From contig OZ024935.1 in assembly GCA_964017235.1 (NCBI GenBank), forward strand, positions 36,745,596 to 36,809,595: a stretch of 64,000 nt of DNA, in the 5' to 3' direction. This document shows, piece after piece, positions 1-64,000 of the stretch (position 1 is the stretch's first letter; the number at the start of each line of letters is the position of its first letter). Below the pieces are notes generated by a model. It worked only from the letters and a program-made list of their open reading frames with translations, had not been told where the DNA came from and ran no database searches. This stretch comes from Sabellastarte sp. h YS-2021 (Eukaryota; Annelida; Polychaeta; Sabellida; Sabellidae). The position numbers and the translations under genes are program-made.

Positions 1-1360
1 CTATAAGGTGAGTTGATGAGGAGCAGAGGTAAGTGATAGGGGCCCAGTAATCAGGATACAATAACACAGAGGTGTGTTCCTGATTACATACTACATTAAG
101 ATAAGATTTATTACTGGACAGCTCAGACAAATACTTCAAAACAGTTTCACTTATTTATGACAGTAAGTTTTTGTTTTTATTATCCACTGTGCCCTGTATT
201 TGAGACGTGTAGAGGGAAATACTGAGCGGGATATATTTTATTTGTATACAACGGTGCATACAGGCAATGGTTGGGGTATCCATGTATCGGGATATTTCTT
301 TAAAATGTACCTTGCTCTCACCTCAAGACTCACCTATTTTTTTCAATTTTTCTAGTATTGTTGTGCCGTGGATTTTGCTTGCATGTAATAAGCACATAAA
401 AATATGTACATTAATTCAGATTTGTAAGTGCAGATCTTTGGATTATTCAATGTTCTTTCTCACCTTTGGGCTTTGTGATTTTTGTATCTCAATAAAACGT
501 ACTTGCTACAGCCATAGTCACACCTGGATCCTGGTCCCCCATCACATGACCTTAAATCAAGTTTGTTGTCATAACTTGCCTCAGCATAAAACAATATGAC
601 AAACAGCAAATATTCAGACAGAAAACGTTTTTTGCCGCTTCAATATTTTATTTACTGTCATGGATCAGGGGTAGTTTGATTGATGTAGGTCATATATTAT
701 ATAACCCCAAATCAGACCATGGATGTCTACTTGTTTGACCTTCTGCTGTCTCAGTGTGAGCATGTGATCTGTTTTGTACTTAGACAAGTCAGACATATAT
801 CAATGAGTAAGGATAGTCAAATTGGCCACAAATACCATACTATCCCAAAAAATATGAAATAACTAGGCAATTTCATGAAAAGATGGATGACCTAAATGGT
901 CTTAAAAATTACTAATTTCGTACAGATTTCTTACATTTCAAAAGCAAAATGAGGGGAGTTTCCTAAAGTTCAAATTTCACACAGTGTGATGAATGTCATA
1001 TGTCTTACTCAATTTAAGTAATTGATGTTTTGCTGTTCAGTCACAGTAGTCATCAGTAGATGCCATAGACCCCATCAGATAAACTTTATGAAGATGGTAA
1101 ATATGAAACTTATAACAAAATGATAACAGCTGAAGAGACACATGATGCAACTCAAAAACTTTTCATTGCAATGGAATAACTTTGTTCAATTAATTGATCA
1201 ATATTTTGCAAGTCGCCTGTTTGGACAGCAAAAATGTTTTAAAATGTTCTTTTCTCTTGCTCTGTTTAACCAGTGTTTTTGCCATTTATCCTTGTGTATA
1301 TGACATCCAAATAGTGGCAGGTTCACACTTCTCCAGAAAACTGGCATAGATCGTGTCTAG
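1..1360. other. No recognisable feature
   Basis: AT-rich non-coding sequence upstream of the LINE fragment. Open frames here are short and show no domain, codon bias or splice context that I recognise. Confidence 0.5.
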
Positions 1361-2463
1361 TTGAACCAGGCACTCCCAAGAGTACAGGAAAGTTTGAAAG
1401 TAGATGAAAAGGTTTATGTCTTTTCTTATTTTAACAAGTTAATTAAGTTGTTACCTCACAGTGAAAATGGACATCAATATAAGGTTAAATTAGGAAATAG
1501 CTTTTCAGATGTGTTCTCACTTCCGTATGGTGTGCCTCAGGGCTCTGTCCTGGGCCCCCTCCTTTTTACCCTTTACACAACCCCTCTCAGTAATATCGTT
1601 TCCAATTTCAATGTCACCCACCATCTATATGCTGATGACACCCAAATATATCTAGCATTGGACAATAGGAATTTTGATTCCAGTTTCGCTGAGCTTACAG
1701 AGTGTCTCACATGTATCCAAAACTGGATGGCTGGCGTGAAATTGAAACTCAATCCCGAGAAAACTGAATTTATTATAATAGGTGATAGACAAGCCAGAGA
1801 GTCCCTCATAAATAAATTCCCTACTCAACTTCTCGGAAATTCTATTTCCCCTACTGATACAGTCAAGAACCTGGGTGTAATTTTTGACTCTGGAAACACC
1901 TTTTCCAACCACATAACTAATATGTGTCGAGCCTGCTACTACCACCTTAAGGACCTAAGACGTATCCGTAAATTCCTCAGTGTGGAACTGCAGCCTTGCT
2001 TGCAAACTCAATGATCAGTAGTCGACTTGACTACTGCAATTCCCTACTTTATGGCATCAGTAAGTACAATGTTGCTAAACTCCAAAAGATACAAAATGCC
2101 CTTTGTAGAATTGTTTTTAGACTTGATAGAACTAGCCATGTCACTCCTTTTCTTCAAAAACTACACTGGCTTCCTATCACTTACCGTATATTGTTTAAGT
2201 ACAATCTAATTACTTTCAAGGCTATAAATTTATCTCAACCCATATACCTATCATCCTTGATCAAAACCAGTTGTCTAACACGTGGAAATCGTCTTTCTCT
2301 TTCCTCAGCCTCTCACAAAAAGGCTATCGGTAGGAGAGGTTTTGCAGTGGCTTCCCCCATAGAATGGAACAGACTCCCACAATCAGTACGATCACAACAA
2401 ACAATAACAGGTTTCCGTAGCCAGCTAAAGACCTTGTTTAGATTAGCATATCCTCCACCATAG
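1361..2463 (+). pseudogene. Reverse transcriptase fragment, frameshifted (LINE-A)
   Basis: This encodes the C-terminal part of a LINE reverse transcriptase, which in an intact element copies the element RNA at the nicked target site. Visible motifs are GVPQGS at 1529-1546 and the catalytic YADD at 1628-1639, followed by the usual KTEF and NLGV blocks. The frame ends at 2012-2014. The protein continues in another frame (ANSMISSRLDYCNSLLYG) because about one base is missing near 1988. The second segment contains the LHWLP motif and ends with a TAG at 2461-2463. No endonuclease domain is present. The break and the truncation make it a dead copy. Family placement (CR1/L2 rather than Jockey) rests on motif wording and the tail, not on a search. 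Confidence 0.85.
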
Positions 2464-2595
2464 TACATCTCCCTGGCGGGCGCTAACCTTGGATCATGAC
2501 CTCGAACGTCCCTCGACTTTCCCTTTTTGATTTCAAGCGCATTAGAGGATGCTGCATCAATTTTGCGCTATATAAATGTTTCTATTCTATTCTAT
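1361..2595 (+). mobile_element. 5'-truncated CR1/L2-type non-LTR retrotransposon (LINE-A)
   Basis: The 3' half of a LINE: reverse transcriptase palm and thumb regions, a short 3' UTR, then a tail of repeated TTCTAT at about 2578-2595. The stretch just before the tail (GCGCTATATAAATG) recurs at 29898-29968, which marks a family. Endonuclease and ORF1 are absent, as expected for 5' truncation during target-primed reverse transcription. The left boundary is uncertain; clear LINE-like protein begins near 1470. A hexamer tail is typical of CR1/L2-like families. Confidence 0.85.
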
Positions 2596-3130
2596 ATATA
2601 TAGGCCCTCTGTTAAGGACCAATTTTAAATGAGGGTTACAATTGCACTGCTGTGTATTGGAAAAGTGTGGTTGATGTAGAACATAGACAGGGAGACATAA
2701 AGTCAATACAGGCATATCTATCAATAACCCAGTCTCGTTTGGATTATCTATGTACACTGTGTATGCATTCCTTTCAATAACGGTTGACCTTCGCACAGGC
2801 ACAAAGGTTTGGCAAGGCATTTTAAGTTGATGAGCTGTCAGTCTGTCATGTATTGAAGATGATTGATGACTGGTCAACTAGTCTACTGCCAAATCCAAGC
2901 CACACTGCTAATGGATTTACACATGTTTTCTCTTGGTGTGTGAAAATGGGGTCATCTGTGAAGTACATCCTGTTAGTTTTATACATAAAGCACCTCGATG
3001 TATGCATGTAAATTATGTTTTTTAGAAATCCGTGACATATAAATTTAATCAGAAAACTTTTCCAAAGAAGATGTACTAGTGACATCAGTACTTGTGTAGA
3101 TACTAAAGACGATATAAACATAATATATGT
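2596..3130. other. No recognisable feature
   Basis: Unique-looking AT-rich sequence between the LINE tail and a SINE pair. I see no exon, RNA gene or repeat. Confidence 0.45.
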
Positions 3131-3134
3131 TTCT

Positions 3135-3310
3135 CAGTGTAAACAAGGTCAAAGTGGGGATTTTATGTCCCATTCAACATCCAGGGTCATGATGGAACAA
3201 GTCCTCAAGTATTGTCACTTGATAAGGAGGAGTAAGAAGAGGGGAACTGGGGTCAAACCCACACAGCCTGTGATCAGATGCCAAACCTGCTATCCCACTA
3301 GGCCACTGAA
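3135..3310 (-). mobile_element. tRNA-derived SINE, family S1, copy 1 of a head-to-tail pair
   Basis: On the minus strand it reads with an A-box-like TGGCCTAGTGG head (3294-3304 as its complement), a B-box-like GGTTTGACCCC region, then a body ending in a run like GGACATAAAATCCCCAC. The same order of blocks recurs at 39954, 30592 and 52832. Family S1 is defined here from these copies only. Confidence 0.7.
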
Positions 3311-3319
3311 GACCTACAT

Positions 3320-3482
3320 CAGTGTAACAAAGTTAAAGTGGGTGTTTTACAATCAGGGTCATATTGGAACAATTCCTGAGCATTGTCACTTGTGTAGAGG
3401 AGGTGGAGGGGGGGGGGGGGGGGGTCAAAACCACACAGCCTGTGATTAGATGCCAAACCTGATAACCCACTAGGCCACTATA
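3320..3482 (-). mobile_element. tRNA-derived SINE, family S1, copy 2 of the pair
   Basis: A second minus-strand copy of the same SINE directly after the first, in the same orientation. It carries a G17 run at 3408-3424 inside the body. The A-box complement (CCACTAGGCCACT-like) lies at its right end. Confidence 0.7.
3408..3424 (+). repeat. Poly-G tract (17 G)
   Basis: An uninterrupted G17 homopolymer inside the second SINE copy. It probably expanded from a shorter G run, and its length may vary or be a sequencing artefact. Confidence 0.9.
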
Positions 3483-3519
3483 AATAAGTGCCTCAGTATT
3501 AATAAGAATAGCCTTTATT

Positions 3520-3625
3520 TACTTGGCTCACACCTCTGTGGTTGTGGGTTCAAATGCAGCCTATGACAAGATGTGAGATGATGTCACAGAGGTTGAATTG
3601 TGCATTAAAAGTTGGACTTTTTTAC
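3520..3625 (+). mobile_element. SINE S1-like fragment
   Basis: It holds a CACCTCTGTGG block followed by a B-box-like GGGTTCAAATGC, then a degraded body. The A box is not recognisable, so this is an old or truncated copy. Confidence 0.45.
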
Positions 3626-4180
3626 TTCCACCAATAAAGATCTGCTTTAGCTTGTATTTACTTACCTGTTTGTGTTTATATCATCTGTTGGGCAATCTCA
3701 GAAAAGCCTAGACATTTATTATGTGAAAAACGATAGTTGACATAACTGTTCAACTAACTTTTGTAAAGCCACCAAGGTTAATGATGGTGGATATTTTGGC
3801 AGGAGGATTAAAGGCTGTCTATTTGTGCTCTAAACCTGTAGAATCCAAATTTGTACTGACTTTTTGTGTGTGGTTAATAATTATTTGAAAGAAACAGACT
3901 TTATATCAACTACACTGTGCCATAATCTATTGGAAATAAGGAAAATAATTATGTATCACAAATATTATTTAAGTGGCCTTTATATAAGTACAATGCATTA
4001 CTGCATAGTGATTATCCTTCAAAACATTTACATAGAAGTGATCAGTTTATATATCCTTTAACCTCAATAACACATCCACATTAGTAGATGTTTTTTTCTT
4101 CATAGTGCCTGATATTACTCCTATAATAAGCTTTTCATTCACACCAAAATTAGACCCATAAACTGATCAACGTTTCTAAC
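3626..4180. other. No recognisable feature
   Basis: AT-rich sequence with no repeat or exon that I recognise. Confidence 0.45.
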
Positions 4181-4182
4181 TA

Positions 4183-4345
4183 TTCAAAGTCAAAGTTTGG
4201 AGCAAAGATTATATCCGAACATGTGGTCAGTGAATCCTACACATTGTCAGGAGCTGGATTCAAACCCACGACCATAGAGGTGAGAGTCATGGAATCTAAT
4301 TCAATACTCATTCACCACTTACCACAGAGGCTACACATGATCGGA
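4183..4345 (-). mobile_element. tRNA-derived SINE, family S1
   Basis: It starts with the S1 3' end on the minus strand (CAAAGTCAAAGTTTGG) and contains GGATTCAAACCCACGACC, a B-box-like block. It is diverged from the 39954 copy. Confidence 0.5.
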
Positions 4346-4364
4346 GGTAATTAATTTATTTGGT

Positions 4365-4640
4365 GTTTTAAATCATGCCTTTATAGCAGTTATATTGTGA
4401 TGGGTAGTTAGAAGGGTGGAGGCAACCAGTCCATACACTTGGTCATGTTTCTTTTATGTCATCTGGTGGTCACTGGTAAACAGCTGCCAGCTTTACCACT
4501 AGAGGTCAGGCTGGTATTTCAACTCCCATCTCAGAGAGGAAGCAATTGCGTTACTGCACAGTCTCCAATAGAAGTGAAACCCAAATGACTGAATGCCAAA
4601 CTTGTAAACTACATGGCCGCTGAGGCTTGGTGATTAACAC
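4365..4640 (-). mobile_element. SINE family S2 with a degraded S1-like end
   Basis: The block order 'GATGGGTAGTTAGAAGGG', 'CCAGTCCATACACTTGGTCA', 'GCCAGCTTTACCACTAGAGG' matches the copies at 6534, 18805 and 45700. The right part (4560-4640) drifts into a degraded tRNA-like head with GGCCGCTGAGG. Confidence 0.6.
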
Positions 4641-6230
4641 AGGAATATCACATGCAGTGAAGGTCTCAACCTTGGTTCCTGTTTCAAGCTTTTGATGTTC
4701 CAGCCATTTGAAGTCAATACTGTGTCATCAGCTTACTGCCATAGTCTGTGTAAAAGGTTCAGACTTAAAGTCACCAGTTATTAACAAATAGTATAAGGAC
4801 TACCAAGAGAAATGCTAAATTATTGCAGCTCCCAGCACCATAGAGTACAGATAATTCCATAATTTAACCATGAATAAAATTTATCAGTCTTTCTTTTCAT
4901 AAAAATAAAATGTAAGTTTGAAAACATTAAGGGTTTGTAACATTGGACCTCTTGTTGCAGTTTTTTTTTTCACTGAAAGTTCTTATTTTTGGGAAAGCTA
5001 AAACTTAAACTCACTCTGTATATTTCAGATTAATTGCAAACTGTTTGAAGCGAAGTTACTGGTAAGTTTTGTAGACATTTCGGTTACCATATTAACTACA
5101 CATTTCCATATTTTTGACCCAATGACAAATCAGTTTTCTATGAAACTTTGTCAAAGGTTAAGTTTTGACAAATTTTGCTAGTTCCTCATTCAAGGTTCCT
5201 TGTTGTGTGTCTGGTCATTTATTGTACAAATAAAACACAACTGGATCGCATTAAAGTGAAAGCACTTTTGAAGTTGGCTTCACCATAGGGATAAAATTTC
5301 AAAGGTTTTTTAATGTGCCAAGTGTACTGAGCAAACATAGCCCAGTTGACTCACAGCCTCTTGAGACTTTTACTGAAAGTCCAGTTATTTTCTGAGTAAT
5401 TAGTTTTGTTGTCAATCAAGCCACAATACTTGTCATTGGAGAAGCCACTGATGGTGGTCTTATAATTGAGTTTTCAACTGAAATATTGCAGAAAAAAGAG
5501 GACAGTTTTCATGTGTAATGCAATTTAGGACTCTTGTGTTTTTCATGGAATCTGGCTGTAAGTGTCCTTTGTGTGAAAGGCCTTCATTAAACTAATGGGC
5601 ATCCATTTTCTCTAATAGTAAATACCTTTACACAGTAGTGTACAGTTTTTTTTCACACATTATCATCAGTATACTGAAATAAAAATTATGATGAAACTGA
5701 AAAGATTGCATAAGAATTCTCTACCAAAAACTTTTATACTTATTGGACTTATTCAGAATCCACCTTTTTTAAAACTGTCTAGCTTCTAAACAGATGGTGA
5801 TAAATTACAGTAGGGAAGTACATAATAAGATGCATTTTACCACATTGTATAAATTTCCATAAATCAATCAGTTTTTGTAATAATTCTCATTAGTTTACCT
5901 CTCTCAATGAATGAGAGTATTTCATCCTAAATGTTGTCAGCGCTACTTTTACATCCCAATGTACAGGTTATAACACATTCGGGCCCTACTTTTTTTGTGA
6001 AATTTGCGGCTGTGACCTGTGAAGTATTTGTTTGCAAGGGCATCTTACTTCTAATACCAGGAAAGTGAATCTTGTGGGCTGACTGCATGTCAGTTGTTTC
6101 TATGACCATGCAGCAGTTAATTTGCAAACCAATTTCTCCTCTACGGCCCTGTCATGCAGAGTTATGAAAATACCTACAGGAGACTTACACTTCACTTGTA
6201 TCTCATGTGTTGCTTGCAGGGTGTTGCTGG
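4641..6230. other. No recognisable feature
   Basis: About 1.6 kb of AT-rich sequence. I looked for exon-like frames, tRNA boxes and inverted repeats and found none that I can support. Confidence 0.4.
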
Positions 6231-6242
6231 GTTTGTAAGAGA

Positions 6243-6660
6243 GGCTTTAAATTTATTTATTTATTTATTTGGGTTCTAACGTCACTTTCAACACATTGTA
6301 TAGGTCATATCACCTTTACATCTTTTAGGAAGCACCTCAAAACTCGCCTCTTCAGCTCGAGCTTCCCAACTTAGTTTTTCTTCTCTCCCGGTCACACCAA
6401 CAATCCTGGCTTACCAACCTTGAACGCCCCTTCAACTCCCCTATGATAATGATTTTGTTTAATTAGCGCACTGAGTTCCCCTTTGTGGGGAAGATAATGT
6501 GCTTGCAAAGCAGTAGATTAGATTAGATATCACGACGGGTAGTTGGAAGGGCAGAGGAAACCAGTACATACAGTTGGTCAAGGTTCTTTACTGTAAACTG
6601 CCGACCAACGGCAAGCAACCACCACCTTTCCCACTTGAGGTCAGGCCAGGAAGAGAGGCT
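6243..6660 (-). mobile_element. SINE family S2 copy, split by a LINE insertion
   Basis: The SINE tail (TTTA)n at 6249-6270 and the adjacent body (GGGTTCTAACGTCACTTTCA) lie left of 6313. The rest (ACGGGTAGTTGGAAGGGCAG onward) resumes at 6527. Between them is a short LINE with a 7-bp target duplication. Order and orientation match the uninterrupted copy at 18805-19010. Confidence 0.75.
6314..6526 (+). mobile_element. Short LINE 3' end (LINE-B) with 7-bp target duplication
   Basis: It encodes the last residues of a LINE reverse transcriptase (FRKHLKTRLFSSSFPT then stop). A 3' UTR follows with GCGCACTGAGTTCCCC-like sequence and a tail of repeated GATTA. ATATCAC flanks it on both sides (6307-6313 and 6527-6533). 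The insertion is about 213 bp. A second 3' fragment of the same family lies at 50745-50825, with a different tail (TAGATTT repeats). Confidence 0.8.
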
Positions 6661-8150
6661 TTAAAGAAACCACACATATGAGAGACTTTATGAAAATTTT
6701 AGTGCATGTTGAACAGGTAAAATGATCTTTCATATTCACTAGTAAATTTTATGCCAATGTTTAGTATACTTACCATGCATTTTTAAAATAGGTCATATAT
6801 GTTAAATTCATCCATGTTTCCAACAGCATATTTTGACAAATGCCCTGGACTTCATTCATCCCTTCACACTGAAGAGCTTAGATGAGTGTGCCTTGTATGC
6901 AAGTGGTGATTGTAATGTTGTTTGATTAGTTTGTTGATATTAACTTTGTGTTATGTGTTTTGCACAAACAGGGTGAAAAGGTCTATTGGTTTTTGAATGA
7001 AAAACAAAAATCTTGTACAAGTTTGGTAAAATACATGTAGTAAGAAAATTTTGTGTGGCTAAGATAATTTTTGAGATAGATATCACTTTATCACCAGTCC
7101 ATCCAGTGTTAATCCCCACAGTACTCATATGTGCAATGGCCTTTACAGGGTGAACAAAAGATCTTTATTTGGGAGTGAGAATTTTTTTTGCTGTTGCTTT
7201 TTAATTGTTTTATCAAAGATAGAAATACTGCAGTTAAAGATGGGAGGATTTAAGTCGAATAGAAATGGTAATTACAGTTTTGTATCACTGTTAGATCCTC
7301 TGAATCTCTTTGTTCAAGTTAGAGCTTATGTAGTAGTTTCGCCTTCTGGGAATAAGATCACAGGAATAATTTACAGTGGATGTCTTGATGTCTTTAAATG
7401 TCCCCAAGTGGCCTGTCATTGTCTATTGTCTATTTATTCTATAGAAAATCTGTTAAACAAAAATACATGCAAACTGTGAAGTTTAGCAATAAGGTTGCAC
7501 AAAGTTTTTTAGAGATTTGCAGTCAATAGGATGGATATTTTGTTACATAATGAATTAACATTTTGTGTTATTTTTAAGCTGAATTTTGAGAGAGCAAATG
7601 TCTACTATATGTTTTTAGAATACTACAGGAGACTTTTGGGGTATTTAACTGAAGACCTCATTCGCTGAGTCTCAAAATAAGTTTAGCATATATAGTCATT
7701 TCATTCTCACCTCTGTGAGATTGAGTTAGCTCATGGTAACACATGAAAACATGAGATTCATTGAGGGACTGTCCATATATGATCCTAGCTCTTGGTATTG
7801 ATATTAAATCATTAAGACAAACTATTAAGAATATGTCTGAGGTTGATCTACAGTTGTGAGAAATGACACGGGAACCATGGCCTCAGTGATCCTATGATAT
7901 TCAGGAGGGATTCCAGACAATTCTGAAAAGTTTGGTATTTAATTCAAGGATCAAAGCCAGTCAGATTTCCAGAGTAACACAAAACAACTTGTGATGACAA
8001 ATTTTGATAAAGACAAGCCTGCAAACATGCTATCAACCTTCCCCCAACCATCTTGAAGCTGCTTGAATGACATAGAAAGCCAAGAAGAATACAGATTACC
8101 TGAGTAAGTCCACAACTCTGCATCAAGTCCCTGAATCCTCTTTTTTAATT
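6661..8150. other. No recognisable feature
   Basis: AT-rich intergenic-type sequence. The longest open frame (7129-7479) has no domain, signal peptide or repeat and reads like chance. Confidence 0.4.
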
Positions 8151-8234
8151 CCTAATGCCCCATTCACACTGCAGGTGGTATGTCCCACAGTTGGAAGTTT
8201 TACTCAGCACCAGAACTGCCTACAAGGATGCCAC

Positions 8235-8352
8235 GAATCCAGGAAAAAAGGGGCCCAGGAAAAAAGGGACCTAGAAAAAAGGGGCCCAAGAAAAAAGGGG
8301 CCCAGGAAAAAAGGGGCCCACAGTTTTTGGAAAAGGGGAAAAAAGGCGCCCA
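8235..8352 (+). repeat. FB1 left arm: 16-bp tandem repeat
   Basis: Units read CCAGGAAAAAAGGGGC with one 15-bp unit. Copies differ by 1-2 bases (GGGAC, CTAG, CCAAG). The same order of variant units appears inverted in the right arm, so the arms were homogenised or duplicated as blocks. Confidence 0.85.
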
Positions 8353-8599
8353 GTATTTTTTTCTAATTTTTGTTCATGATTATGCCTTAAGATTTATTAA
8401 TATTACGTAATATGACTAGAAATTTCCTTCATGCAACAAACATTTAACAACTTTTGACAACAAACATTTAACAAATTTTTCAAACTTTATTATGTTTTAA
8501 CCTACTTTAAAGGCTTCAAATTTGTAATTGCATGCATTGAAGTGCGTGGGTAGATGCATTGAATTGCTTAGATTGTTTAATGGGGGCTATATGAAAGGG

Positions 8600-9645
8600 A
8601 TTGTATATGAAAATCCCCAGATTGAAAATCCCCGGATTGAAAATTCCCGGATTGAAAATCCCTGGAAATCTGCACACCCATAGAAAAACCCCAGATGGGG
8701 CTTAGTAAATCCCCAGATCAAAAATCCCTAATACAATACAATTGACAAATGCATTGTTACATTGTCTTTGTGTATGGTGTGGCTTCCAATTACTGTCATC
8801 TTCAAAATGATTTTGGCCCTTCCTTTTCCTTTTTGTTGTTCATTGATTAAATAAACCAGTTTTAACTGTGGTCTTTACATTGACAAATGCATTGTTATGT
8901 TGTGTTTGTCTTTGTCTATGATGTGGCTTCCAATTCCTGTCCTCTTCAAACCAATTGTATGGTACTCCCTTTTCTTTTTTATTGTTCATTGATTAAATAA
9001 ACCACTTTTAACTGTAGTCTTTAATCTACCTCTTCCAGGGATTGCATGTGGCTTCTAATTAACCATATTAGATTTGTAGCCCTCTTTGGATTGATGTATT
9101 AGAGAACTATTTTATAACTGTGTTCTTTAATCTACCTGTATGATGTGTGGCCCTAACTGTTAATTGCTATCAGGGAAAGTGGCTTTTATTTGTCCCATTG
9201 TCTATAGATAGATAGGCTGATTCTTTCTTTGATAACTGCTTAGGAAGGATGTTGAAAGACTAACTCAACATTTAAGCACTTTCATGTATGCTATGGAACC
9301 CATTCAAACACCTTTAAGGGTTGATAATATTACAGGCATCTTAAAGGAGCTTTTAAACCTACTCAGAAACTAATTCTATCAAAGGAAATGTTAACAGCAA
9401 TTTTTAAAAAGATGTGTTTTTAAATCATGTTAAAATCTTAATATTCAGTGCAGCAATATACCAAACCTGAATGTATGAAAAGTTCAGTAACTCCAAATAA
9501 AGTGTACCTTATCTTTTACTCTTACTTTTAGGGATTTTTGATCTGGGGATTTTCTAAGCCCCATCTGTGGATTTTCTATGGGTCTGTAGATTTCCAGGGA
9601 TTTTCCATCTGGGAATTTTCAATCTGTGGATTTTCAACGTACACC
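8600..9645. mobile_element. Foldback-like element FB2 with 15-bp tandem arm repeats, nested in FB1
   Basis: The left arm (8600-8732) has units of the type GAAAATCCCCAGATT, then CCAGATGGGGCTTAGTAAAT-like sequence. The right arm (about 9530-9645) repeats this inverted. ATATGAAAGGG (11 bp) flanks both sides (8589-8599 and 9646-9656). The sequence just outside is continuous with an 85-bp local duplication (9657-9765). A 9-11 bp duplication is typical of Mutator-like elements, but no transposase is present to confirm that. Confidence 0.8.
8739..9135 (+). repeat. Tandem duplication of about 140 bp inside FB2
   Basis: Two clear copies begin with TTGACAAATGCATTGTTA (near 8740 and 8880) and end with ATTGATTAAATAAACCA and TAACTGTGGTCTTTA-like blocks. 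A third, degraded copy ends near 9135 with TGTTCTTTAATCTACCT. Confidence 0.75.
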
Positions 9646-9925
9646 ATATGAAAGGGCCTTCAATTTTAAAATACAATCCAGAGTAGATGCATAGAATTGC
9701 CTAGATTGTTTGATGGGGGCTACTTAAAAGGTTCTTCAATTTTAAAATGCAATCCAGAGTGAATTTTGTATTCACTTAAATGTTACATGTTTGTTCTTAT
9801 TATGTGCTTATTGTACTGTATGTATAATATTGTACGTTCTTGTATCTTAATCAAAGTTGATTTGTTATATAAAACTAAATAAAAGTTGGTTGATATCACT
9901 AATGTTGTTTTATCAAAAATGAAAA

Positions 9926-10043
9926 GTGGGCCCCTTTTTTCCCCTTTTCCAAAAACTGTAGGCCCCTTTTTTCCAGGCCCCTTTTTTCTTGGGCCCTTTT
10001 TTTCTAGGTCCCTTTTTTCCTGGGCCCCTTTTTTCCGTGCAAC
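9926..10043 (-). repeat. FB1 right arm: inverted 16-bp tandem repeat
   Basis: The reverse complement of the left arm, unit by unit, including the variant GGGACCTAG unit and the AGTTTTTGGAAAAGGGG block. Confidence 0.85.
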
Positions 10044-10077
10044 GATGCCACATACCCTACAAGATTTGGTGTATCAT

Positions 10078-10505
10078 TTACACTAGAGGTGGTATAATTT
10101 GCGGTTATAGGTGTTGGGCTATACAGCTCTGTCCTTCAGCTACTGTGTGAGGTACGTATGCGAAGTTGTGACATAGTGGCAAAACATCCAATACCTCAAC
10201 TTACCTTATGTCGCCTTGTTACACCGAAAGATGATGAGTCACAGCCTTATATACACCATGGAGTACACCTTTAGTTACTGTAGAAGAAATTCATCTGTGC
10301 ATGCTCGCATTCATCTGCACATGCTCATGGTACCAAAGTCAGAGGCGGAAATTTTAAACATTTTAAAAGTTCTGTAGAATGCACCAGGTAATGGACGTTT
10401 GCCACTGTGTCATAAGGTTGCATACGAGCCTCAGACTACAGTTGAAAGACAGGGGTGTTTCACAAAATGCCTGTAACTGCGGTATACGTATCGTCTATTA
10501 GTCAT
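10078..10505 (-). mobile_element. MITE, related to the element at 14374-14895
   Basis: The left end (CACTAGAGGTGGTATAATTT then GCGGTTATAGG) and right end (GCCTGTAACTGCGGTATAC) are imperfect inverted repeats. Its interior read on the minus strand (CCATGAGCATGTGCAGA, TTTCGGTGTAACAAGGCGAC, TAAGTTGAGGTATTGGATG) matches the interior of the 14374 element. A related terminus (CATTCACACTGCAGGTGGTA) sits at 8161-8180, left of FB1. Confidence 0.65.
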
Positions 10506-11200
10506 TTAGAAAAGCCATTTGGGAAAGTGGAACAGGGGTATTATATGTTAAAACTGTGAGATGCTTGGTTTTACCTCATCATTTGATACACATACAGATA
10601 CATGTATATATATAGAAACAATGAGGCATATTTTAAAGGCTTGGAAATTGAGCATCTATTTTCTGTTGCTGTTTTTATAAGATTATCTACATGTTGACAG
10701 ATTCTCACCATTACAAACAACAAGTGTTAATGTTTATGTGTAAAAAATAATCAGGAAAATTTAAATCTAGTGTACTTGACATGAAAAAGAAGCCTTAAAA
10801 TGAATACTCCATCTACCAAATTTCATTGTAAATTAAAACTAGGTAGAGTTTCATCAAGTAAATTACAGTGTCATATTTGTGTTTTCTCCTCATTCATATT
10901 ATTCTGACTGCATTCTAAGCAACTCCCCAAAAGATTATAGTCTTCAACAATATTGCCCAAATTGATATTGAAACCCATGGTTGTTGTGACCTGTATATGA
11001 CTAATATTGGATCAGGATGGTGTTTGACCCAAATGATAACGGAACTGACCCCCAAATAGCTTATAAATAAATCTAAAACCTACATTCATTTAGATAAAGG
11101 AAGTTTTAAAAGGCATCATTTCATCATGTATATGTTTTATTGCCATTTGAAAAAGGTTTAAATGGAAGTTTTAAACCCAACATCATCAGTATCCAACAAT
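10506..11200. other. No recognisable feature
   Basis: AT-rich sequence without a recognised repeat or exon. Confidence 0.4.
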
Positions 11201-11204
11201 GGTG

Positions 11205-11275
11205 TTCTTCTCAGGGTGTTGGAGTTTCAAGCAGAAGGTCCAGGGTTCAATCCTAACCAGTGAGTGATGGAGATA
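11205..11275 (+). mobile_element. Possible SINE head fragment
   Basis: A B-box-like CAGGGTTCAATCCTA follows a GGTGTTGGAGTTTCAAGC stretch at a spacing that would suit a degraded tRNA head. No cloverleaf can be drawn with confidence. Confidence 0.3.
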
Positions 11276-11302
11276 ATATCCTATAAAAATTTACTTTACA
11301 CA

Positions 11303-11607
11303 TACCGTATGTATTCATATAAGTGCCCCTCCCCAATAAACACCCCCTCCACCTTTGTGATTCCGGGATTCCAAAATAATATGCACTTTAGTATATTCGT
11401 ATGTTTTCCCAATCAAACAGCTCGCTAACAGGAAACAAAGAAATCAAAACAAGACATGGCAGTTTTGATTTGCAAAATAAAGTGTAAAGTGTCTATTAAC
11501 CATCCATTGCCACCGGATTCAAGAGTTGTTTTTTTATCTGTAATAGTAGCCGACCCTCGCTTTTCAAAAAGTTCACCTCCGGGGCGTTTATATGAATACA
11601 TATGGTA
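11303..11607. mobile_element. MITE with TACCGTA termini
   Basis: A 27-bp terminal inverted repeat starts TACCGTATGTATTCATATAA at the left and TACCATATGTATTCATATAA on the minus strand at the right. The following bases spell the AAGTGCCCC/AAACGCCCC motif common to this kind of MITE. A shorter relative is at 45010-45188. The interior (about 11420-11500) shares about 80 bp with the unrelated-looking element at 43792. Confidence 0.8.
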
Positions 11608-12140
11608 TGCCTCCCTCTTTACTCAGGACTGTAAATGGGTTCCAACACTAGTTGGGAAGGTAAAATTTTGACAGAGACTGGCACTTCAGTGTGGTAGAGC
11701 TACTCTCTGAGTAACTTCATGCCAGAAAAAATAAAAAATAGCCGTGGTTATGTGTGTCACCGGACCTAAAGAGTGACTTGACTATGTACAAGTTGATTGG
11801 ATGTCTGGTTTAAATAAACCTGCACTTATAAACACCTTGTTCATGTTCTTAAGTGCATAATAAGTAAAATATTTTTTTTAAATTTTACACTTTATACATT
11901 CAAATCTCCTCTCCTAAGTGTCTCATCATAACATCATGGTCAAGTAAGTAGAAATACTCCTGAAAATAGTGACTTTATGCCAGGAAACTGGGAATGTTAG
12001 TGCCAACCATATGAGCCACTGGACTTGAGATATGACATTGACTTTTTAAAATTTTTTTATGGTTTATTCCCTCTTTTAACAGAAAAACAACTTAGAAATC
12101 CACCAGAAGGAGTAAAGCAGTTGTTAACCTCTTTCTGTAG
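11608..12140. other. No recognisable feature
   Basis: Non-coding sequence with no supported repeat. Confidence 0.4.
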
Positions 12141-12144
12141 TTTA

Positions 12145-12755
12145 AGGGGCCAGTTACACATAGCCGGAGATGCCACGGATATACCCCACGGTTCCATATA
12201 TGGTAACTGATAGGGATGCACAAGGGATGGGGGTGGTCATGTAAAAGATTTACGGAACTGCCATGGATCTTCCACGGATCTCCTATGGACTGCTACGGAA
12301 CGCTACGGACAGGTTTACGGATGAAAAGATCGCCCCAAGGATTGGTCTTATGACTGTTTTTTTAATCCGCATACCCTTTCCATGTCGGTCCGTAGCAGAT
12401 CCGCTTAGATCCGTCATATTTTTTGTCGCGGAAACATCAAGGATGTAAGGGATGCCATAAGGATATCCAGGATGGGTATACGGACAATAAGGACAGTCAC
12501 GGAAGAGCTACGGATGATATACGGAAGAGCTATGGATATCAATTACAGATATGATCCGCAAAGCCTTTACAGAAAATTCAAGCAGTTTGATTTTTCCTTG
12601 GCGTCCGCACGGGCACATGGCATCTGTAGCGGAAGCCACAAGGACATTACAGACGTTACGGATGGCCCTACGGGCAGAAAGGATGATCCGTAAATCACTC
12701 AATATTTTCCAAATAAGGAATCCTGCTGTACATCCGGCTATGTGTAACTGGGGTC
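12145..12755. mobile_element. MITE with CCAGTTACACATAGCCGGA termini
   Basis: Terminal inverted repeats of about 21 bp: GGGGCCAGTTACACATAGCC at the left and, on the minus strand, GACCCCAGTTACACATAGCC at the right. The interior is crowded with ACGGA/TCCGT and GGATC-like words on both strands. The flanks read TTTA on the left and TTACA on the right, compatible with a TTA duplication of PIF/Harbinger type, though the junction base is ambiguous. No coding capacity. Confidence 0.75.
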
Positions 12756-12759
12756 TTAC

Positions 12760-13620
12760 AATTGGTCACATCTTGCAGGATGCATTTCAATATACGGTAT
12801 GTATTTTTTAAGTTCACTTTCAGTGCACATGACATTACCATGTAGTTTGATGTCTTATTTGGTCATACATGTTACATATATACCCTGCATAGTACTGGGT
12901 ATAATCGATGCTATTAAAAGCCATATCTTCTTTATGCATCTACTAATGCTGAAGCATCAAATATTAAATTCCCCACTCTCACTGAGGAAACCCAGCTTGT
13001 TTTACTGTGAATTATGGGACACTTATATCACCTTTATGATTATTTTGACAGGTTTAGAGGATTTGTCTAATCTGTTTCATAAATTCTGTGAACTTTGATT
13101 CTTGTTGTAATTTAAAAAGTTGATGCAAGTGACAAATTTCACATACTGTGGTGAATTTTATAGTAGATATTTTTTACTCTAGTCTTAATTTATAGAATGT
13201 TTTATAACAGGGTGTTAGTTTGACCCCAAGTTAATACTTTGAGATGTATGGTATATGTATGTATAAATGTAACAGATTACAGTTAAAATCTTTATTGTGT
13301 AGAGATTTGTATCTGCTCATGTTAATGTCTTCAACTATTATTTTTTCATAAACAATATTTTATTGAAGCAATCAGGCAAAATCAACAAAGATTATAATAA
13401 GCCTTCTTGCAGGAAGAACTATTTACAAAAGAATATGAATAGATGATTATGATGATGAAGGTGTGGACATGTGGCTAATATAAACTATGAAAAATGCCCT
13501 GATTCCATTAAAAATTCTTGTACTGCTTTGAAAGCTACCTTGTTTTGTTCAAATGTCAACTTATAATCTCCAGATAAAAGAACATCAGTGGTTATCGTCG
13601 GCTAATCTTGTAACATATTA
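12760..13620. other. No recognisable feature
   Basis: AT-rich sequence. The open frame at 12799-13098 has no domain or splice support. Confidence 0.4.
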
Positions 13621-13800
13621 TTTTATTTATTTACAACCTAATCTGACTAATTCCTATGAATAGATTGGTAGTACCTTGCAAGTGCCTGCTGGTTTTCAGG
13701 CCGAAATCTTGATCAACTCGTATGCCCTGCTTTCCTCCATCCTGTCAACTACCTGTTGTGATATGACCTCTATTCATTGTGTTGAAAGTAACCTTAAAAC
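13621..13800 (+). mobile_element. SINE family S2, diverged copy
   Basis: The blocks TTGATCAACTCGTATGCCC, CTTTCCTCCATCC and TGTGATATGACCTCTATTC follow the order seen on the + strand at 45780-45890. It is older than the other copies, judging by the mismatches. Confidence 0.5.
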
Positions 13801-14175
13801 TGCAGATCAATCAGTCAGCCAGTCACTCAAGCAAATGGATATTTAAAAGTTAAACAATATTTTGCTCCATTTAAAAAATATATTTTTTGTGTTTTGTACT
13901 TTGAGTGCATGGTATTCAGGATAAGTTGCAAATTTTATACAAAGAACATATTGTTGAAAAATATGGTGAAAATGACCTCCACAAACTGACGTGAACCAGG
14001 AGGCTCTAAAGTTAATAACAATAACCTTGATGCCTTTGTTCTGTAATGTAATTTTCTCATTTTTTATAACAAGAAGACAATTGGTCTCTATATAATAAAG
14101 CTAGTGTGTGTGGGTCCTTGAGTTTTGCATTGCGTTAAGTATATTTCAGTCGACTTTTATCAGAGGAAGAAGACA

Positions 14176-14200
14176 CCTAGCCTTACTGCAAGGCTCAAAT
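14176..14200 (+). mobile_element. Terminal fragment of a TAGCCTTGC MITE
   Basis: CTAGCCTTACTGCAAGGCTC resembles the left terminus of the elements at 26869, 52119 and 58582. No right end is visible, so this is only a fragment or a chance match. Confidence 0.3.
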
Positions 14201-14373
14201 ATTTATTTGTGTCTTCCATGATTGATTAATTGATGGATTTACAGTTTAATGTTATAACACATTGTATAGGTCACATCATGTCAGTTTTGGGTGGCAGACG
14301 ACTAGTTGATCAATATTCTGCATTGAAAACAATTAGGTACCGACAAGTAATTGCCAACTTTCCTTCTTCTACC

Positions 14374-14895
14374 CAATTCACACTACAGGTGGTATTGCCC
14401 GCGGTCCTTGGATCACCGTCTGGCGTCAGTATGCAACCTTGCGAGTCAGTGGCGAACCGTCCATCACCTTGCAAGTCCTGTGTCAGTTTTAAACTGTTTA
14501 AAATTTACGTCTCTGAATTTGATACCATGAGCATGTGCAGACAATTTCGCACATGCGTGTATGAATTTCTAACTACAGTAACCGAAGGTTGTGGTCCTCA
14601 GTGTACATAATGTTGTGCTTCTGTCGTCTTTCGGTGTAATACGGCGACATAAGGTGAGTTAAGGTATTGGATGTTTCGCCGAAGGTGAATTAAGGTTAGT
14701 GAAGGTTGCTTCATGGTGACCAACGTTCTTTAGTTCTGTCATCTGACTGTTTTTGACAGCTAAAACACTGTGTCCAATCAGTGGCCGTTCGCCTGTTGTG
14801 TGAACAACTCACATGAAATGGGGTGACCTGGGAGGCGGTTCCAACCTCAAGAAAAACTTCTAACCGCAGGACGACCGCCTATAGTGTGAATGTGG
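14374..14895. mobile_element. MITE with CACACTAYAGGYGGT termini
   Basis: The left end ATTCACACTACAGGTGGTAT and the right end, read on the minus strand as ATTCACACTATAGGCGGTC, form an imperfect terminal repeat that continues through a GCGGT block. The interior is shared in inverted orientation with 10078-10505. Both are non-coding. Confidence 0.75.
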
Positions 14896-17240
14896 CATGA
14901 AGATCCAAATGGGAATTAAAACTAGGACACAAGAGTGTAGGAAGCAAGACTACCATTTGTGTCTTCACAAACATTATTATGGTGGTTTTTTTTATAAAAC
15001 TGTTGTAAACACACAGACAGACAACACCAATTAACATAAACTCCTTGGTGGAGATAACAAGAGAGCCTGTTGACAAGGTTACTGGATTGTTTTCCTCTTG
15101 GCAGTTTTTGGGGCCAAAGTGGCTGACTACAGAATACAATTGCCCTGACTTGTTTGACATTTTACAGAAGTTTTCCTTGACCACATTGATGCTAGTTTAT
15201 TAGCTTTAATTAGGGGTCCAGAGATGGTAAAGTGAGTGAGGTTAATAGAAAAAGGATACTGTACTGTATAAATGGAAATTCTAGCAAAAACTAAGTATCT
15301 CAGGTTTTTTTTCCAGAAATTTTTAGGAATAGGGTTGACTAATAGGCAGCCTCCAGTGAAGAGATTAATACAGATTTTAAATTTCTCTAGCAATTCATTT
15401 TTACTATCCAAGATCTTTAGGTAAATAATAAAACTTAATGTCCAGTAAAAGTTCCATTTACATAGCACATATTAGAATAACCAGAAATAGTAATATTAGA
15501 TGGAGTACAACAGAAAAAGAAAGAGTGTAGAGTCCTTTGGTTATAGTACAACTTTCTATGATTTAATTTTGTCAAAACCGCAATTATTATTTAGGAAATA
15601 CTGGTGGGGAAATGTCAATGCTCCTAAGATTTGGTGATATTTATTTTATGAAAGAAAAAGCATATCTTAATACTTAAAAGTCATCATTTTGGTGTTCTGA
15701 TATTGAGACATTAGAAAAAGTTAGGAAGAAACTAAAAACAAAAAAAAAACAAAAAAAAAACCCCAGTATTCATGAAAATATTTTAAATGTCAACTTTTAT
15801 CTTATATTAAACTTTTTTATTTTTTTTATATGGATGTTTTACTGACTTTTTGAATAAGAAATATTTGATACTGACACAGATAAGGTTCTAAAGGGGGATA
15901 AGTAGCCTCCTTAAAACTTGTTGTTTACTACTCCAAGGGGAAGTATCATATTATTGATGTATGTCTGAAGGTGCAAGTTTAAATGCGGGGCCCATGGTGG
16001 CAAATTGAATTCAGGATGGCAGATAAGTGGTGCTGCAATGTCCCAGTTGTACAGGCAATGAAACTGAAACTATTCATTGAATAGTAAAGTCCACAAATGT
16101 CACCGGTATCGGGTTAGAATATGAGTTTGATGACATTGAAAATACTAACATTAAATGTAATAAGATTTAATCATTTCCTTTAATGTCTCTATACTTTCAC
16201 ATTCTGAGGCACAGCAAAACAATATAAGAGGGGTGCTAAGTTGGTTAGACCCTACTAGATGGACAGGCAGTGTTGAAAAGGTAGGCTTTTAATACACTGT
16301 GCAGTATCTATCTGTGCAGCCTCATTTCTATCTCATCTGTAAATACCTCATCCCTCAAGAGGGCTTAATATAATTGTCATTTACGATTGTTGCCCAATTG
16401 TTAATAAAATATGTTTAAACTTAAGTAGTATACTGTGCAACAAAAGTAATAGATCAAAACAAAGGCATACAAATGTAGTCACAAAAATCAAAATGTTTGA
16501 AGAATTTCTCACAAGTTAGGAAAATGGAAAAGGGGGTTTCTTCACTGGGAAATTTTACATACTGTGACATGACATTTTTTATTTTATTCATTAATTAGGG
16601 AGGGTATTTATATGGTGAAATACTGTATGTGATTTAGAACTGTTATTAAAATCATATCAGAATATATACACTAACTCGCTCTTGAACTCGATGTTCAGAA
16701 CCCCTTCTACAAGAATGGGACAAGCTCTGCAGATATTTGATGATTTGGGAGATAATACATCTTGCTGTTGACACTTCATAAAGCTTTTGGGTTCACAATA
16801 AATGGGGCACCTTTATGAGTACATTAATAATAAGGTCCTGTAGATACATCATGTCTTATCTCAGCTTATTTGATTTTCATAAGAGATACAAAGTGTAGAT
16901 TCAGCTATTTGGTAAAAATAAAGGATTTCTCCTGGTATGCAGTGGAAAGTCTGACAGTGCAGTCAAATCGGTTTAGAAGGAAATGGCAACATTTCACATA
17001 AATTCATTTGTTATAAATAATTGTTGACAATTCTGAATTTACCAGTACTATTGCATGAATAGCAAAACATAAATTTGTCTTGAAACTTTCCAGTCCATCC
17101 CTTATAAGTAAAGCTTAGTCAAATGGACAAAAAACATCTAGAATTTAGGTGTAATTCTGCTGCATGTAGAGGTCTTTTTCTTGAACAACACATATAATAC
17201 TATTAAAAATCTTTATTGATTATCTGATTTCATTGAATAT
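14896..17240. other. No recognisable feature
   Basis: About 2.3 kb of AT-rich sequence. It includes an A-rich run at about 15739-15763, which could be a retroposon tail, but no element body can be recognised beside it. Confidence 0.4.
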
Positions 17241-17470
17241 ATAGAGTAAGAAATCTAAAATTCGCCAGGAATCTAAAATTCGCCACCTCTAAAACCTTAG
17301 TTAATTTTATGAAGAAAATGATGTTTTTGTCTAAAAATTGGTATTTTTCAGTTTAAAAAGCCTTAATTTACTATACATTCAACAAATCTCACCACAATTC
17401 ATTTATTTTATTAGTATTTTCACATGTGGCAAATTTCAGATATGTGGCGAATTTTAGATTTCTTACTCTA
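17241..17470 (-). mobile_element. Palindromic MITE (AATCTAAAATTCGCC family), copy 1
   Basis: Termini ATAGAGTAAGAAATCTAAAA and its inverse enclose a central stretch of about 150 bp. One terminus has the AATCTAAAATTCGCCA word twice in tandem, the other carries a variant. Relative to the copies at 21031, 34767 and 53176 it lies in the opposite orientation. TATA flanks would fit a TA target duplication, as in Tc1/mariner-type MITEs. Confidence 0.85.
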
Positions 17471-18800
17471 TATTAATATATTTTTAAAACAGATGTTGGC
17501 CATGGTGACACCCATCCAACTCTGAGCACTTGAATTTGTGATGAATCCAGACTGACTAGTGTGCACTGATTCCTTCCCAATCAATCAATCAATCAATTCA
17601 CCCCTCCAATATATCCACCATGTTATACGCTATAAAAATTGCTAAATTACACATCAAAACTAGGTAGATTATTTCTTCAGTCTTTGATTTTGGGAAGTTA
17701 AAATTTTAAATCTGTGTTACAGTGACTGTGTTTAAAATGTAGCAGAAATTTTGTGTTTCATCAGAGTGAGAAATTAGTTTCAGAAGTTTTATTCACTGTG
17801 GTCGGTTTTGTTGAAAGGGGCCTGTATTTACACACCCTCCATCTTTTTATTCAATGTGTTCTTATCCTGTTTTCACAGATGAAGTTGGTGTCCTATTTCC
17901 TAGAAAGGCATTGCCTTAATTGATAATGAAGCAGTCAAGTTACCCTCCTTACAATATAAATGTGAGTTTCCATATAGCCAACTGCCAATGACCAGTAGCC
18001 AATGCTAAATTACTGATTTTATATGAAGTGTTTCCCATGTAAAGTTTGACGGTTAAACAGTGTTCAGACTCATTCATGTGATAATGAAGTAAATACATCG
18101 ACCTCATTTTTTATAAGTGACATGTAACGTACTAGTAATATACATATTGAAACTGCAGTAAATATACAAGGGTTTACAAAGTATGCTGTCATGCAGATAC
18201 TATGTAACACATCAGGAGCTAGTTATACACAGTTATGTAGGTCTCAGCACTTAGCATTTGGGTGTTAGTGATTGGCATCATGAAGACATGTTCTAAGAGG
18301 AAAAAACTGAAAGGTTTGAAAAAATGCAGAAGTTTTTGCAAAGTAGGTGGGGGTTCTGAAAGCAGACCCTTTATATTCTGATCTGTAGCAAAGGGTGATG
18401 TTTTTATAAATAACATCATTGTTTAGGTTTGGGTCTGTGGTTGCTAATTAATGTCAAATATCCTATTTCTGGGCCTTTAATGAAGTGACTGCCTGATGAT
18501 TGTACCACTAACAAAAAAAGTCATATTCTGTGCATGCAACATATGAAGAAAATACTTATTTGAATACCATGCAATGAAATATAAATGTTAGGATCACTGG
18601 ATGTATTAGCATATATGAAACCATTTTTAATATGAAGAATTCTCTAACTTTCATCAGATTGCATCATGCAACACAGTACTCCATTTAAATTGAACACAAC
18701 TTCTTATTTTTCACTTTTTTCTTCTTCTTGAAAATACATGTATTGAGGTTTATTATATTGTGTTGTTCTGGTATGTACAGGCCTTGATACTGTGTCTTTG
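17471..18800. other. No recognisable feature; short (AATC)n
   Basis: AT-rich sequence with a microsatellite of five AATC units near 17577-17597. No exon is seen. Confidence 0.4.
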
Positions 18801-18804
18801 AATT

Positions 18805-19010
18805 ATTTATTTATTCAGTGTTTACGTCACACTTAGTACCTTATTGGTTATACTGTGATGGGCAGAAGGAAGGGCAGAGGAAACCAGAATATACAGTCGG
18901 TCAAGGTTCTGTGCTGTAAACCGCTGACCATCAGCAGGCAACTACCGGCTTTCCCACAAGAGGTCAGGCCAAGATTTGAATCTGATCTCAGAGGTGAAAG
19001 GCGAGTTATT
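18805..19010 (-). mobile_element. SINE family S2
   Basis: On the minus strand it reads with a B-box-like AGATTCAAATCTTGG, body blocks including GAACCTTGACCGACTGTATA, and a 3' end of TAAATAAATAA. It is the clearest uninterrupted minus-strand copy of S2. Confidence 0.75.
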
Positions 19011-21030
19011 GTATCTTTGAATGGAACAAGAGTACAGAGTATAGCAACAGTCTTCTTTACTGATAAGTTTTTATACATCTTCAGAAAGATAGACATAATG
19101 TTAAATGAGATCTGACTGCATGCAGTTTTACTTCAATTTTTTTCAATTCCCCACAGTACTACAGTAGTGTTTTTGAAAAATGGTCCACATCTTCCAAGTT
19201 TGCAGATTTTATGCTTGGAATTTACTTGTTCATGCTCCTTGTCAAAATATGGGGAGAGAGGTGGGTAATTTGCGGTGTCGTGATCGTGAAAGTGAGACAG
19301 GTGTTTTAAGGAAGTTCTAAAGCTGGAAAATCTCTGGTCCCCTCAAAATAATGGTGGTTATTTAACATCTTCACCATTTATGAAATAAAGATGAAGTGCT
19401 GTGTTCTACTATCAGCCATATAGTGTACGCCTTGCATATTTTATGCTGAAATAATTGTCAATAGCCTTTAGCCAGGTGGAAGGTTAATGTAGTGACCAAA
19501 GGGAACAGCTCATTCATCCCAGCATGCTCACTGATACCATACAGGTTTGTCCTGGGGAGCATGTGAAAAGGTTATTTTGAAGAATTAATAAAGTATCAAT
19601 TGTTTTTTATCAGAAATATGGACATTTTATAAGTGGGAATAACCCATAAATGATAGATATCTTTTCACCTTCATCAAAGCTTTGGTCATATGTGTATTCA
19701 TTTAACATCAGATAGGTTATCATCATCAATTTTGTCCAGCAGTGTATTTAAAACAAATAAATATATAGAACATTATTTATCAGTAAAATTAGTAAAGTGG
19801 AATGTAGACATAAGTGCAACCAGTATTGAGATTATTAGTACTGTGAAATTGTTCAGAATCTTGGATTCGATGTGTGGTATCTGTGCAAGCTAGTTAACTT
19901 CAATCTAGTCTGATCATTGAACCAACATTTTCAAAACATAGTTAATATAAAGAAATTTAAGATAAAATCTTGACACTGTGTTGAAAATATAGTAAAAACA
20001 TAAAAGCTATAAATATTTTGGGAAAATTTCGGCATATTTTCAATAAAATGCAAAACCCTGTGGAAGAAAATGGTATCCCCATAAAGAAATGTTAATAATG
20101 ATGTGATTGATTTCCATATGTTTTGCTATATGTCTAAAATTCAGATGCAGATGTTTGACCCCTGACTTCGACTTCGTTTCGGGGCAGTCAACGAGTGATT
20201 TGTCAAACTTCTACAAACGGCGGTTATAGCATCAGCAAATGCTGTACTTTTATTGAAATATATATTTGACAAGTTAGTTTACTTTTCCCAGTTTTAGATG
20301 TTGTGTCTTGTTATTCCTTGAAACTTTTTTTCTGTCAGATTGTATCAAGACATGTACAAAAAACTGAAGAAAAATTTTAGGGGGGTAGGGGGCTAAAGTG
20401 CGTCTGAATGTGATAGATTTATTATTCCAGGTTCAACCTTTTAGATTTCATAAAATTTCAGGTGCAGAATTAATAAATGCAAGTTATTTTGTTTTTAGTT
20501 AGGGGTTTTATGTAGTAAATATTTTACATCTTATACAGTATATATAAAAACATAATTATCATCTTTAAAGAGTGATTAAAGGTGATAGATTTATCTATCT
20601 ACTGTAGAAAGTATGCATGCAACTCTGCACACCTGCAAAAAATAATTCAAATAACCCAAGTACATGTCATTTGTGCAAATTAATGTCCTGACACTGACAT
20701 CTTATTTGGCTTTACTGTGAAGAACTTAATATACGTGTATATATAAATATTCTTGAAAACAAGAAATTAAATCGTTCCTTATCTGGAACTTCCCACGGAT
20801 GAAGTAAAAATCTATTTCTTTTGTTATTAAAGTAAGAGAAATTTGCCCCAATATCTAAAATTCGCCAATGAGTTAACCCTGTTCTGTTTTTTGGACTTGT
20901 GGTAAATTCATGATTAGACATTGGTGACTTCTGTGATTACATTAGCCCTCTGATCACCCCTAAATGCAAATTTGGCACAAATTTTGATTATCTTGTAGTT
21001 TTTTTGATGTCCACTAGTTGCAAGGTTCAC
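19011..21030. other. No recognisable feature apart from a MITE fragment
   Basis: AT-rich sequence. At about 20846-20876, CCCCAATATCTAAAATTCGCCA looks like one terminus of the 17241-type MITE, without its partner. Nothing else is supported. Confidence 0.4.
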
Positions 21031-21267
21031 ATAGAGTAAGGAATCTAAAATTCCCCACATATCTGAAATTCGCCACCTGTGGAAATACTAATAAATTAAA
21101 TTAATTAAGCTGGGATTTGTTGAATGTATAATAATAAATTTAGGCTTTTTGAACTGAAAGTACCAAGTTTAATAAGACAAAACATTAATTCTCTTCATAG
21201 AATTAACAAAGGTTTTTAGAGGTGGAGAATTATAGATTCCTGGCAAATTTTAGATTCCTTACTCTAC
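21031..21267 (+). mobile_element. Palindromic MITE (AATCTAAAATTCGCC family), copy 2
   Basis: It begins ATAGAGTAAGGAATCTAAAA and ends with the inverse TTTTAGATTCCTTACTCTA. It is the most diverged of the four full copies (for example TTCCCCAC for TTCGCCAC). Confidence 0.8.
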
Positions 21268-22015
21268 TATGGGAACTTTCACATTTCTTACTCTGTCAAG
21301 GCTTTCCAGTTCTCCTTGTTAAAAGTTTTTTTAAATTTTGTGACAGGATCCTATAATATGCTATAATATATTCCATATTCATATGGTAAATTTATATGTT
21401 GCTACAAAAAGTTAAAACTATGTCATTTGCCAGACAGTTTTTTAATTGTTTTTTGTCTGACCATTAAAATTTGCTGTTTTCTTTTTTATGTCCTTCTGTG
21501 TTGTTTTTATGTAAATCTGATTTTGCAATAATTTGTAAGTAAAAAATCCCCCGAAAGCACCTTGCCTTCAGGCACTTTTTACAAGTCGATGCCTGTCACC
21601 GATAACAGACAGTCACTAATTTCAAAGTTTATCACGTCTTATTATGACCGCCGATATGAGAGGTTTAGTGAGTGCCAGTAGAGGTTTCAGTAAGCACCAG
21701 TCAGAACTCGACACTGTGCACAGCTAGATGTCCCAGATGTGTGTCTGTATCTTTGGAGAAAAACCCTCAGGCTTAAAGGGTAGGGACTATTTACCCCTTC
21801 AAATAGTTCGGTAGACTTACTGTGCCTTCAGACTAGTGATTCAACTTGACACAGATTGAAGCAGCTTTGGATTAGGTGTGAACGCTCACAGTCCAGATTG
21901 AATAGGGTAACCCTACTCAAGAGGTGGATTGCAGCAGATTGGTTCAACCCCCTTTGTAGTGTGAACCCTCTCAGTCCGGTATGAGAAGGTTTGAGGGTAT
22001 TGATATCATTACTCC
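21268..22015. other. Unassigned sequence left of LINE-C
   Basis: It contains a GC-richer block (about 21590-22000) with the repeated words GTGTGAAC and CAGTCC. Parts resemble 25870-25980, right of the LINE. This could be another old element that LINE-C entered. I cannot delimit it. Confidence 0.3.
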
Positions 22016-22919
22016 CTTAGACAAGCTAGAAATAATGAGGAAAAAATTAAGAAATATTACCTGGCATCAGCATTAATTGAAAATAATAAAAACGGTTTCT
22101 GGTCAAGTGTGAAAAAAGGTACTGGTAAAAAGAATGTAGTGGTGAACAACATAGACAATTGTAATAACTCAGATGATATTAGCTTATTGTTTGCTGAAAA
22201 ATATGATTCTCTTTATAAGTCTGTTGGTTACTGTTCCTCAGATATGAAAAGTATTATCTCTACTCTAGATAAAATGTCAAGCACCAATCATTGTGTGAAA
22301 ATGAAGTGTGTACAAAAACATTATGTATCAGAACATGATGTTGGTTCTGGTGTGAAAAAACTAAAGTTTGGTAAAGGAGACATACAAAGTGGTCTTGTTA
22401 CCAACCATATTATATATGGTGGCCCAGTTTTATGGAAATTTTTATCAATGGTGTTTAATGTAATGATTACACATAGCTTTGCTCCAAGTAACATATTATG
22501 TTCAACTATTATTCCTATCCCCAAAAACAATAGAAAGTCACTTAATGACTCAAATAATTATAGATCTATTGTGATGTGCAGTGCCTTAAGTAAGCTACTA
22601 GATTATATTATACTTGAAAAATTTGAAAATGTACTTGTCACGTCTGACTCACAGTTTGGATTCAAGAAAGGTCACAGTACTACACAGTGTAGTTTTGTGG
22701 TAAATGAGGTCATACAATATTATAAAAACAGAAACTCAAATGTTTATATTACTATGTTGGATGCTTCAAAAGCTTTTGACAAAGTCAATTATGTGAAACT
22801 ATTTAAGTTATTGATAAAAATGGGCCTATGCCCGTTATACTGTAGGTTCATGGTTAATCTTTACACATTACAATCTCTGAATGTAAAATGGGGTAACTGT
22901 TTTTTTCACACCTTTAAGG

Positions 22920-23632
22920 CCTATGCACATATACGCGGCGCGGTGTGGCGCGATGCGATTTTTACTGCATGCTGAGTAGGCTATTTTTGTTTACTTTGCA
23001 CATTTGGGCGATTTTTCCCAGCGGTTTTCCGTAAAATGATAAAATATTGTTAAAGTACAGAGAAATTGACTAGAATAGTTAACATAATCACATATAATTA
23101 AACATCCAATACCCCACAGTACATTTTCACAATCCCCATTTCAACAGCTATCCTACCCTTAATTACATTTAATCTCTCCACAATGAAGGGCCTTGCCTTT
23201 GACCAGTGTCCCTTTTATAATACTGGCTATGGTCCAGTGTGCCCCTTATAATAACTGGTATTGCAATCCTCATTCAGTTCAACCCTTTTATGTGACTATA
23301 TGGACACCCACCATATTTTGTCATCTATCTGCCTGTAGTTAATCCCTTCACAATGAGCCTGTGTGCTTGCATTTTGTTTTCCAATTAATATATTTGTGTA
23401 GAGTTCTGTGATACACTACAATTTTAAATATGTGGAAAATCCAAATATATATGAAAACTTGGGCAAAACAGAGAAAAAACCGCGCGGTTTTTCAGAAAAA
23501 TAGAAAATTTTCTAAATGGAAAAATCCGCGCCGCACCGCTAGCTGCCGCGACACACATATGTAGAAGCAGTGAACTACTGCCATTATTTCTATTTTATTT
23601 AGCCGCGCCGCGCTGCGCTAGTGTGCAATGGG
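22920..23632. mobile_element. GC-rich-ended TIR element inserted in the LINE-C reverse transcriptase
   Basis: CTTTAAGG occurs on both sides (22912-22919 and 23633-23640). Removing the insert and one copy joins the reverse transcriptase frame exactly (TTT AAG GTC). The termini are imperfect inverted repeats: CCTATGCACATATACGCGGC and, on the minus strand, CCCATTGCACACTAGCGCAG, both leading into GCGCGG words. The 713 bp between them have no coding capacity. An 8-bp duplication suggests hAT or P type. A TTAA target within the repeat is an alternative reading. Confidence 0.8.
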
Positions 23633-23986
23633 CTTTAAGGTCTGCAATGGTGTGAAACAGGGAGGGGTTATCTTTCCAATACTGTTTGGTATATATATTG
23701 ATCAGCTGTTGAAAGTTTTAAGTAACTCTGGATTTGGTTGTTATATTGGAAAGGAATTTTATAGTTGCATGGGTTATGCAGATGATATTGTAATATTAGC
23801 ACCTATATCTATTTAGTACCAATAAATTACTAGAATTGGCATATAAGGTTGGCTTAGAATATAATATCATGTTCAATGTTGAGAAAACAAAGTTCATAAA
23901 CATGGATAAAGATCCAAATAGAGTTAAAGATCTGCACTTTAATGATATATCTATTAGTGCATGTGAATCCGGAGAACACCTCACAT

Positions 23987-24729
23987 GAAAAGGATTTATT
24001 AATATCCTTTTGGCATATCTAAACTGTATATTGAAACACATAAATGTACTAAATATCTCTGTGATAAATCTTATCTAATGTAAATGGTACTTTCAATTCA
24101 CTTTCTCTGAATATTCAAAATTTTCCCCAAATACCCTCCGTCTTCACCATATCACACCACTCCTGTGTCCAATTTCCTTTATGCAATAGCATGCAGCCCA
24201 ACACTTTTTAAAAGCTTTGCATGTACATAGTCATGTGATAGTATAATTCATTTTATCACTTCAACATGATCAGCTGTAAATTTTATCCTCCACTTGCCTG
24301 GGATGAGGAATTATATAATGACCTAAACTTCAAACTCACCACAGGTTTACACCCAAATGCTTATCCGTTTACTATTATTTCAACAAACTGCTAAAACTGT
24401 AATGCTTAAATCTATTAATTAGTTAATTATATCCAAAGAATTTCTTCACAGCTAAAATTTAAATTTAGACATATTTTTAAATATTTTTTCAAATATTTTC
24501 TGTAAAAGTGTGAGGTTGAGCTAAAAGTGAGAGATTCAAAAGTGAGATTTCTGTGAACTATGTAAAAATACTGTACATTTATGCAGTACCTTAACACATA
24601 TAAACACACAACTACAAGGCTGTGCATGTCAGGGGTAGTGATGACAGTTCAAAAACATTGGCGTGTGTCTGTGAGGGGGGAAACAACATCCAAATCTTGG
24701 ACGTGGCTTGGCACTTATTCCATAGACTG
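23987..24729. mobile_element. Unclassified insertion of about 740 bp in LINE-C
   Basis: The insert is inferred because the reverse transcriptase frame stops making sense after GEHLT at 23986 and resumes with LGNWIG at 24731. I could not find terminal repeats or a clear target duplication. The left end has a small hairpin (AAAAGGAT ... ATCCTTTT at 23988-24012). Confidence 0.55.
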
Positions 24730-25510
24730 ACCTGGGTAACTGGATTGGTAGAAACTGTAACAGTTCAAACATTGATAGAACAATAACTGAGTTTAATTGT
24801 ATGGTAAATTATATTAGTTCTACTTTTAGTTTTACACCATTTGATGTCAAATTGCAACTCTTCAATACTTATTGTATGCCTCTATATGGTTCTGTCCTTT
24901 GGGATCTAAGTAATAAAAAATGTGAGGAATTTTATACACAGTGGCGTAAAGCTTTGAGAAAATTGTTGTCCCTTCCTAAGACAACAGCAAGTAATTTAAT
25001 ACACCATATTTTTAATTGCCATCCGATTGACAATCAGTTGGCGCTTAGGTTTTTAAAATTTATGAACATGAATTTCACATCTGATAATATAAAAGTTAGA
25101 ATATGTGGTAATCTGGCTTTACAGGGAAGTGGCCCAGCAGCAAGTAAGACTCTGCAGTTTCTTAGCCAAAAGTATAATATGAAGTGTGACTCCGATCTCT
25201 ATGGTAAATTTAAGAAAATTTTAAGATGCCCTCTCGTAGATCACAGTGAAAATATCATTTCAGGTCTAATTCGTGATACTCTATATTTGAGAGACTATGA
25301 TCACCCTTATTTTACATACCAAGAATGTAACGATATTCTTCAGTTTATGTGCTGTCAATGAGTACCTAAATTTACTCGGCATGTACTTTGCTTAATTTTC
25401 TTTTTGTACATATATGTTGCATTGTACAAACTGTATGTTCTTTTTTGTGTGTGTTTATTTGTACTGTTACAATTTTGTACCATGAGTACGAGAAATAAAT
25501 AAATAAATAA

Positions 25511-25984
25511 CCAATTGACTTGTAAGCAGGAGCCCCATTTAACACAAAGGCTACTAGGAGGCATTGTTGTGTGATTTCTGTATAATTACAATTTGACCCA
25601 AAATGATGAATATTTGTAATTGTAGTAGGATAATTTAATAAGCATACACATTTCAAACAAATGCAATTGGATTGTTGCTGAAAAAGTGGCACAACCTTAA
25701 AAATATAACATTCAGTTTGAATAATTATCAAAACTCAATAAAGTATTTAACTTTATGATAGATAACATAACATTGGGATTTTTAACAACATGGAAAAAAT
25801 AATTGTCATTTGAACAATATATATGTATCACATGAGGCAAAATTTAGAGGCTTTACTTTATCCAGTTTTTTTAAACTTTTAATTCCAGATTAAATTCTAT
25901 AGTGTGGAAACTGAATCAGGATTGAGATGACTTGTTCAGTCTGTTTCAACCTGCAATCATTGTCAACATGGATTGTAGTGTGAA
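25511..25984. other. No recognisable feature
   Basis: AT-rich sequence after the LINE-C tail. Confidence 0.4.
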
Positions 25985-26080
25985 CAGGGTGTTAAAAATT
26001 CTAAGTACATCATGAGTACAAGCAAAAATGTACTCGAGTACACAAGTACATGAGTACAATGTACTCTGGCCCCAACCCTG
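25985..26080. mobile_element. Small GTAC-rich MITE with CAGGGT termini
   Basis: It starts CAGGGTGTTAAAAATTC and ends, on the minus strand, CAGGGTTGGGGCCAGAGTAC. Between them GTAC, CATGAGTAC and ACTCGAGT words alternate and can fold back on each other. CAGGG termini are common in hAT-like elements. No clear 8-bp duplication is seen. Confidence 0.5.
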
Positions 26081-26868
26081 GTTAGAATGCTGTTCCATAT
26101 CCACAAGCGGGTTGTAAACCCACCTCCCATTCAGAAAAGAAAACAGTCATGATCTATGGGTCGATTTTATGATAGGTTTCCAATAGGTTTCTGAGCGATG
26201 TGACAATTGGCTACAGAAACCTTCCAATTGGTTCCTGAAAAATTGTACTTTAAACGAGTAAGGAAATATAAATTCAGAGGGGTATAAATGAGTTATAAAA
26301 ATAAAATATTTAAATAATAGATGGTAGGATAAGAGTGTGTCTGCTGTAGACAAAAAGAAGAGTTAAGAAGCCACTTTTGTTTGGTTTACTCTGTTCATCA
26401 TTTAGTATATTTGTGGTTACAACTGTCCCTGTGTATGATAGGACTAAACTGCTGTACTAGTAGTAAGGGATATAAATGCACATAATTGTAAATGAAGGCA
26501 TTTTTGTGGAGTACCACAGAGGGGGGTTGTTGAAACTTGGATGAACCTGTTCACATGTTCACACTGTCACTCAGTTTGAGACCGTATTTTTCTCCAATCT
26601 CAGGCACAGACTGGTTGCTCTGTGAGGACCCATTCTCTTTTTCTGTGGCAGGATATAAATGTTTCAGACAACCAGAAAAATGTGAGAAAAACAACGTACA
26701 GTAAGCACTGCACAATTAGCCACAGCATCTAAAATTCTCTACTGGGGAGGATTTTTTTAAAATTTGAATTATGAAACTTCTGTATTTATTAAATTATGCT
26801 TTTGGAGACAATGCTGTACCATTTGTTTCACTTGTTACAGAATCTCAACAAGTTTGGTTATTTACTGC
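26081..26868. other. No recognisable feature
   Basis: No supported exon or repeat. Confidence 0.4.
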
Positions 26869-27100
26869 TAGCCTTGTTGAAGGCTCAAGTTTCTTTGCAG
26901 TTAGGGAAAGTTTTCAGTTCAGATAATAGAGTTTCAGTTTCTATAATGTACTTATACATGCACTGACTTTTACAGCAGCATACAACTCTCTGTCTGATAC
27001 AGTTCTATCTCTTAACATGTATGAGTGCATTATGAATATCAAATATCTGTGTGCATGTTTGAAAAGATATCATGCAAATTGGAGCCTTAAGCAAGGCTAA
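26869..27100. mobile_element. hAT-like MITE (TAGCCTTGC family), copy 1
   Basis: TTTACTGC flanks it on both sides (26861-26868 and 27101-27108). Termini are TAGCCTTGTTGAAGGCTC and, on the minus strand, TTAGCCTTGCTTAAGGCTCC. The left part is close to 52119-52359 over about 100 bp (GAAAGTTTTCAGTTCAGATA). Confidence 0.85.
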
Positions 27101-27497
27101 TTTACTGCTCAATTTTAAAGACAAATTTGTGATGTGGTGAAATTTGATATTTTGTTCTCCAACTGGTTGAATTATAGACAGTTAACACTTACTCATGATA
27201 CTTGCTGTGGATATTGTAACTGTTGAGTTATATGCATGTATATATCAAAAATATATAAATAACACATGATTCATATTATAATTTGGGGAAAAAAGTAATG
27301 AAAATGAATTAGCTGTTGATGCGTGATATTTGATAGGAAACTTAATACATGTATCTACTGCTGTTAATGTAAATTTCACTGTTGATTTATAGCAAAGTTG
27401 CTGAATGAATAGGTGTTGCTACTGTTTAATTTTTGTGACATTGTGGTGAGGTAGTACACAGATATTTGTTTCAAAAAAGTGTTATTTTGCTGTTACA

Positions 27498-27672
27498 AAG
27501 TCAAAGTTGGGTTTTAAATTTCCTGTTAACAGCCGAGGTCATACTAGGACAGCTCATTAGTATTTCCCATATATTCATATTGCCATGAGGCAGATTGGAA
27601 CCCAAAACCACAGAGGTGAGTTTTAAATGATCATTTGTCATACTTGTAACCACCTGACCACTGATGCCCACT
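27498..27672 (-). mobile_element. SINE family S1, diverged
   Basis: It begins CAAAGTCAAAGTTGGGTTTT, the inverse of the S1 3' end, contains GGAACCCAAAACCACAGAGG at the B-box position, and ends in a degraded head (CACCTGACCACTG). Confidence 0.5.
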
Positions 27673-28250
27673 ATTTGTGGTTATAGTATCCTTGATGGCT
27701 GGGTTTTTGCTATGACAATATAAATGGACAATGATGAATATCAAAACAAATGCAACCAAAATTATCAGACATATTAGCAATAAAATGAGTCTCTGGTTCA
27801 ATATGGTTGTGGTTCATTCTCAAACATTATTAAAGCGTCGTCTAAAAACAAGGCATTGAGCATCCAGTTTAATTTGTCAAAAACATGAATATATTGAAAA
27901 GCTGTGCATCATCTACAATTAAGATCTGCATTTTATGCAAACCGACATTGCATTTGTAAACAACATTTTAAAATCACTTTTAATCTCTGGATTAGCTATC
28001 CAAAAGGTAATTGCTCTAAGTTTTAGATAGTTAACTGAAATGTGATATGTGCCAAGTTCAAAGTTTTTGCAACAAAGAACAATTAAGACATTCTTTTGAT
28101 TAGCATAAAGGGGGTGTGTCCCATGGGCCCATCAATCATGGGGCAGTCTCTCGTTCTTTGCACATTGATTACACATCAAACAGAAGTATCCAATGGATTC
28201 TATAACCTCCCTTATGATGTGAAAAGTTTTACTTTATTCCATTGCCAGAG
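27673..28250. other. No recognisable feature
   Basis: AT-rich sequence with no supported feature. Confidence 0.4.
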
Positions 28251-28252
28251 AT

Positions 28253-28385
28253 GCTTATTACCTCTACTAAGGAGGTATTCTTTCCATGACAATATATTTT
28301 TCTGTTGGTTAGCAGGATTACATAAATACTACAAGTTGAAACTTCATGAGGAAATAAGATGAGTCTTGATCCAACTTAGATCCCG
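28253..28385 (+). mobile_element. Degraded 5' end of the CCTCCGCC-type element
   Basis: TTATTACCTCTACTAAGGAG and the following GTATTCTTTCCATGAC and GCAGGATTACATAAA words parallel the head of the element at 39086. The hairpin CCTC..GAGG is retained with changes. Only the head survives. Confidence 0.5.
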
Positions 28386-29635
28386 TAAAATTTTGAGAGA
28401 GCTGTGATTCACCTTCTATACAAAAAAAAATCATATTTTCCCATTTACTAATTATTGCATGCCTTGGCAGAGGTATGCACTCTCCTGGAGTTCTTGTCTA
28501 GATTCTATTCACTGCTTTTCAACCCTGACTTACTAATGCAATGGATTACACTAACCTGCCACTCATAAGGACTTGGGTTCTTGGCCTCTGGTAGGAAAAC
28601 TGTTGCCTGCCATTGTCAGTTTTTGTTGACAAATCTTGTAACCCACTGTGTAGAGTTGACATAGTTTCTGATTTCATTTCTACTTTGAGTAGGATCAAAC
28701 CATGGGCTAGACCTCACCCTAGGTGAAAATATAACCCTGATCAGATGAATTGTTTTCAAGTGATGTGAGCAGACAGACAAACAAAGGTGATTACAGTATT
28801 CTCACCCCTTCCTTTTGGAGGGATGAAGGTAGCCATGGCATCGCACAACATGGTACAGGCCAAAAAAACTACACTTGGGTTTGTGGGCATGGCTGCAGGG
28901 CTGTCAAATATAAGTTATTGGCATTTTTATTTCTTTCTGTGAAATATGATAGGGGTGGACTTCCCAGCATCACAGATGCATGTGTGTTGTATAATAATAA
29001 AAACTAGCCATAAAACTTAGAACATGTTTCCAACTATGTGGTTTTATTGTATTTGTGGTTATATCGTTTCCATGTTAACAAATGTCTGCCATGGTTTTGA
29101 GAATAATAACCAACTGATCTCCTTCATTTTAATAAATATTAAACAAATATGGTCAAAACACGTTTCAATACAAACACACAAAATAGCCATTCCAATTGAA
29201 ATTTACACTAATTTAAGCAGGGAAGAAATTCTTGTTTGCTATTTACAAATCACAAACCTTGTACATGTACGTGTACATGGAAACATAGGTGTGGATGAAA
29301 AGACATTAAGAAAGTGGGTGTGGTCAAGTAGGTGTCAATCATATCATGTTTGATGTCCATTTTTCCTTACATTATCACAATGAGTGCACATGCTGTATAA
29401 TTAAGGGTGCACCCCCTCACATTATGCACATGTGTACTGATTACCATAAACTGGCCATCACTTTACTGTGAGCCAATGAGTAACAGACTGGCCACACTCA
29501 GTCTGCTGTCATTATTCAGGGTAAGAAGAAACTCATTAACTAGTAAACACAACAATCCAGGGCTGCAGGATTGTCCTCTTTTGGGTTTGTTTTTTTTTTT
29601 GCATACTGTGGTAATGTAGTCTTGTGTTGGCTAGG
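28386..29635. other. No recognisable feature
   Basis: Two medium open frames (28750-29007, 29024-29353) show no domain and no splice-like edges. I treat this stretch as non-coding. Confidence 0.4.
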
Positions 29636-29720
29636 TAAAGATCAAAGTTGGAGTTTTAATGTCCCATGCAATATAGCAACTAGAAAGCACTTGTAGAGTG
29701 CAGACCTAAACCAGGGCACG
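29636..29720 (-). mobile_element. SINE S1 3' fragment
   Basis: AAGATCAAAGTTGGAGTTTT followed by AATGTCCCATGCAAT is the inverse of the S1 3' end. The head is missing. Confidence 0.5.
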
Positions 29721-29724
29721 TTTC

Positions 29725-30228
29725 TGAAACTTTGGGATATTTTTGTATCCAGAATATGATCCAGACATTTCCCAAAATGTTGTCACTTCTTCCTTTGACC
29801 GGGCCCAACACACATAAACTTTTCATGAAGATGTATTCGTTACTTTTGGAGTTATGTTTGGATATTTGGATCTTGATCTGACATGTTCCTGACCGCAGTG
29901 CATTAGAGGATGTTCTATCAATTTTGTGCTATATAAATGTTTCTATTCTGTTCTGTTCTATTCTGTTATGTGAACCACAAAGCCAAAGCTATTAAAAATT
30001 GACTAAAATTGTGATGTTTCAAAATTCAGGATTTTTGTGTTGTATCCAGAATATCATCCAGATCTTTAGCCAAATTGAATCACTTCTTCCTTTGGTCAGG
30101 TGCTACACAGATAAAAATGTTCAGAAAGATCTGTTGATTAATTCTGGAGTTATCATAAACACAGGCAAACAAGCAGACAGCCAAATGAACAGACTGGAAA
30201 ACATAACCTCCTATTGGAGATAATAAAT
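29725..30228 (-). mobile_element. CCTCCGCC-type Helitron-like element, minus strand, split by a LINE tail
   Basis: Read on the minus strand it starts ATTATCTCCAATAGGAGGTT, with the same hairpin plan and following GTTTTCC block as 39086. It contains two units with the GAAGAAGTGAT and GATCTGGATGATATTCTGGA words. The LINE-A-type 3' end at 29898-29968 interrupts it. Confidence 0.65.
29898..29968 (+). mobile_element. LINE-A-type 3' end fragment
   Basis: GCATTAGAGGATGTTCTATC, then TGCTATATAAATGTTTCTAT and a tail of TTCTG/TTCTA repeats. This is the same 3' terminus as 2535-2595, with a few changes. It is extremely 5'-truncated. Confidence 0.8.
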
Positions 30229-30590
30229 ACTATATCTGGCAACTCATGAACATTGTAAGTGATGCGATATCACTTTTTCAGCAGCAATAGTAATTGATCT
30301 ACCTTGTGGGCAGAAAATGTGACTTTTAAAAATTGTATAAACTAAAAGGGTGAACATCTGTAACAAATACAAAATTTAAGTTGGTTCTTTATGTCTTTTT
30401 TACCTGAAAGTCATATTGTAATGGGCTCAGAGTGTATTTTGTTTGTTGTCATAAACTGGTTTCAAACCCACAGAAACTGAGGAGATGGCAAAGTAATGAA
30501 ATGCCCAACTCTTTGGTACATTGATATTTTGGTTTTATCATGTAAGGCCCATGTTGAACCAATCTTACCTAAACTTTGAACACATTAAAA
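30229..30590. other. No clear feature; possible SINE trace
   Basis: Around 30455-30480, GGTTTCAAACCCACAGA is B-box-like, but the rest is too diverged to assign. Confidence 0.3.
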
Positions 30591-30591
30591 T

Positions 30592-30735
30592 AGGTCCCCA
30601 GTGGCCTAGAGGTTTGGCAAGTTTGACATGTAATCACAGGCTGACAGCTCTGTGTGGGTTTGACAATGTTGAAGGAATTTCGCAGCTTGACCTTGGCTGT
30701 TGAATGGGACATAAAACACCAACTTTAAACTTATT
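30592..30735 (+). mobile_element. tRNA-derived SINE, family S1
   Basis: The A-box-like AGTGGCCTAGAGGTTTGG is followed by the B-box-like GTGGGTTTGACAATG and the 3' end GGGACATAAAACACCAACTT. It is a nearly complete plus-strand copy. Confidence 0.7.
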
Positions 30736-33670
30736 TAAAATATATAGCGTCTTGGACAGACTAGAGCTGTTCATCTGGTGGAAGATGATGAGGTTGATAA
30801 AAAACACACACACCATAAGATTGTGAGGGTGATGGGGGGGGGGGGGATAGGAAAGCACTGAAAAAGGAAAAGTGTTGGCACTTGAGTGCAGGGTGTGCTG
30901 TGAGTGTAGTACTGTGTATGTTGAGGTGTAGTGTCTATGGTCTTGCCAGTTAGTTAGCCTGTGGACATGTGTCAGGATGGATGTACACAGACAGAAAGAA
31001 ACACTGAAATGTACTGTTGTATTTAAAAAATAAGCAGAAAAATAACCAGGGTTTGTTTTTAATGCATGGAAATTATATATACACAGAGAAAAGAAATAAA
31101 CAACTGGACAGAGTGTGCAGAGTGAGTGATAATTGAGGCTGGTTGGTGTGGTTTTTGAAGTAATCAGTTTGAAAGTTGGTTTGTCTGAAGAATAGGCTTG
31201 TGCTGAGTCCTAGAACATGTGTGATGGTAGTCTTATTGGATATTCAGGCATGCAGGAAACAAAAGGGACTTTTTGTTCCCTTTTCAAAATATTAATCGGT
31301 GGCACAAGTTCCTGAGTGAGTGAATGGTTGCACATTGACAGTGACACAAATGAAAAATGATATTTTAACATAAGCAAATGCCAGTGTAAGTTAGAATGCT
31401 TGAACATTATCACTGAAAGGTACTGTCAGATTCTTGGCCAGGACTACATGGATTTTATACAGAAGTATTGTTTACAGAAAGCTATAACGCAAAGGCTTAA
31501 TTTTACAAAGGATGATCTCAGTAGGTTTTTGCCGAGGCAAAAGAGGTGGACAATGAGATTGAGTTTGTTTTAATTTTGAAATTTAAGTTGTTGTGCAAAT
31601 GTTTACATGTTGACGTGGAGCTCCTGTGAAGTCTTGGGGATATTTTTATATAGAAGTTTGTTTGATGCTTTTGTGCTGTGATATTTACTGGCCAAAGTAG
31701 ACTGGGTGGATAGTTAAGAACTTAAGCTATAGTCACTTACATCATGTGAAACATCGAAAGTGGAGCCATTACTGTTTGTCTTTTGTACAAAAATTTAAGT
31801 GTTTTTACTGTGGTTTTATTATATACAGTTGACATACATGGACAATAAGTTAGGTAAGTTACAAACGGATAGTAAAGTATTTCCTGGATAGTTCAGTTTT
31901 TATGATAAACAAAAAACAGTCAACAGAAGTGTTTTTACACCAGTTGTCCTGATACCATGCATTTCCTAATACTCTGCTTCAACGTCATTCAACAAACTAA
32001 TTATAAACAGTATCCATTCAAGTTGCAGAAAGTCAACAACTAAAGCATAAATTATCATTAATTAAACACAAATTCAATAAGTATTATATATTGATGGCTG
32101 ATGTATTACTTGATAGGTTTCTAAACAAAACACTAGGTATTGTGACATGCACTGTATCTGTGTATTTCTAGTGTGGTTGTTTTTGTTTGATATTTTTCAA
32201 AAGGACAGTATAAAAGTCACAAATACATCTGCTTAACCCGAATTTAAGATAATAGGGTAACTTTCACAAGAAAAGCACCTGGAAGATTATGATATATCAG
32301 TACACTTCTAGTTTGGGCTGTATATATCAGTATATGACCGCTGTTGGATGTAAATATTTTTTATGTGAAATATTCAAATTTATTCATCTTTTTGGGGCAA
32401 ATAGACAGTAATATCATAATATTATTATGTTTATGGATATGTAGCATATCTAAATGAATTATTTCAACTACTATTTACAAGTTCTGGTGGAGTAATGTAA
32501 TACACTATCACCTGTGTACTGATACAAGCAGTTTGACTCAATCAAGATTTCCATGATTTATTTAATATCATTTATGAGTTAATCGTGCCGGTAAACATTT
32601 ACTGGTATGTTTCAGTCAATATGTATTTATATCTAATTTGATCATTATGTTTTTAACCTGTAACATTTTTATTTCAAACTATTGAAGTCCATCAATTTTC
32701 ATTTAAAATAACTACACTACATTGATAACACATTTTTATGGGGGAAACATGTTTTCTGAACATTTGTTCTTTTGATTGGTCAGTTCTATCTAGCATCAAC
32801 ACCATAAGCACTTTGTGAGTACTATTGAAGGAATATGGTGTACCAAAAAAAAATGATTACAATTATAGAGGGGAAAAAGGGGCAATAATTGAGATGTGAG
32901 TTGATAATAACTGGAGAGAGAGAGAGAGAGTGGAGAATCCACTTCAGCTGTGAGAAGCGTGGAGAGCTATAATTGACAAAACTAATTGAACCACAAGGTC
33001 ACACTTTTATAGATTTGTTATTGAGTATATTAGTGAGATCAAAAGCAGTAAAAAAACCTGAGAGAGGATATTTATGTCATTCTTTTTCTGTGAAAAATTC
33101 CATGTGATGTCTTACTGGCACTCGATCTGAGTGTAGTGTCCACTAAGGTCTAAGTATTTAGCCCCAACTAGGATTTTTGAAAGGTTTCTTGGAGCAAAAA
33201 TGTCACTAATGTCACTAAAATTAGCAATTAGAGCGAAGTGAACTAACTTCTTGTTACTTTAAAAAATCTCTACAATAGAGATATGAAAATATGAAACCTT
33301 GTCAGCTTACATTAATGATATGATTAGAATTAGTTTTGTAATTTATTGTGTAAATTCATTGCTTTTCTTAATTAATATTGACGGACGTTTTTATTTGACT
33401 CAAGTCAGTGTATTAGCGTAACATAAATAATGCTGTGCATTCAGATATCACGCTCTTGCAAAGTCTCTTTGTATTTCGTTATTTCCCATAGTCTTTGGTC
33501 AACTGTGTGAAACATTAATGTCTCTCTGTTAATAAGAACAGTCCATTTTCCTGGTTAGACTGAATGCAGCATAGAGAATACATGTATATGAAACCTGCTT
33601 CTCACTGGTGTCTCTCTGTATAGAAGAAAGTATGATTCACAGAAATTCTGGATCACATTTCAGGAGTTTC
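30736..33670. other. No recognisable feature; small tracts only
   Basis: About 2.9 kb of AT-rich sequence. It contains a G13 run at about 30834-30846 and an (AG)n tract at about 32914-32930. No exon, RNA gene or inverted repeat is supported. Confidence 0.4.
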
Positions 33671-33675
33671 ATAAA

Positions 33676-33746
33676 AATTAGCAGAAAAATGGCACAAATA
33701 TAACAGGAATATCTGATAATTCATGGATGCGTAAATTGATTTCCTC
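33676..33746 (+). repeat. Direct repeat, copy 1 of 2
   Basis: AAAATTAGCAGAAAAATGGC through GGATGCGTAAATTGATT recurs at 34358-34428 with about four changes. The two lie about 680 bp apart in the same orientation. Confidence 0.8.
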
Positions 33747-33916
33747 AGTGACTTTGACATACTGTGACAAATTTGAATTTATTTCACCAGTCACATGTTT
33801 GAGACTTTGAACAAACATACATGCAGTCTTTAAATTTTTTCTTGGCTCGAGACAAAGGAAAAGACAAAAAGAGGGAAAAGTGCAGTGCTCTGCATACAAT
33901 AGGCTGATTTCACAGT

Positions 33917-33932
33917 GTGTGTGTGTGTGTAG
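33917..33932 (+). repeat. (GT)n microsatellite
   Basis: About eight GT units in a row. Confidence 0.9.
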
Positions 33933-34357
33933 TATGCAAGAAAACCACAAGAAATGCATAGAAATAAGTGTATGTTCCCATATGATCAACTGTCCGTGCC
34001 CTGCTGCTGCTTCTTTTTGTGTTTTTATATCCTAGATTTTTAGTACTTGACTTTATGATAACCATAAAAACAAAAAAATGTAGGTACATGGGTAACTATA
34101 GAAACTGTTGTACAAGTTTATCAGGAATGCCATGTGAGAACCTTTGACCGTCGCATATCTTAAATCGACTTGCATTGGCAAACACACATTACCTTTTTAC
34201 AAACAGGGTTGAAACAGTACCAGTTTCAGTGAGAATGCCTACCTAAGGTTTTTGTTAAAGCAAGTAGAAGCAGAAGTTTTATGTTACAACTAATACACAG
34301 AAATGTTAATAAGTTCAGAAGAATGTATGCATGTATGGCAAAGTTACAGTTTTTAAT

Positions 34358-34428
34358 AAAAATTGGCAGAAAAATGGCACAAATATGACAGGAATATCTG
34401 ATAATTCATGGATACGTAAATTGATTAT
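34358..34428 (+). repeat. Direct repeat, copy 2 of 2
   Basis: AAAATTGGCAGAAAAATGGC through GGATACGTAAATTGATT, the partner of 33676-33746. The shared block ends abruptly at both copies. Confidence 0.8.
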
Positions 34429-34766
34429 ATAAAAAAGTAAATGATTTTTGTCTTTTTTTTCTGTAAAATGTTATAGAGATGTCATTTACATTTGCATTGC
34501 TAACATGGAAAATAAAATATGAGAAAAAAATATAGGTAATTGTAAAAAACAGATGATAAAAATGGTGCCTATGTTATTAATTTATTTTATGGACAATAAT
34601 TCTAAAACCACTTGATGGATTTCCTTCATATTAAGAAGGTGAGTGAACTTAAGTCTCAGGAGGACCTCTGCTTTATGGTGACCCTACATTCCAACCAAAT
34701 ACTTCATTATAGCAAGTTCAAGAGTATCTCACATAAAGGGCCTCAAACTTACTTCATAGATTGCAT

Positions 34767-34997
34767 ATAGAGTAAGAAATCTAAAATTCGCCACATATCT
34801 GAAATTCGCCACATGTCAAAATACTAATAAAATAAATGAACTGTGGTGAGATTTGTTGACTGTATAGTAAATTAAGGCTTTTTGAACTGAAAAATACCAA
34901 TTTTTAGACAAAAACATCATTTTCTTCATAAAATTAACTAAGGTTTTAGAGGTGGCGAATTTTAGATTCCTGGCGAATTTTAGATTTCTTACTCTAT
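34767..34997 (+). mobile_element. Palindromic MITE (AATCTAAAATTCGCC family), copy 3
   Basis: It begins ATAGAGTAAGAAATCTAAAA and ends with the inverse TTAGATTTCTTACTCTAT. It is very close to the copy at 53176-53406 over its whole length, which suggests relatively recent spread. Confidence 0.85.
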
Positions 34998-36387
34998 ATG
35001 ATTGGTATGTGGGTGTAACTAGTTAAAATATGGCTCTTACAGATATTTACAAAGTTTAGGCTCACAACGGATCATCGTTTCCAGCCCGAAGTGATAAAAA
35101 ATTCATTCATTATAGGCTATGGTATATGACACTATCTGAATGAAAAAGCCACAGAATCTGTTGGGTGTCAGTCATCCATGGGGTGGGTAATCTACTTAAT
35201 GGAAACATGTACTTAAACCAATTTCAACTTATTGGAATTTTTATTTTTCTCATATTACAACCACTTGGCTGTTGTACAGGTTTTCTTTTCATTAATTTAC
35301 ATAAACAGTAAAATATATAAAAGGACCAAAATTTGCCACAATATTTATGAAATTGGCTCTGGGCTTCAAAATTAAATGGTAGCAGGAAATGATGTAAATT
35401 GAAGTTGTGCATAAAACATTCGGTAAATGGTTTACAGTTACAGCAAAAATACTAAAATTGATAAGAATATTGCTCGAGTCAAGGTTCAAATAATTAGCAT
35501 TTTACCTCAGTGGTAATTTTACATATTGGGGCAATTAGATGAACTATTCCTAAACTCTTTAAATGTTTATTTTTTCCAAACTCATAAACTTGATAAAATT
35601 GCATAGTTAAGGTTTATGGAAAGATTTCAAATACCTATTTCAAGCCAAAATACAAGGCTAGGAGGGTATAGTTAATTTTGTGGTTAAATATCCATTTGCT
35701 AGAATTAGTGAGATTAAGTTGTAAATGAATAGAAAAAGATGTGAAGATATTTAACATGACTAGATACAGATCTCCACACAATAAAGATTTCAGCTCTAAT
35801 CTTCTCTTTCATTTATGTACATATATACCGTACATGTTAAACCTATTACCTGGGGCTCACAATGTCATCTGGTTACAATAAATACTAGTAAAATAGATTC
35901 AGTAAATTTAGGTTAGAGTTGAAAATATCAAATTTATAACAGCGTGTGAAATTGATCCTTGGGGTTAATTCTTCAAATGAAGTAACTAGAAACAAACCCA
36001 CTTTTTGTAATAAATAAGGTAATTGGCCTTAAAAATAGTCAGAAAAATTCAGAATTTGTTAAGAATAACCCAAGTTACAAAGCAAAATAAGGAGGCTCTG
36101 CTCATATGCAAAAATCAAAAATGAGGTGACGGCGAGGAAAAGTTAATATCTGTTTAACCAGGAATTATAAATACATGTACCAGGATATCATTGGAAAAGT
36201 TTCTTTGACCCAATATATCATATATTTAAAACAGATATCTACTCAATAAGTGCAAAAATATGGGAAAAGAATTCAGAAAAAAATCCATAAAACTTATGTT
36301 CATAACACTATCATATATTGTTCCTCCTCAATAGATAGGCAAATCATCATTGTTATCCATTTCATATAGATGACATACTGTTGAATT
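34998..36387. other. No recognisable feature
   Basis: AT-rich non-coding sequence. Confidence 0.4.
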
Positions 36388-36700
36388 ATTGTATCCACTT
36401 GCTTATTATTGGTCCAAGAGGTTTGGGATGGTGAACCAACCTATATGAAATCATGGACTGGGAATCTTGTGGTCAAACTAGGATAGCCAAACTTTAAAGT
36501 GCTTTTTATAACTTGCTTATTATTGGTCCTAGAGGTTTGCAATGTGAAACCAACTCATAGGAAATCATGGGCTGGGAATCTTCTGATGTTAGATTTAACC
36601 ACTGGCCCCCATTCAAGGTCAAACGATGGTTCACTGGCTTTGGTGAGTTGTCTTTCCAGTGGATACAAATTTGCATCGGTTCTCCGATGTGTAGGTCTAG
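36388..36700 (+). mobile_element. Helitron-like element HL, internally deleted copy B
   Basis: The left end ATTGTATCCAC is shared with copies A and D but is followed at once by a tandem-unit fragment (TTGCTTATTATTGGTCC). It ends with a near-perfect hairpin GCATCGG-TTCT-CCGATG and CTAG, followed by TT. It holds about two 147-bp-type units. Confidence 0.75.
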
Positions 36701-39085
36701 TTTTTGTCTGAGATATGGCATGGCCCTTGTATATTAGCTGAGGCTTTATTTAGGGACCACACGGTATATTGCTGTATCTGCATGTTGTTCTCAGCTGTGG
36801 AGTGAGTTGGAGCAATAAAATTACAATCAACTGCAAGCTTTGTGTGTTTATGTGTTGAGTCTTGGGGAGTGTTGTACTCATTATTTTACACTGGGCAAAC
36901 AGAATATAAGGCATATGGTTCCAGTTTGTGGAGACATTTGTTGTGTATAAGTGCAACTGGTTTTATATTTAAAAACAAGCTGGATATTTTTTTTTCTATG
37001 AATAATTAAAGGGAATTAAGGAAATCAAAAATTTTGCTTATTAAAATCACCTGGGGCATATGCATGTATACTGAAACAATGTCATAATTTTCTGCCAACA
37101 GGATAATTTAACGAAAAGGCTGAAGAGTTATGTCCACATTGAAACTAATAAGACCTGTCTGTCTTTGCTGTCAATGAATTTGCAACTCCATTCATGATGC
37201 TGCTAGACTGTAAAATTAGCATTTTGATTGTATTCTAAAGCTTTGGTCACACCCATCCTTACAGTTATATCTATACATATCTGATTTCCACTTCATGACC
37301 TTGTCCTTATAGAAAAGAGACCTTGTGTTTGAAAAACGAGCTCCTCAATATAACCAACCCTGTCGCCCCCTCCTCACTTCCAGCATGTGTAGTGTAGTAC
37401 AGCTCATGACAGAGGTCAGAAAGTTTTTAAAAAAAGTTTTTAAAAAGTGACCCCCAAATGAAAATCGCTTTCCTGGTTGAGCTACCTGAAATGTGTTGTG
37501 CCCAAATGCAAATCTCACCAAAGAGCCCCAAATGCATCCTATCCAAATACGAGGCAGGTGGAACCACAACCAAAGGGAGATGAGCCCATTTGGCTTGTGA
37601 CCCCAATTATGAAAAGATAGGACCTAGTTATAAAGTGCTTACAATTATTCTTTAACAGTTATGTTTATTAGGATTTTAGATTTACCTGTGGAAGTAATTT
37701 ATATTCTCAGTACATAGTACATGGGTACTAGATTTTACATGACAAATGACTACAGAAAGGAATTAGGGTAGCTTTCAAACAGAATAAACATTAAAGCAAT
37801 TTATGGGGAGTCTTTAGATAAAGTTCTATTTTTACAGGAGTAACTGAGCAGACAGTGTATTCCAGTATTTCCTTGAGTAGAGCAGCGAGTGATAGCTACA
37901 AGATTAAACAGTCTGGTTTGATAAATTCTCCAAATACCTCTTGAGTTTATCTCAAACTCAAACTCTCAGATCGTCGTGTACCTTACTATAATATATTGAA
38001 AACATAGAAAGTTAAGCAGGATATTTAACTTAACCACTGTCAACTAAATGAAACTTAATGGTTAGGAGGGTGTAGTATTCCTCAGAAAGATATTTATTTC
38101 CAGATAAATATTATTTGAGATTAAGAATGGCTTATAGACTGCAATTTGTGCTGCAGAATACATGGATTCTACATAGTTTTATTTGGAAAAAACAACAATA
38201 TGTCAAATTCCAATCAAAGTTCCACTCAAGAGTTGTTGATGTTTATTGATAAAACCAAAGTGTCATGAAATACAGTTAAATTTGTAATTTAGGTACATAG
38301 GCTTACTTCACTTGTATAGAACATCCACAGTGATAGGACATAAGGTACTTGTAATGTATGAAAAATTGAGACGAGTTTGAGCTTAAGTTTAACTTCGAAT
38401 AGACAATGTCTGGCTGCCAGAAAATTTCTTGTGAAATTTTCAGATGAGGCAAAGCAGGAGAGTGAGTGATAAATGCTGAAAGCAAATAAATGACCTTGCA
38501 GATGAGGAGTTATCAGGATGCTGTAAACCACTAGTCAAGTCATATGGATCTTTCACAGTCAGCCTTTAAAATGGCGCAGTCCTTTGATTCACTGCAATGT
38601 GTATAATTGGTTCTGAAGAAAGTTCAAACTGGTTGCATTAGTTCTAGAAGGTATAATTGCTTCAGAGGTTAATGGTTTACTTAGGAGGGTCAATACAAGA
38701 AAACTGATTGCAGCTAAGGCTGCCAAACCACCTATATATGACTGTGTACCTGTACAGGTGTATATGTGGATACGGATTTATATCTACAGAATGACCTATT
38801 CAAATTCTAAGTTCTAACCAGCATTTATAGCACTTAATCTTGGCAGAAAAGCAGCTCCGAGTCACGACAAACAAGAACATATTCTAATGTCAAATGAGAC
38901 AGTGTAATAGGTCAGTACCACAGACAACAGAGATGCAGGAATAAAAGTTTTCGTATGCATGCCTGCATGTATGTTGCAGCATACTCTGACATAATATTGT
39001 GTATATGTTGATTTCAGTCACACCTTCAATCACATCAGGACTGTCATTTCAATATATGTGTGCATAGTTAAAGACCTGAAGACTA
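36701..39085. other. No recognisable feature
   Basis: About 2.4 kb with no exon or repeat I can support. The open frames here are short and featureless. Confidence 0.4.
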
Positions 39086-39585
39086 TTTATTACCTCCGCC
39101 AAGGAGGTTATGTTTTCACCTGGGTTTCTCTGTCCATCTGTTTGTTTGCTGTGAACAAGATAACTCAATAACTTATGGACGGATTTTGATAAAATTTTCA
39201 GGATATGTCTGAAATGGTAAAAGGAAGACGTGATTAGATTTTGGGGAGTGATTCGGATCATTGTCTGGATCTTCTGAATCCATGAAATTTAATTTTTAAA
39301 GAAAGATAGCTCAAAAACTTATGGAGGGATTTTGATGAAATTTTCAGGATATGTGAGAAATTGGTAAAGAAAGAAGTGATTACATTTTGGGAGTGATCTG
39401 GATCACCGTCTGGATCTTCTGGATCCCTGAATTCTTTAAAGGAATATAATTCGAAAAGTTATGGATGGATTCCGATGAAATTTTCAGGACATGTCCAAAA
39501 TGGGACAAGGAAGAAGTGATTAGATTTTGGGTGTGATCCGGATCGTTGTCTGGATCTTCTGGATCCAGGTAATTTTTTAGTATCA
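39086..39585 (+). mobile_element. CCTCCGCC-type Helitron-like element with three tandem units
   Basis: The head ATTACCTCCGCCAAGGAGGT forms a hairpin (CCTCC/GGAGG) and is followed by GTTTTCACCTGGGTTTCTCT. Three units of about 140-150 bp follow, each with AACTTATGGA, TTTTGATGAAATTTTCAGGA-like and GATCTGGATC-like blocks. No clear 3' terminal hairpin is seen, so the right end may be truncated. From general knowledge this repeat type is widespread in animals and non-coding. Confidence 0.75.
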
Positions 39586-39950
39586 ATTTGAATATGGCAA
39601 CATGGGCAAATACATCTATTACATGACTGTGAAATCATGTCTTTAAGATAAAAGTAGTTTGAGGCTATATCACACAGAATAAAAGCCTATCTTTGCAATG
39701 TCAAACAATGCCCTTCATGCCTTCAGGCAATCTGTAATCAGGATAATGCTGGTAGACATGGACAACATATGTCACCTTCAGCAGTAGCATTTACAGTTGA
39801 TTCCCTTCAGGTAGAACTCTTTATAGTTGGATTACATATCAGGTTCTTCCAGATCCCCTATCCATTGAAATATATCTTATTGCATGGGTACTCCTCTTGA
39901 AGTTGAAATGTTTTTTTCTCCTCCCTTCAGATTTGACTTGAAAGAATTCA
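39586..39950. other. No recognisable feature
   Basis: AT-rich sequence. Confidence 0.4.
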
Positions 39951-39953
39951 GAG

Positions 39954-40085
39954 GGTTCTCAGTGGCCTAGTGGTTTAGCAGGTTTGGCATCTAATTGCTG
40001 GGTGTCACCTCCGTGTGGGTTCAACTCCCACAAGTGACAATATGCTGTTGGGTTGGACATAAAACCCCAACTTTGACTTTGAAAG
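39954..40085 (+). mobile_element. tRNA-derived SINE, family S1 (best copy)
   Basis: The A box TGGCCTAGTGG at 39963-39973 and the B-box-like GGGTTCAACTCCC at 40017-40029 have tRNA-like spacing. The body ends GGACATAAAACCCCAACTTT. This is the clearest view of the family, although a true cloverleaf is lost. Confidence 0.8.
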
Positions 40086-41795
40086 AATTCAATTGTATTT
40101 ACCAGTGGCAAATCAGAAAAAAATCTCAATATAGCTCTTACAAACTAACAAATAGACAAATATTAAGCCAAACATACACTGCTTCATGCAAGTAGTTATC
40201 GGCAGTTCCAATCGTGAAAGAAAGTATATAAATGATCATCTATTTTATATAGTGTGGTCTGTTGTTTATAGCATTTTGTTGGCATGTGACAAAGCATTTC
40301 CTTTTCAATCTATTAAGTTTTGTAAAAGCCTTTCTATAAAACAAAAGTCAAGGTTGTGTTTAACTCTATAAATTTGTATTCTCTAATACATATCAAAGTA
40401 TCAAATTACTGAGTTAACTATGGTCCAAGCAAAATTCCTTTGATATACAGTGCTTATCTTTTAAAGCTATAATTGCTTATAATTACTTTGTCTGAAACCC
40501 TTAAATCAAACACCCACAAGAAGTAACATGAAAATTATGCCATTGTGTCTGTGTGATGTAATTAACACATCTTAGATCTAAAGTACTAGAGGAAATGAGA
40601 CAAGGTAAATCACTCTATGGTTGTTATTTTCTCTGCAAGCTATGGGTAATTAAGTTAAATAGGAAAGACATAGCTGCCAGGTTATATTATAAGACACAAA
40701 AGAGGTACCCATGTCTACAGATCTTGCTAATTCCCAAATGGCTGGAGTATTCCCTGTGGGCGAAACAAGGTGATATTAGTAATGTAGAAAACACAAGGTA
40801 TTGAAATGTAGTGGATAAGCGGAGAACACAAGGTATTGAAATTTAGTAGATAAAACACAAAGAATAGAGTTTAAGAATGGAAAATTAGAAATTCATCTAC
40901 TGAGGCTGTAAAGAAGTTTGTATATAGGAGGATAGACTTAAATCAGCAGATTCTGTCAAGTACTGTTCATGTGAGGATTACAAAATTTACAAAACAAAAA
41001 AAGATGAATGAGTCAAGGTTCATGCAGAGAATATACTGTTTTGTATTCTAGTGAAAGAAAAAATCTAAGGCAAAAATAGACTGTTTTACAGTAGACTGTA
41101 CAACTGGAAGCTCTAATATCAACAGTATTCGCTTCTACTTATGGATAAATTCCATTTATACTGAGAAAAATGCCAGGACCTCTGAACCAATTCCACTTAC
41201 ACTAATTTTTGATATACACTGTTTCTACGAATATAGAATGTACTTTATTTCAATTGTAAAACATTTATATGTGTACAATGTGACTTCATCAAAAGTTGCG
41301 GCGGTTGTGAGATTAACATAAAAAATTTGACATGCAGTTAATGTTTGTATGTCCTAAGTCAATTTCCAATCTGCTAATTTGCCAAATTACAAGTAGCTGG
41401 GTTGTGCTCCTGGGCTAATGAAATGCTGTACACAGTCAAAATGTTAAACCACAGGTTATGATGAGAGGAAACAATGGAATTAGTCCGTCCAGTAAAAGAA
41501 TTACTTTTCAGTACTCAGTGTAACAAAGTTCAAGTTATATTATCTAAATAAACTGGAAGTATAGTATGTATGTTGGAATGAGAAAAGGTTTGTGAAGCAG
41601 AATGAAGCATTTTAGTATAAAAAATACAAAGTGGCTAACGAACAGGGACCCGGTCAATAGAAGGCGTTACTATCGAATGGGTCCCGTTTATTCTTTGTAC
41701 AGATCTGTATGTAAGCATGCTTCATCTCGCCCTTTAATTTCATTGGTTCCTTACCTAATTGGTTTACTAAGTGGGTACAAATTGCTGAAATTGTC
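40086..41795. other. No recognisable feature
   Basis: AT-rich sequence. The open frames (for example 40595-40804) have no domain. Confidence 0.4.
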
Positions 41796-41996
41796 AGTGC
41801 TTATTAACTCGCTTATTATTGATCCTAGAAGTTTACAGTACGAAACCAACTCATACGAAATCTTGGGCTAGGAATTTTCTGATGTTAGATTTGACCTTGG
41901 GCCCCTCCTTCAAGGTCAAACAGTGGTTCACTGGCTTTGGTGAGTTGTCTTTTCGGTGGATACAAATTTGCATCGGTTTGCGATGCGTAGGTCTAG
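41796..41996 (+). mobile_element. Helitron-like element HL, 5'-truncated copy C
   Basis: One 147-bp-type unit, then the conserved 3' end (GGTGAGTTGTCTTTTCGGTG, GCATCGG..CGATGC hairpin, GTAGGTCTAG) followed by TT. The head is absent. Confidence 0.75.
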
Positions 41997-42104
41997 TTAA
42001 TACTTGCTACACAAAATGTAGTAAATTGCATTCTGACGTGATTACTGGGGGGAGGGGGGGATTAAATTAGCAATTCAGACATTAACATATTCTGACGTGA
42101 TTAC

Positions 42105-42148
42105 TGGGGCCGTATTCTATAACAGTACTTAGATAAGGTGACCTTAGA
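42105..42148 (+). mobile_element. Left part of a GGGGCCGTATTC palindromic MITE, target of a hAT insertion
   Basis: GGGGCCGTATTCTATAACAG followed by CTTAGATAAGG resembles the terminus of the MITE at 51377. The sequence is cut at 42148 by the hAT-like element and seems to continue at 44797 (ACCTTAGATCCAAGTAAGGG). Confidence 0.55.
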
Positions 42149-42426
42149 CAGTGTTCACGCATAAGAAAAATATGGAGGTGGTCCGAAGGACCTTCAACTC
42201 TGAAAATGTAAAGGTCCGAGCCAAAACTAACAAGTCCAAAGTTTATTTATTTATTGTTTAAGTGAGTTTGTATGTCTACTGCTTAGGAGATTTAAAATAA
42301 ATATTAAAATGAAACAGTTCACAGTTCATTCACTCATTTTCACTTCTGGCGAAGTCATTAATGTACCACAATTGACTGTTTAACTTTTGACTGGCTCAAA
42401 TGCCCAAAAATGGTTCTACAAGTAGT

Positions 42427-42656
42427 ACACAGGTGGTCACAATTGTGTCCGGTTCATAATTATGTCCTTCAATTTTTTATTGAACGTTAATGTACTCAGT
42501 TTGGGTGTTTAGTTCAATTTTTAAAATTTTCATGAATTAAACTCAATCTCAGCGGAATAATTTGAAAAAAAAATATTCAAAGTTCTGGTAATAACATTTT
42601 AAAAATAAACTACAACAAAAATCAGACAACCAGACACAATTGTGACCACCCATGTA
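42427..42656. mobile_element. MITE with GGTGGTCACAATTGTGTC termini
   Basis: CAGGTGGTCACAATTGTGTC at the left is mirrored on the minus strand by GGGTGGTCACAATTGTGTCT at the right. The interior of about 180 bp is AT-rich and non-coding. It lies within the hAT-like element. Confidence 0.8.
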
Positions 42657-43030
42657 CAAAACATTGCATTATTGCCTTGGTCATACAGAATCCAGGGGTA
42701 TGACTTCACCCAGGAAGCCTGAAATTCCCTTTTTCTGGTATTTTTTTTTCATATATCCCTTTCCTCTGAAATTTTTGGCTTTTTTTTTGGATTGGAGCCT
42801 AGGTTTGTCAGGTATCTGTCCATGTCAGTTGCTCATGAACCAAGCATATATCAGGTGATTTGGTAGAATTTTTATGAAATAAAAGCGCCAAAAGCAATAC
42901 TGGAAGCAATGAAAATGAACGAGATTTCAACTTTAAATCTCGAGGTTTGCGAGATTTCCGCGAGATTTCCTATCGCGACACCAACAACAATAAAATCTTA
43001 TTTTAAAGTGTTTTTGCAAAAAAAAAACGT

Positions 43031-44594
43031 ATATATGTTGTATTGAATGTAGATAACTGTTGAATGTATAGATTCAATGGCCCAAGTGTTGAATGTATAC
43101 ATTCAATGGCCTAGGTGTTGAATGTACACATTCAACAGCAAATAGCCATTGAATGTGTACATTCCACAGTTTGGCTGTGGAATGTGTACATTCAACAGTT
43201 ATGATCATTGAATGTGTATAAGTTCTTTAAATATTATGATTTTTATAAGTAGTCCCTAAACAGTTTAATATTTATGTAAAACTTATTTAGTTTAATATTT
43301 ATATTGTATAAATTAATGATGCAATGTTAATACTATTATAAAACCTATTTAATTTAATATTATATTGTATGAATTAATGATGCATTTTTACTAATATAAA
43401 AGTTAAATGTAGTTATGAGTTTATTAGTATAGTGTATTATAGCCTTAAATATTTTGTCAATATTTATAAAACATGGCTTAATTATTGTTTAAATATTTTG
43501 TAAAGGATAAAAAAGAACAAGAAATATTAATCTATTTTCCAATTATATAATCACAATGAACCCCAATGCTCTTGTGTTTCTTGGTATGGTAAGACTAATT
43601 GCAATTGCACCTCTGTGATCCTCTTTCATGGATTAACTGTAAACATTCACACACAAATTTGGAGAGCATTAAAGAGGTACTCAGGTGACAACTTTTTCTG
43701 TAATCAGTGATCAAAAGATTACTCAGGCTTGAACTGTCTCTCTTTGTTCTTTGCTTTGATTATCACAGCAATTGTTTTAATGTGTGTAGATTAGGGGGTA
43801 AATCGTTTGGCTTTGTGGGTATCGATATTGAATGTAAAAATATTTCAATATCGGGCGATATCGGGGGGGGGTTCATATTGTCTACCAAATAGTCCGAATT
43901 CGGGAAACTGAAAACGTTTTATTTTAGTGTTTCCCGAACCGCTAACAGGAAGCGAAATGAATCAAAGCAAAACAATGCAGTTTTCATCAAAAACGCATTG
44001 AAAACTTCAAAAATGTGAGATAAAAGTGTACAATGTCTTCAGATTTTTGCTTTACTTCGAGTATTAACAGTGTAAGTTTACAGTTTTACTTAAAATGGCG
44101 ATATTGAAATACATGTTTAGATCTCGATATCGGGAGTCCAGTTCCAAAACAATAAATATCGGCAATATCGATAAACAATTTACCCACTAGTGTAGATTAA
44201 AGGGAACTCTTTATGTTTATAAAGTCTTTAATCCTACAAGATTCTTCTTCTTTGAGCCCCTGCTAACACTTCAATAGAAGACTTTTTCTTTTGATCATCC
44301 CTACAACTACTATAAATAGTGATTTGATTTTAGAAAATACTCAGTGTATGTTAAAGTGTACATAAGTCTTCATACTTCCAATCAACTTATCAACTATAAA
44401 TTATTTCCACACTCCATGCCCTGAGCCATTGAATGTACACATTCAACAGTTTCACCCATTGAATCTATACATTCCACAGCTGAGCCATTGAATGTATACA
44501 TTCAACAGTTTGCCCATTGAATCTATACATTCAACGGTTTGACCCGTTGAATGTATACATTCAACAGTTATCTACATTCAATACAACATATATA
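43031..44594. mobile_element. Foldback-like element FB4, copy 1, arms of 18-bp palindromes
   Basis: The termini TATATGTTGTATTGAATGTA and its inverse lead into arms (43031-43222 and about 44424-44594). The arms carry about six copies each of the self-complementary word TTGAATGTATACATTCAA and variants, spaced by about 12 bp. The interior matches FB4 copy 2 (61333-62499) in opposite orientation nearly base for base, apart from the insertion at 43792-44189. Non-coding. Confidence 0.85.
43792..44189. mobile_element. hAT-like MITE with TAGNGGGTAAAT termini inside FB4 copy 1
   Basis: GTGTAGAT flanks it (43784-43791 and 44190-44197). Termini are TAGGGGGTAAATCGTTT and, on the minus strand, TAGTGGGTAAATTGTTTATC. 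FB4 copy 2 lacks it, giving a near-empty site at about 61735-61750. It contains ATATCGATATTG-like palindromic words and an interior of about 80 bp shared with 11420-11500. Confidence 0.85.
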
Positions 44595-44804
44595 CAGCAA
44601 TAACAAATAAAATATATTTTGTTTTAAAGTATTTGCCATCCATCTAACCCTTACAGTTCTTTTGCAGAACGTTTTTCAATGGGCGATAATCGGGGATTTT
44701 CGACAGTCCGTCGGACCTGTAAGTACTAAAACTCGGCGGTCCTGCTGCAATATTGGCGGTCGCGGACCCGCGGGACGGCGTTGAGTTCGAACACTGACCT
44801 TAGA

Positions 44805-45009
44805 TCCAAGTAAGGGATGATTGTCACTTTAAACTTTTGCTTGCACCTTGTATTCACAGGTAAATTATCAAATACTCACTTGTAAAATAATACAGGGAAC
44901 CCGATTGAAAGGTAGTGTTTCTAATGATCAGGGACCGGGTCGATAGACTCTTGCTAAAAAATAGGTAAATACAGTTTTGAAAGAGTAGAAAAAAGTTGAT
45001 AAAATCAAG
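44805..45009. other. No clear feature
   Basis: A possible continuation of the GGGGCCGTATTC MITE, then AT-rich sequence. Confidence 0.3.
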
Positions 45010-45188
45010 TACCGTAAATTTCCAAAATAACGCCCAGGTTCAAATAAACGCCTGGTACCAAGCAAACTGTTTACAATTTATAACACTGTTTTTTGTATTT
45101 CAAAAGAACGCCTGGTTCAATTTAACGTCTGGTCTGATGCCATTTGAAAATAATTAACGCCCGGGCCATATTTTAGAAAAATACGGTA
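45010..45188. mobile_element. Short MITE with TACCGTA termini
   Basis: It begins TACCGTAAATTTCCAAAATA and ends ATTTTAGAAAAATACGGTA. The words AACGCCCAGG, AAACGCCTGG and AACGCCCGGG are repeated inside. Related to 11303-11607 by termini. Confidence 0.75.
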
Positions 45189-45546
45189 TTCGGATAATAG
45201 AAGGTCAGATGACAGAGGTTCTAGTACTAGTGTACTCAGTCTGACACTTAAGCTTGAATTTAAGACTTAGTGCTTGATGTTCAAGGACTCAAGATCTCTG
45301 TATTAACCTATTTTTAAGATTTCATATTCCATCAACATGAAAGTCTGCATTGAATTTCTATGCGCAGTGTAATTTTTCACCGTTTCATTAATTACTTTAT
45401 AATATAGCTTTTAATGAATTGAGAATTAAAGGAATAAGTGAACTTAAGTGGCTATAAAGTAACAGTCCTAACATTTGAGATTGTCAAGAAGTCAAAAATT
45501 AAATATTGTGTCAAAGTAGTAGAGTGTTGATAGTTAGGACTGAGTA

Positions 45547-45690
45547 ACCCAACATAAACAAATTTAATCACTCAACTCTCACCTATAAGGTCACGGGTTC
45601 AATTCTACTTTGTGCCAGTATATGTTATTCACTGGGTACCTGACCTGATATGACCCTAGCAGTTGAAACAGGTGTTCCAGCTTAATTTTG
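45547..45690 (+). mobile_element. SINE family S1-like
   Basis: CACCTATAAGGTCACGGG then the B-box-like GGGTTCAATTCTA, and TGATATGACCCTAGCAGTTG in the body as at 52925. The A box is weak. Confidence 0.55.
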
Positions 45691-45699
45691 ATCAACTTT

Positions 45700-45895
45700 C
45701 TCTCTTTAGACTGTCGGCGATTCAAACCCCGAACCTTATGTGGGAAAGTTGGTAGTTGCTTACCGATGGTCGTCAGTTTACAATACAGAACCTTGACCAA
45801 CTGTATGTACTGGTTTCCTCTGCGGACAAAACTACCCCTCGTGATATGATCTGTACAGGGTTGAAGGTGACGTAAAACCCCAAGTAAATAAATAA
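45700..45895 (+). mobile_element. SINE family S2 (best plus-strand copy)
   Basis: The B-box-like CGATTCAAACCCCG is followed by AAAGTTGGTAGTTGCTTACC, GAACCTTGACCAACTGTATG, TACTGGTTTCCTC and a 3' end GACGTAAAACCCCAAGTAAA with a TAAA tail. It sits directly after an S1-like copy. Confidence 0.75.
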
Positions 45896-48020
45896 AGTTA
45901 ATGGTTTAATCTTTGAGATTACTGGGTACACCATTAATTGTAATAGCTACTTTAAAACAATAGCAGGATATTTAATGTATTTAAAAGGACCTTTATGTAC
46001 TTACAATTTTGTGTTCAAAGAATATTTTGTTGGTAAAGAAATTAGGAATATTAATTACTGAATTTTATAGCTGAAAATTATCTGAAATTGTCACAAAAAG
46101 GAAAGATTTTTCGTTGTTCGTAATATAAATCTTTGCAGCGGATGTGGAATGATATTTTCAGGTGTCATTGCCCGTATATCATGATGAGGGAATAATTTCT
46201 TTAACAGATATTGAAATTCTCATGAGAGGTCTCATATTCAAAGAGTTTTATGACAAAGTGTAAAATTACTTGTTTTTAAATGTCACTGTTCAAGAAAGGT
46301 GTTCTAAACACAGAAGGTGTCAACTAAAACATATTTTATTGGGTGTGCAGCAGTTTTTTATTGTCCTGTTTATTTCATAATCTTTAAAAAGCTTATGACA
46401 TTTATAAATGGCCTGCCTTTATAACCACTTATACAAAAACAATATCCAGTCCATAAGTTGCAAGTGTATATGAGTTTGATTTTTACTGTTGCATAAAAAT
46501 ATCATTTGACGACACTTTTCAACACAAACATTTTCAAAATCTCAATTCAGAATTGTTATATTCAGAATGTTGGAAGAAGTATACAGGCAGAATCTGACAG
46601 AACCAGAAAAATTCCTCTTTTTACCAGGAATTTGACATAACAGTGTAAATGTCACAAGAAAATGTCCTCCAATGACTTTTTACTTAGGCAGAGTTAATAG
46701 GGAATCTTTCTAATTTTAACAGATTTCTACATAAAAGAGTTCCGCTGGGTAAAACTTCCTACTTTTTGGTCTTTACATTAATCTGTTGGCATTGGTAATT
46801 CAAGGTGGAGAAAGACAGTATTGTGTTACTGACCCTTGAGAAAAGAAATACTGTTGTCATGACAATTATGATCTGACGTCTAAATCATAGATTTGAGTAA
46901 TAAAACAGGAATCTTTATAGACTAGTATTTTCATGTTTTCAATTTAAATTTTGATTTCATTCTTGCCACAAAATAGTCTGTTAGAAATTCATTTTTGTAA
47001 AAAATTTTATTTTTGATATGTTTAAAATGTAAACACAAATGGTGTTTTTGCTTTTGAAATATTTATGTACCATGATCAAACCAAAGTTCATCTAGTTCAA
47101 ATGCTATGTTCTTATTATTTAGTATGAAAAGTTAAAAAGTCTCAGCTGGTTCGGATTTTGTGACATTTATACACCTATTTAAGGACATTTATAACAATAT
47201 TTATTTTTCTAATCTGATATTAAAATTGGTGAAAACTTGATCACCTAGGTGCTTGAAGATGTCAGTGACAGGTAAAAAAACATTGTAATAAATTCCTGAA
47301 AGAGTGAATGTGTTTAGACTAGTATCTGACTCAAAGGTAAAGGTCCTTTTCTTCTAACTTAAGGGATAATACATGGAGACTTTGTGTTCATGACAATAAG
47401 TTGACAGTATTGGTATAAGGGAGGATGAATATTTGGTGTACAGTCTGTTGTTGGGTTCAGTATCTTTCACCATTTTATCATAAGTCCAACTAATCATAAG
47501 TTGATGATGTTACATGCCTTTGTTTTTATTGGAACAAAGCTACAGTATACACTTATGCTGTTACTATAAATGTAGCTGATTTTTCTCAGTATCTGCAAAA
47601 ATATATCACAAATATCATTCATGCATTAGGTCTAAGCATAGTCTCTAAATTTTGTTCAATGTGTACCTCTGTTTAAAATAAAGATTCTTTTATGAGAGCT
47701 AATATATTTATATAGGACAAAGGTTTACCAGTTTATGGCATTGTTCTCCTCCATTGCAAAATATGGTTATGAGGACATGATTTAAACTGCCCAATATGGT
47801 AAGAAAATATTTTAATTCTTGCATGCAAAGGAAAATCAGAAAAGACAAAGTTTACAATTGTATACACAAAATAAACAAGAAATTTAGGGAAGACTTTAAA
47901 TACACTTTTAACTATTGTATGTTTCTATTTTAATTTAATAGAGATCGAGCAATGTGAAGTTAGAGAAATTAGAGTGTCCAGAAACTATCTCTGAAGTGTG
48001 ACTGGACATCTTAAAAAGTC
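45896..48020. other. No recognisable feature
   Basis: About 2.1 kb of AT-rich sequence. No supported exon or repeat. Confidence 0.4.
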
Positions 48021-48024
48021 GGTG

Positions 48025-48186
48025 CACGGAAAAGTGCCCTGCTAGAAGACTGCCCTCATAGAAAAGTGCCCTCCTAGAAAAGTGCCCTCCTAGAAGACTG
48101 CCCTCCTAGAAAAGTGCCCTCCTAGAAGACTGCCATCCTAGAAAAGTGCCCTCCTTTTGAAGGGCTGGAAAGGTGCCCTCCTTTTC
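48025..48186 (+). repeat. FB3 left arm: eight 16-bp units of two types
   Basis: Units A (AAAAGTGCCCTCCTAG) and B (AAGACTGCCCTCCTAG) alternate, with single-base variants. A GGGCTGGAAAGGTGCCC stretch closes the arm. Confidence 0.85.
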
Positions 48187-48255
48187 TCAAATAATACACC
48201 ATAAAATATTTTATAAGCATTTTAGTAAGCATTTTAAAGACATTTAATTCAAATA

Positions 48256-50364
48256 ATTGTATCCACCGGAAGCATCCGGTGGATACTTTGGTTTGGCGTC
48301 CGCTATGCCGCCGCCGCCGCGCGTAGAGAGATTTTCGGCGTTAACGCTCTAAGAGGAAAACAACAGCAGCTAGGTTTCACCAAATTTGCAGGATATCTTC
48401 ATTGGGGGGTAAGCTTCTCTGGGAAGGAAAATAGCCTCATTCTGAAAAACAAGATGGGCGCCACAGGCATTTCTTTGAAAATAATGTACATTTTTCTACT
48501 GGCTGTTCCTCATAGGTAGAAGGTTGAATCTCTTCATAGGTGATATGTATGACACATATACATGTCCTCTATAACCTTGCACACATTTGACCTTGAAGCT
48601 CCTAATTCAAGGTCATCCACGGAGTGCTGAAGTAACCCACATAGCGGACTTTAAAAGTGCCTATATCTCCCTTATTATTGGTCCTAGAGGTTTGCAATGT
48701 GAAGCCAACCTATAGGAAATCATGTGCTACGAATCTTCTGATGTGGTCACATTTGACCTTGGACCCCTCCTTCAAGGTCAAACGAGGATAGCCAAACTTA
48801 TAAGTGCTTATAACTCGCTTATTATCGATCCTAGAGGTTTGGGATGGTAAACCAACATATAGGAAATCATGGGCTGGGAATCTTTTGGCGTGGTCGGATT
48901 TGACCTTGGGCCCCTCCTTCAAGGTCAAACGAGGACAGCCAAACTTATAAGTGCTTATAACTCGCTTATTATCGATCCTAGAGGTTTGGGATGGTAAACC
49001 AACATATAGGAAATCATGGGCTAGGAATCTTTTGGCGTGGTCGGATTTGACCTTGGGCCCCTCCTTCAAGGTCAAACGAGGACAGCCAAACTTAAAAGTG
49101 CTCGCTTATTATTGGTCCTAGAGGTTTGGGATGGTAAACCAACCTATAGGAAATCATGGGCTGGGAATCTTTTGGTGTGGTCGGATTTGACCTTGGGCCC
49201 CTACCTCAAGGTCAAACGAGGATAGCCAAAGGTAAAAGTGCCTATAACTCGCTTATTATTGGTCGTAGAGGTTTGGGATGGTAAACCAACATATAGAAAA
49301 TCATGGGCTGGGAATCTTCTGGTGAGGTCGGATTTGACCTTGGGCCCCTCCTTCAAGGTCAAACGATGACAGCCAAACTTAAAAGTGCTTATAACTCGCT
49401 TATTATTGGTCCTAGAGGTTTGGGATGGTAAACCAGCATATAGAAAATCATGGGCTGGGAATCTTCTGGTGTGGTCGGTTTTGACCTTAAGCCCCTCCTT
49501 CAAGGTCAAATGAGGACAGCCAAACCTAAAAGTGCTTACAACTCGCTTATTATTGGTCCTAGAGGTTTGGGATGATAAACCAACCTATAGGAAATCATGG
49601 GCGGGGAATCTTTTGCCATGGTCAGATTTGACCTTGGGCCCCTCCTTCAAGGTCAAGTGTGAGGACAGCCAAACTTAAAAGTGCTTATAACTCGCTTATT
49701 ATTGGTCCTAGAGGTTTGGGATGGTAAACCAGCATATAGAAAATCATGAGCTGAGAATCTTCTGGTGTGGTCGGATTTGACCTTGGGCCCCTCCTTCAAG
49801 GTGAAATGAGGATAGCCAAAGGTAAAAGTGCTTATAACTCGCTTATTATTGGTCCTAGAGGTTTGGGATGGTAAACCAACACATTGGAAATCATGGGCTG
49901 GGAATCTTCTGGTGTGGTTGGATTTGACCTTGGGCCCCTCCTTCAAGGTCAAATGAGGACAGTCAAACTTAAAAGTGCTTATAACTCGCTTATTATTGGT
50001 CCTAGAGGTTTGGGATGGTAAACCAACATATAGGAAATCATCTGCTGGGAATCTTCTGGTGTGGTCGGATTTGACCTTGGGCCCCACGGTCAAGGTCAAA
50101 TGAGGACAGCCAAACTAAAAAGTGCTTATAACTCTCTTATTATTGGTCCTAGATGTTTGGGATGGTAAACCAACATATAGGAAATCATGCACTGGGAATC
50201 TTCTGGTGTGGTCGGATTTGACCTTGGGCCCCCCTTCAAGGTCAAATGAGGATAGCCAAACTTAAAAGTGCTTATAACTCGCTTGTTATTGGTACTAGAG
50301 GTTTTGGTGCATTGTCTTTACGGTGGATACAATTTGCATCGGTTCTCCGATGCGCTAGGTCTAG
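48256..50364 (+). mobile_element. Helitron-like element HL, copy A, with eleven 147-bp units
   Basis: The head ATTGTATCCACCGGAAGCAT then CCGGTGGATACTTTGG forms a strong hairpin (ATCCACCGG/CCGGTGGAT). About 390 bp of unique sequence follows, then a tandem array, then the 3' block TTACGGTGGATACAATTTGC, hairpin GCATCGGTTCTCCGATGC and the end CTAG. TT follows, as in all four copies. A 3' hairpin a few bases from CTAG is the Helitron signature. Tandem arrays, subterminal inverted words and a T-T target suit the non-autonomous Helentron type. No Rep or helicase is encoded. Confidence 0.75.
48655..50300 (+). repeat. Tandem array of 147-bp units
   Basis: Measured at the CGCTT-TATTATTGG junction, the unit starts are spaced 147, 147, 140, 147, 147, 147, 149, 147, 147, 147 and 146 bp. 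Each unit has GGTCCTAGAGGTTTGGGATG, GGAAATCATGGGCTGGGAAT and TTGACCTTGGGCCCCTCC with CAAGGTCAAA, an internal inverted pair (TTTGACCTTG/CAAGGTCAAA). Confidence 0.9.
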
Positions 50365-50744
50365 TTATAACATGATTTTGACAACATATTTATGATAATA
50401 TACAAGTAAGCACATATAGGAAGTAAGCACTAATTTCACTATCAACATGGTTATGGTGATAATGTTGGAGCCCAACTTAGGAGTCAGGATCCTGAATTGG
50501 GTAGCCTATCTTGAGATAGGCCAACCTATGTTGAGATGGGCTAGAACATATCAGCCCAGCTTAAGATAATAAAATTCAAGAAATATTTTTATGGGCAATA
50601 TAATATAAACTATTACAGGGACAGAGTCTTGGAACAATAAAGGAATTAAGACTGATCCTATCAGTGCATAATGAGGTAAAGAAAAGAAGTAACATTTAAG
50701 TAGAAAAATAAGTAAATAATATCACTTGGAAATTATACATGATT

Positions 50745-50825
50745 AGTTAGCGCACTGAGTTCCCCTTGGGGAAGATATTGCGCCTCCAAAGCAGTAGATT
50801 TAGATTTTTATAGATTTAGATTTCA
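50745..50825 (+). mobile_element. LINE-B 3' end fragment
   Basis: TTAGCGCACTGAGTTCCCCT, then GAAGATATTGCGCC and CAAAGCAGTAGATTTAGATT match the 3' end of the insertion at 6314-6526. The tail is TAGATTT-like. It lies inside FB3. Confidence 0.75.
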
Positions 50826-50970
50826 ATTTCAAAAATAAAAGCATCATCTGAGAAAAAGAGGGCAGTTATCCACCCCTTCAAACTTGAAGGAGGGCAGTCT
50901 TCTAGGAGGGCACTTTTCTAGGAGGGCACCTTTCTAGGAGGGCACTTTTCTAGGAGGGCACTTTTCATGG

Positions 50971-51375
50971 ATTCATTTTTCTTACTATTTCACTTGTACC
51001 ATAATAAAACCAAAGAAAAATGTCCCTCTCAAATGGTTACGTCATAAGTGGGTACTTGAGCAGAGATCTAGACATAACAAATGAGGATGATTGATGGCAG
51101 TATTTGTAATTGTTGATTGTATGCAGAAGAAATGATCCACTGTATACAAACTACTTGACTTCTGACTGAGGCGTAAAGTACTTTATTCAAATGTGCCAAG
51201 GATATGTCTGTTGAAGATACTGTTTGTTTGCCAATGCATAAATAGCTCTTCCTTTATATTATTGACTGGTATAAATTAACAAATTAATGCCTGGGTTTTA
51301 ATAATAAATACCTCATTCACACCTCTTTGACAATTCTTTTGTTGTTGAAAATTTGCTTGTTCCATGTGATCACAC
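50971..51375. other. No recognisable feature
   Basis: AT-rich sequence. Confidence 0.4.
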
Positions 51376-51376
51376 C

Positions 51377-51488
51377 TGGGGCCGTATTCATGAAAGGTCT
51401 TAGCCAAGTCTTGGGCTTAAGTTGGCTGTATTTTTGTACAAAAGTTAAGTCTAAGACTTAGCTAAGACCTTTTGTGAATACGGCCCCT
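51377..51488. mobile_element. Near-perfect palindromic MITE (GGGGCCGTATTC)
   Basis: GGGGCCGTATTCATGAAAGG and its inverse CTTTTGTGAATACGGCCCC bracket about 75 bp, which itself folds (CTTAGCCAAGTCTTGGGCTT and AAGTCTAAGACTTAGCTAAG). The whole copy can form one hairpin. A cut relative is at 42105. Confidence 0.85.
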
Positions 51489-52118
51489 GGTTTGGAGGTC
51501 TTCTGGGTGATATTTGGAAAAAATGCCACAGTATCATTTTTTTCTCCACCAAGAGACATAAAACTTCATTTTTGACCTTCAACAAGAAACTAGCCTGTCA
51601 TTGACATTTGTAAAGTTGTTTATATTCAAGTGATATATCTTAAATTTCTTATGTTATTTCCAAAGTTTGTTTTCAAATATGTTCTTCAATCAAATGATAA
51701 CATTGAAATAACACTTCTAAATGAGAGGAAATGGATAATCATGTAAAAAGTAAAGGTGTCACTTTATTTGAAGTTTAGCAGTGATATTCACAAATGAGAT
51801 GAATACAGGTCAAGGGTGCCCTCAGTAAAATCTCATTTGTTGCCATGAGCAGGTTTCAAACCCATTTGAGTTGCCAAGTGGGTAAGTGTTGAACAAGGAT
51901 GTGAAACCTCAAATTTGACGTTTGGCCAAGTGGTTAATAAGGTCAATAGAATATCAGTGACACATGAATATACAGATTCTGGGGATAAATTTTGATAATA
52001 TTTATTGATACTTGGCTGTGATGCTGTTTTATATACTGCAAGTTTGGAAGACCTTTTTTTGGAACCCCCCCCTGGGTAAAGCTACTTTGATTGTTTGGTT
52101 TTGTTCATAGTACTTTGG
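51489..52118. other. Mostly unassigned; SINE S1 trace
   Basis: Around 51840-51915, GCAGGTTTCAAACCCA and GGATGTGAAACCTCAAATTT resemble a degraded S1 SINE. The rest is unassigned. Confidence 0.35.
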
Positions 52119-52359
52119 TTAGCCTTGCTGAAGGCTCAAGTTCCTTTGCAGTTCGAGAAAGTTTTCAGTTCAGATAATGGAGTTTCAGTTTCTATAATGT
52201 ACTCATACATGTACTGGTTTTTAACGAAACAAACAGCTAAGAGAGAAAGATTAACCTTCTGGAGAGCTTGCCTTCTTGCTTTGAAATTCTGAATGCGTAC
52301 GTTTTGACTGCCAAATATTTCTGCACCTATTCTGAACATATACACCTTAAGCAAGGCTA
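52119..52359. mobile_element. hAT-like MITE (TAGCCTTGC family), copy 2
   Basis: TACTTTGG flanks it exactly (52111-52118 and 52360-52367). Termini are TTAGCCTTGCTGAAGGCTC and, on the minus strand, TAGCCTTGCTTAAGGTG. An open frame runs through it but reads as non-coding MITE interior. Confidence 0.9.
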
Positions 52360-52367
52360 TACTTTGG

Positions 52368-52830
52368 TAAGACTGTAGATACATTTTGTGTCATACACTG
52401 TTGTGCATAATAATGTTTGGTAATCAGAAAACCCTTTTCAACTGCATGTTTCACTGAGCCTTTGTCTATGTTTCCATGTGCAGAACTAGTGACAGGCAAT
52501 CTAAAATCGGCTAATATATATCGGGGCCAAAAATACTGAATTAAGGGAATTTATTAGACTTTCTGTGTTGTAATTTGCCCTCCTAACTAGACGCTCTGGT
52601 TAAGTAGAAGTATTTTCTGGTCCCTTCTGATGGGACTTAGACTTTGTTCAAGTCCTTTTGTCTAAAGTATTGTATGAGGACTGAATGACTTTCTTACCAG
52701 AATTTGGGCCAGACATAAGGTTCCCCACTCATCAGGTGGATTCATAGTGATTCCATCTATGTCAGATTTGGTGGAGTGAGAAATACAAAGACTTAGAGTA
52801 AGTCTAGATGGGACTTGTTTGGTGGTTCTT
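52368..52830. other. No recognisable feature
   Basis: No supported exon or repeat. Confidence 0.4.
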
Positions 52831-52831
52831 T

Positions 52832-52976
52832 TGTATCCTAGTAGTTAGCAAGTTTGGCATCTAATCACAGTCCATCACCTCTGTCTAGGTTTGACTCCCA
52901 CAACTGGTACTGCTGAGGATATGACTTAATATGACCCTGGCCATTGAACAGGATGTAAAACACCACACTTGAGTCT
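52832..52976 (+). mobile_element. tRNA-derived SINE, family S1
   Basis: TATCCTAGTAGTTAGCAAG in the A-box region, then GGTTTGACTCCCACAAC in the B-box region and GGATGTAAAACACCACACTT at the 3' end. Confidence 0.7.
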
Positions 52977-53175
52977 GATTTCCACGTCAAAGGGTTTAGC
53001 TGTAGGTATCTGATTTTTGTTTTTTGTTTTTGTGTAGGCGTAAAACTGAAGAGAATTGAAGCCATTAATTGATGTACATGATGAAGATGACTTGTCACTA
53101 TCATAAGTCATATGTGGAAGTACTTATAAACATTTTATAAAGATATGAAAAATATACTTATTAATTTTTGATCAT

Positions 53176-53406
53176 ATAGAGTAAGAAATCTAAAATTCGC
53201 CACATATCTGAAATTCGCCACATCTGAAAATACTGATAAAATAAATGAATTGTGTTGAAATTTGTTGAATGTATAGTAAATTAAGGCTTTTTGAACTGAA
53301 AAATACCAATTGTGAGACAAAAACATCATTTTCTTCATAAAATTAACTAAGGTTTTAGAGGTGGCGAATTTTAGATTCCTGGCGAATTTTAGATTTGTTA
53401 CTCTAC
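53176..53406 (+). mobile_element. Palindromic MITE (AATCTAAAATTCGCC family), copy 4
   Basis: Same orientation and very close sequence to copy 3 (34767-34997). It ends GGCGAATTTTAGATTTG then TTACTCTA. Confidence 0.85.
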
Positions 53407-54696
53407 ATGGAAACTAAGACTAGTGGTTGGTTGATGAAGTTTTTGTAATTTAATCTTCAGGAACTCAGTGTGTGCAAGGTATTGTTATTGTTGTACACTG
53501 GATGATACTGAGTTTGAGGTTGGGGTTTTTACATGTCCATTTCAACAGCTAATACTAGAAGACAGGTTCAACTTTGTGGATATTATTATTGTGTCTGATT
53601 GAGTCATCTTGCTGTGAGAATACATACACAGACAAAGCCTTTGTGAGGTTGACATATTTATGGAAGAGTAGTGGAGCCACATGTAGATCTAATACAATAT
53701 CAACCATCACAAATAAAATATTTTGAAAAATCTTCTAAGTTTGATCAGATTGATACAAATCATCGGCAGTACCAACAGAATACACAGTATACAGCTAAAA
53801 TAACCATAATTTCCTTAATCATTGTGTAATTTTGAAATTGGCTAACACAATTATTTTCAGTTTACAGATATCTCATATTTAGTGTATCATGTGAGACTGG
53901 ACAGGTGTGGAGCGGCCCTGAAAACTTTATTTAAACCATCAACTGATTACCTAGATGTAAATACAAACTCTTGAAATACTTATCCTGAATTTAAAAAGAG
54001 AGGAAAATCGTTACATTGTAAGTCAGTATATTGAGATAATTGTATCTGATTAATCAAGATGATAAATTCATTGGTATTTAATGATAAGGTGTTTGATAGC
54101 TGATCAAACTTGTGTTGTCCTTCTGTGTGCAAATGTCTTCAGTATGGCCCTAGTTGTGCCAAATCTTTTTCAAATATGTACAAAAATATTTTGTATTCAC
54201 AAAACACTTATACATGTCAGGGAATATATGCTCATCATCTGTCTTGGCAGTGTGCTGATATAAAAGCCAGTACCTGTAAGAGCACACTACTGGGTATATT
54301 ATACTATAAATTGAAATTTTATAATGTAACTAAAAGTCTTTCCTAATTAGAAAGAGACTCAAAGCTTAAGTAAGGCTAGCGTGGCCCTTCATTTGTACCG
54401 TACTTTGGCAGAGTGTTGATAAAAGAGGAACTAAGTAAAACAACTTAGTATTTAATGTGTTATTTTAGTATACAACAGTCACCTTCCAAATAAACTACTC
54501 ATTGTTTATGTTATAATTTCTCCAGAAAAGTTTATCTTACATATTATTTTAAATTTTTTATTATCACAGTTTTATTTTTCTTTTCAGTCTCCTTTTCTTT
54601 GATTTTTTTATACAGGTTTTCAGAGAGTTTCAAATTTTATTTTTCAAATATTTTTTTGGTTTTTATTATTATTATTTTTTGTGTTATATTCCCTAG
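53407..54696. other. No recognisable feature; MITE end at 54357-54378
   Basis: AAGCTTAAGTAAGGCTAGC at about 54361-54379 resembles the right terminus of the TAGCCTTGC MITEs. It has no partner I can point to. A pyrimidine-rich stretch at about 54580-54696 ends in CCCTAG. Confidence 0.4.
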
Positions 54697-56434
54697 GCTA
54701 CAGAGCAACTGCTGTTATTTAGAGAAGAGATCCTGGCAGGGTAAAACCCTGGAAACATAAGATGCAGGAGAATACTGAAGGATAAAAAATTGCAATGAAC
54801 GGACCAACATTACCACACACAACACTCTTCAAAATAATCTTGGTTGGTGTAAAAACTTTGACAGCTGAGAAAAATGCAGAAAAAGCTACAAAAAAGCAGG
54901 AGTAGATTACTCACTGTGCTGTCTATATAGAACATACCTAGTACACAGCTGTGCATTGTGGGATATATGTGTATACTTGTGTGTTTCTTTTACATGTTCT
55001 GTGTCTACAAAGATGAAAAAAAGTGTGGGGTTGAAATAGAATCGGATAGAAGGTGATGTGAGTTTATACCAGATGAACTTTTGTACCTCTGTTTTGACGG
55101 ACTATATATTAAAACTCTATTTGAAAGCACAAGATAAAAGTCTGTTGTTTTACCACATAGCCTGAAGTGGAGAGACACATACATGTATGTGCTGTAAGAT
55201 CTGAGTGGATACATAGAGAGATATAAAAATATATTACATTTATTTGTGTATATATTTCACTTATTGCTCAGAGGGATACCCTGTCTCCTGCTAGAAATGT
55301 TTCTTGTTTGGAAGCAAGACTGTTTTTGAAAAGATTCAAGATTCAGTGAAATAAAGTCTTCAACAAGAAAGTCACAACACACTTCATTGTGACTCGTGCT
55401 ATGATAGTCCTTAACCTGTTATACATTATAACCAATCTTACAGAATAAATTGGTCTTTATAAGCTGCAAGTTAAGCAGTTATAGGTAACTTAGAATTTTC
55501 TTTGCAAAGACAATTGGCAGATTCATACATACAGACCTGAGATACCTGCACAGATCCTGTTACATTACCCAGATTGTTGGTGTCAAGAAGAAATCGCCAG
55601 TGAATCCTTTATATAAAGGTGCCAGTATATGCAGACATGCAAGGTACATGTGTGTGTGTGTTTGGGAATAGCATTGTAACAGTAGATGTGGTGTCTCATT
55701 GGTGAAAGAGGCACAAGGTACAGAATACATTTAAAGCAAAAACAGGAGTGAAGGAGGAGGGGATACTTTTGACACACAAACATTCTCAAAGTAACCGGGG
55801 TAATGTACTCAAAAACGTATTGTGGATTAGTAGAATTATACTGGGAGGAGTTGATGTGAGAGGGATTGCACAAATAATTGTGGAGGATAAATGATCAATG
55901 GCCCATTGACTCGTATTGTTGACCTATTGGAAAACATTGACATCTGAATAATAAGTTATAATACTCTCTTCTTATCCCCTGTGTGGGTGTTTGGATTATT
56001 TTTGTAAACAGGCCATATAAAATGAAGGGCATACAGTTCTTTACAAGTAAAAGTGATTATGTTACTTATAATGGTTTTTGTATGAGAAATGTATACTTAT
56101 AATTTCTTCCTTTTGTGTGTGTGAGCAAGTGTTGAACAATGATGACTGTTGTGTTAATTTGGCACAGTTAGAAATAATATTTATACAGAGGAAATTTGGA
56201 AATTTTTTAAATGGGAGAAACATATCAGGATATGATGCAAATGTATCTGTGGTATAGAGACCTATATCATTTTCATGTTTTTGCATTTTTATACAGAAAA
56301 TGTGGAATATTTGGACGTCTTTGTGAAAAGGATATAGACTTTTTTTAACCCACAGCAGAATCTGTATGGATGTAGTTGGTACCTGGTCAAGACACATAAA
56401 CTGATATCGGGATAATGTGTTTTATATAAATTCC

Positions 56435-56440
56435 ATGTGA
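56435..56440 (+). promoter_or_regulatory. Start-stop upstream ORF (ATG TGA)
   Basis: An ATG immediately followed by TGA lies 9 bases before the main ATG and in the same frame. Its context (T at -3) is weak. The TGA also guarantees that the main frame is closed just upstream, which supports 56450 as the first usable codon. Confidence 0.5.
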
Positions 56441-56449
56441 CAAGGTGAT

Positions 56450-56528
56450 ATGTCTTGGATATACAACATGTTGTGTTACTACCTGATTACAGTTTCCATG
56501 GTGATAGTTTACACACAGTCACATTCAG
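56450..56528 (+). CDS. Exon 1 (coding): signal peptide of a discoidin-domain receptor-like protein
   Basis: The exon encodes 26 codons plus one base, beginning MSWIYNMLCYY and continuing through a hydrophobic run (LITVSMVIVY) to TQSHS. This is a typical short signal peptide for the secretory pathway, with cleavage plausible after the polar end. It stops at G|GTAAAGT, a good donor in phase 1. The single G pairs with AT at the start of the exon at 63801 to make Asp, so the frame is kept. The start has G at -3 and an in-frame TGA at -12. The partner exon encodes the beginning of an F5/8 type C domain with only two residues before its first Cys, which is the layout at the N terminus of DDR receptors. 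Other secreted discoidin proteins are not excluded, since no kinase is in the window. Confidence 0.7.
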
Positions 56529-57405
56529 GTAAAGTAACATGCAATTTAAATATTTTTAAATATTGTTGAAGGTGAAGGAAAACCAAATAAAGAGTTCTAC
56601 CCGACAAGGTATTGACAAACAAGTTGAAACAACCTTAAATTTCAAAACTGTAGGCCCAATAAGTACTTGGTATTTATTTCTTATTTATTAAATCCACCAA
56701 AGTTGATAGGTCAAAGAGCATTTAAAATCAGTCATTTCTTTCTTCGTTTAATGTTATGCTCAAGTAACCTCCTAACCTAGTGGTGGTGGACCCATTCATG
56801 CCCGTGTACCTATTCATGCACACCCCTAAATTAATTGAAAACAGTTACTGTTACACAATAAATTAAAAATGTATCTTATCAATATTATAATTACATGTAT
56901 CTATGATGCGGTAAACCTACTTTGTATAAAAAAGTATAAATCTGTAAGAAAACTGAGGGTGGGCGTGAATAGGTACAGGGGCATAAATTGGTTTACCACC
57001 ACTGTGTATAGAAAGTACCACAGAATTAACACACATAACAAAATAGTTACACTGCTGTGAATATAATGTTCTGTATACTGATTTTACTGTTATGCATATC
57101 CTCAGTGGTCAGTAATGTTTGTTGAGTCTTGTAGATAACACCTGTAAATACATCAAAAGTCAAATTGAAATTATTTAATGAAATTCATTCTTAGAATGAA
57201 AACTTCAAGGGTTCACACTGTTCAGTGTGGTCAAACTAACATATATTGGAATTTTGCTTCATAATCTGTCAATGATAGACCTCATATATGGACAGTGCAC
57301 TTTTGAAAACAAGCAGCCCCATGAAGTGATATCGTCGTAACTTGACCCTTCCAGCAAATACATTTAATTTAGCACGTGAGAGCTTGGGAGACGTTTTTCA
57401 GTCTC

Positions 57406-57627
57406 AACATTGTCCAAAGCATCCTCCCCTTAACAAAAATGTCCAAAGCATCCTACCCTTAACAACATTGTCCAAAGCATCCTACCCTTAACAACAATGT
57501 CCAAAGCATCCTACCCGTAACAACAATCCTACCCGTAACAACAATGTCCAAAGCATCCTACCCTTAACAACAATGTCCAAAGCATCCTACCCTTAACAAC
57601 AATGTCCAAAGCATCCTACCCTTAATA
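57406..57627 (+). repeat. Minisatellite, about 30-bp unit, seven to eight copies
   Basis: Units read AATGTCCAAAGCATCCTACC then CTTAACAAC. One unit has lost about half its length (AACAACAATCCTACCCGTAA) and two carry CCCGTAA instead of CCCTTAA. The first unit has CTCCCC. No second sequence alternates with the units. Confidence 0.9.
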
Positions 57628-57946
57628 TGAATTCTGACTTATTAAATCCTTATGGATACTACCACCAAAACACAAATGGCATCAAACCAGAAACAAGCCT
57701 GGAGGAGTTAAATAGTTTACCCCTCATACATAGCTTGGTAGTTCAGTGTTCAAAAGAGTGTGGTATTGGTATTATCCATTTAATAATGCATTCTACTCAA
57801 CTCTGTTCTACTGAACAGAATTTAACTGTCATACAGTTGAAAGAACAGCTCTGTTTATATAAAATACCCTTTTAGTAGAGGTTCGAGTCTACTACTATTC
57901 TTCCAAAAAAATTTTATCCTATGGGAGTTGCCTACACAGATTTAAA

Positions 57947-58010
57947 GGGGGCCACCGTAGCGCACTGGTCTCCCACCTCTGAGATCAGAGTTTGAATTTA
58001 TTTGATCAAA
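57947..58010 (+). mobile_element. tRNA-like head of SINE S2, truncated
   Basis: CCACCGTAGCGCACTGGTCT contains an A-box-like TAGCGCACTGG, and GATCAGAGTTTGAATTT is B-box-like. CACCTCTGAGATCAGA matches the inner edge of S2 at 18975-19000 (inverse), so this appears to be the missing S2 head. The body is absent. Confidence 0.6.
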
Positions 58011-58581
58011 TATAATAGTAAGAAAATGGACAGAAATTTTCATACATTTGTGAAGATTTTTATTCATGTTCAGTAGCTTTATGAATTTTAAATCACGTTA
58101 TGTTTTGGCACCTTGACATCTGCTGGTATAGAGATTAAACACCTAGTATGGTTAGATTAGATTAACTTGTGAGAATATGGGTGCATATTCACCAACAGAA
58201 TCAGCCACTGATCTGTTAAAAACCACCTCAAGTGTTTAAAATGTTTATGTGTTTTTTTTGTCTAATTACACTTAAATGGGTACTAAGCTGGTCCCTTTTG
58301 TGAATCTGACTCCAGTTAACCCTAGAGCAAAACACTAAAATGCTAAAAATGTAAATACAAAAGAAACTATAAAAAATTACCTAAAGAAAGTTAAATTTTC
58401 AAGGAGTGCATGACATGCTGTTTCTAATTATGGCTGTGTAAGCAGTATTGTTTACACATGTCCTGTATATGTAAATGTTATGTTACTTGTCTGACATATT
58501 GTGTTGTTGCTTTTTATGTTGCTGACCAGTTTATGAACATTTTTGCATGTCTGTGTTTCTGTTGATATATATAGCTTCATT

Positions 58582-58780
58582 TAGCCTTGCTTGATGCTTA
58601 AATTTGTATGAAGAACCTTTTTCAAATGTTTCCACCAAGACTAATTTGTATTCATAATACGCTAGTTGATTTAATATCACTATTTTACCAGTACCACTAT
58701 TTGTATTTCAGGGTAAAAAACAGTGTTATGTACGACTGCATAGAATTAATTGATAAAGGTTTAAGCCTGAAGCAAGGCTA
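58582..58780. mobile_element. hAT-like MITE (TAGCCTTGC family), copy 3
   Basis: It starts TAGCCTTGCTTGATGCTTAA and on the minus strand TAGCCTTGCTTCAGGCTTAA. The interior differs from copies 1 and 2, and I see no clear target duplication. Located in intron 1. Confidence 0.7.
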
Positions 58781-60960
58781 GGTTTCTCTTCAGACACATT
58801 TGTCTGTGTTTGAACATCATGTCAATGGCCGTTGAATGTTGCATTCATGTGAGCACATCTTTAAATGTTTATTTATGAACTTCACATGATAGCACTTCAT
58901 TCAGTAAAGGTATATGTTTGCACATACAGGCAAAAATCCACATTCTTTCCAATGTGGCCTTTCCAATTAAAATGTACAAAATGTGATGTGAAATCTTTAC
59001 TCCTGCTTGTCATTCCTGAACCGTACCAACTCAACTAATATAGAATTTGCAATACAGTCGTCAGTATATATAGTATACATGTATACTGATTTGCGTCATC
59101 AGTATGATGTAACCACTCAAAAACAATTCATCAGAGGTGAAGAATTTCACATTTATAACAATCTTTTTTATCTGTCAACTTTAAATTTGTTTGTCCATGG
59201 CACAACTGAAATTTGTTTGCAAAAAGTCATGCCGATAAATTGCCCAAAACAGATAGATTGCCTAAAAACATGGTGAAAGTGGAGAGTTTCCTCTTCCTAA
59301 CTGTACCTCCTTATCTGGGATTCCAGGTCAAAGGCAAAGTATTATTTTGGTCCTTTAAGATTTGACCAAACATTCCTCAACTGAATCTGATCTGCAAAGT
59401 TTTGTCTACGTACTAAGAAAAGAGGAAGTTTGCAAAAGAGTAATCATAGCATTTGAACTAGAAGCTAATTTTAAGCTAGGCAATATATATATGATATTTA
59501 CAGTATATATGCTGTCTTCTAAGATGTACGGATTGATTTACTTGAGATTCTATTAGCTGCACAGGTAAAACTGGTAATTGTAAGTCATCCATATATCTGC
59601 TCATTAGGTCTATTGTGATTGGTAATTGTATCTGCTGAACTTACATGCAAATTCACCACAACATAGGATCAGTTTTTAAGTAAGCCAGAACAAGCAAAAT
59701 TTTAATGAGTGTTTACAACATATTAGTACTTATCTAATTTTATTTAAACATATTTTATTCACAATCGGACAACAATCGTACAATTACAAAAAGTACAATT
59801 ATACCAAGTCCTTTTGCAGATGAAGTATATACAAATGACATGAAATGAATCTAATGTTATCACAGAAATCACACACTTTACAGATGTATCTTATAATTCA
59901 AAGGAAAATACAGGCTTTTCCATCCAGGGGTGAATTTACATAGTGTGGCAAACTTCCTATCTTTTCCTCTACATATACAAAATGACTGGTGGTCACTGCT
60001 TTATACTCTCTGTCATAAATAATGACTGAAGCCATTAAAAACATCTGTCACAAACCACCTCACCATGTTGTGATGTTAGAAAGTGGTCCATTTTCTAATG
60101 GCCACAAGGCAGAGAATATGATAATATGTATGTTCTGACATTTGTGAAACAGCACTGTGCCTTTGAAGTAAATTGTTTTGAATTAGACCCGAGTAGGTGA
60201 CTTTGATCCACATTACCTTGCTTGTACAGGTCTGATTAAATGGTTCTACACAATTTCCTTGATATGCCTTTTTATGGGGAGGGGGTGGAATGTTTTTTTT
60301 GTTATCTTTTATTCATTTTTATGAGTATCACTCTGTTACAGTAAACACAGACAAATGAATACAAGTAAAATATATGGTGTATTGAAGGAGATCCTGAAAC
60401 TGCTCACTTTTATGCAACAAAACAGAGTTTGTAAAATTATATATGTGCTCATGTAGGTTCTTAATTAGCAGTAGTCATTGACACATGGTACCCTGATAAA
60501 AATTTCTTGCTTTGCTTCCAATGACATGGGAATGATAGTCAACAGAGTAGCATGTAATAGTTGCGGGTTTGTACCAAATGATATCTTGCTAATTTCCATG
60601 TATTGTCACTCAGTAATTTATTGGCATAAAAAATTATTTAACTGTTATTTGGAATTGACAACATGATCTACAGGATATTATATGGCAGTTTTCTGTGAAA
60701 TGATTTAGTCAAATTTCTATTGCTATTACCACACAACTCAGTTATTTAGTGAATTTGCAATAAATAATAATTGAATGGTAGTTACACTGCACTTTAAATA
60801 AATAGAATTATTACCATTTCAAAATTATATTCATAGTGTTTCCGATTTACAGTCTCAATAGAAGGGGCAAATTACTACTTATACTCTAAATTCTTAAATA
60901 TTCCCCAGTTCAAATAAGTGCTTGGCTTAAGCAAAATGGGTAGCACAGAATAAATTGAAT
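58781..60960. other. Intronic stretch with no recognisable feature
   Basis: AT-rich. The open frames (59007-59276, 59362-59556, 60478-60666) lack domains. Confidence 0.4.
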
Positions 60961-60964
60961 GGTC

Positions 60965-61045
60965 AGCTAAATGCACTTGTCAAGGGATGCCCACATATGA
61001 CCTTTAGCTATCAAAAGGGACATGAAACCTCAGCTTTGCCCTTTG
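60965..61045 (+). mobile_element. SINE S1 body fragment
   Basis: CATATGACCTTTAGCTATC and AGGGACATGAAACCTCAGCT parallel the S1 3' body at 52930-52976. Confidence 0.45.
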
Positions 61046-61332
61046 TTGGTTTCACATTATAACCATTGGCCTCATATTCACTCACATTTTATACTTATAA
61101 TGATTTTTATACTTTCCTAAGAAGTTGAGTCTTTCTGAGAATAATTCTTGGAATAACATAAATTTCTGAGAATGACCGTTTTTATTTTCATAGGAATTTT
61201 TAGACTTTTGAAAGTAATAATGACAAATTGTATGCAATAGTTACATACAAGACTGAGGTAACAACTATTTCAAACATTTGCAAAAAATGTTTGTCTTGTG
61301 TTGGACATGTCCTACTGAAATATGAATACTCA

Positions 61333-62499
61333 ATATATATGTTGTATTGAATGTAGATAACTGTTGAATGTATACATTCAACGGGTCAAACCGTTGAATG
61401 TATAGATTCAATGGGCAAACTGTTGAATGTATACATTCAATGGCTCAGCTGTGGAATGTATAGATTCAATGGGTGAAACTGTTGAATGTGTACATTCAAT
61501 GGCTCAGGGCATGGAATGTGGAAATAATTTATAGTTGATAAGTTGATTGGAAGTATGAAGACTTATGTACACTTTAACATACACTGAGTATTTTCTAAAA
61601 TCAAATCACTATTTATAGTAGTTATAGGGATGATCAAAAGAAAAAGTCTTCTATTGAAGTGTTAGCAGGGGCTCAAAGAAGAAGAATCTTGTAGGATTAA
61701 AGACTTTATAAACATAAAGAGTTCCCTTTAATCTACAGTTCTACACACATTAAAACAATTGCTGTGATAATCAAAGCAAAGAACAAAGAGAGACCGTTCA
61801 AGCCTGAGTAATCTTTTGATCACTGATTACAGAAAAAGTTGTCACCTGAGTACCTCTTTAATGCTCTCCAAATTTGTGTGTGATTGTTTACAGTTAATCC
61901 ATGAAAGAGGATCACAGAGGTGCAATTGCAATTAGTCTTACCACACCAAAAAACACAAGAGCATTGGGGTTCATTGTGATTATATAATTGGAAAATAGAT
62001 TAATATTTCTTGTTCTTTTTTATCCTTTACAAAATATTTAAACAATAATTAAACCATGTTTTATAAATATTGAAAAAATATTTAAGGCTATAATACACTA
62101 TACTAATAAACTCATAACTACATTTAACTTTTATATTAGTAAAAATGCATCATTAATTCATACAATATAATATTAAATTAAATAGGTTTTATAATAGTAT
62201 TAACATTGCATCATTAATTTATACAATATAAATATTAAACTAAATAAGTTTTACATAAATATTAAACTGTTTAGGGACTACTTATAAAAATCATAATATT
62301 TAAAGAACTTATACACATTCAATGATCATAACTGTTGAATGTACACATTCCACAGCCAAACTGTGGAATGTACACATTCAATGGCTATTTGCTGTTGAAT
62401 GTGTACATTCAACACCTAGGCCATTGAATGTATACATTCAACACTTGGGCCATTGAATCTATACATTCAACAGTTATCTACATTCAATACAACATATAC
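61333..62499. mobile_element. Foldback-like element FB4, copy 2
   Basis: Same termini (ATATGTTGTATTGAATGTAG and inverse) and same palindrome-rich arms as copy 1, with the interior in the opposite orientation. It lacks the 398-bp insert of copy 1. Close similarity across the AT-rich interior suggests the two copies are young relative to most repeats here. Located in intron 1. Confidence 0.85.
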
Positions 62500-63097
62500 A
62501 CAAATGAAATCTAACGCGAAACACATTGAGCTACAAACAAGCCCGGATGAGTTAAATATATTCATATCATATCCAGCTTGTGAAGCCAGCATGGAACAGT
62601 GTGAACAGGGTCTAACATTGCATCGGAATTTCAGTATGTTTGGTTTTTTAATATGATGGAACCAAGTCAAGTTATAAGATTACTGATATTTTCTTGCAAT
62701 ATAATATTTACTTCACCATGTGGAATGTATCAATGAAATAGTTAAGTAATTATTATTAAAAACGAAAGAGTAACCTTGACATTTTTACCAAGGACAGCAA
62801 AAGCAAATCTGCAATTGTAGGAAATAACATAATGATCATTGCAGAGAGTACCAAAAGCTGAGACTTCTATGTTGATAAATTACTCACACCGACCCAGTCT
62901 GACATTTGTTACAAATTTACAGTGTACCTCTATTGCTTTGTCATCCAGGGAATGTATAGACATCAACATTTGGCCAGTTTGTCAAAAAAAGAGATACTGT
63001 GTACAATGTTTTTTTCATAGGCACAGTATATTTACAACCTCAATACTTCCATCAAGACTGAAACTGAAATGCAAAATCACTATTTCAATGTGTGATC
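62500..63097. other. Intronic stretch with no recognisable feature
   Basis: No supported exon or repeat. Confidence 0.4.
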
Positions 63098-63487
63098 ATT
63101 GTATCCATCGGATGCATCCAGTGGATATTTTGGTTTAGCGTTCGCTACGCTGCTGCCACCGAGATCTTCGGCATTAACGCTGTCAGAGGAAAACTACACC
63201 AGCATGTTCTGGGAATCTTCTGATGTGGTCAGATTTGACCTTGGACCCCTCCTTGAAGGTCAAACAAGGACAGCCAAACTTAAAAGTGCTTATAACTCAC
63301 TTATTATTGATCCTAGATGTTTGGAATGTGAATCCAACTTGTAGGATATCATGGGATGGGAATATTCTAATGTGGTCAGATTTGGCCTTGGGCCCCTCAT
63401 TCAAGGTCAAATGATGGTTCACTGACTTTGGTGAGTTGTCTTTCCGGTGGATACGAATTTGCATCGGTTCTCCAATGCGTGGGTCTA
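63098..63487 (+). mobile_element. Helitron-like element HL, complete short copy D
   Basis: The head ATTGTATCCATCGGATGCAT then CCAGTGGATATTTTGG, about 90 bp of the unique head region, about two 147-bp-type units, the GGTGAGTTGTCTTTCCGGTG block, the hairpin GCATCGG-TTCT-CCAATGC and CTAG followed by TT. It shows the whole plan of the family in 390 bp. Located in intron 1. Confidence 0.8.
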
Positions 63488-63545
63488 GTTCTTTTTAAAA
63501 AGGCAGTTCTGCCTAACAATGTTCTTCTTATAAAAGCCTTCTTTG

Positions 63546-63612
63546 CTTCCAGAACTTCCAGTTACTTGCCGATGCCTGGTGGTTCACAGTGCAGAATCTT
63601 GACCAACTTTTA
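63546..63612 (+). mobile_element. SINE S2 fragment
   Basis: CCAGTTACTTGCCGATGCC and GTGCAGAATCTTGACCAACT match S2 body blocks at 45752-45800. Confidence 0.5.
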
Positions 63613-63800
63613 TGCTTGTTTGTTACAACATAGAGTCTGTTTTTTAATGAAAGTTGAATAAGAGATTCCACTGTAGTAACTTTATTATGTTAAGCCTGAT
63701 AACCACTAAGTTCTTCTCAAACAATAGAAAAACAGAATTAATTTTATGAAGTTATTTTATAGAGAATTTATTGCAATGTTATCCTTTCATATGTTTTCAG

Positions 63801-63906
63801 ATGAATGTTCTAATGCTTTGGGAATGCAGTCTGGAGACATTCATGATGAATGGATTACAGCCAGCTCTTCTTATGACATGGCCAGTGTTGGACCAAAGAA
63901 TGGAAG
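63801..63906 (+). CDS. Exon 2: start of an F5/8 type C (discoidin) domain, DDR-like
   Basis: Read in the frame set by exon 1, it encodes D-ECSNALGMQSGDIHDEW, then ITASSSYDMASVGPKNGR. The pattern C-x3-LGM-x-SG-x-I-x-D-x2-ITASS is the opening strand region of discoidin domains, and the Cys is half of the domain's usual disulphide. The SYD..SVGP.N.R wording is what I recall for invertebrate discoidin domain receptors, collagen-binding receptor tyrosine kinases at the cell surface. The acceptor is TATGTTTTCAG and the donor AG|GTGAGT, both strong. It ends in phase 2. The full receptor would need further discoidin, DS-like, membrane and kinase exons beyond 64000, which cannot be seen. Lactadherin/EDIL3-type or other discoidin proteins are the alternatives. 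Confidence 0.75.
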
Positions 63907-64000
63907 GTGAGTATTTTAAACATTGAACAATTGGCAGAGAGGTTGGTGCGCTGAGTTCTTTTGCTGGTTCATTTCTTTTGTGTTTCTTGAGCATTTACAC
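63907..64000 (+). other. Start of intron 2
   Basis: Begins GTGAGTATTTT and runs off the window. Confidence 0.7.

Follow-up and report, generated by a model that had tools for sequence, protein, structure and literature searches.

Inverted elements with different tandem words in a Sabellastarte genome are probably foldback members of one kind of Mutator-like transposon

In a 64,000-nucleotide stretch of contig OZ024935.1 of Sabellastarte sp. h YS-2021, hereafter the window, several elements have long inverted arms built of short tandem words, and the words differ from one element to another. Are such elements unrelated, or are they families of one kind of transposon? An initial annotation described four of them, FB1 to FB4 (Table 1), as unrelated elements sharing a plan, with arms of 15-18 bp words around a non-coding centre. 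Pairs of inverted arms that were 60 bp or longer and at most 4 kb apart (E ≤ 1e-5) were found 8 times in the window versus 0 in each of 20 dinucleotide shuffles, and tandem arrays with a period of 12-32 and a score of at least 90 gave 15 rows, overlapping rows included, versus 0 in each of 20 shuffles. Arms of tandem words were present in FB1, FB2 and FB3, with words of 16, 15 and 16 bp, respectively, and the unit of FB4 is 29-30 bp, so the described word length holds for the first three elements and fails for FB4. BLAST within the window aligned none of the four with another.

Table 1 Positions of the FB elements and their parts, counted from the first letter of the window
Feature	Positions	Strand	Description
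FB1	8235-10043		each arm with five 16-bp words and one more
FB1 target duplication, left copy	8227..8234	.	GATGCCAC; 8/8 match with right copy
FB1 B tip	8235..8241	+	GAATCCA; pattern search of 20 FB1 stretches
FB1 left arm	8242..8350	+	five 16-bp words GGAAAAAAGGGGCCCA, skipped slot, one more word; steps 16,15,16,16,32
FB1 right arm	9929..10036	-	inverted words; steps 16,15,16,15,32
FB1 A tip	10037..10043	-	GTTGCAC at window copy; sequence
FB1 target duplication, right copy	10044..10051	.	GATGCCAC; sequence
FB2, nested in FB1	8599..9645	+	15-bp words GAAAATCCCCGGATT; A tip GGTGTAC at right end, minus strand
FB2 target duplication, left copy	8589..8598	.	ATATGAAAGG; repeated stretch 11 bp, so 8-11 bp possible
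FB2 target duplication, right copy	9646..9655	.	sequence
FB3	48021-50974		arms of eight and five 16-bp words, plus a further one
FB3 A tip	48021..48027	+	GGTGCAC; sequence and pattern search
FB3 left arm	48029..48181	+	eight 16-bp words GAAAAGTGCCCTCCTA, one more word 27 bp further
FB3 right arm	50857..50966	-	inverted words; steps 16,16,16,16,32
FB3 B tip	50968..50974	-	GAATCCA; sequence and pattern search
Helentron-like (HINE) insertion in FB3	48258..50364	+	limits approximate; inspection
FB4 copy 1	43029..44595	+	symmetric inverted arms, 29-30 bp units with palindrome TGTTGAATGTATACATTCAACA
FB4 copy 2	61334..62501	-	99% identical, inverted, without insertion present in copy 1

FB1 and FB3 are both multicopy families in the genome, and both carry asymmetric tips of 7 bp outside their inverted arrays, the A tip mostly GGTGC[A/G]C and the B tip mostly GAATCCA. 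With one mismatch allowed, 20 FB1 stretches, that of the window among them, yielded 20 B tips, all of them exactly GAATCCA; in 21 FB3 stretches 13 of 15 B tips were exact, or 33/35 when pooled. A tips were searched with two mismatches allowed. In FB1 they were GGTGCGC in 5/15, GGTGCGT in 3, GGTGCAC in 2 and others in 5, one of which is a word and not a tip; copies other than that of the window mostly had GGTGC[A/G][C/T]. In FB3 they were GGTGCAC in 9/16, GGTGCAT in 3, GGTGTAC in 2 and others in 2. The pair of tips was not found in 7/20 FB1 and 9/21 FB3 stretches, partly owing to short stretches. Genome-wide, GAATCCANGAAAA was counted 948 times versus 231 for the reversed control.

Target duplications were scored when 8 or 9 bp agreed with at most one mismatch. 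By this measure 11 of the 13 paired FB1 elements were duplicated at their borders (7 at 8 bp, 4 at 9 bp; mean for shuffled pairing 0.9) and 2 were not. For FB3 the count was 7/12 (shuffled mean 0.66), and 8/11 in 20 later stretches for which no shuffle was made, leaving 8/23 pairs in all without a duplication; the window copy of FB3 is among the elements lacking one (1/9 bases agree). The hAT superfamily, considered for the 8-bp duplications, was rejected because 9-bp duplications prevail in FB3 and the coding relatives read are Mutator-like elements (MULEs). The asymmetric tips and 8-9 bp duplications common to FB1 and FB3 contradict the description of these elements as unrelated.

The arrangement of the words is also recurrent. 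Inside the tips, words of 15-16 bp run head to tail; then come a skipped slot and a final word, and the opposite end is the mirror image. In families whose words differ, the distance from tip to first word is 7-10 bp, and the skipped slot was present in all families compared, FB1-FB3 and the coding families described below, while word number varied between arms and between copies. The step over the skipped slot was strictly two periods in 15/19 FB1 B arms (4 were at 31) and in 22/29 FB3 B arms (5 without a further word, 1 at 36, 1 at 127). In FB3 A arms it was 27, not 32, in 34/41 (5 none, 1 at 29, 1 at 32), these 41 arms coming from 38 stretches that include the overlapping pairs L013/L065 and L022/L066, so a few may be spurious. 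The corresponding row for FB1 A arms (97 'arms' in 19 stretches) was set aside, since words also matched the loose tip pattern.

The centres, annotated as non-coding, proved to be partly other elements. FB2 lies within FB1 and has three or four 15-bp copies of its word, then further spaced ones. It is flanked on both sides by ATATGAAAGGG, a duplication in the 8-10 bp range (8-11 bp possible), and its insertion site is uninterrupted in 13/19 sister FB1 copies, 8 of them with exact ATATGAAAGG. Its A tip, GGTGTAC, is identical to that of the coding family L071. Because the duplication could be 8-11 bp, the B tip was picked among possible ends; it is GATTGTA if the duplication is taken as 10 bp, a diverged single copy (L005) has GATTGCA, and it is likely related to the B tips of FB1 and FB3. 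FB2 probably shares tips and target-duplication length with these two families, and the nested composite of FB1 carrying FB2 is itself spread in the genome.

Most of the FB3 centre is a nested Helentron-like element. By inspection, it has a subterminal 5' inverted repeat (GTATCCACCGG..CCGGTGGATAC), a central array of 147-bp tandem repeats at 48651-50304, and a 3' end with the repeat CGGTGGATAC, the palindrome GCATCGGTTCTCCGATGC and the terminus CTAG, and it has no target duplication. Among the best six matches per stretch, 12 of the 20 FB3 stretches L009-L028 continue uninterrupted across the insertion point. Cg_HINE Helentrons of the Pacific oyster, as described in the available text, likewise insert at TT without duplication and have subterminal inverted repeats, a central array (monomers of 140-180 bp) and a 3' palindrome (PMC7492417); the likeness is one of layout, and the location inside FB3 is incidental.

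To which transposase could the FB1-FB3 ends belong? Three transposon families of the same genome code for a MULE transposase and have GGTG-N-AC and GAAT tips, the layout of FB1-FB3 and three other words, their ends and duplications being assigned by eye. L069 (GGTGGAC/GAATGTA, CATATTTAG) has a 487-aa ORF with FLYWCH (E 8.8e-12) and MULE (E 1.3e-11) domains, L071 (GGTGTAC/GAATCCC, CTTGGGGGA) has a 497-aa ORF with both domains, and in L070 (GGTGCAC/GAATCCG, GCATTTAG) a MULE domain and no FLYWCH domain was found. The three ORFs are 41-50% identical. An A-run followed by G or C, which the initial annotation had noted, is present in the words of FB1-FB3 and also of L070 (GGAAAAAATGCCTCC); it was rejected as a uniting feature because it is missing from the words of L069 (GACGTTTCGGCC) and L071 (GGAACTTTGCCCTTC).

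Seven MULE loci (L069-L075) were read, out of 150 scored and 633 candidates, and none of them carried the exact word of FB1, FB2 or FB3. The annotation had counted different autonomous parents, each with ordinary short ends, as an outcome that would refute its view; no such parents were found, and the termini of the coding relatives read are complex. Two ZSWIM-type MULEs had neither tips nor tandem-word arms of this sort round the ORF in the 6 kb read. A further MULE, L075, has a 14-bp array that may or may not belong with its ORF. When MULE positions were compared by eye with 100 listed of the 948 tip positions (on contig C1 and the first part of C2), no MULE lay within 10 kb of a tip. ORFs were listed for L065, L066 and L068 of the four long FB3 stretches L065-L068; judged by eye, they included no MULE, those of L066 being partly reverse-transcriptase-like and L068 having both this type and recombinase-like ones.

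FB4 seems to be something other than the FB1-FB3 kind. Its 29-30 bp unit holds a palindrome of ~20 bp, where the annotation had a self-complementary 18-mer as the word. Both copies, inspected by eye, have symmetric ends TATATGTTGTATTGAATG; neither GGTG/GAAT tips nor an 8-10 bp duplication was seen at either, and FB4 does not fit a foldback MULE of the Phantom/Muta/Tm1 type. That it is a further member with changed tips is an unlikely alternative given these symmetric ends, even though FB4 has the same inverted tandem plan and its 30-bp unit would equal two 15-bp periods. Also in the window is a ~235-bp element, present in four copies and carrying an 18-bp word; it is missing from the annotation, and inspection by eye showed neither 8-10 bp duplications nor GGTG/GAAT tips. 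FB4 and this element may have a TA duplication.

Since tips, duplication length and layout agree with those of the coding families, FB1, FB2 and FB3 are very likely non-autonomous families that belong to a single kind of cut-and-paste DNA transposon, namely Phantom/Muta-like MULEs of the foldback type; the transposases of the coding relatives are placed with Phantom by their domain make-up. For FB1-FB3 this supports the earlier suggestion of one transposase kind using repeated terminal words, as the tips and 8-11 bp duplications of FB1-FB3 match three coding families whose words differ and whose layout is the same. For the annotation's further suggestion, a mechanism that amplifies terminal words, the one pertinent observation is the varying copy number. 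The annotation had also proposed convergence, in which four unrelated lineages independently evolved tandem-word arms. The missing alignments and the different build of FB4 would fit this, and foldback ends are known in unrelated superfamilies, such as Galileo with its P-element transposase, in the available text of PMC3169594. FB1 and FB3, however, have both 7-bp tips in common in the same asymmetric arrangement, and the skipped slot recurs, together with similar tips, in the three coding families. Convergence is refuted for FB1 versus FB3, where it is unneeded because common descent of the ends explains both, and is very improbable for the whole set.

It is also improbable, if slightly less so, that the words are minisatellites, passive slippage products near transposon ends without a role in transposition. 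Word number does differ among arms and copies, but families with different words repeat the stereotyped order of tip, first word, skipped slot and last word, and the ZSWIM-type MULEs lack such arms. Across six families the array words shared 90 positions versus 62.5 shuffled (P 0.0001, post hoc), a four-family subset shared 30 versus 24.5 (P 0.12), and the skipped slot gave 89 identities versus 67.2 (P 0.0035, weak and post hoc). As a reservation on the main reading, the words counted here as different may therefore partly be old relatives.

In foldback MULEs of this kind, the transposase would cut at the tips and make a staggered insertion, and its N-terminal zinc-finger part would probably grip the words. 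A period of 15-16 bp (~1.5 helical turns) would place adjacent words on opposite sides of the helix. When the DNA-binding part of a lineage changes, the whole array would switch to another word and the tips would be retained, and sibling families would therefore look unrelated. The centres are filled by nested insertion, of FB2 in FB1 and of the Helentron-like element in FB3. A more specific reading, which we hold tentatively and consider somewhat doubtful, is that the ends have two parts evolving at unequal speed, namely shared catalytic tips (GGTGNAC/GAATNNN) and an array of constant layout (n words, then a skipped slot and a further word, spaced at ~1.5 turns) in which the word is replaced whole when the finger changes.

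Sea-urchin TU elements are likely relatives; our literature search brought up no paper on them. The closely comparable Tm1 is a Mutator/Foldback family of root-knot nematodes (Gross and Williamson 2011, PMC3169594). In the available text, Tm1 has asymmetric end motifs of 7 bp, A1 and A2, that lie beyond the inverted repeat, with GGA adjoining, like the FB1 and FB3 tips; tandem words of ~14 bp that vary in number, a distinct motif D and then one extra word, like the layout here; duplications of 8-10 bp (mostly 9), like FB1-FB3; and a FLYWCH and MULE transposase of 496 aa, like L069 and L071, its copies being mostly MITE-like and non-coding. It differs in host phylum, in tip and word sequences, and in having one word type with small species differences, whereas several sibling word types occur side by side here. 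Among 14 Muta MULE families of Aedes aegypti, 13 have a FLYWCH finger, and Muta1, called a type 2 Foldback, is active in yeast (PMC5225508, available text). Muta families resemble FB1-FB3 in their 8-9 bp duplications and in the subterminal tandem repeats of 9-15 bp in 10/12 long-TIR families; in Muta1 a 12-bp repeat occurs 9 times with spacers of 3-4 bp, which gives a 15-16 bp period as here. The Muta1 tip differs in being a 10-bp imperfect palindrome, and the available text yielded no description of tips common to families with different words. Phantom MULEs have TIRs of 18-613 bp and, as here, a FLYWCH and MULE transposase in some members and an 8-10 bp duplication, but the word 'tandem' is absent from the available text of PMC6446971; the Phantom row of its table is without Mollusca, which the MULE-Cg and MULE-Mollusca rows have. 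Our literature search recognised no description of foldback MULEs in molluscs, and the 39 curated MULE consensus elements of bivalves, in the part available of PMC10294476, may include families found here.

FB1-FB3 thus very likely belong to an already known kind of transposon, the foldback MULE of the Phantom/Muta/Tm1 type, whose tips persist as its words turn over, and four odd-looking repeats become one understood kind and one exception. Similarity searches call these families unrelated, as the shared part is little beyond ~7 bp per tip and the layout. FB1 carrying FB2 illustrates how a nested composite spreads. If words and transposase fingers change together, the genome would hold a natural series of matched finger and word pairs, and such protein and site pairs would allow the FLYWCH recognition code to be read.

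Inverted pairs and tandem-array rows of the chosen sizes were found in the window 8 and 15 times, respectively, versus 0 times in each of 20 dinucleotide shuffles (elements listed in the Table). The window occupies C11:36745596-36809595 of a genome assembled into 647 contigs (1.79 Gb). The initial annotation had proposed that FB1, FB2, FB3, and FB4 are unrelated elements sharing inverted arms built of 15-18 bp words. The arm description held for FB1-FB3 (15-16 bp) and failed for FB4 (29-30 bp unit).

Table. Inverted elements and other repeats in the window
Feature	Position	Structure
FB1	8235-10043	Inverted arms of 15-16 bp tandem words
FB2	8599-9645, within FB1	Inverted arms of 15-16 bp tandem words
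FB3	48021-50974	Inverted arms of 15-16 bp tandem words
Interruption of FB3	~48258-50364	Subterminal inverted repeats, 11x 147-bp repeat, 3' palindrome then CTAG
147-bp repeat with 3' part of the Helentron-like element, additional copies	36397-36705, 41788-41998, 63203-63493	
FB4	43029-44595	Inverted; unit of 29-30 bp around a palindrome
FB4, second copy	61334-62501	Inverted relative to the first
Insertion in first FB4 copy	43791-44190	~400 bp, missing from the second copy; ends GGGGGTAAAT and ACTAGTGGGTAAAT, flanked on both sides by GTAGATTA (by eye)
~235-bp inverted element, four copies	17239-17473, 21027-21271, 34764-35000, 53173-53409	18-bp word (AATCTAAAATTCGCCA plus 2), symmetric TAGAGTAAG ends
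140-bp tandem repeat	39157-39574	About three copies
29-bp unit CAACAATGTCCAAAGCATCCTACCCTTAA	57405-57625	Tandem array, several higher orders
Inverted pair	10178-10425, 14429-14680	78% alike, 4 kb apart

Among the other repeats, the insertion in the first FB4 copy looks like a short hAT-like element, and the inverted pair possibly represents the termini of a further transposon. The four window copies of the ~235-bp element showed no clear long target duplication.

FB1 and FB3 were found to be multicopy families with common ends. The FB3 query gave at least 51 genome matches (40 of 1101 candidates scored) and the FB1 query at least 40 (40 of 341 scored), and ends were read in 20 FB3 stretches, 19 FB1 stretches, and the window copies. 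In the copies read, the first word starts about 7 bp inside the true end, and the two ends of an element differ in the same way in both families, being mostly GGTGC[A/G]C (A tip) versus GAATCCA (B tip). Among B tips found with one mismatch allowed, GAATCCA was exact in 20/20 for FB1 and 13/15 for FB3, and the pattern GAATCCANGAAAA occurred 948 times genome-wide, compared with 231 for the reversed control. Duplications of the target site, 8 or 9 bp long and with no more than one mismatch, flanked 11 of 13 tip-paired FB1 elements (shuffled mean 0.9) and 7 of 12 tip-paired FB3 elements (shuffled mean 0.66), as well as 8 of 11 paired elements in a further FB3 set of 20 stretches, 4 of which covered loci of the first set at greater length; the window FB3 copy had no matching 8- or 9-bp duplication. 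The same asymmetric tips and duplications in FB1 and FB3 contradict the view that these elements are unrelated. One 3.86-kb FB3 copy with an 8-bp duplication (L066:5095-8953) contained reverse-transcriptase-like ORFs, probably a nested retrotransposon.

The centre of FB1 is occupied by FB2, whose insertion point was intact in 13 of 19 aligned sister FB1 copies, with ATATGAAAGG exact in 8 of these 13 sites and variants in the remainder. The sequence ATATGAAAGGG is present twice, flanking FB2 on both sides, so that a duplication of 8-11 bp is possible. With the A tip placed at GGTGTAC, a 10-bp duplication would make the B tip GATTGTA; a diverged FB2 copy elsewhere (L005) starts with GATTGCA. FB2 was located at the same FB1 position in four other stretches (L030, L032, L033, and L034), and in L037 its sequence was present with the left junction lost. 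FB1 and the nested FB2 therefore spread as a single unit. In L031, the FB1 copy resembled that of the window (96%) as far as the FB2 insertion point, beyond which the sequence was different and unrelated.

The insertion interrupting FB3 was absent at that point in 12 of the 20 FB3 stretches (L009-L028), which run on. It matches the published description of the oyster Cg_HINE Helentrons (PMC7492417).

Coding relatives were sought with a MULE-domain search (MULE, Mutator-like element), in which 150 of 633 candidates were scored and seven loci, L069-L075, were read. Three of these carried ORFs together with tandem words and tips of the same kind, ends and duplications being determined by eye: L069, a 487-aa FLYWCH+MULE ORF flanked on either side by 15-bp words (GACGTTTCGGCC plus 3) in inverted arrays, with tips GGTGGAC and GAATGTA and duplication CATATTTAG; L071, a 497-aa FLYWCH+MULE ORF with word GGAACTTTGCCCTTCA, tips GGTGTAC and GAATCCC, and duplication CTTGGGGGA; and L070, a 422-aa MULE ORF lacking FLYWCH, with word GGAAAAAATGCCTCCT, tips GGTGCAC and GAATCCG, and duplication GCATTTAG. 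Their proteins are mutually 41-50% identical, and L074, a second copy of the L070 family with one arm visible in the stretch, is 96% identical to L070. No word of FB1, FB2, or FB3 was found in coding elements among the seven loci read. At the ZSWIM/FAR1-type MULEs L072 and L073, no tandem-word arms surrounded the ORF within the 6 kb that was read; L073 carries a plain inverted repeat of 53 bp. The more distant MULE L075 has a 14-bp array that may or may not belong with its ORF. Adjoining the ZSWIM-type MULE of L072, a small inverted element (L072:227-1100) is built of a 14-15 bp word, AAAAAACCCCACC, and skips one slot (step 30); it has GAACAAATAG on either side (by eye) and tips unlike GGTG/GAAT.

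The arms follow one order: inward from the tip come 3-8 words spaced 15-16 apart, then a longer step, and a single word. This step measures 32 in both arms of FB1, L070, and L071 and in the B arm of FB3; it measures 30 in both L069 arms, 29 in both FB2 arms, where a further word lies 22 beyond, and 27 in the A arm of FB3. Across copies, it was 32 in 15 and 31 in 4 of 19 FB1 B arms, 32 in 22 of 29 FB3 B arms, and 27 in 34 of 41 FB3 A arms. The nematode element Tm1 is arranged likewise, with A1 or A2 followed by GGA, the words, motif D, and a single word (PMC3169594). By arithmetic, the 15-16 bp period corresponds to about 1.5 helical turns.

Judged by their termini, target duplications, arm layout, and coding relatives, FB1, FB3, and very probably FB2 are foldback MULEs of the Phantom/Muta/Tm1 kind, in which the words are putative transposase binding sites. 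A point against a clean exchange of words is that those of six families match at more positions than shuffled words do. Tips and words may evolve at different speeds, as would be expected if separate parts of the protein read each. In the single pair compared, L069 and L071, the FLYWCH domains are less identical (35%) than the MULE domains (49%), the one hint of such different speeds.
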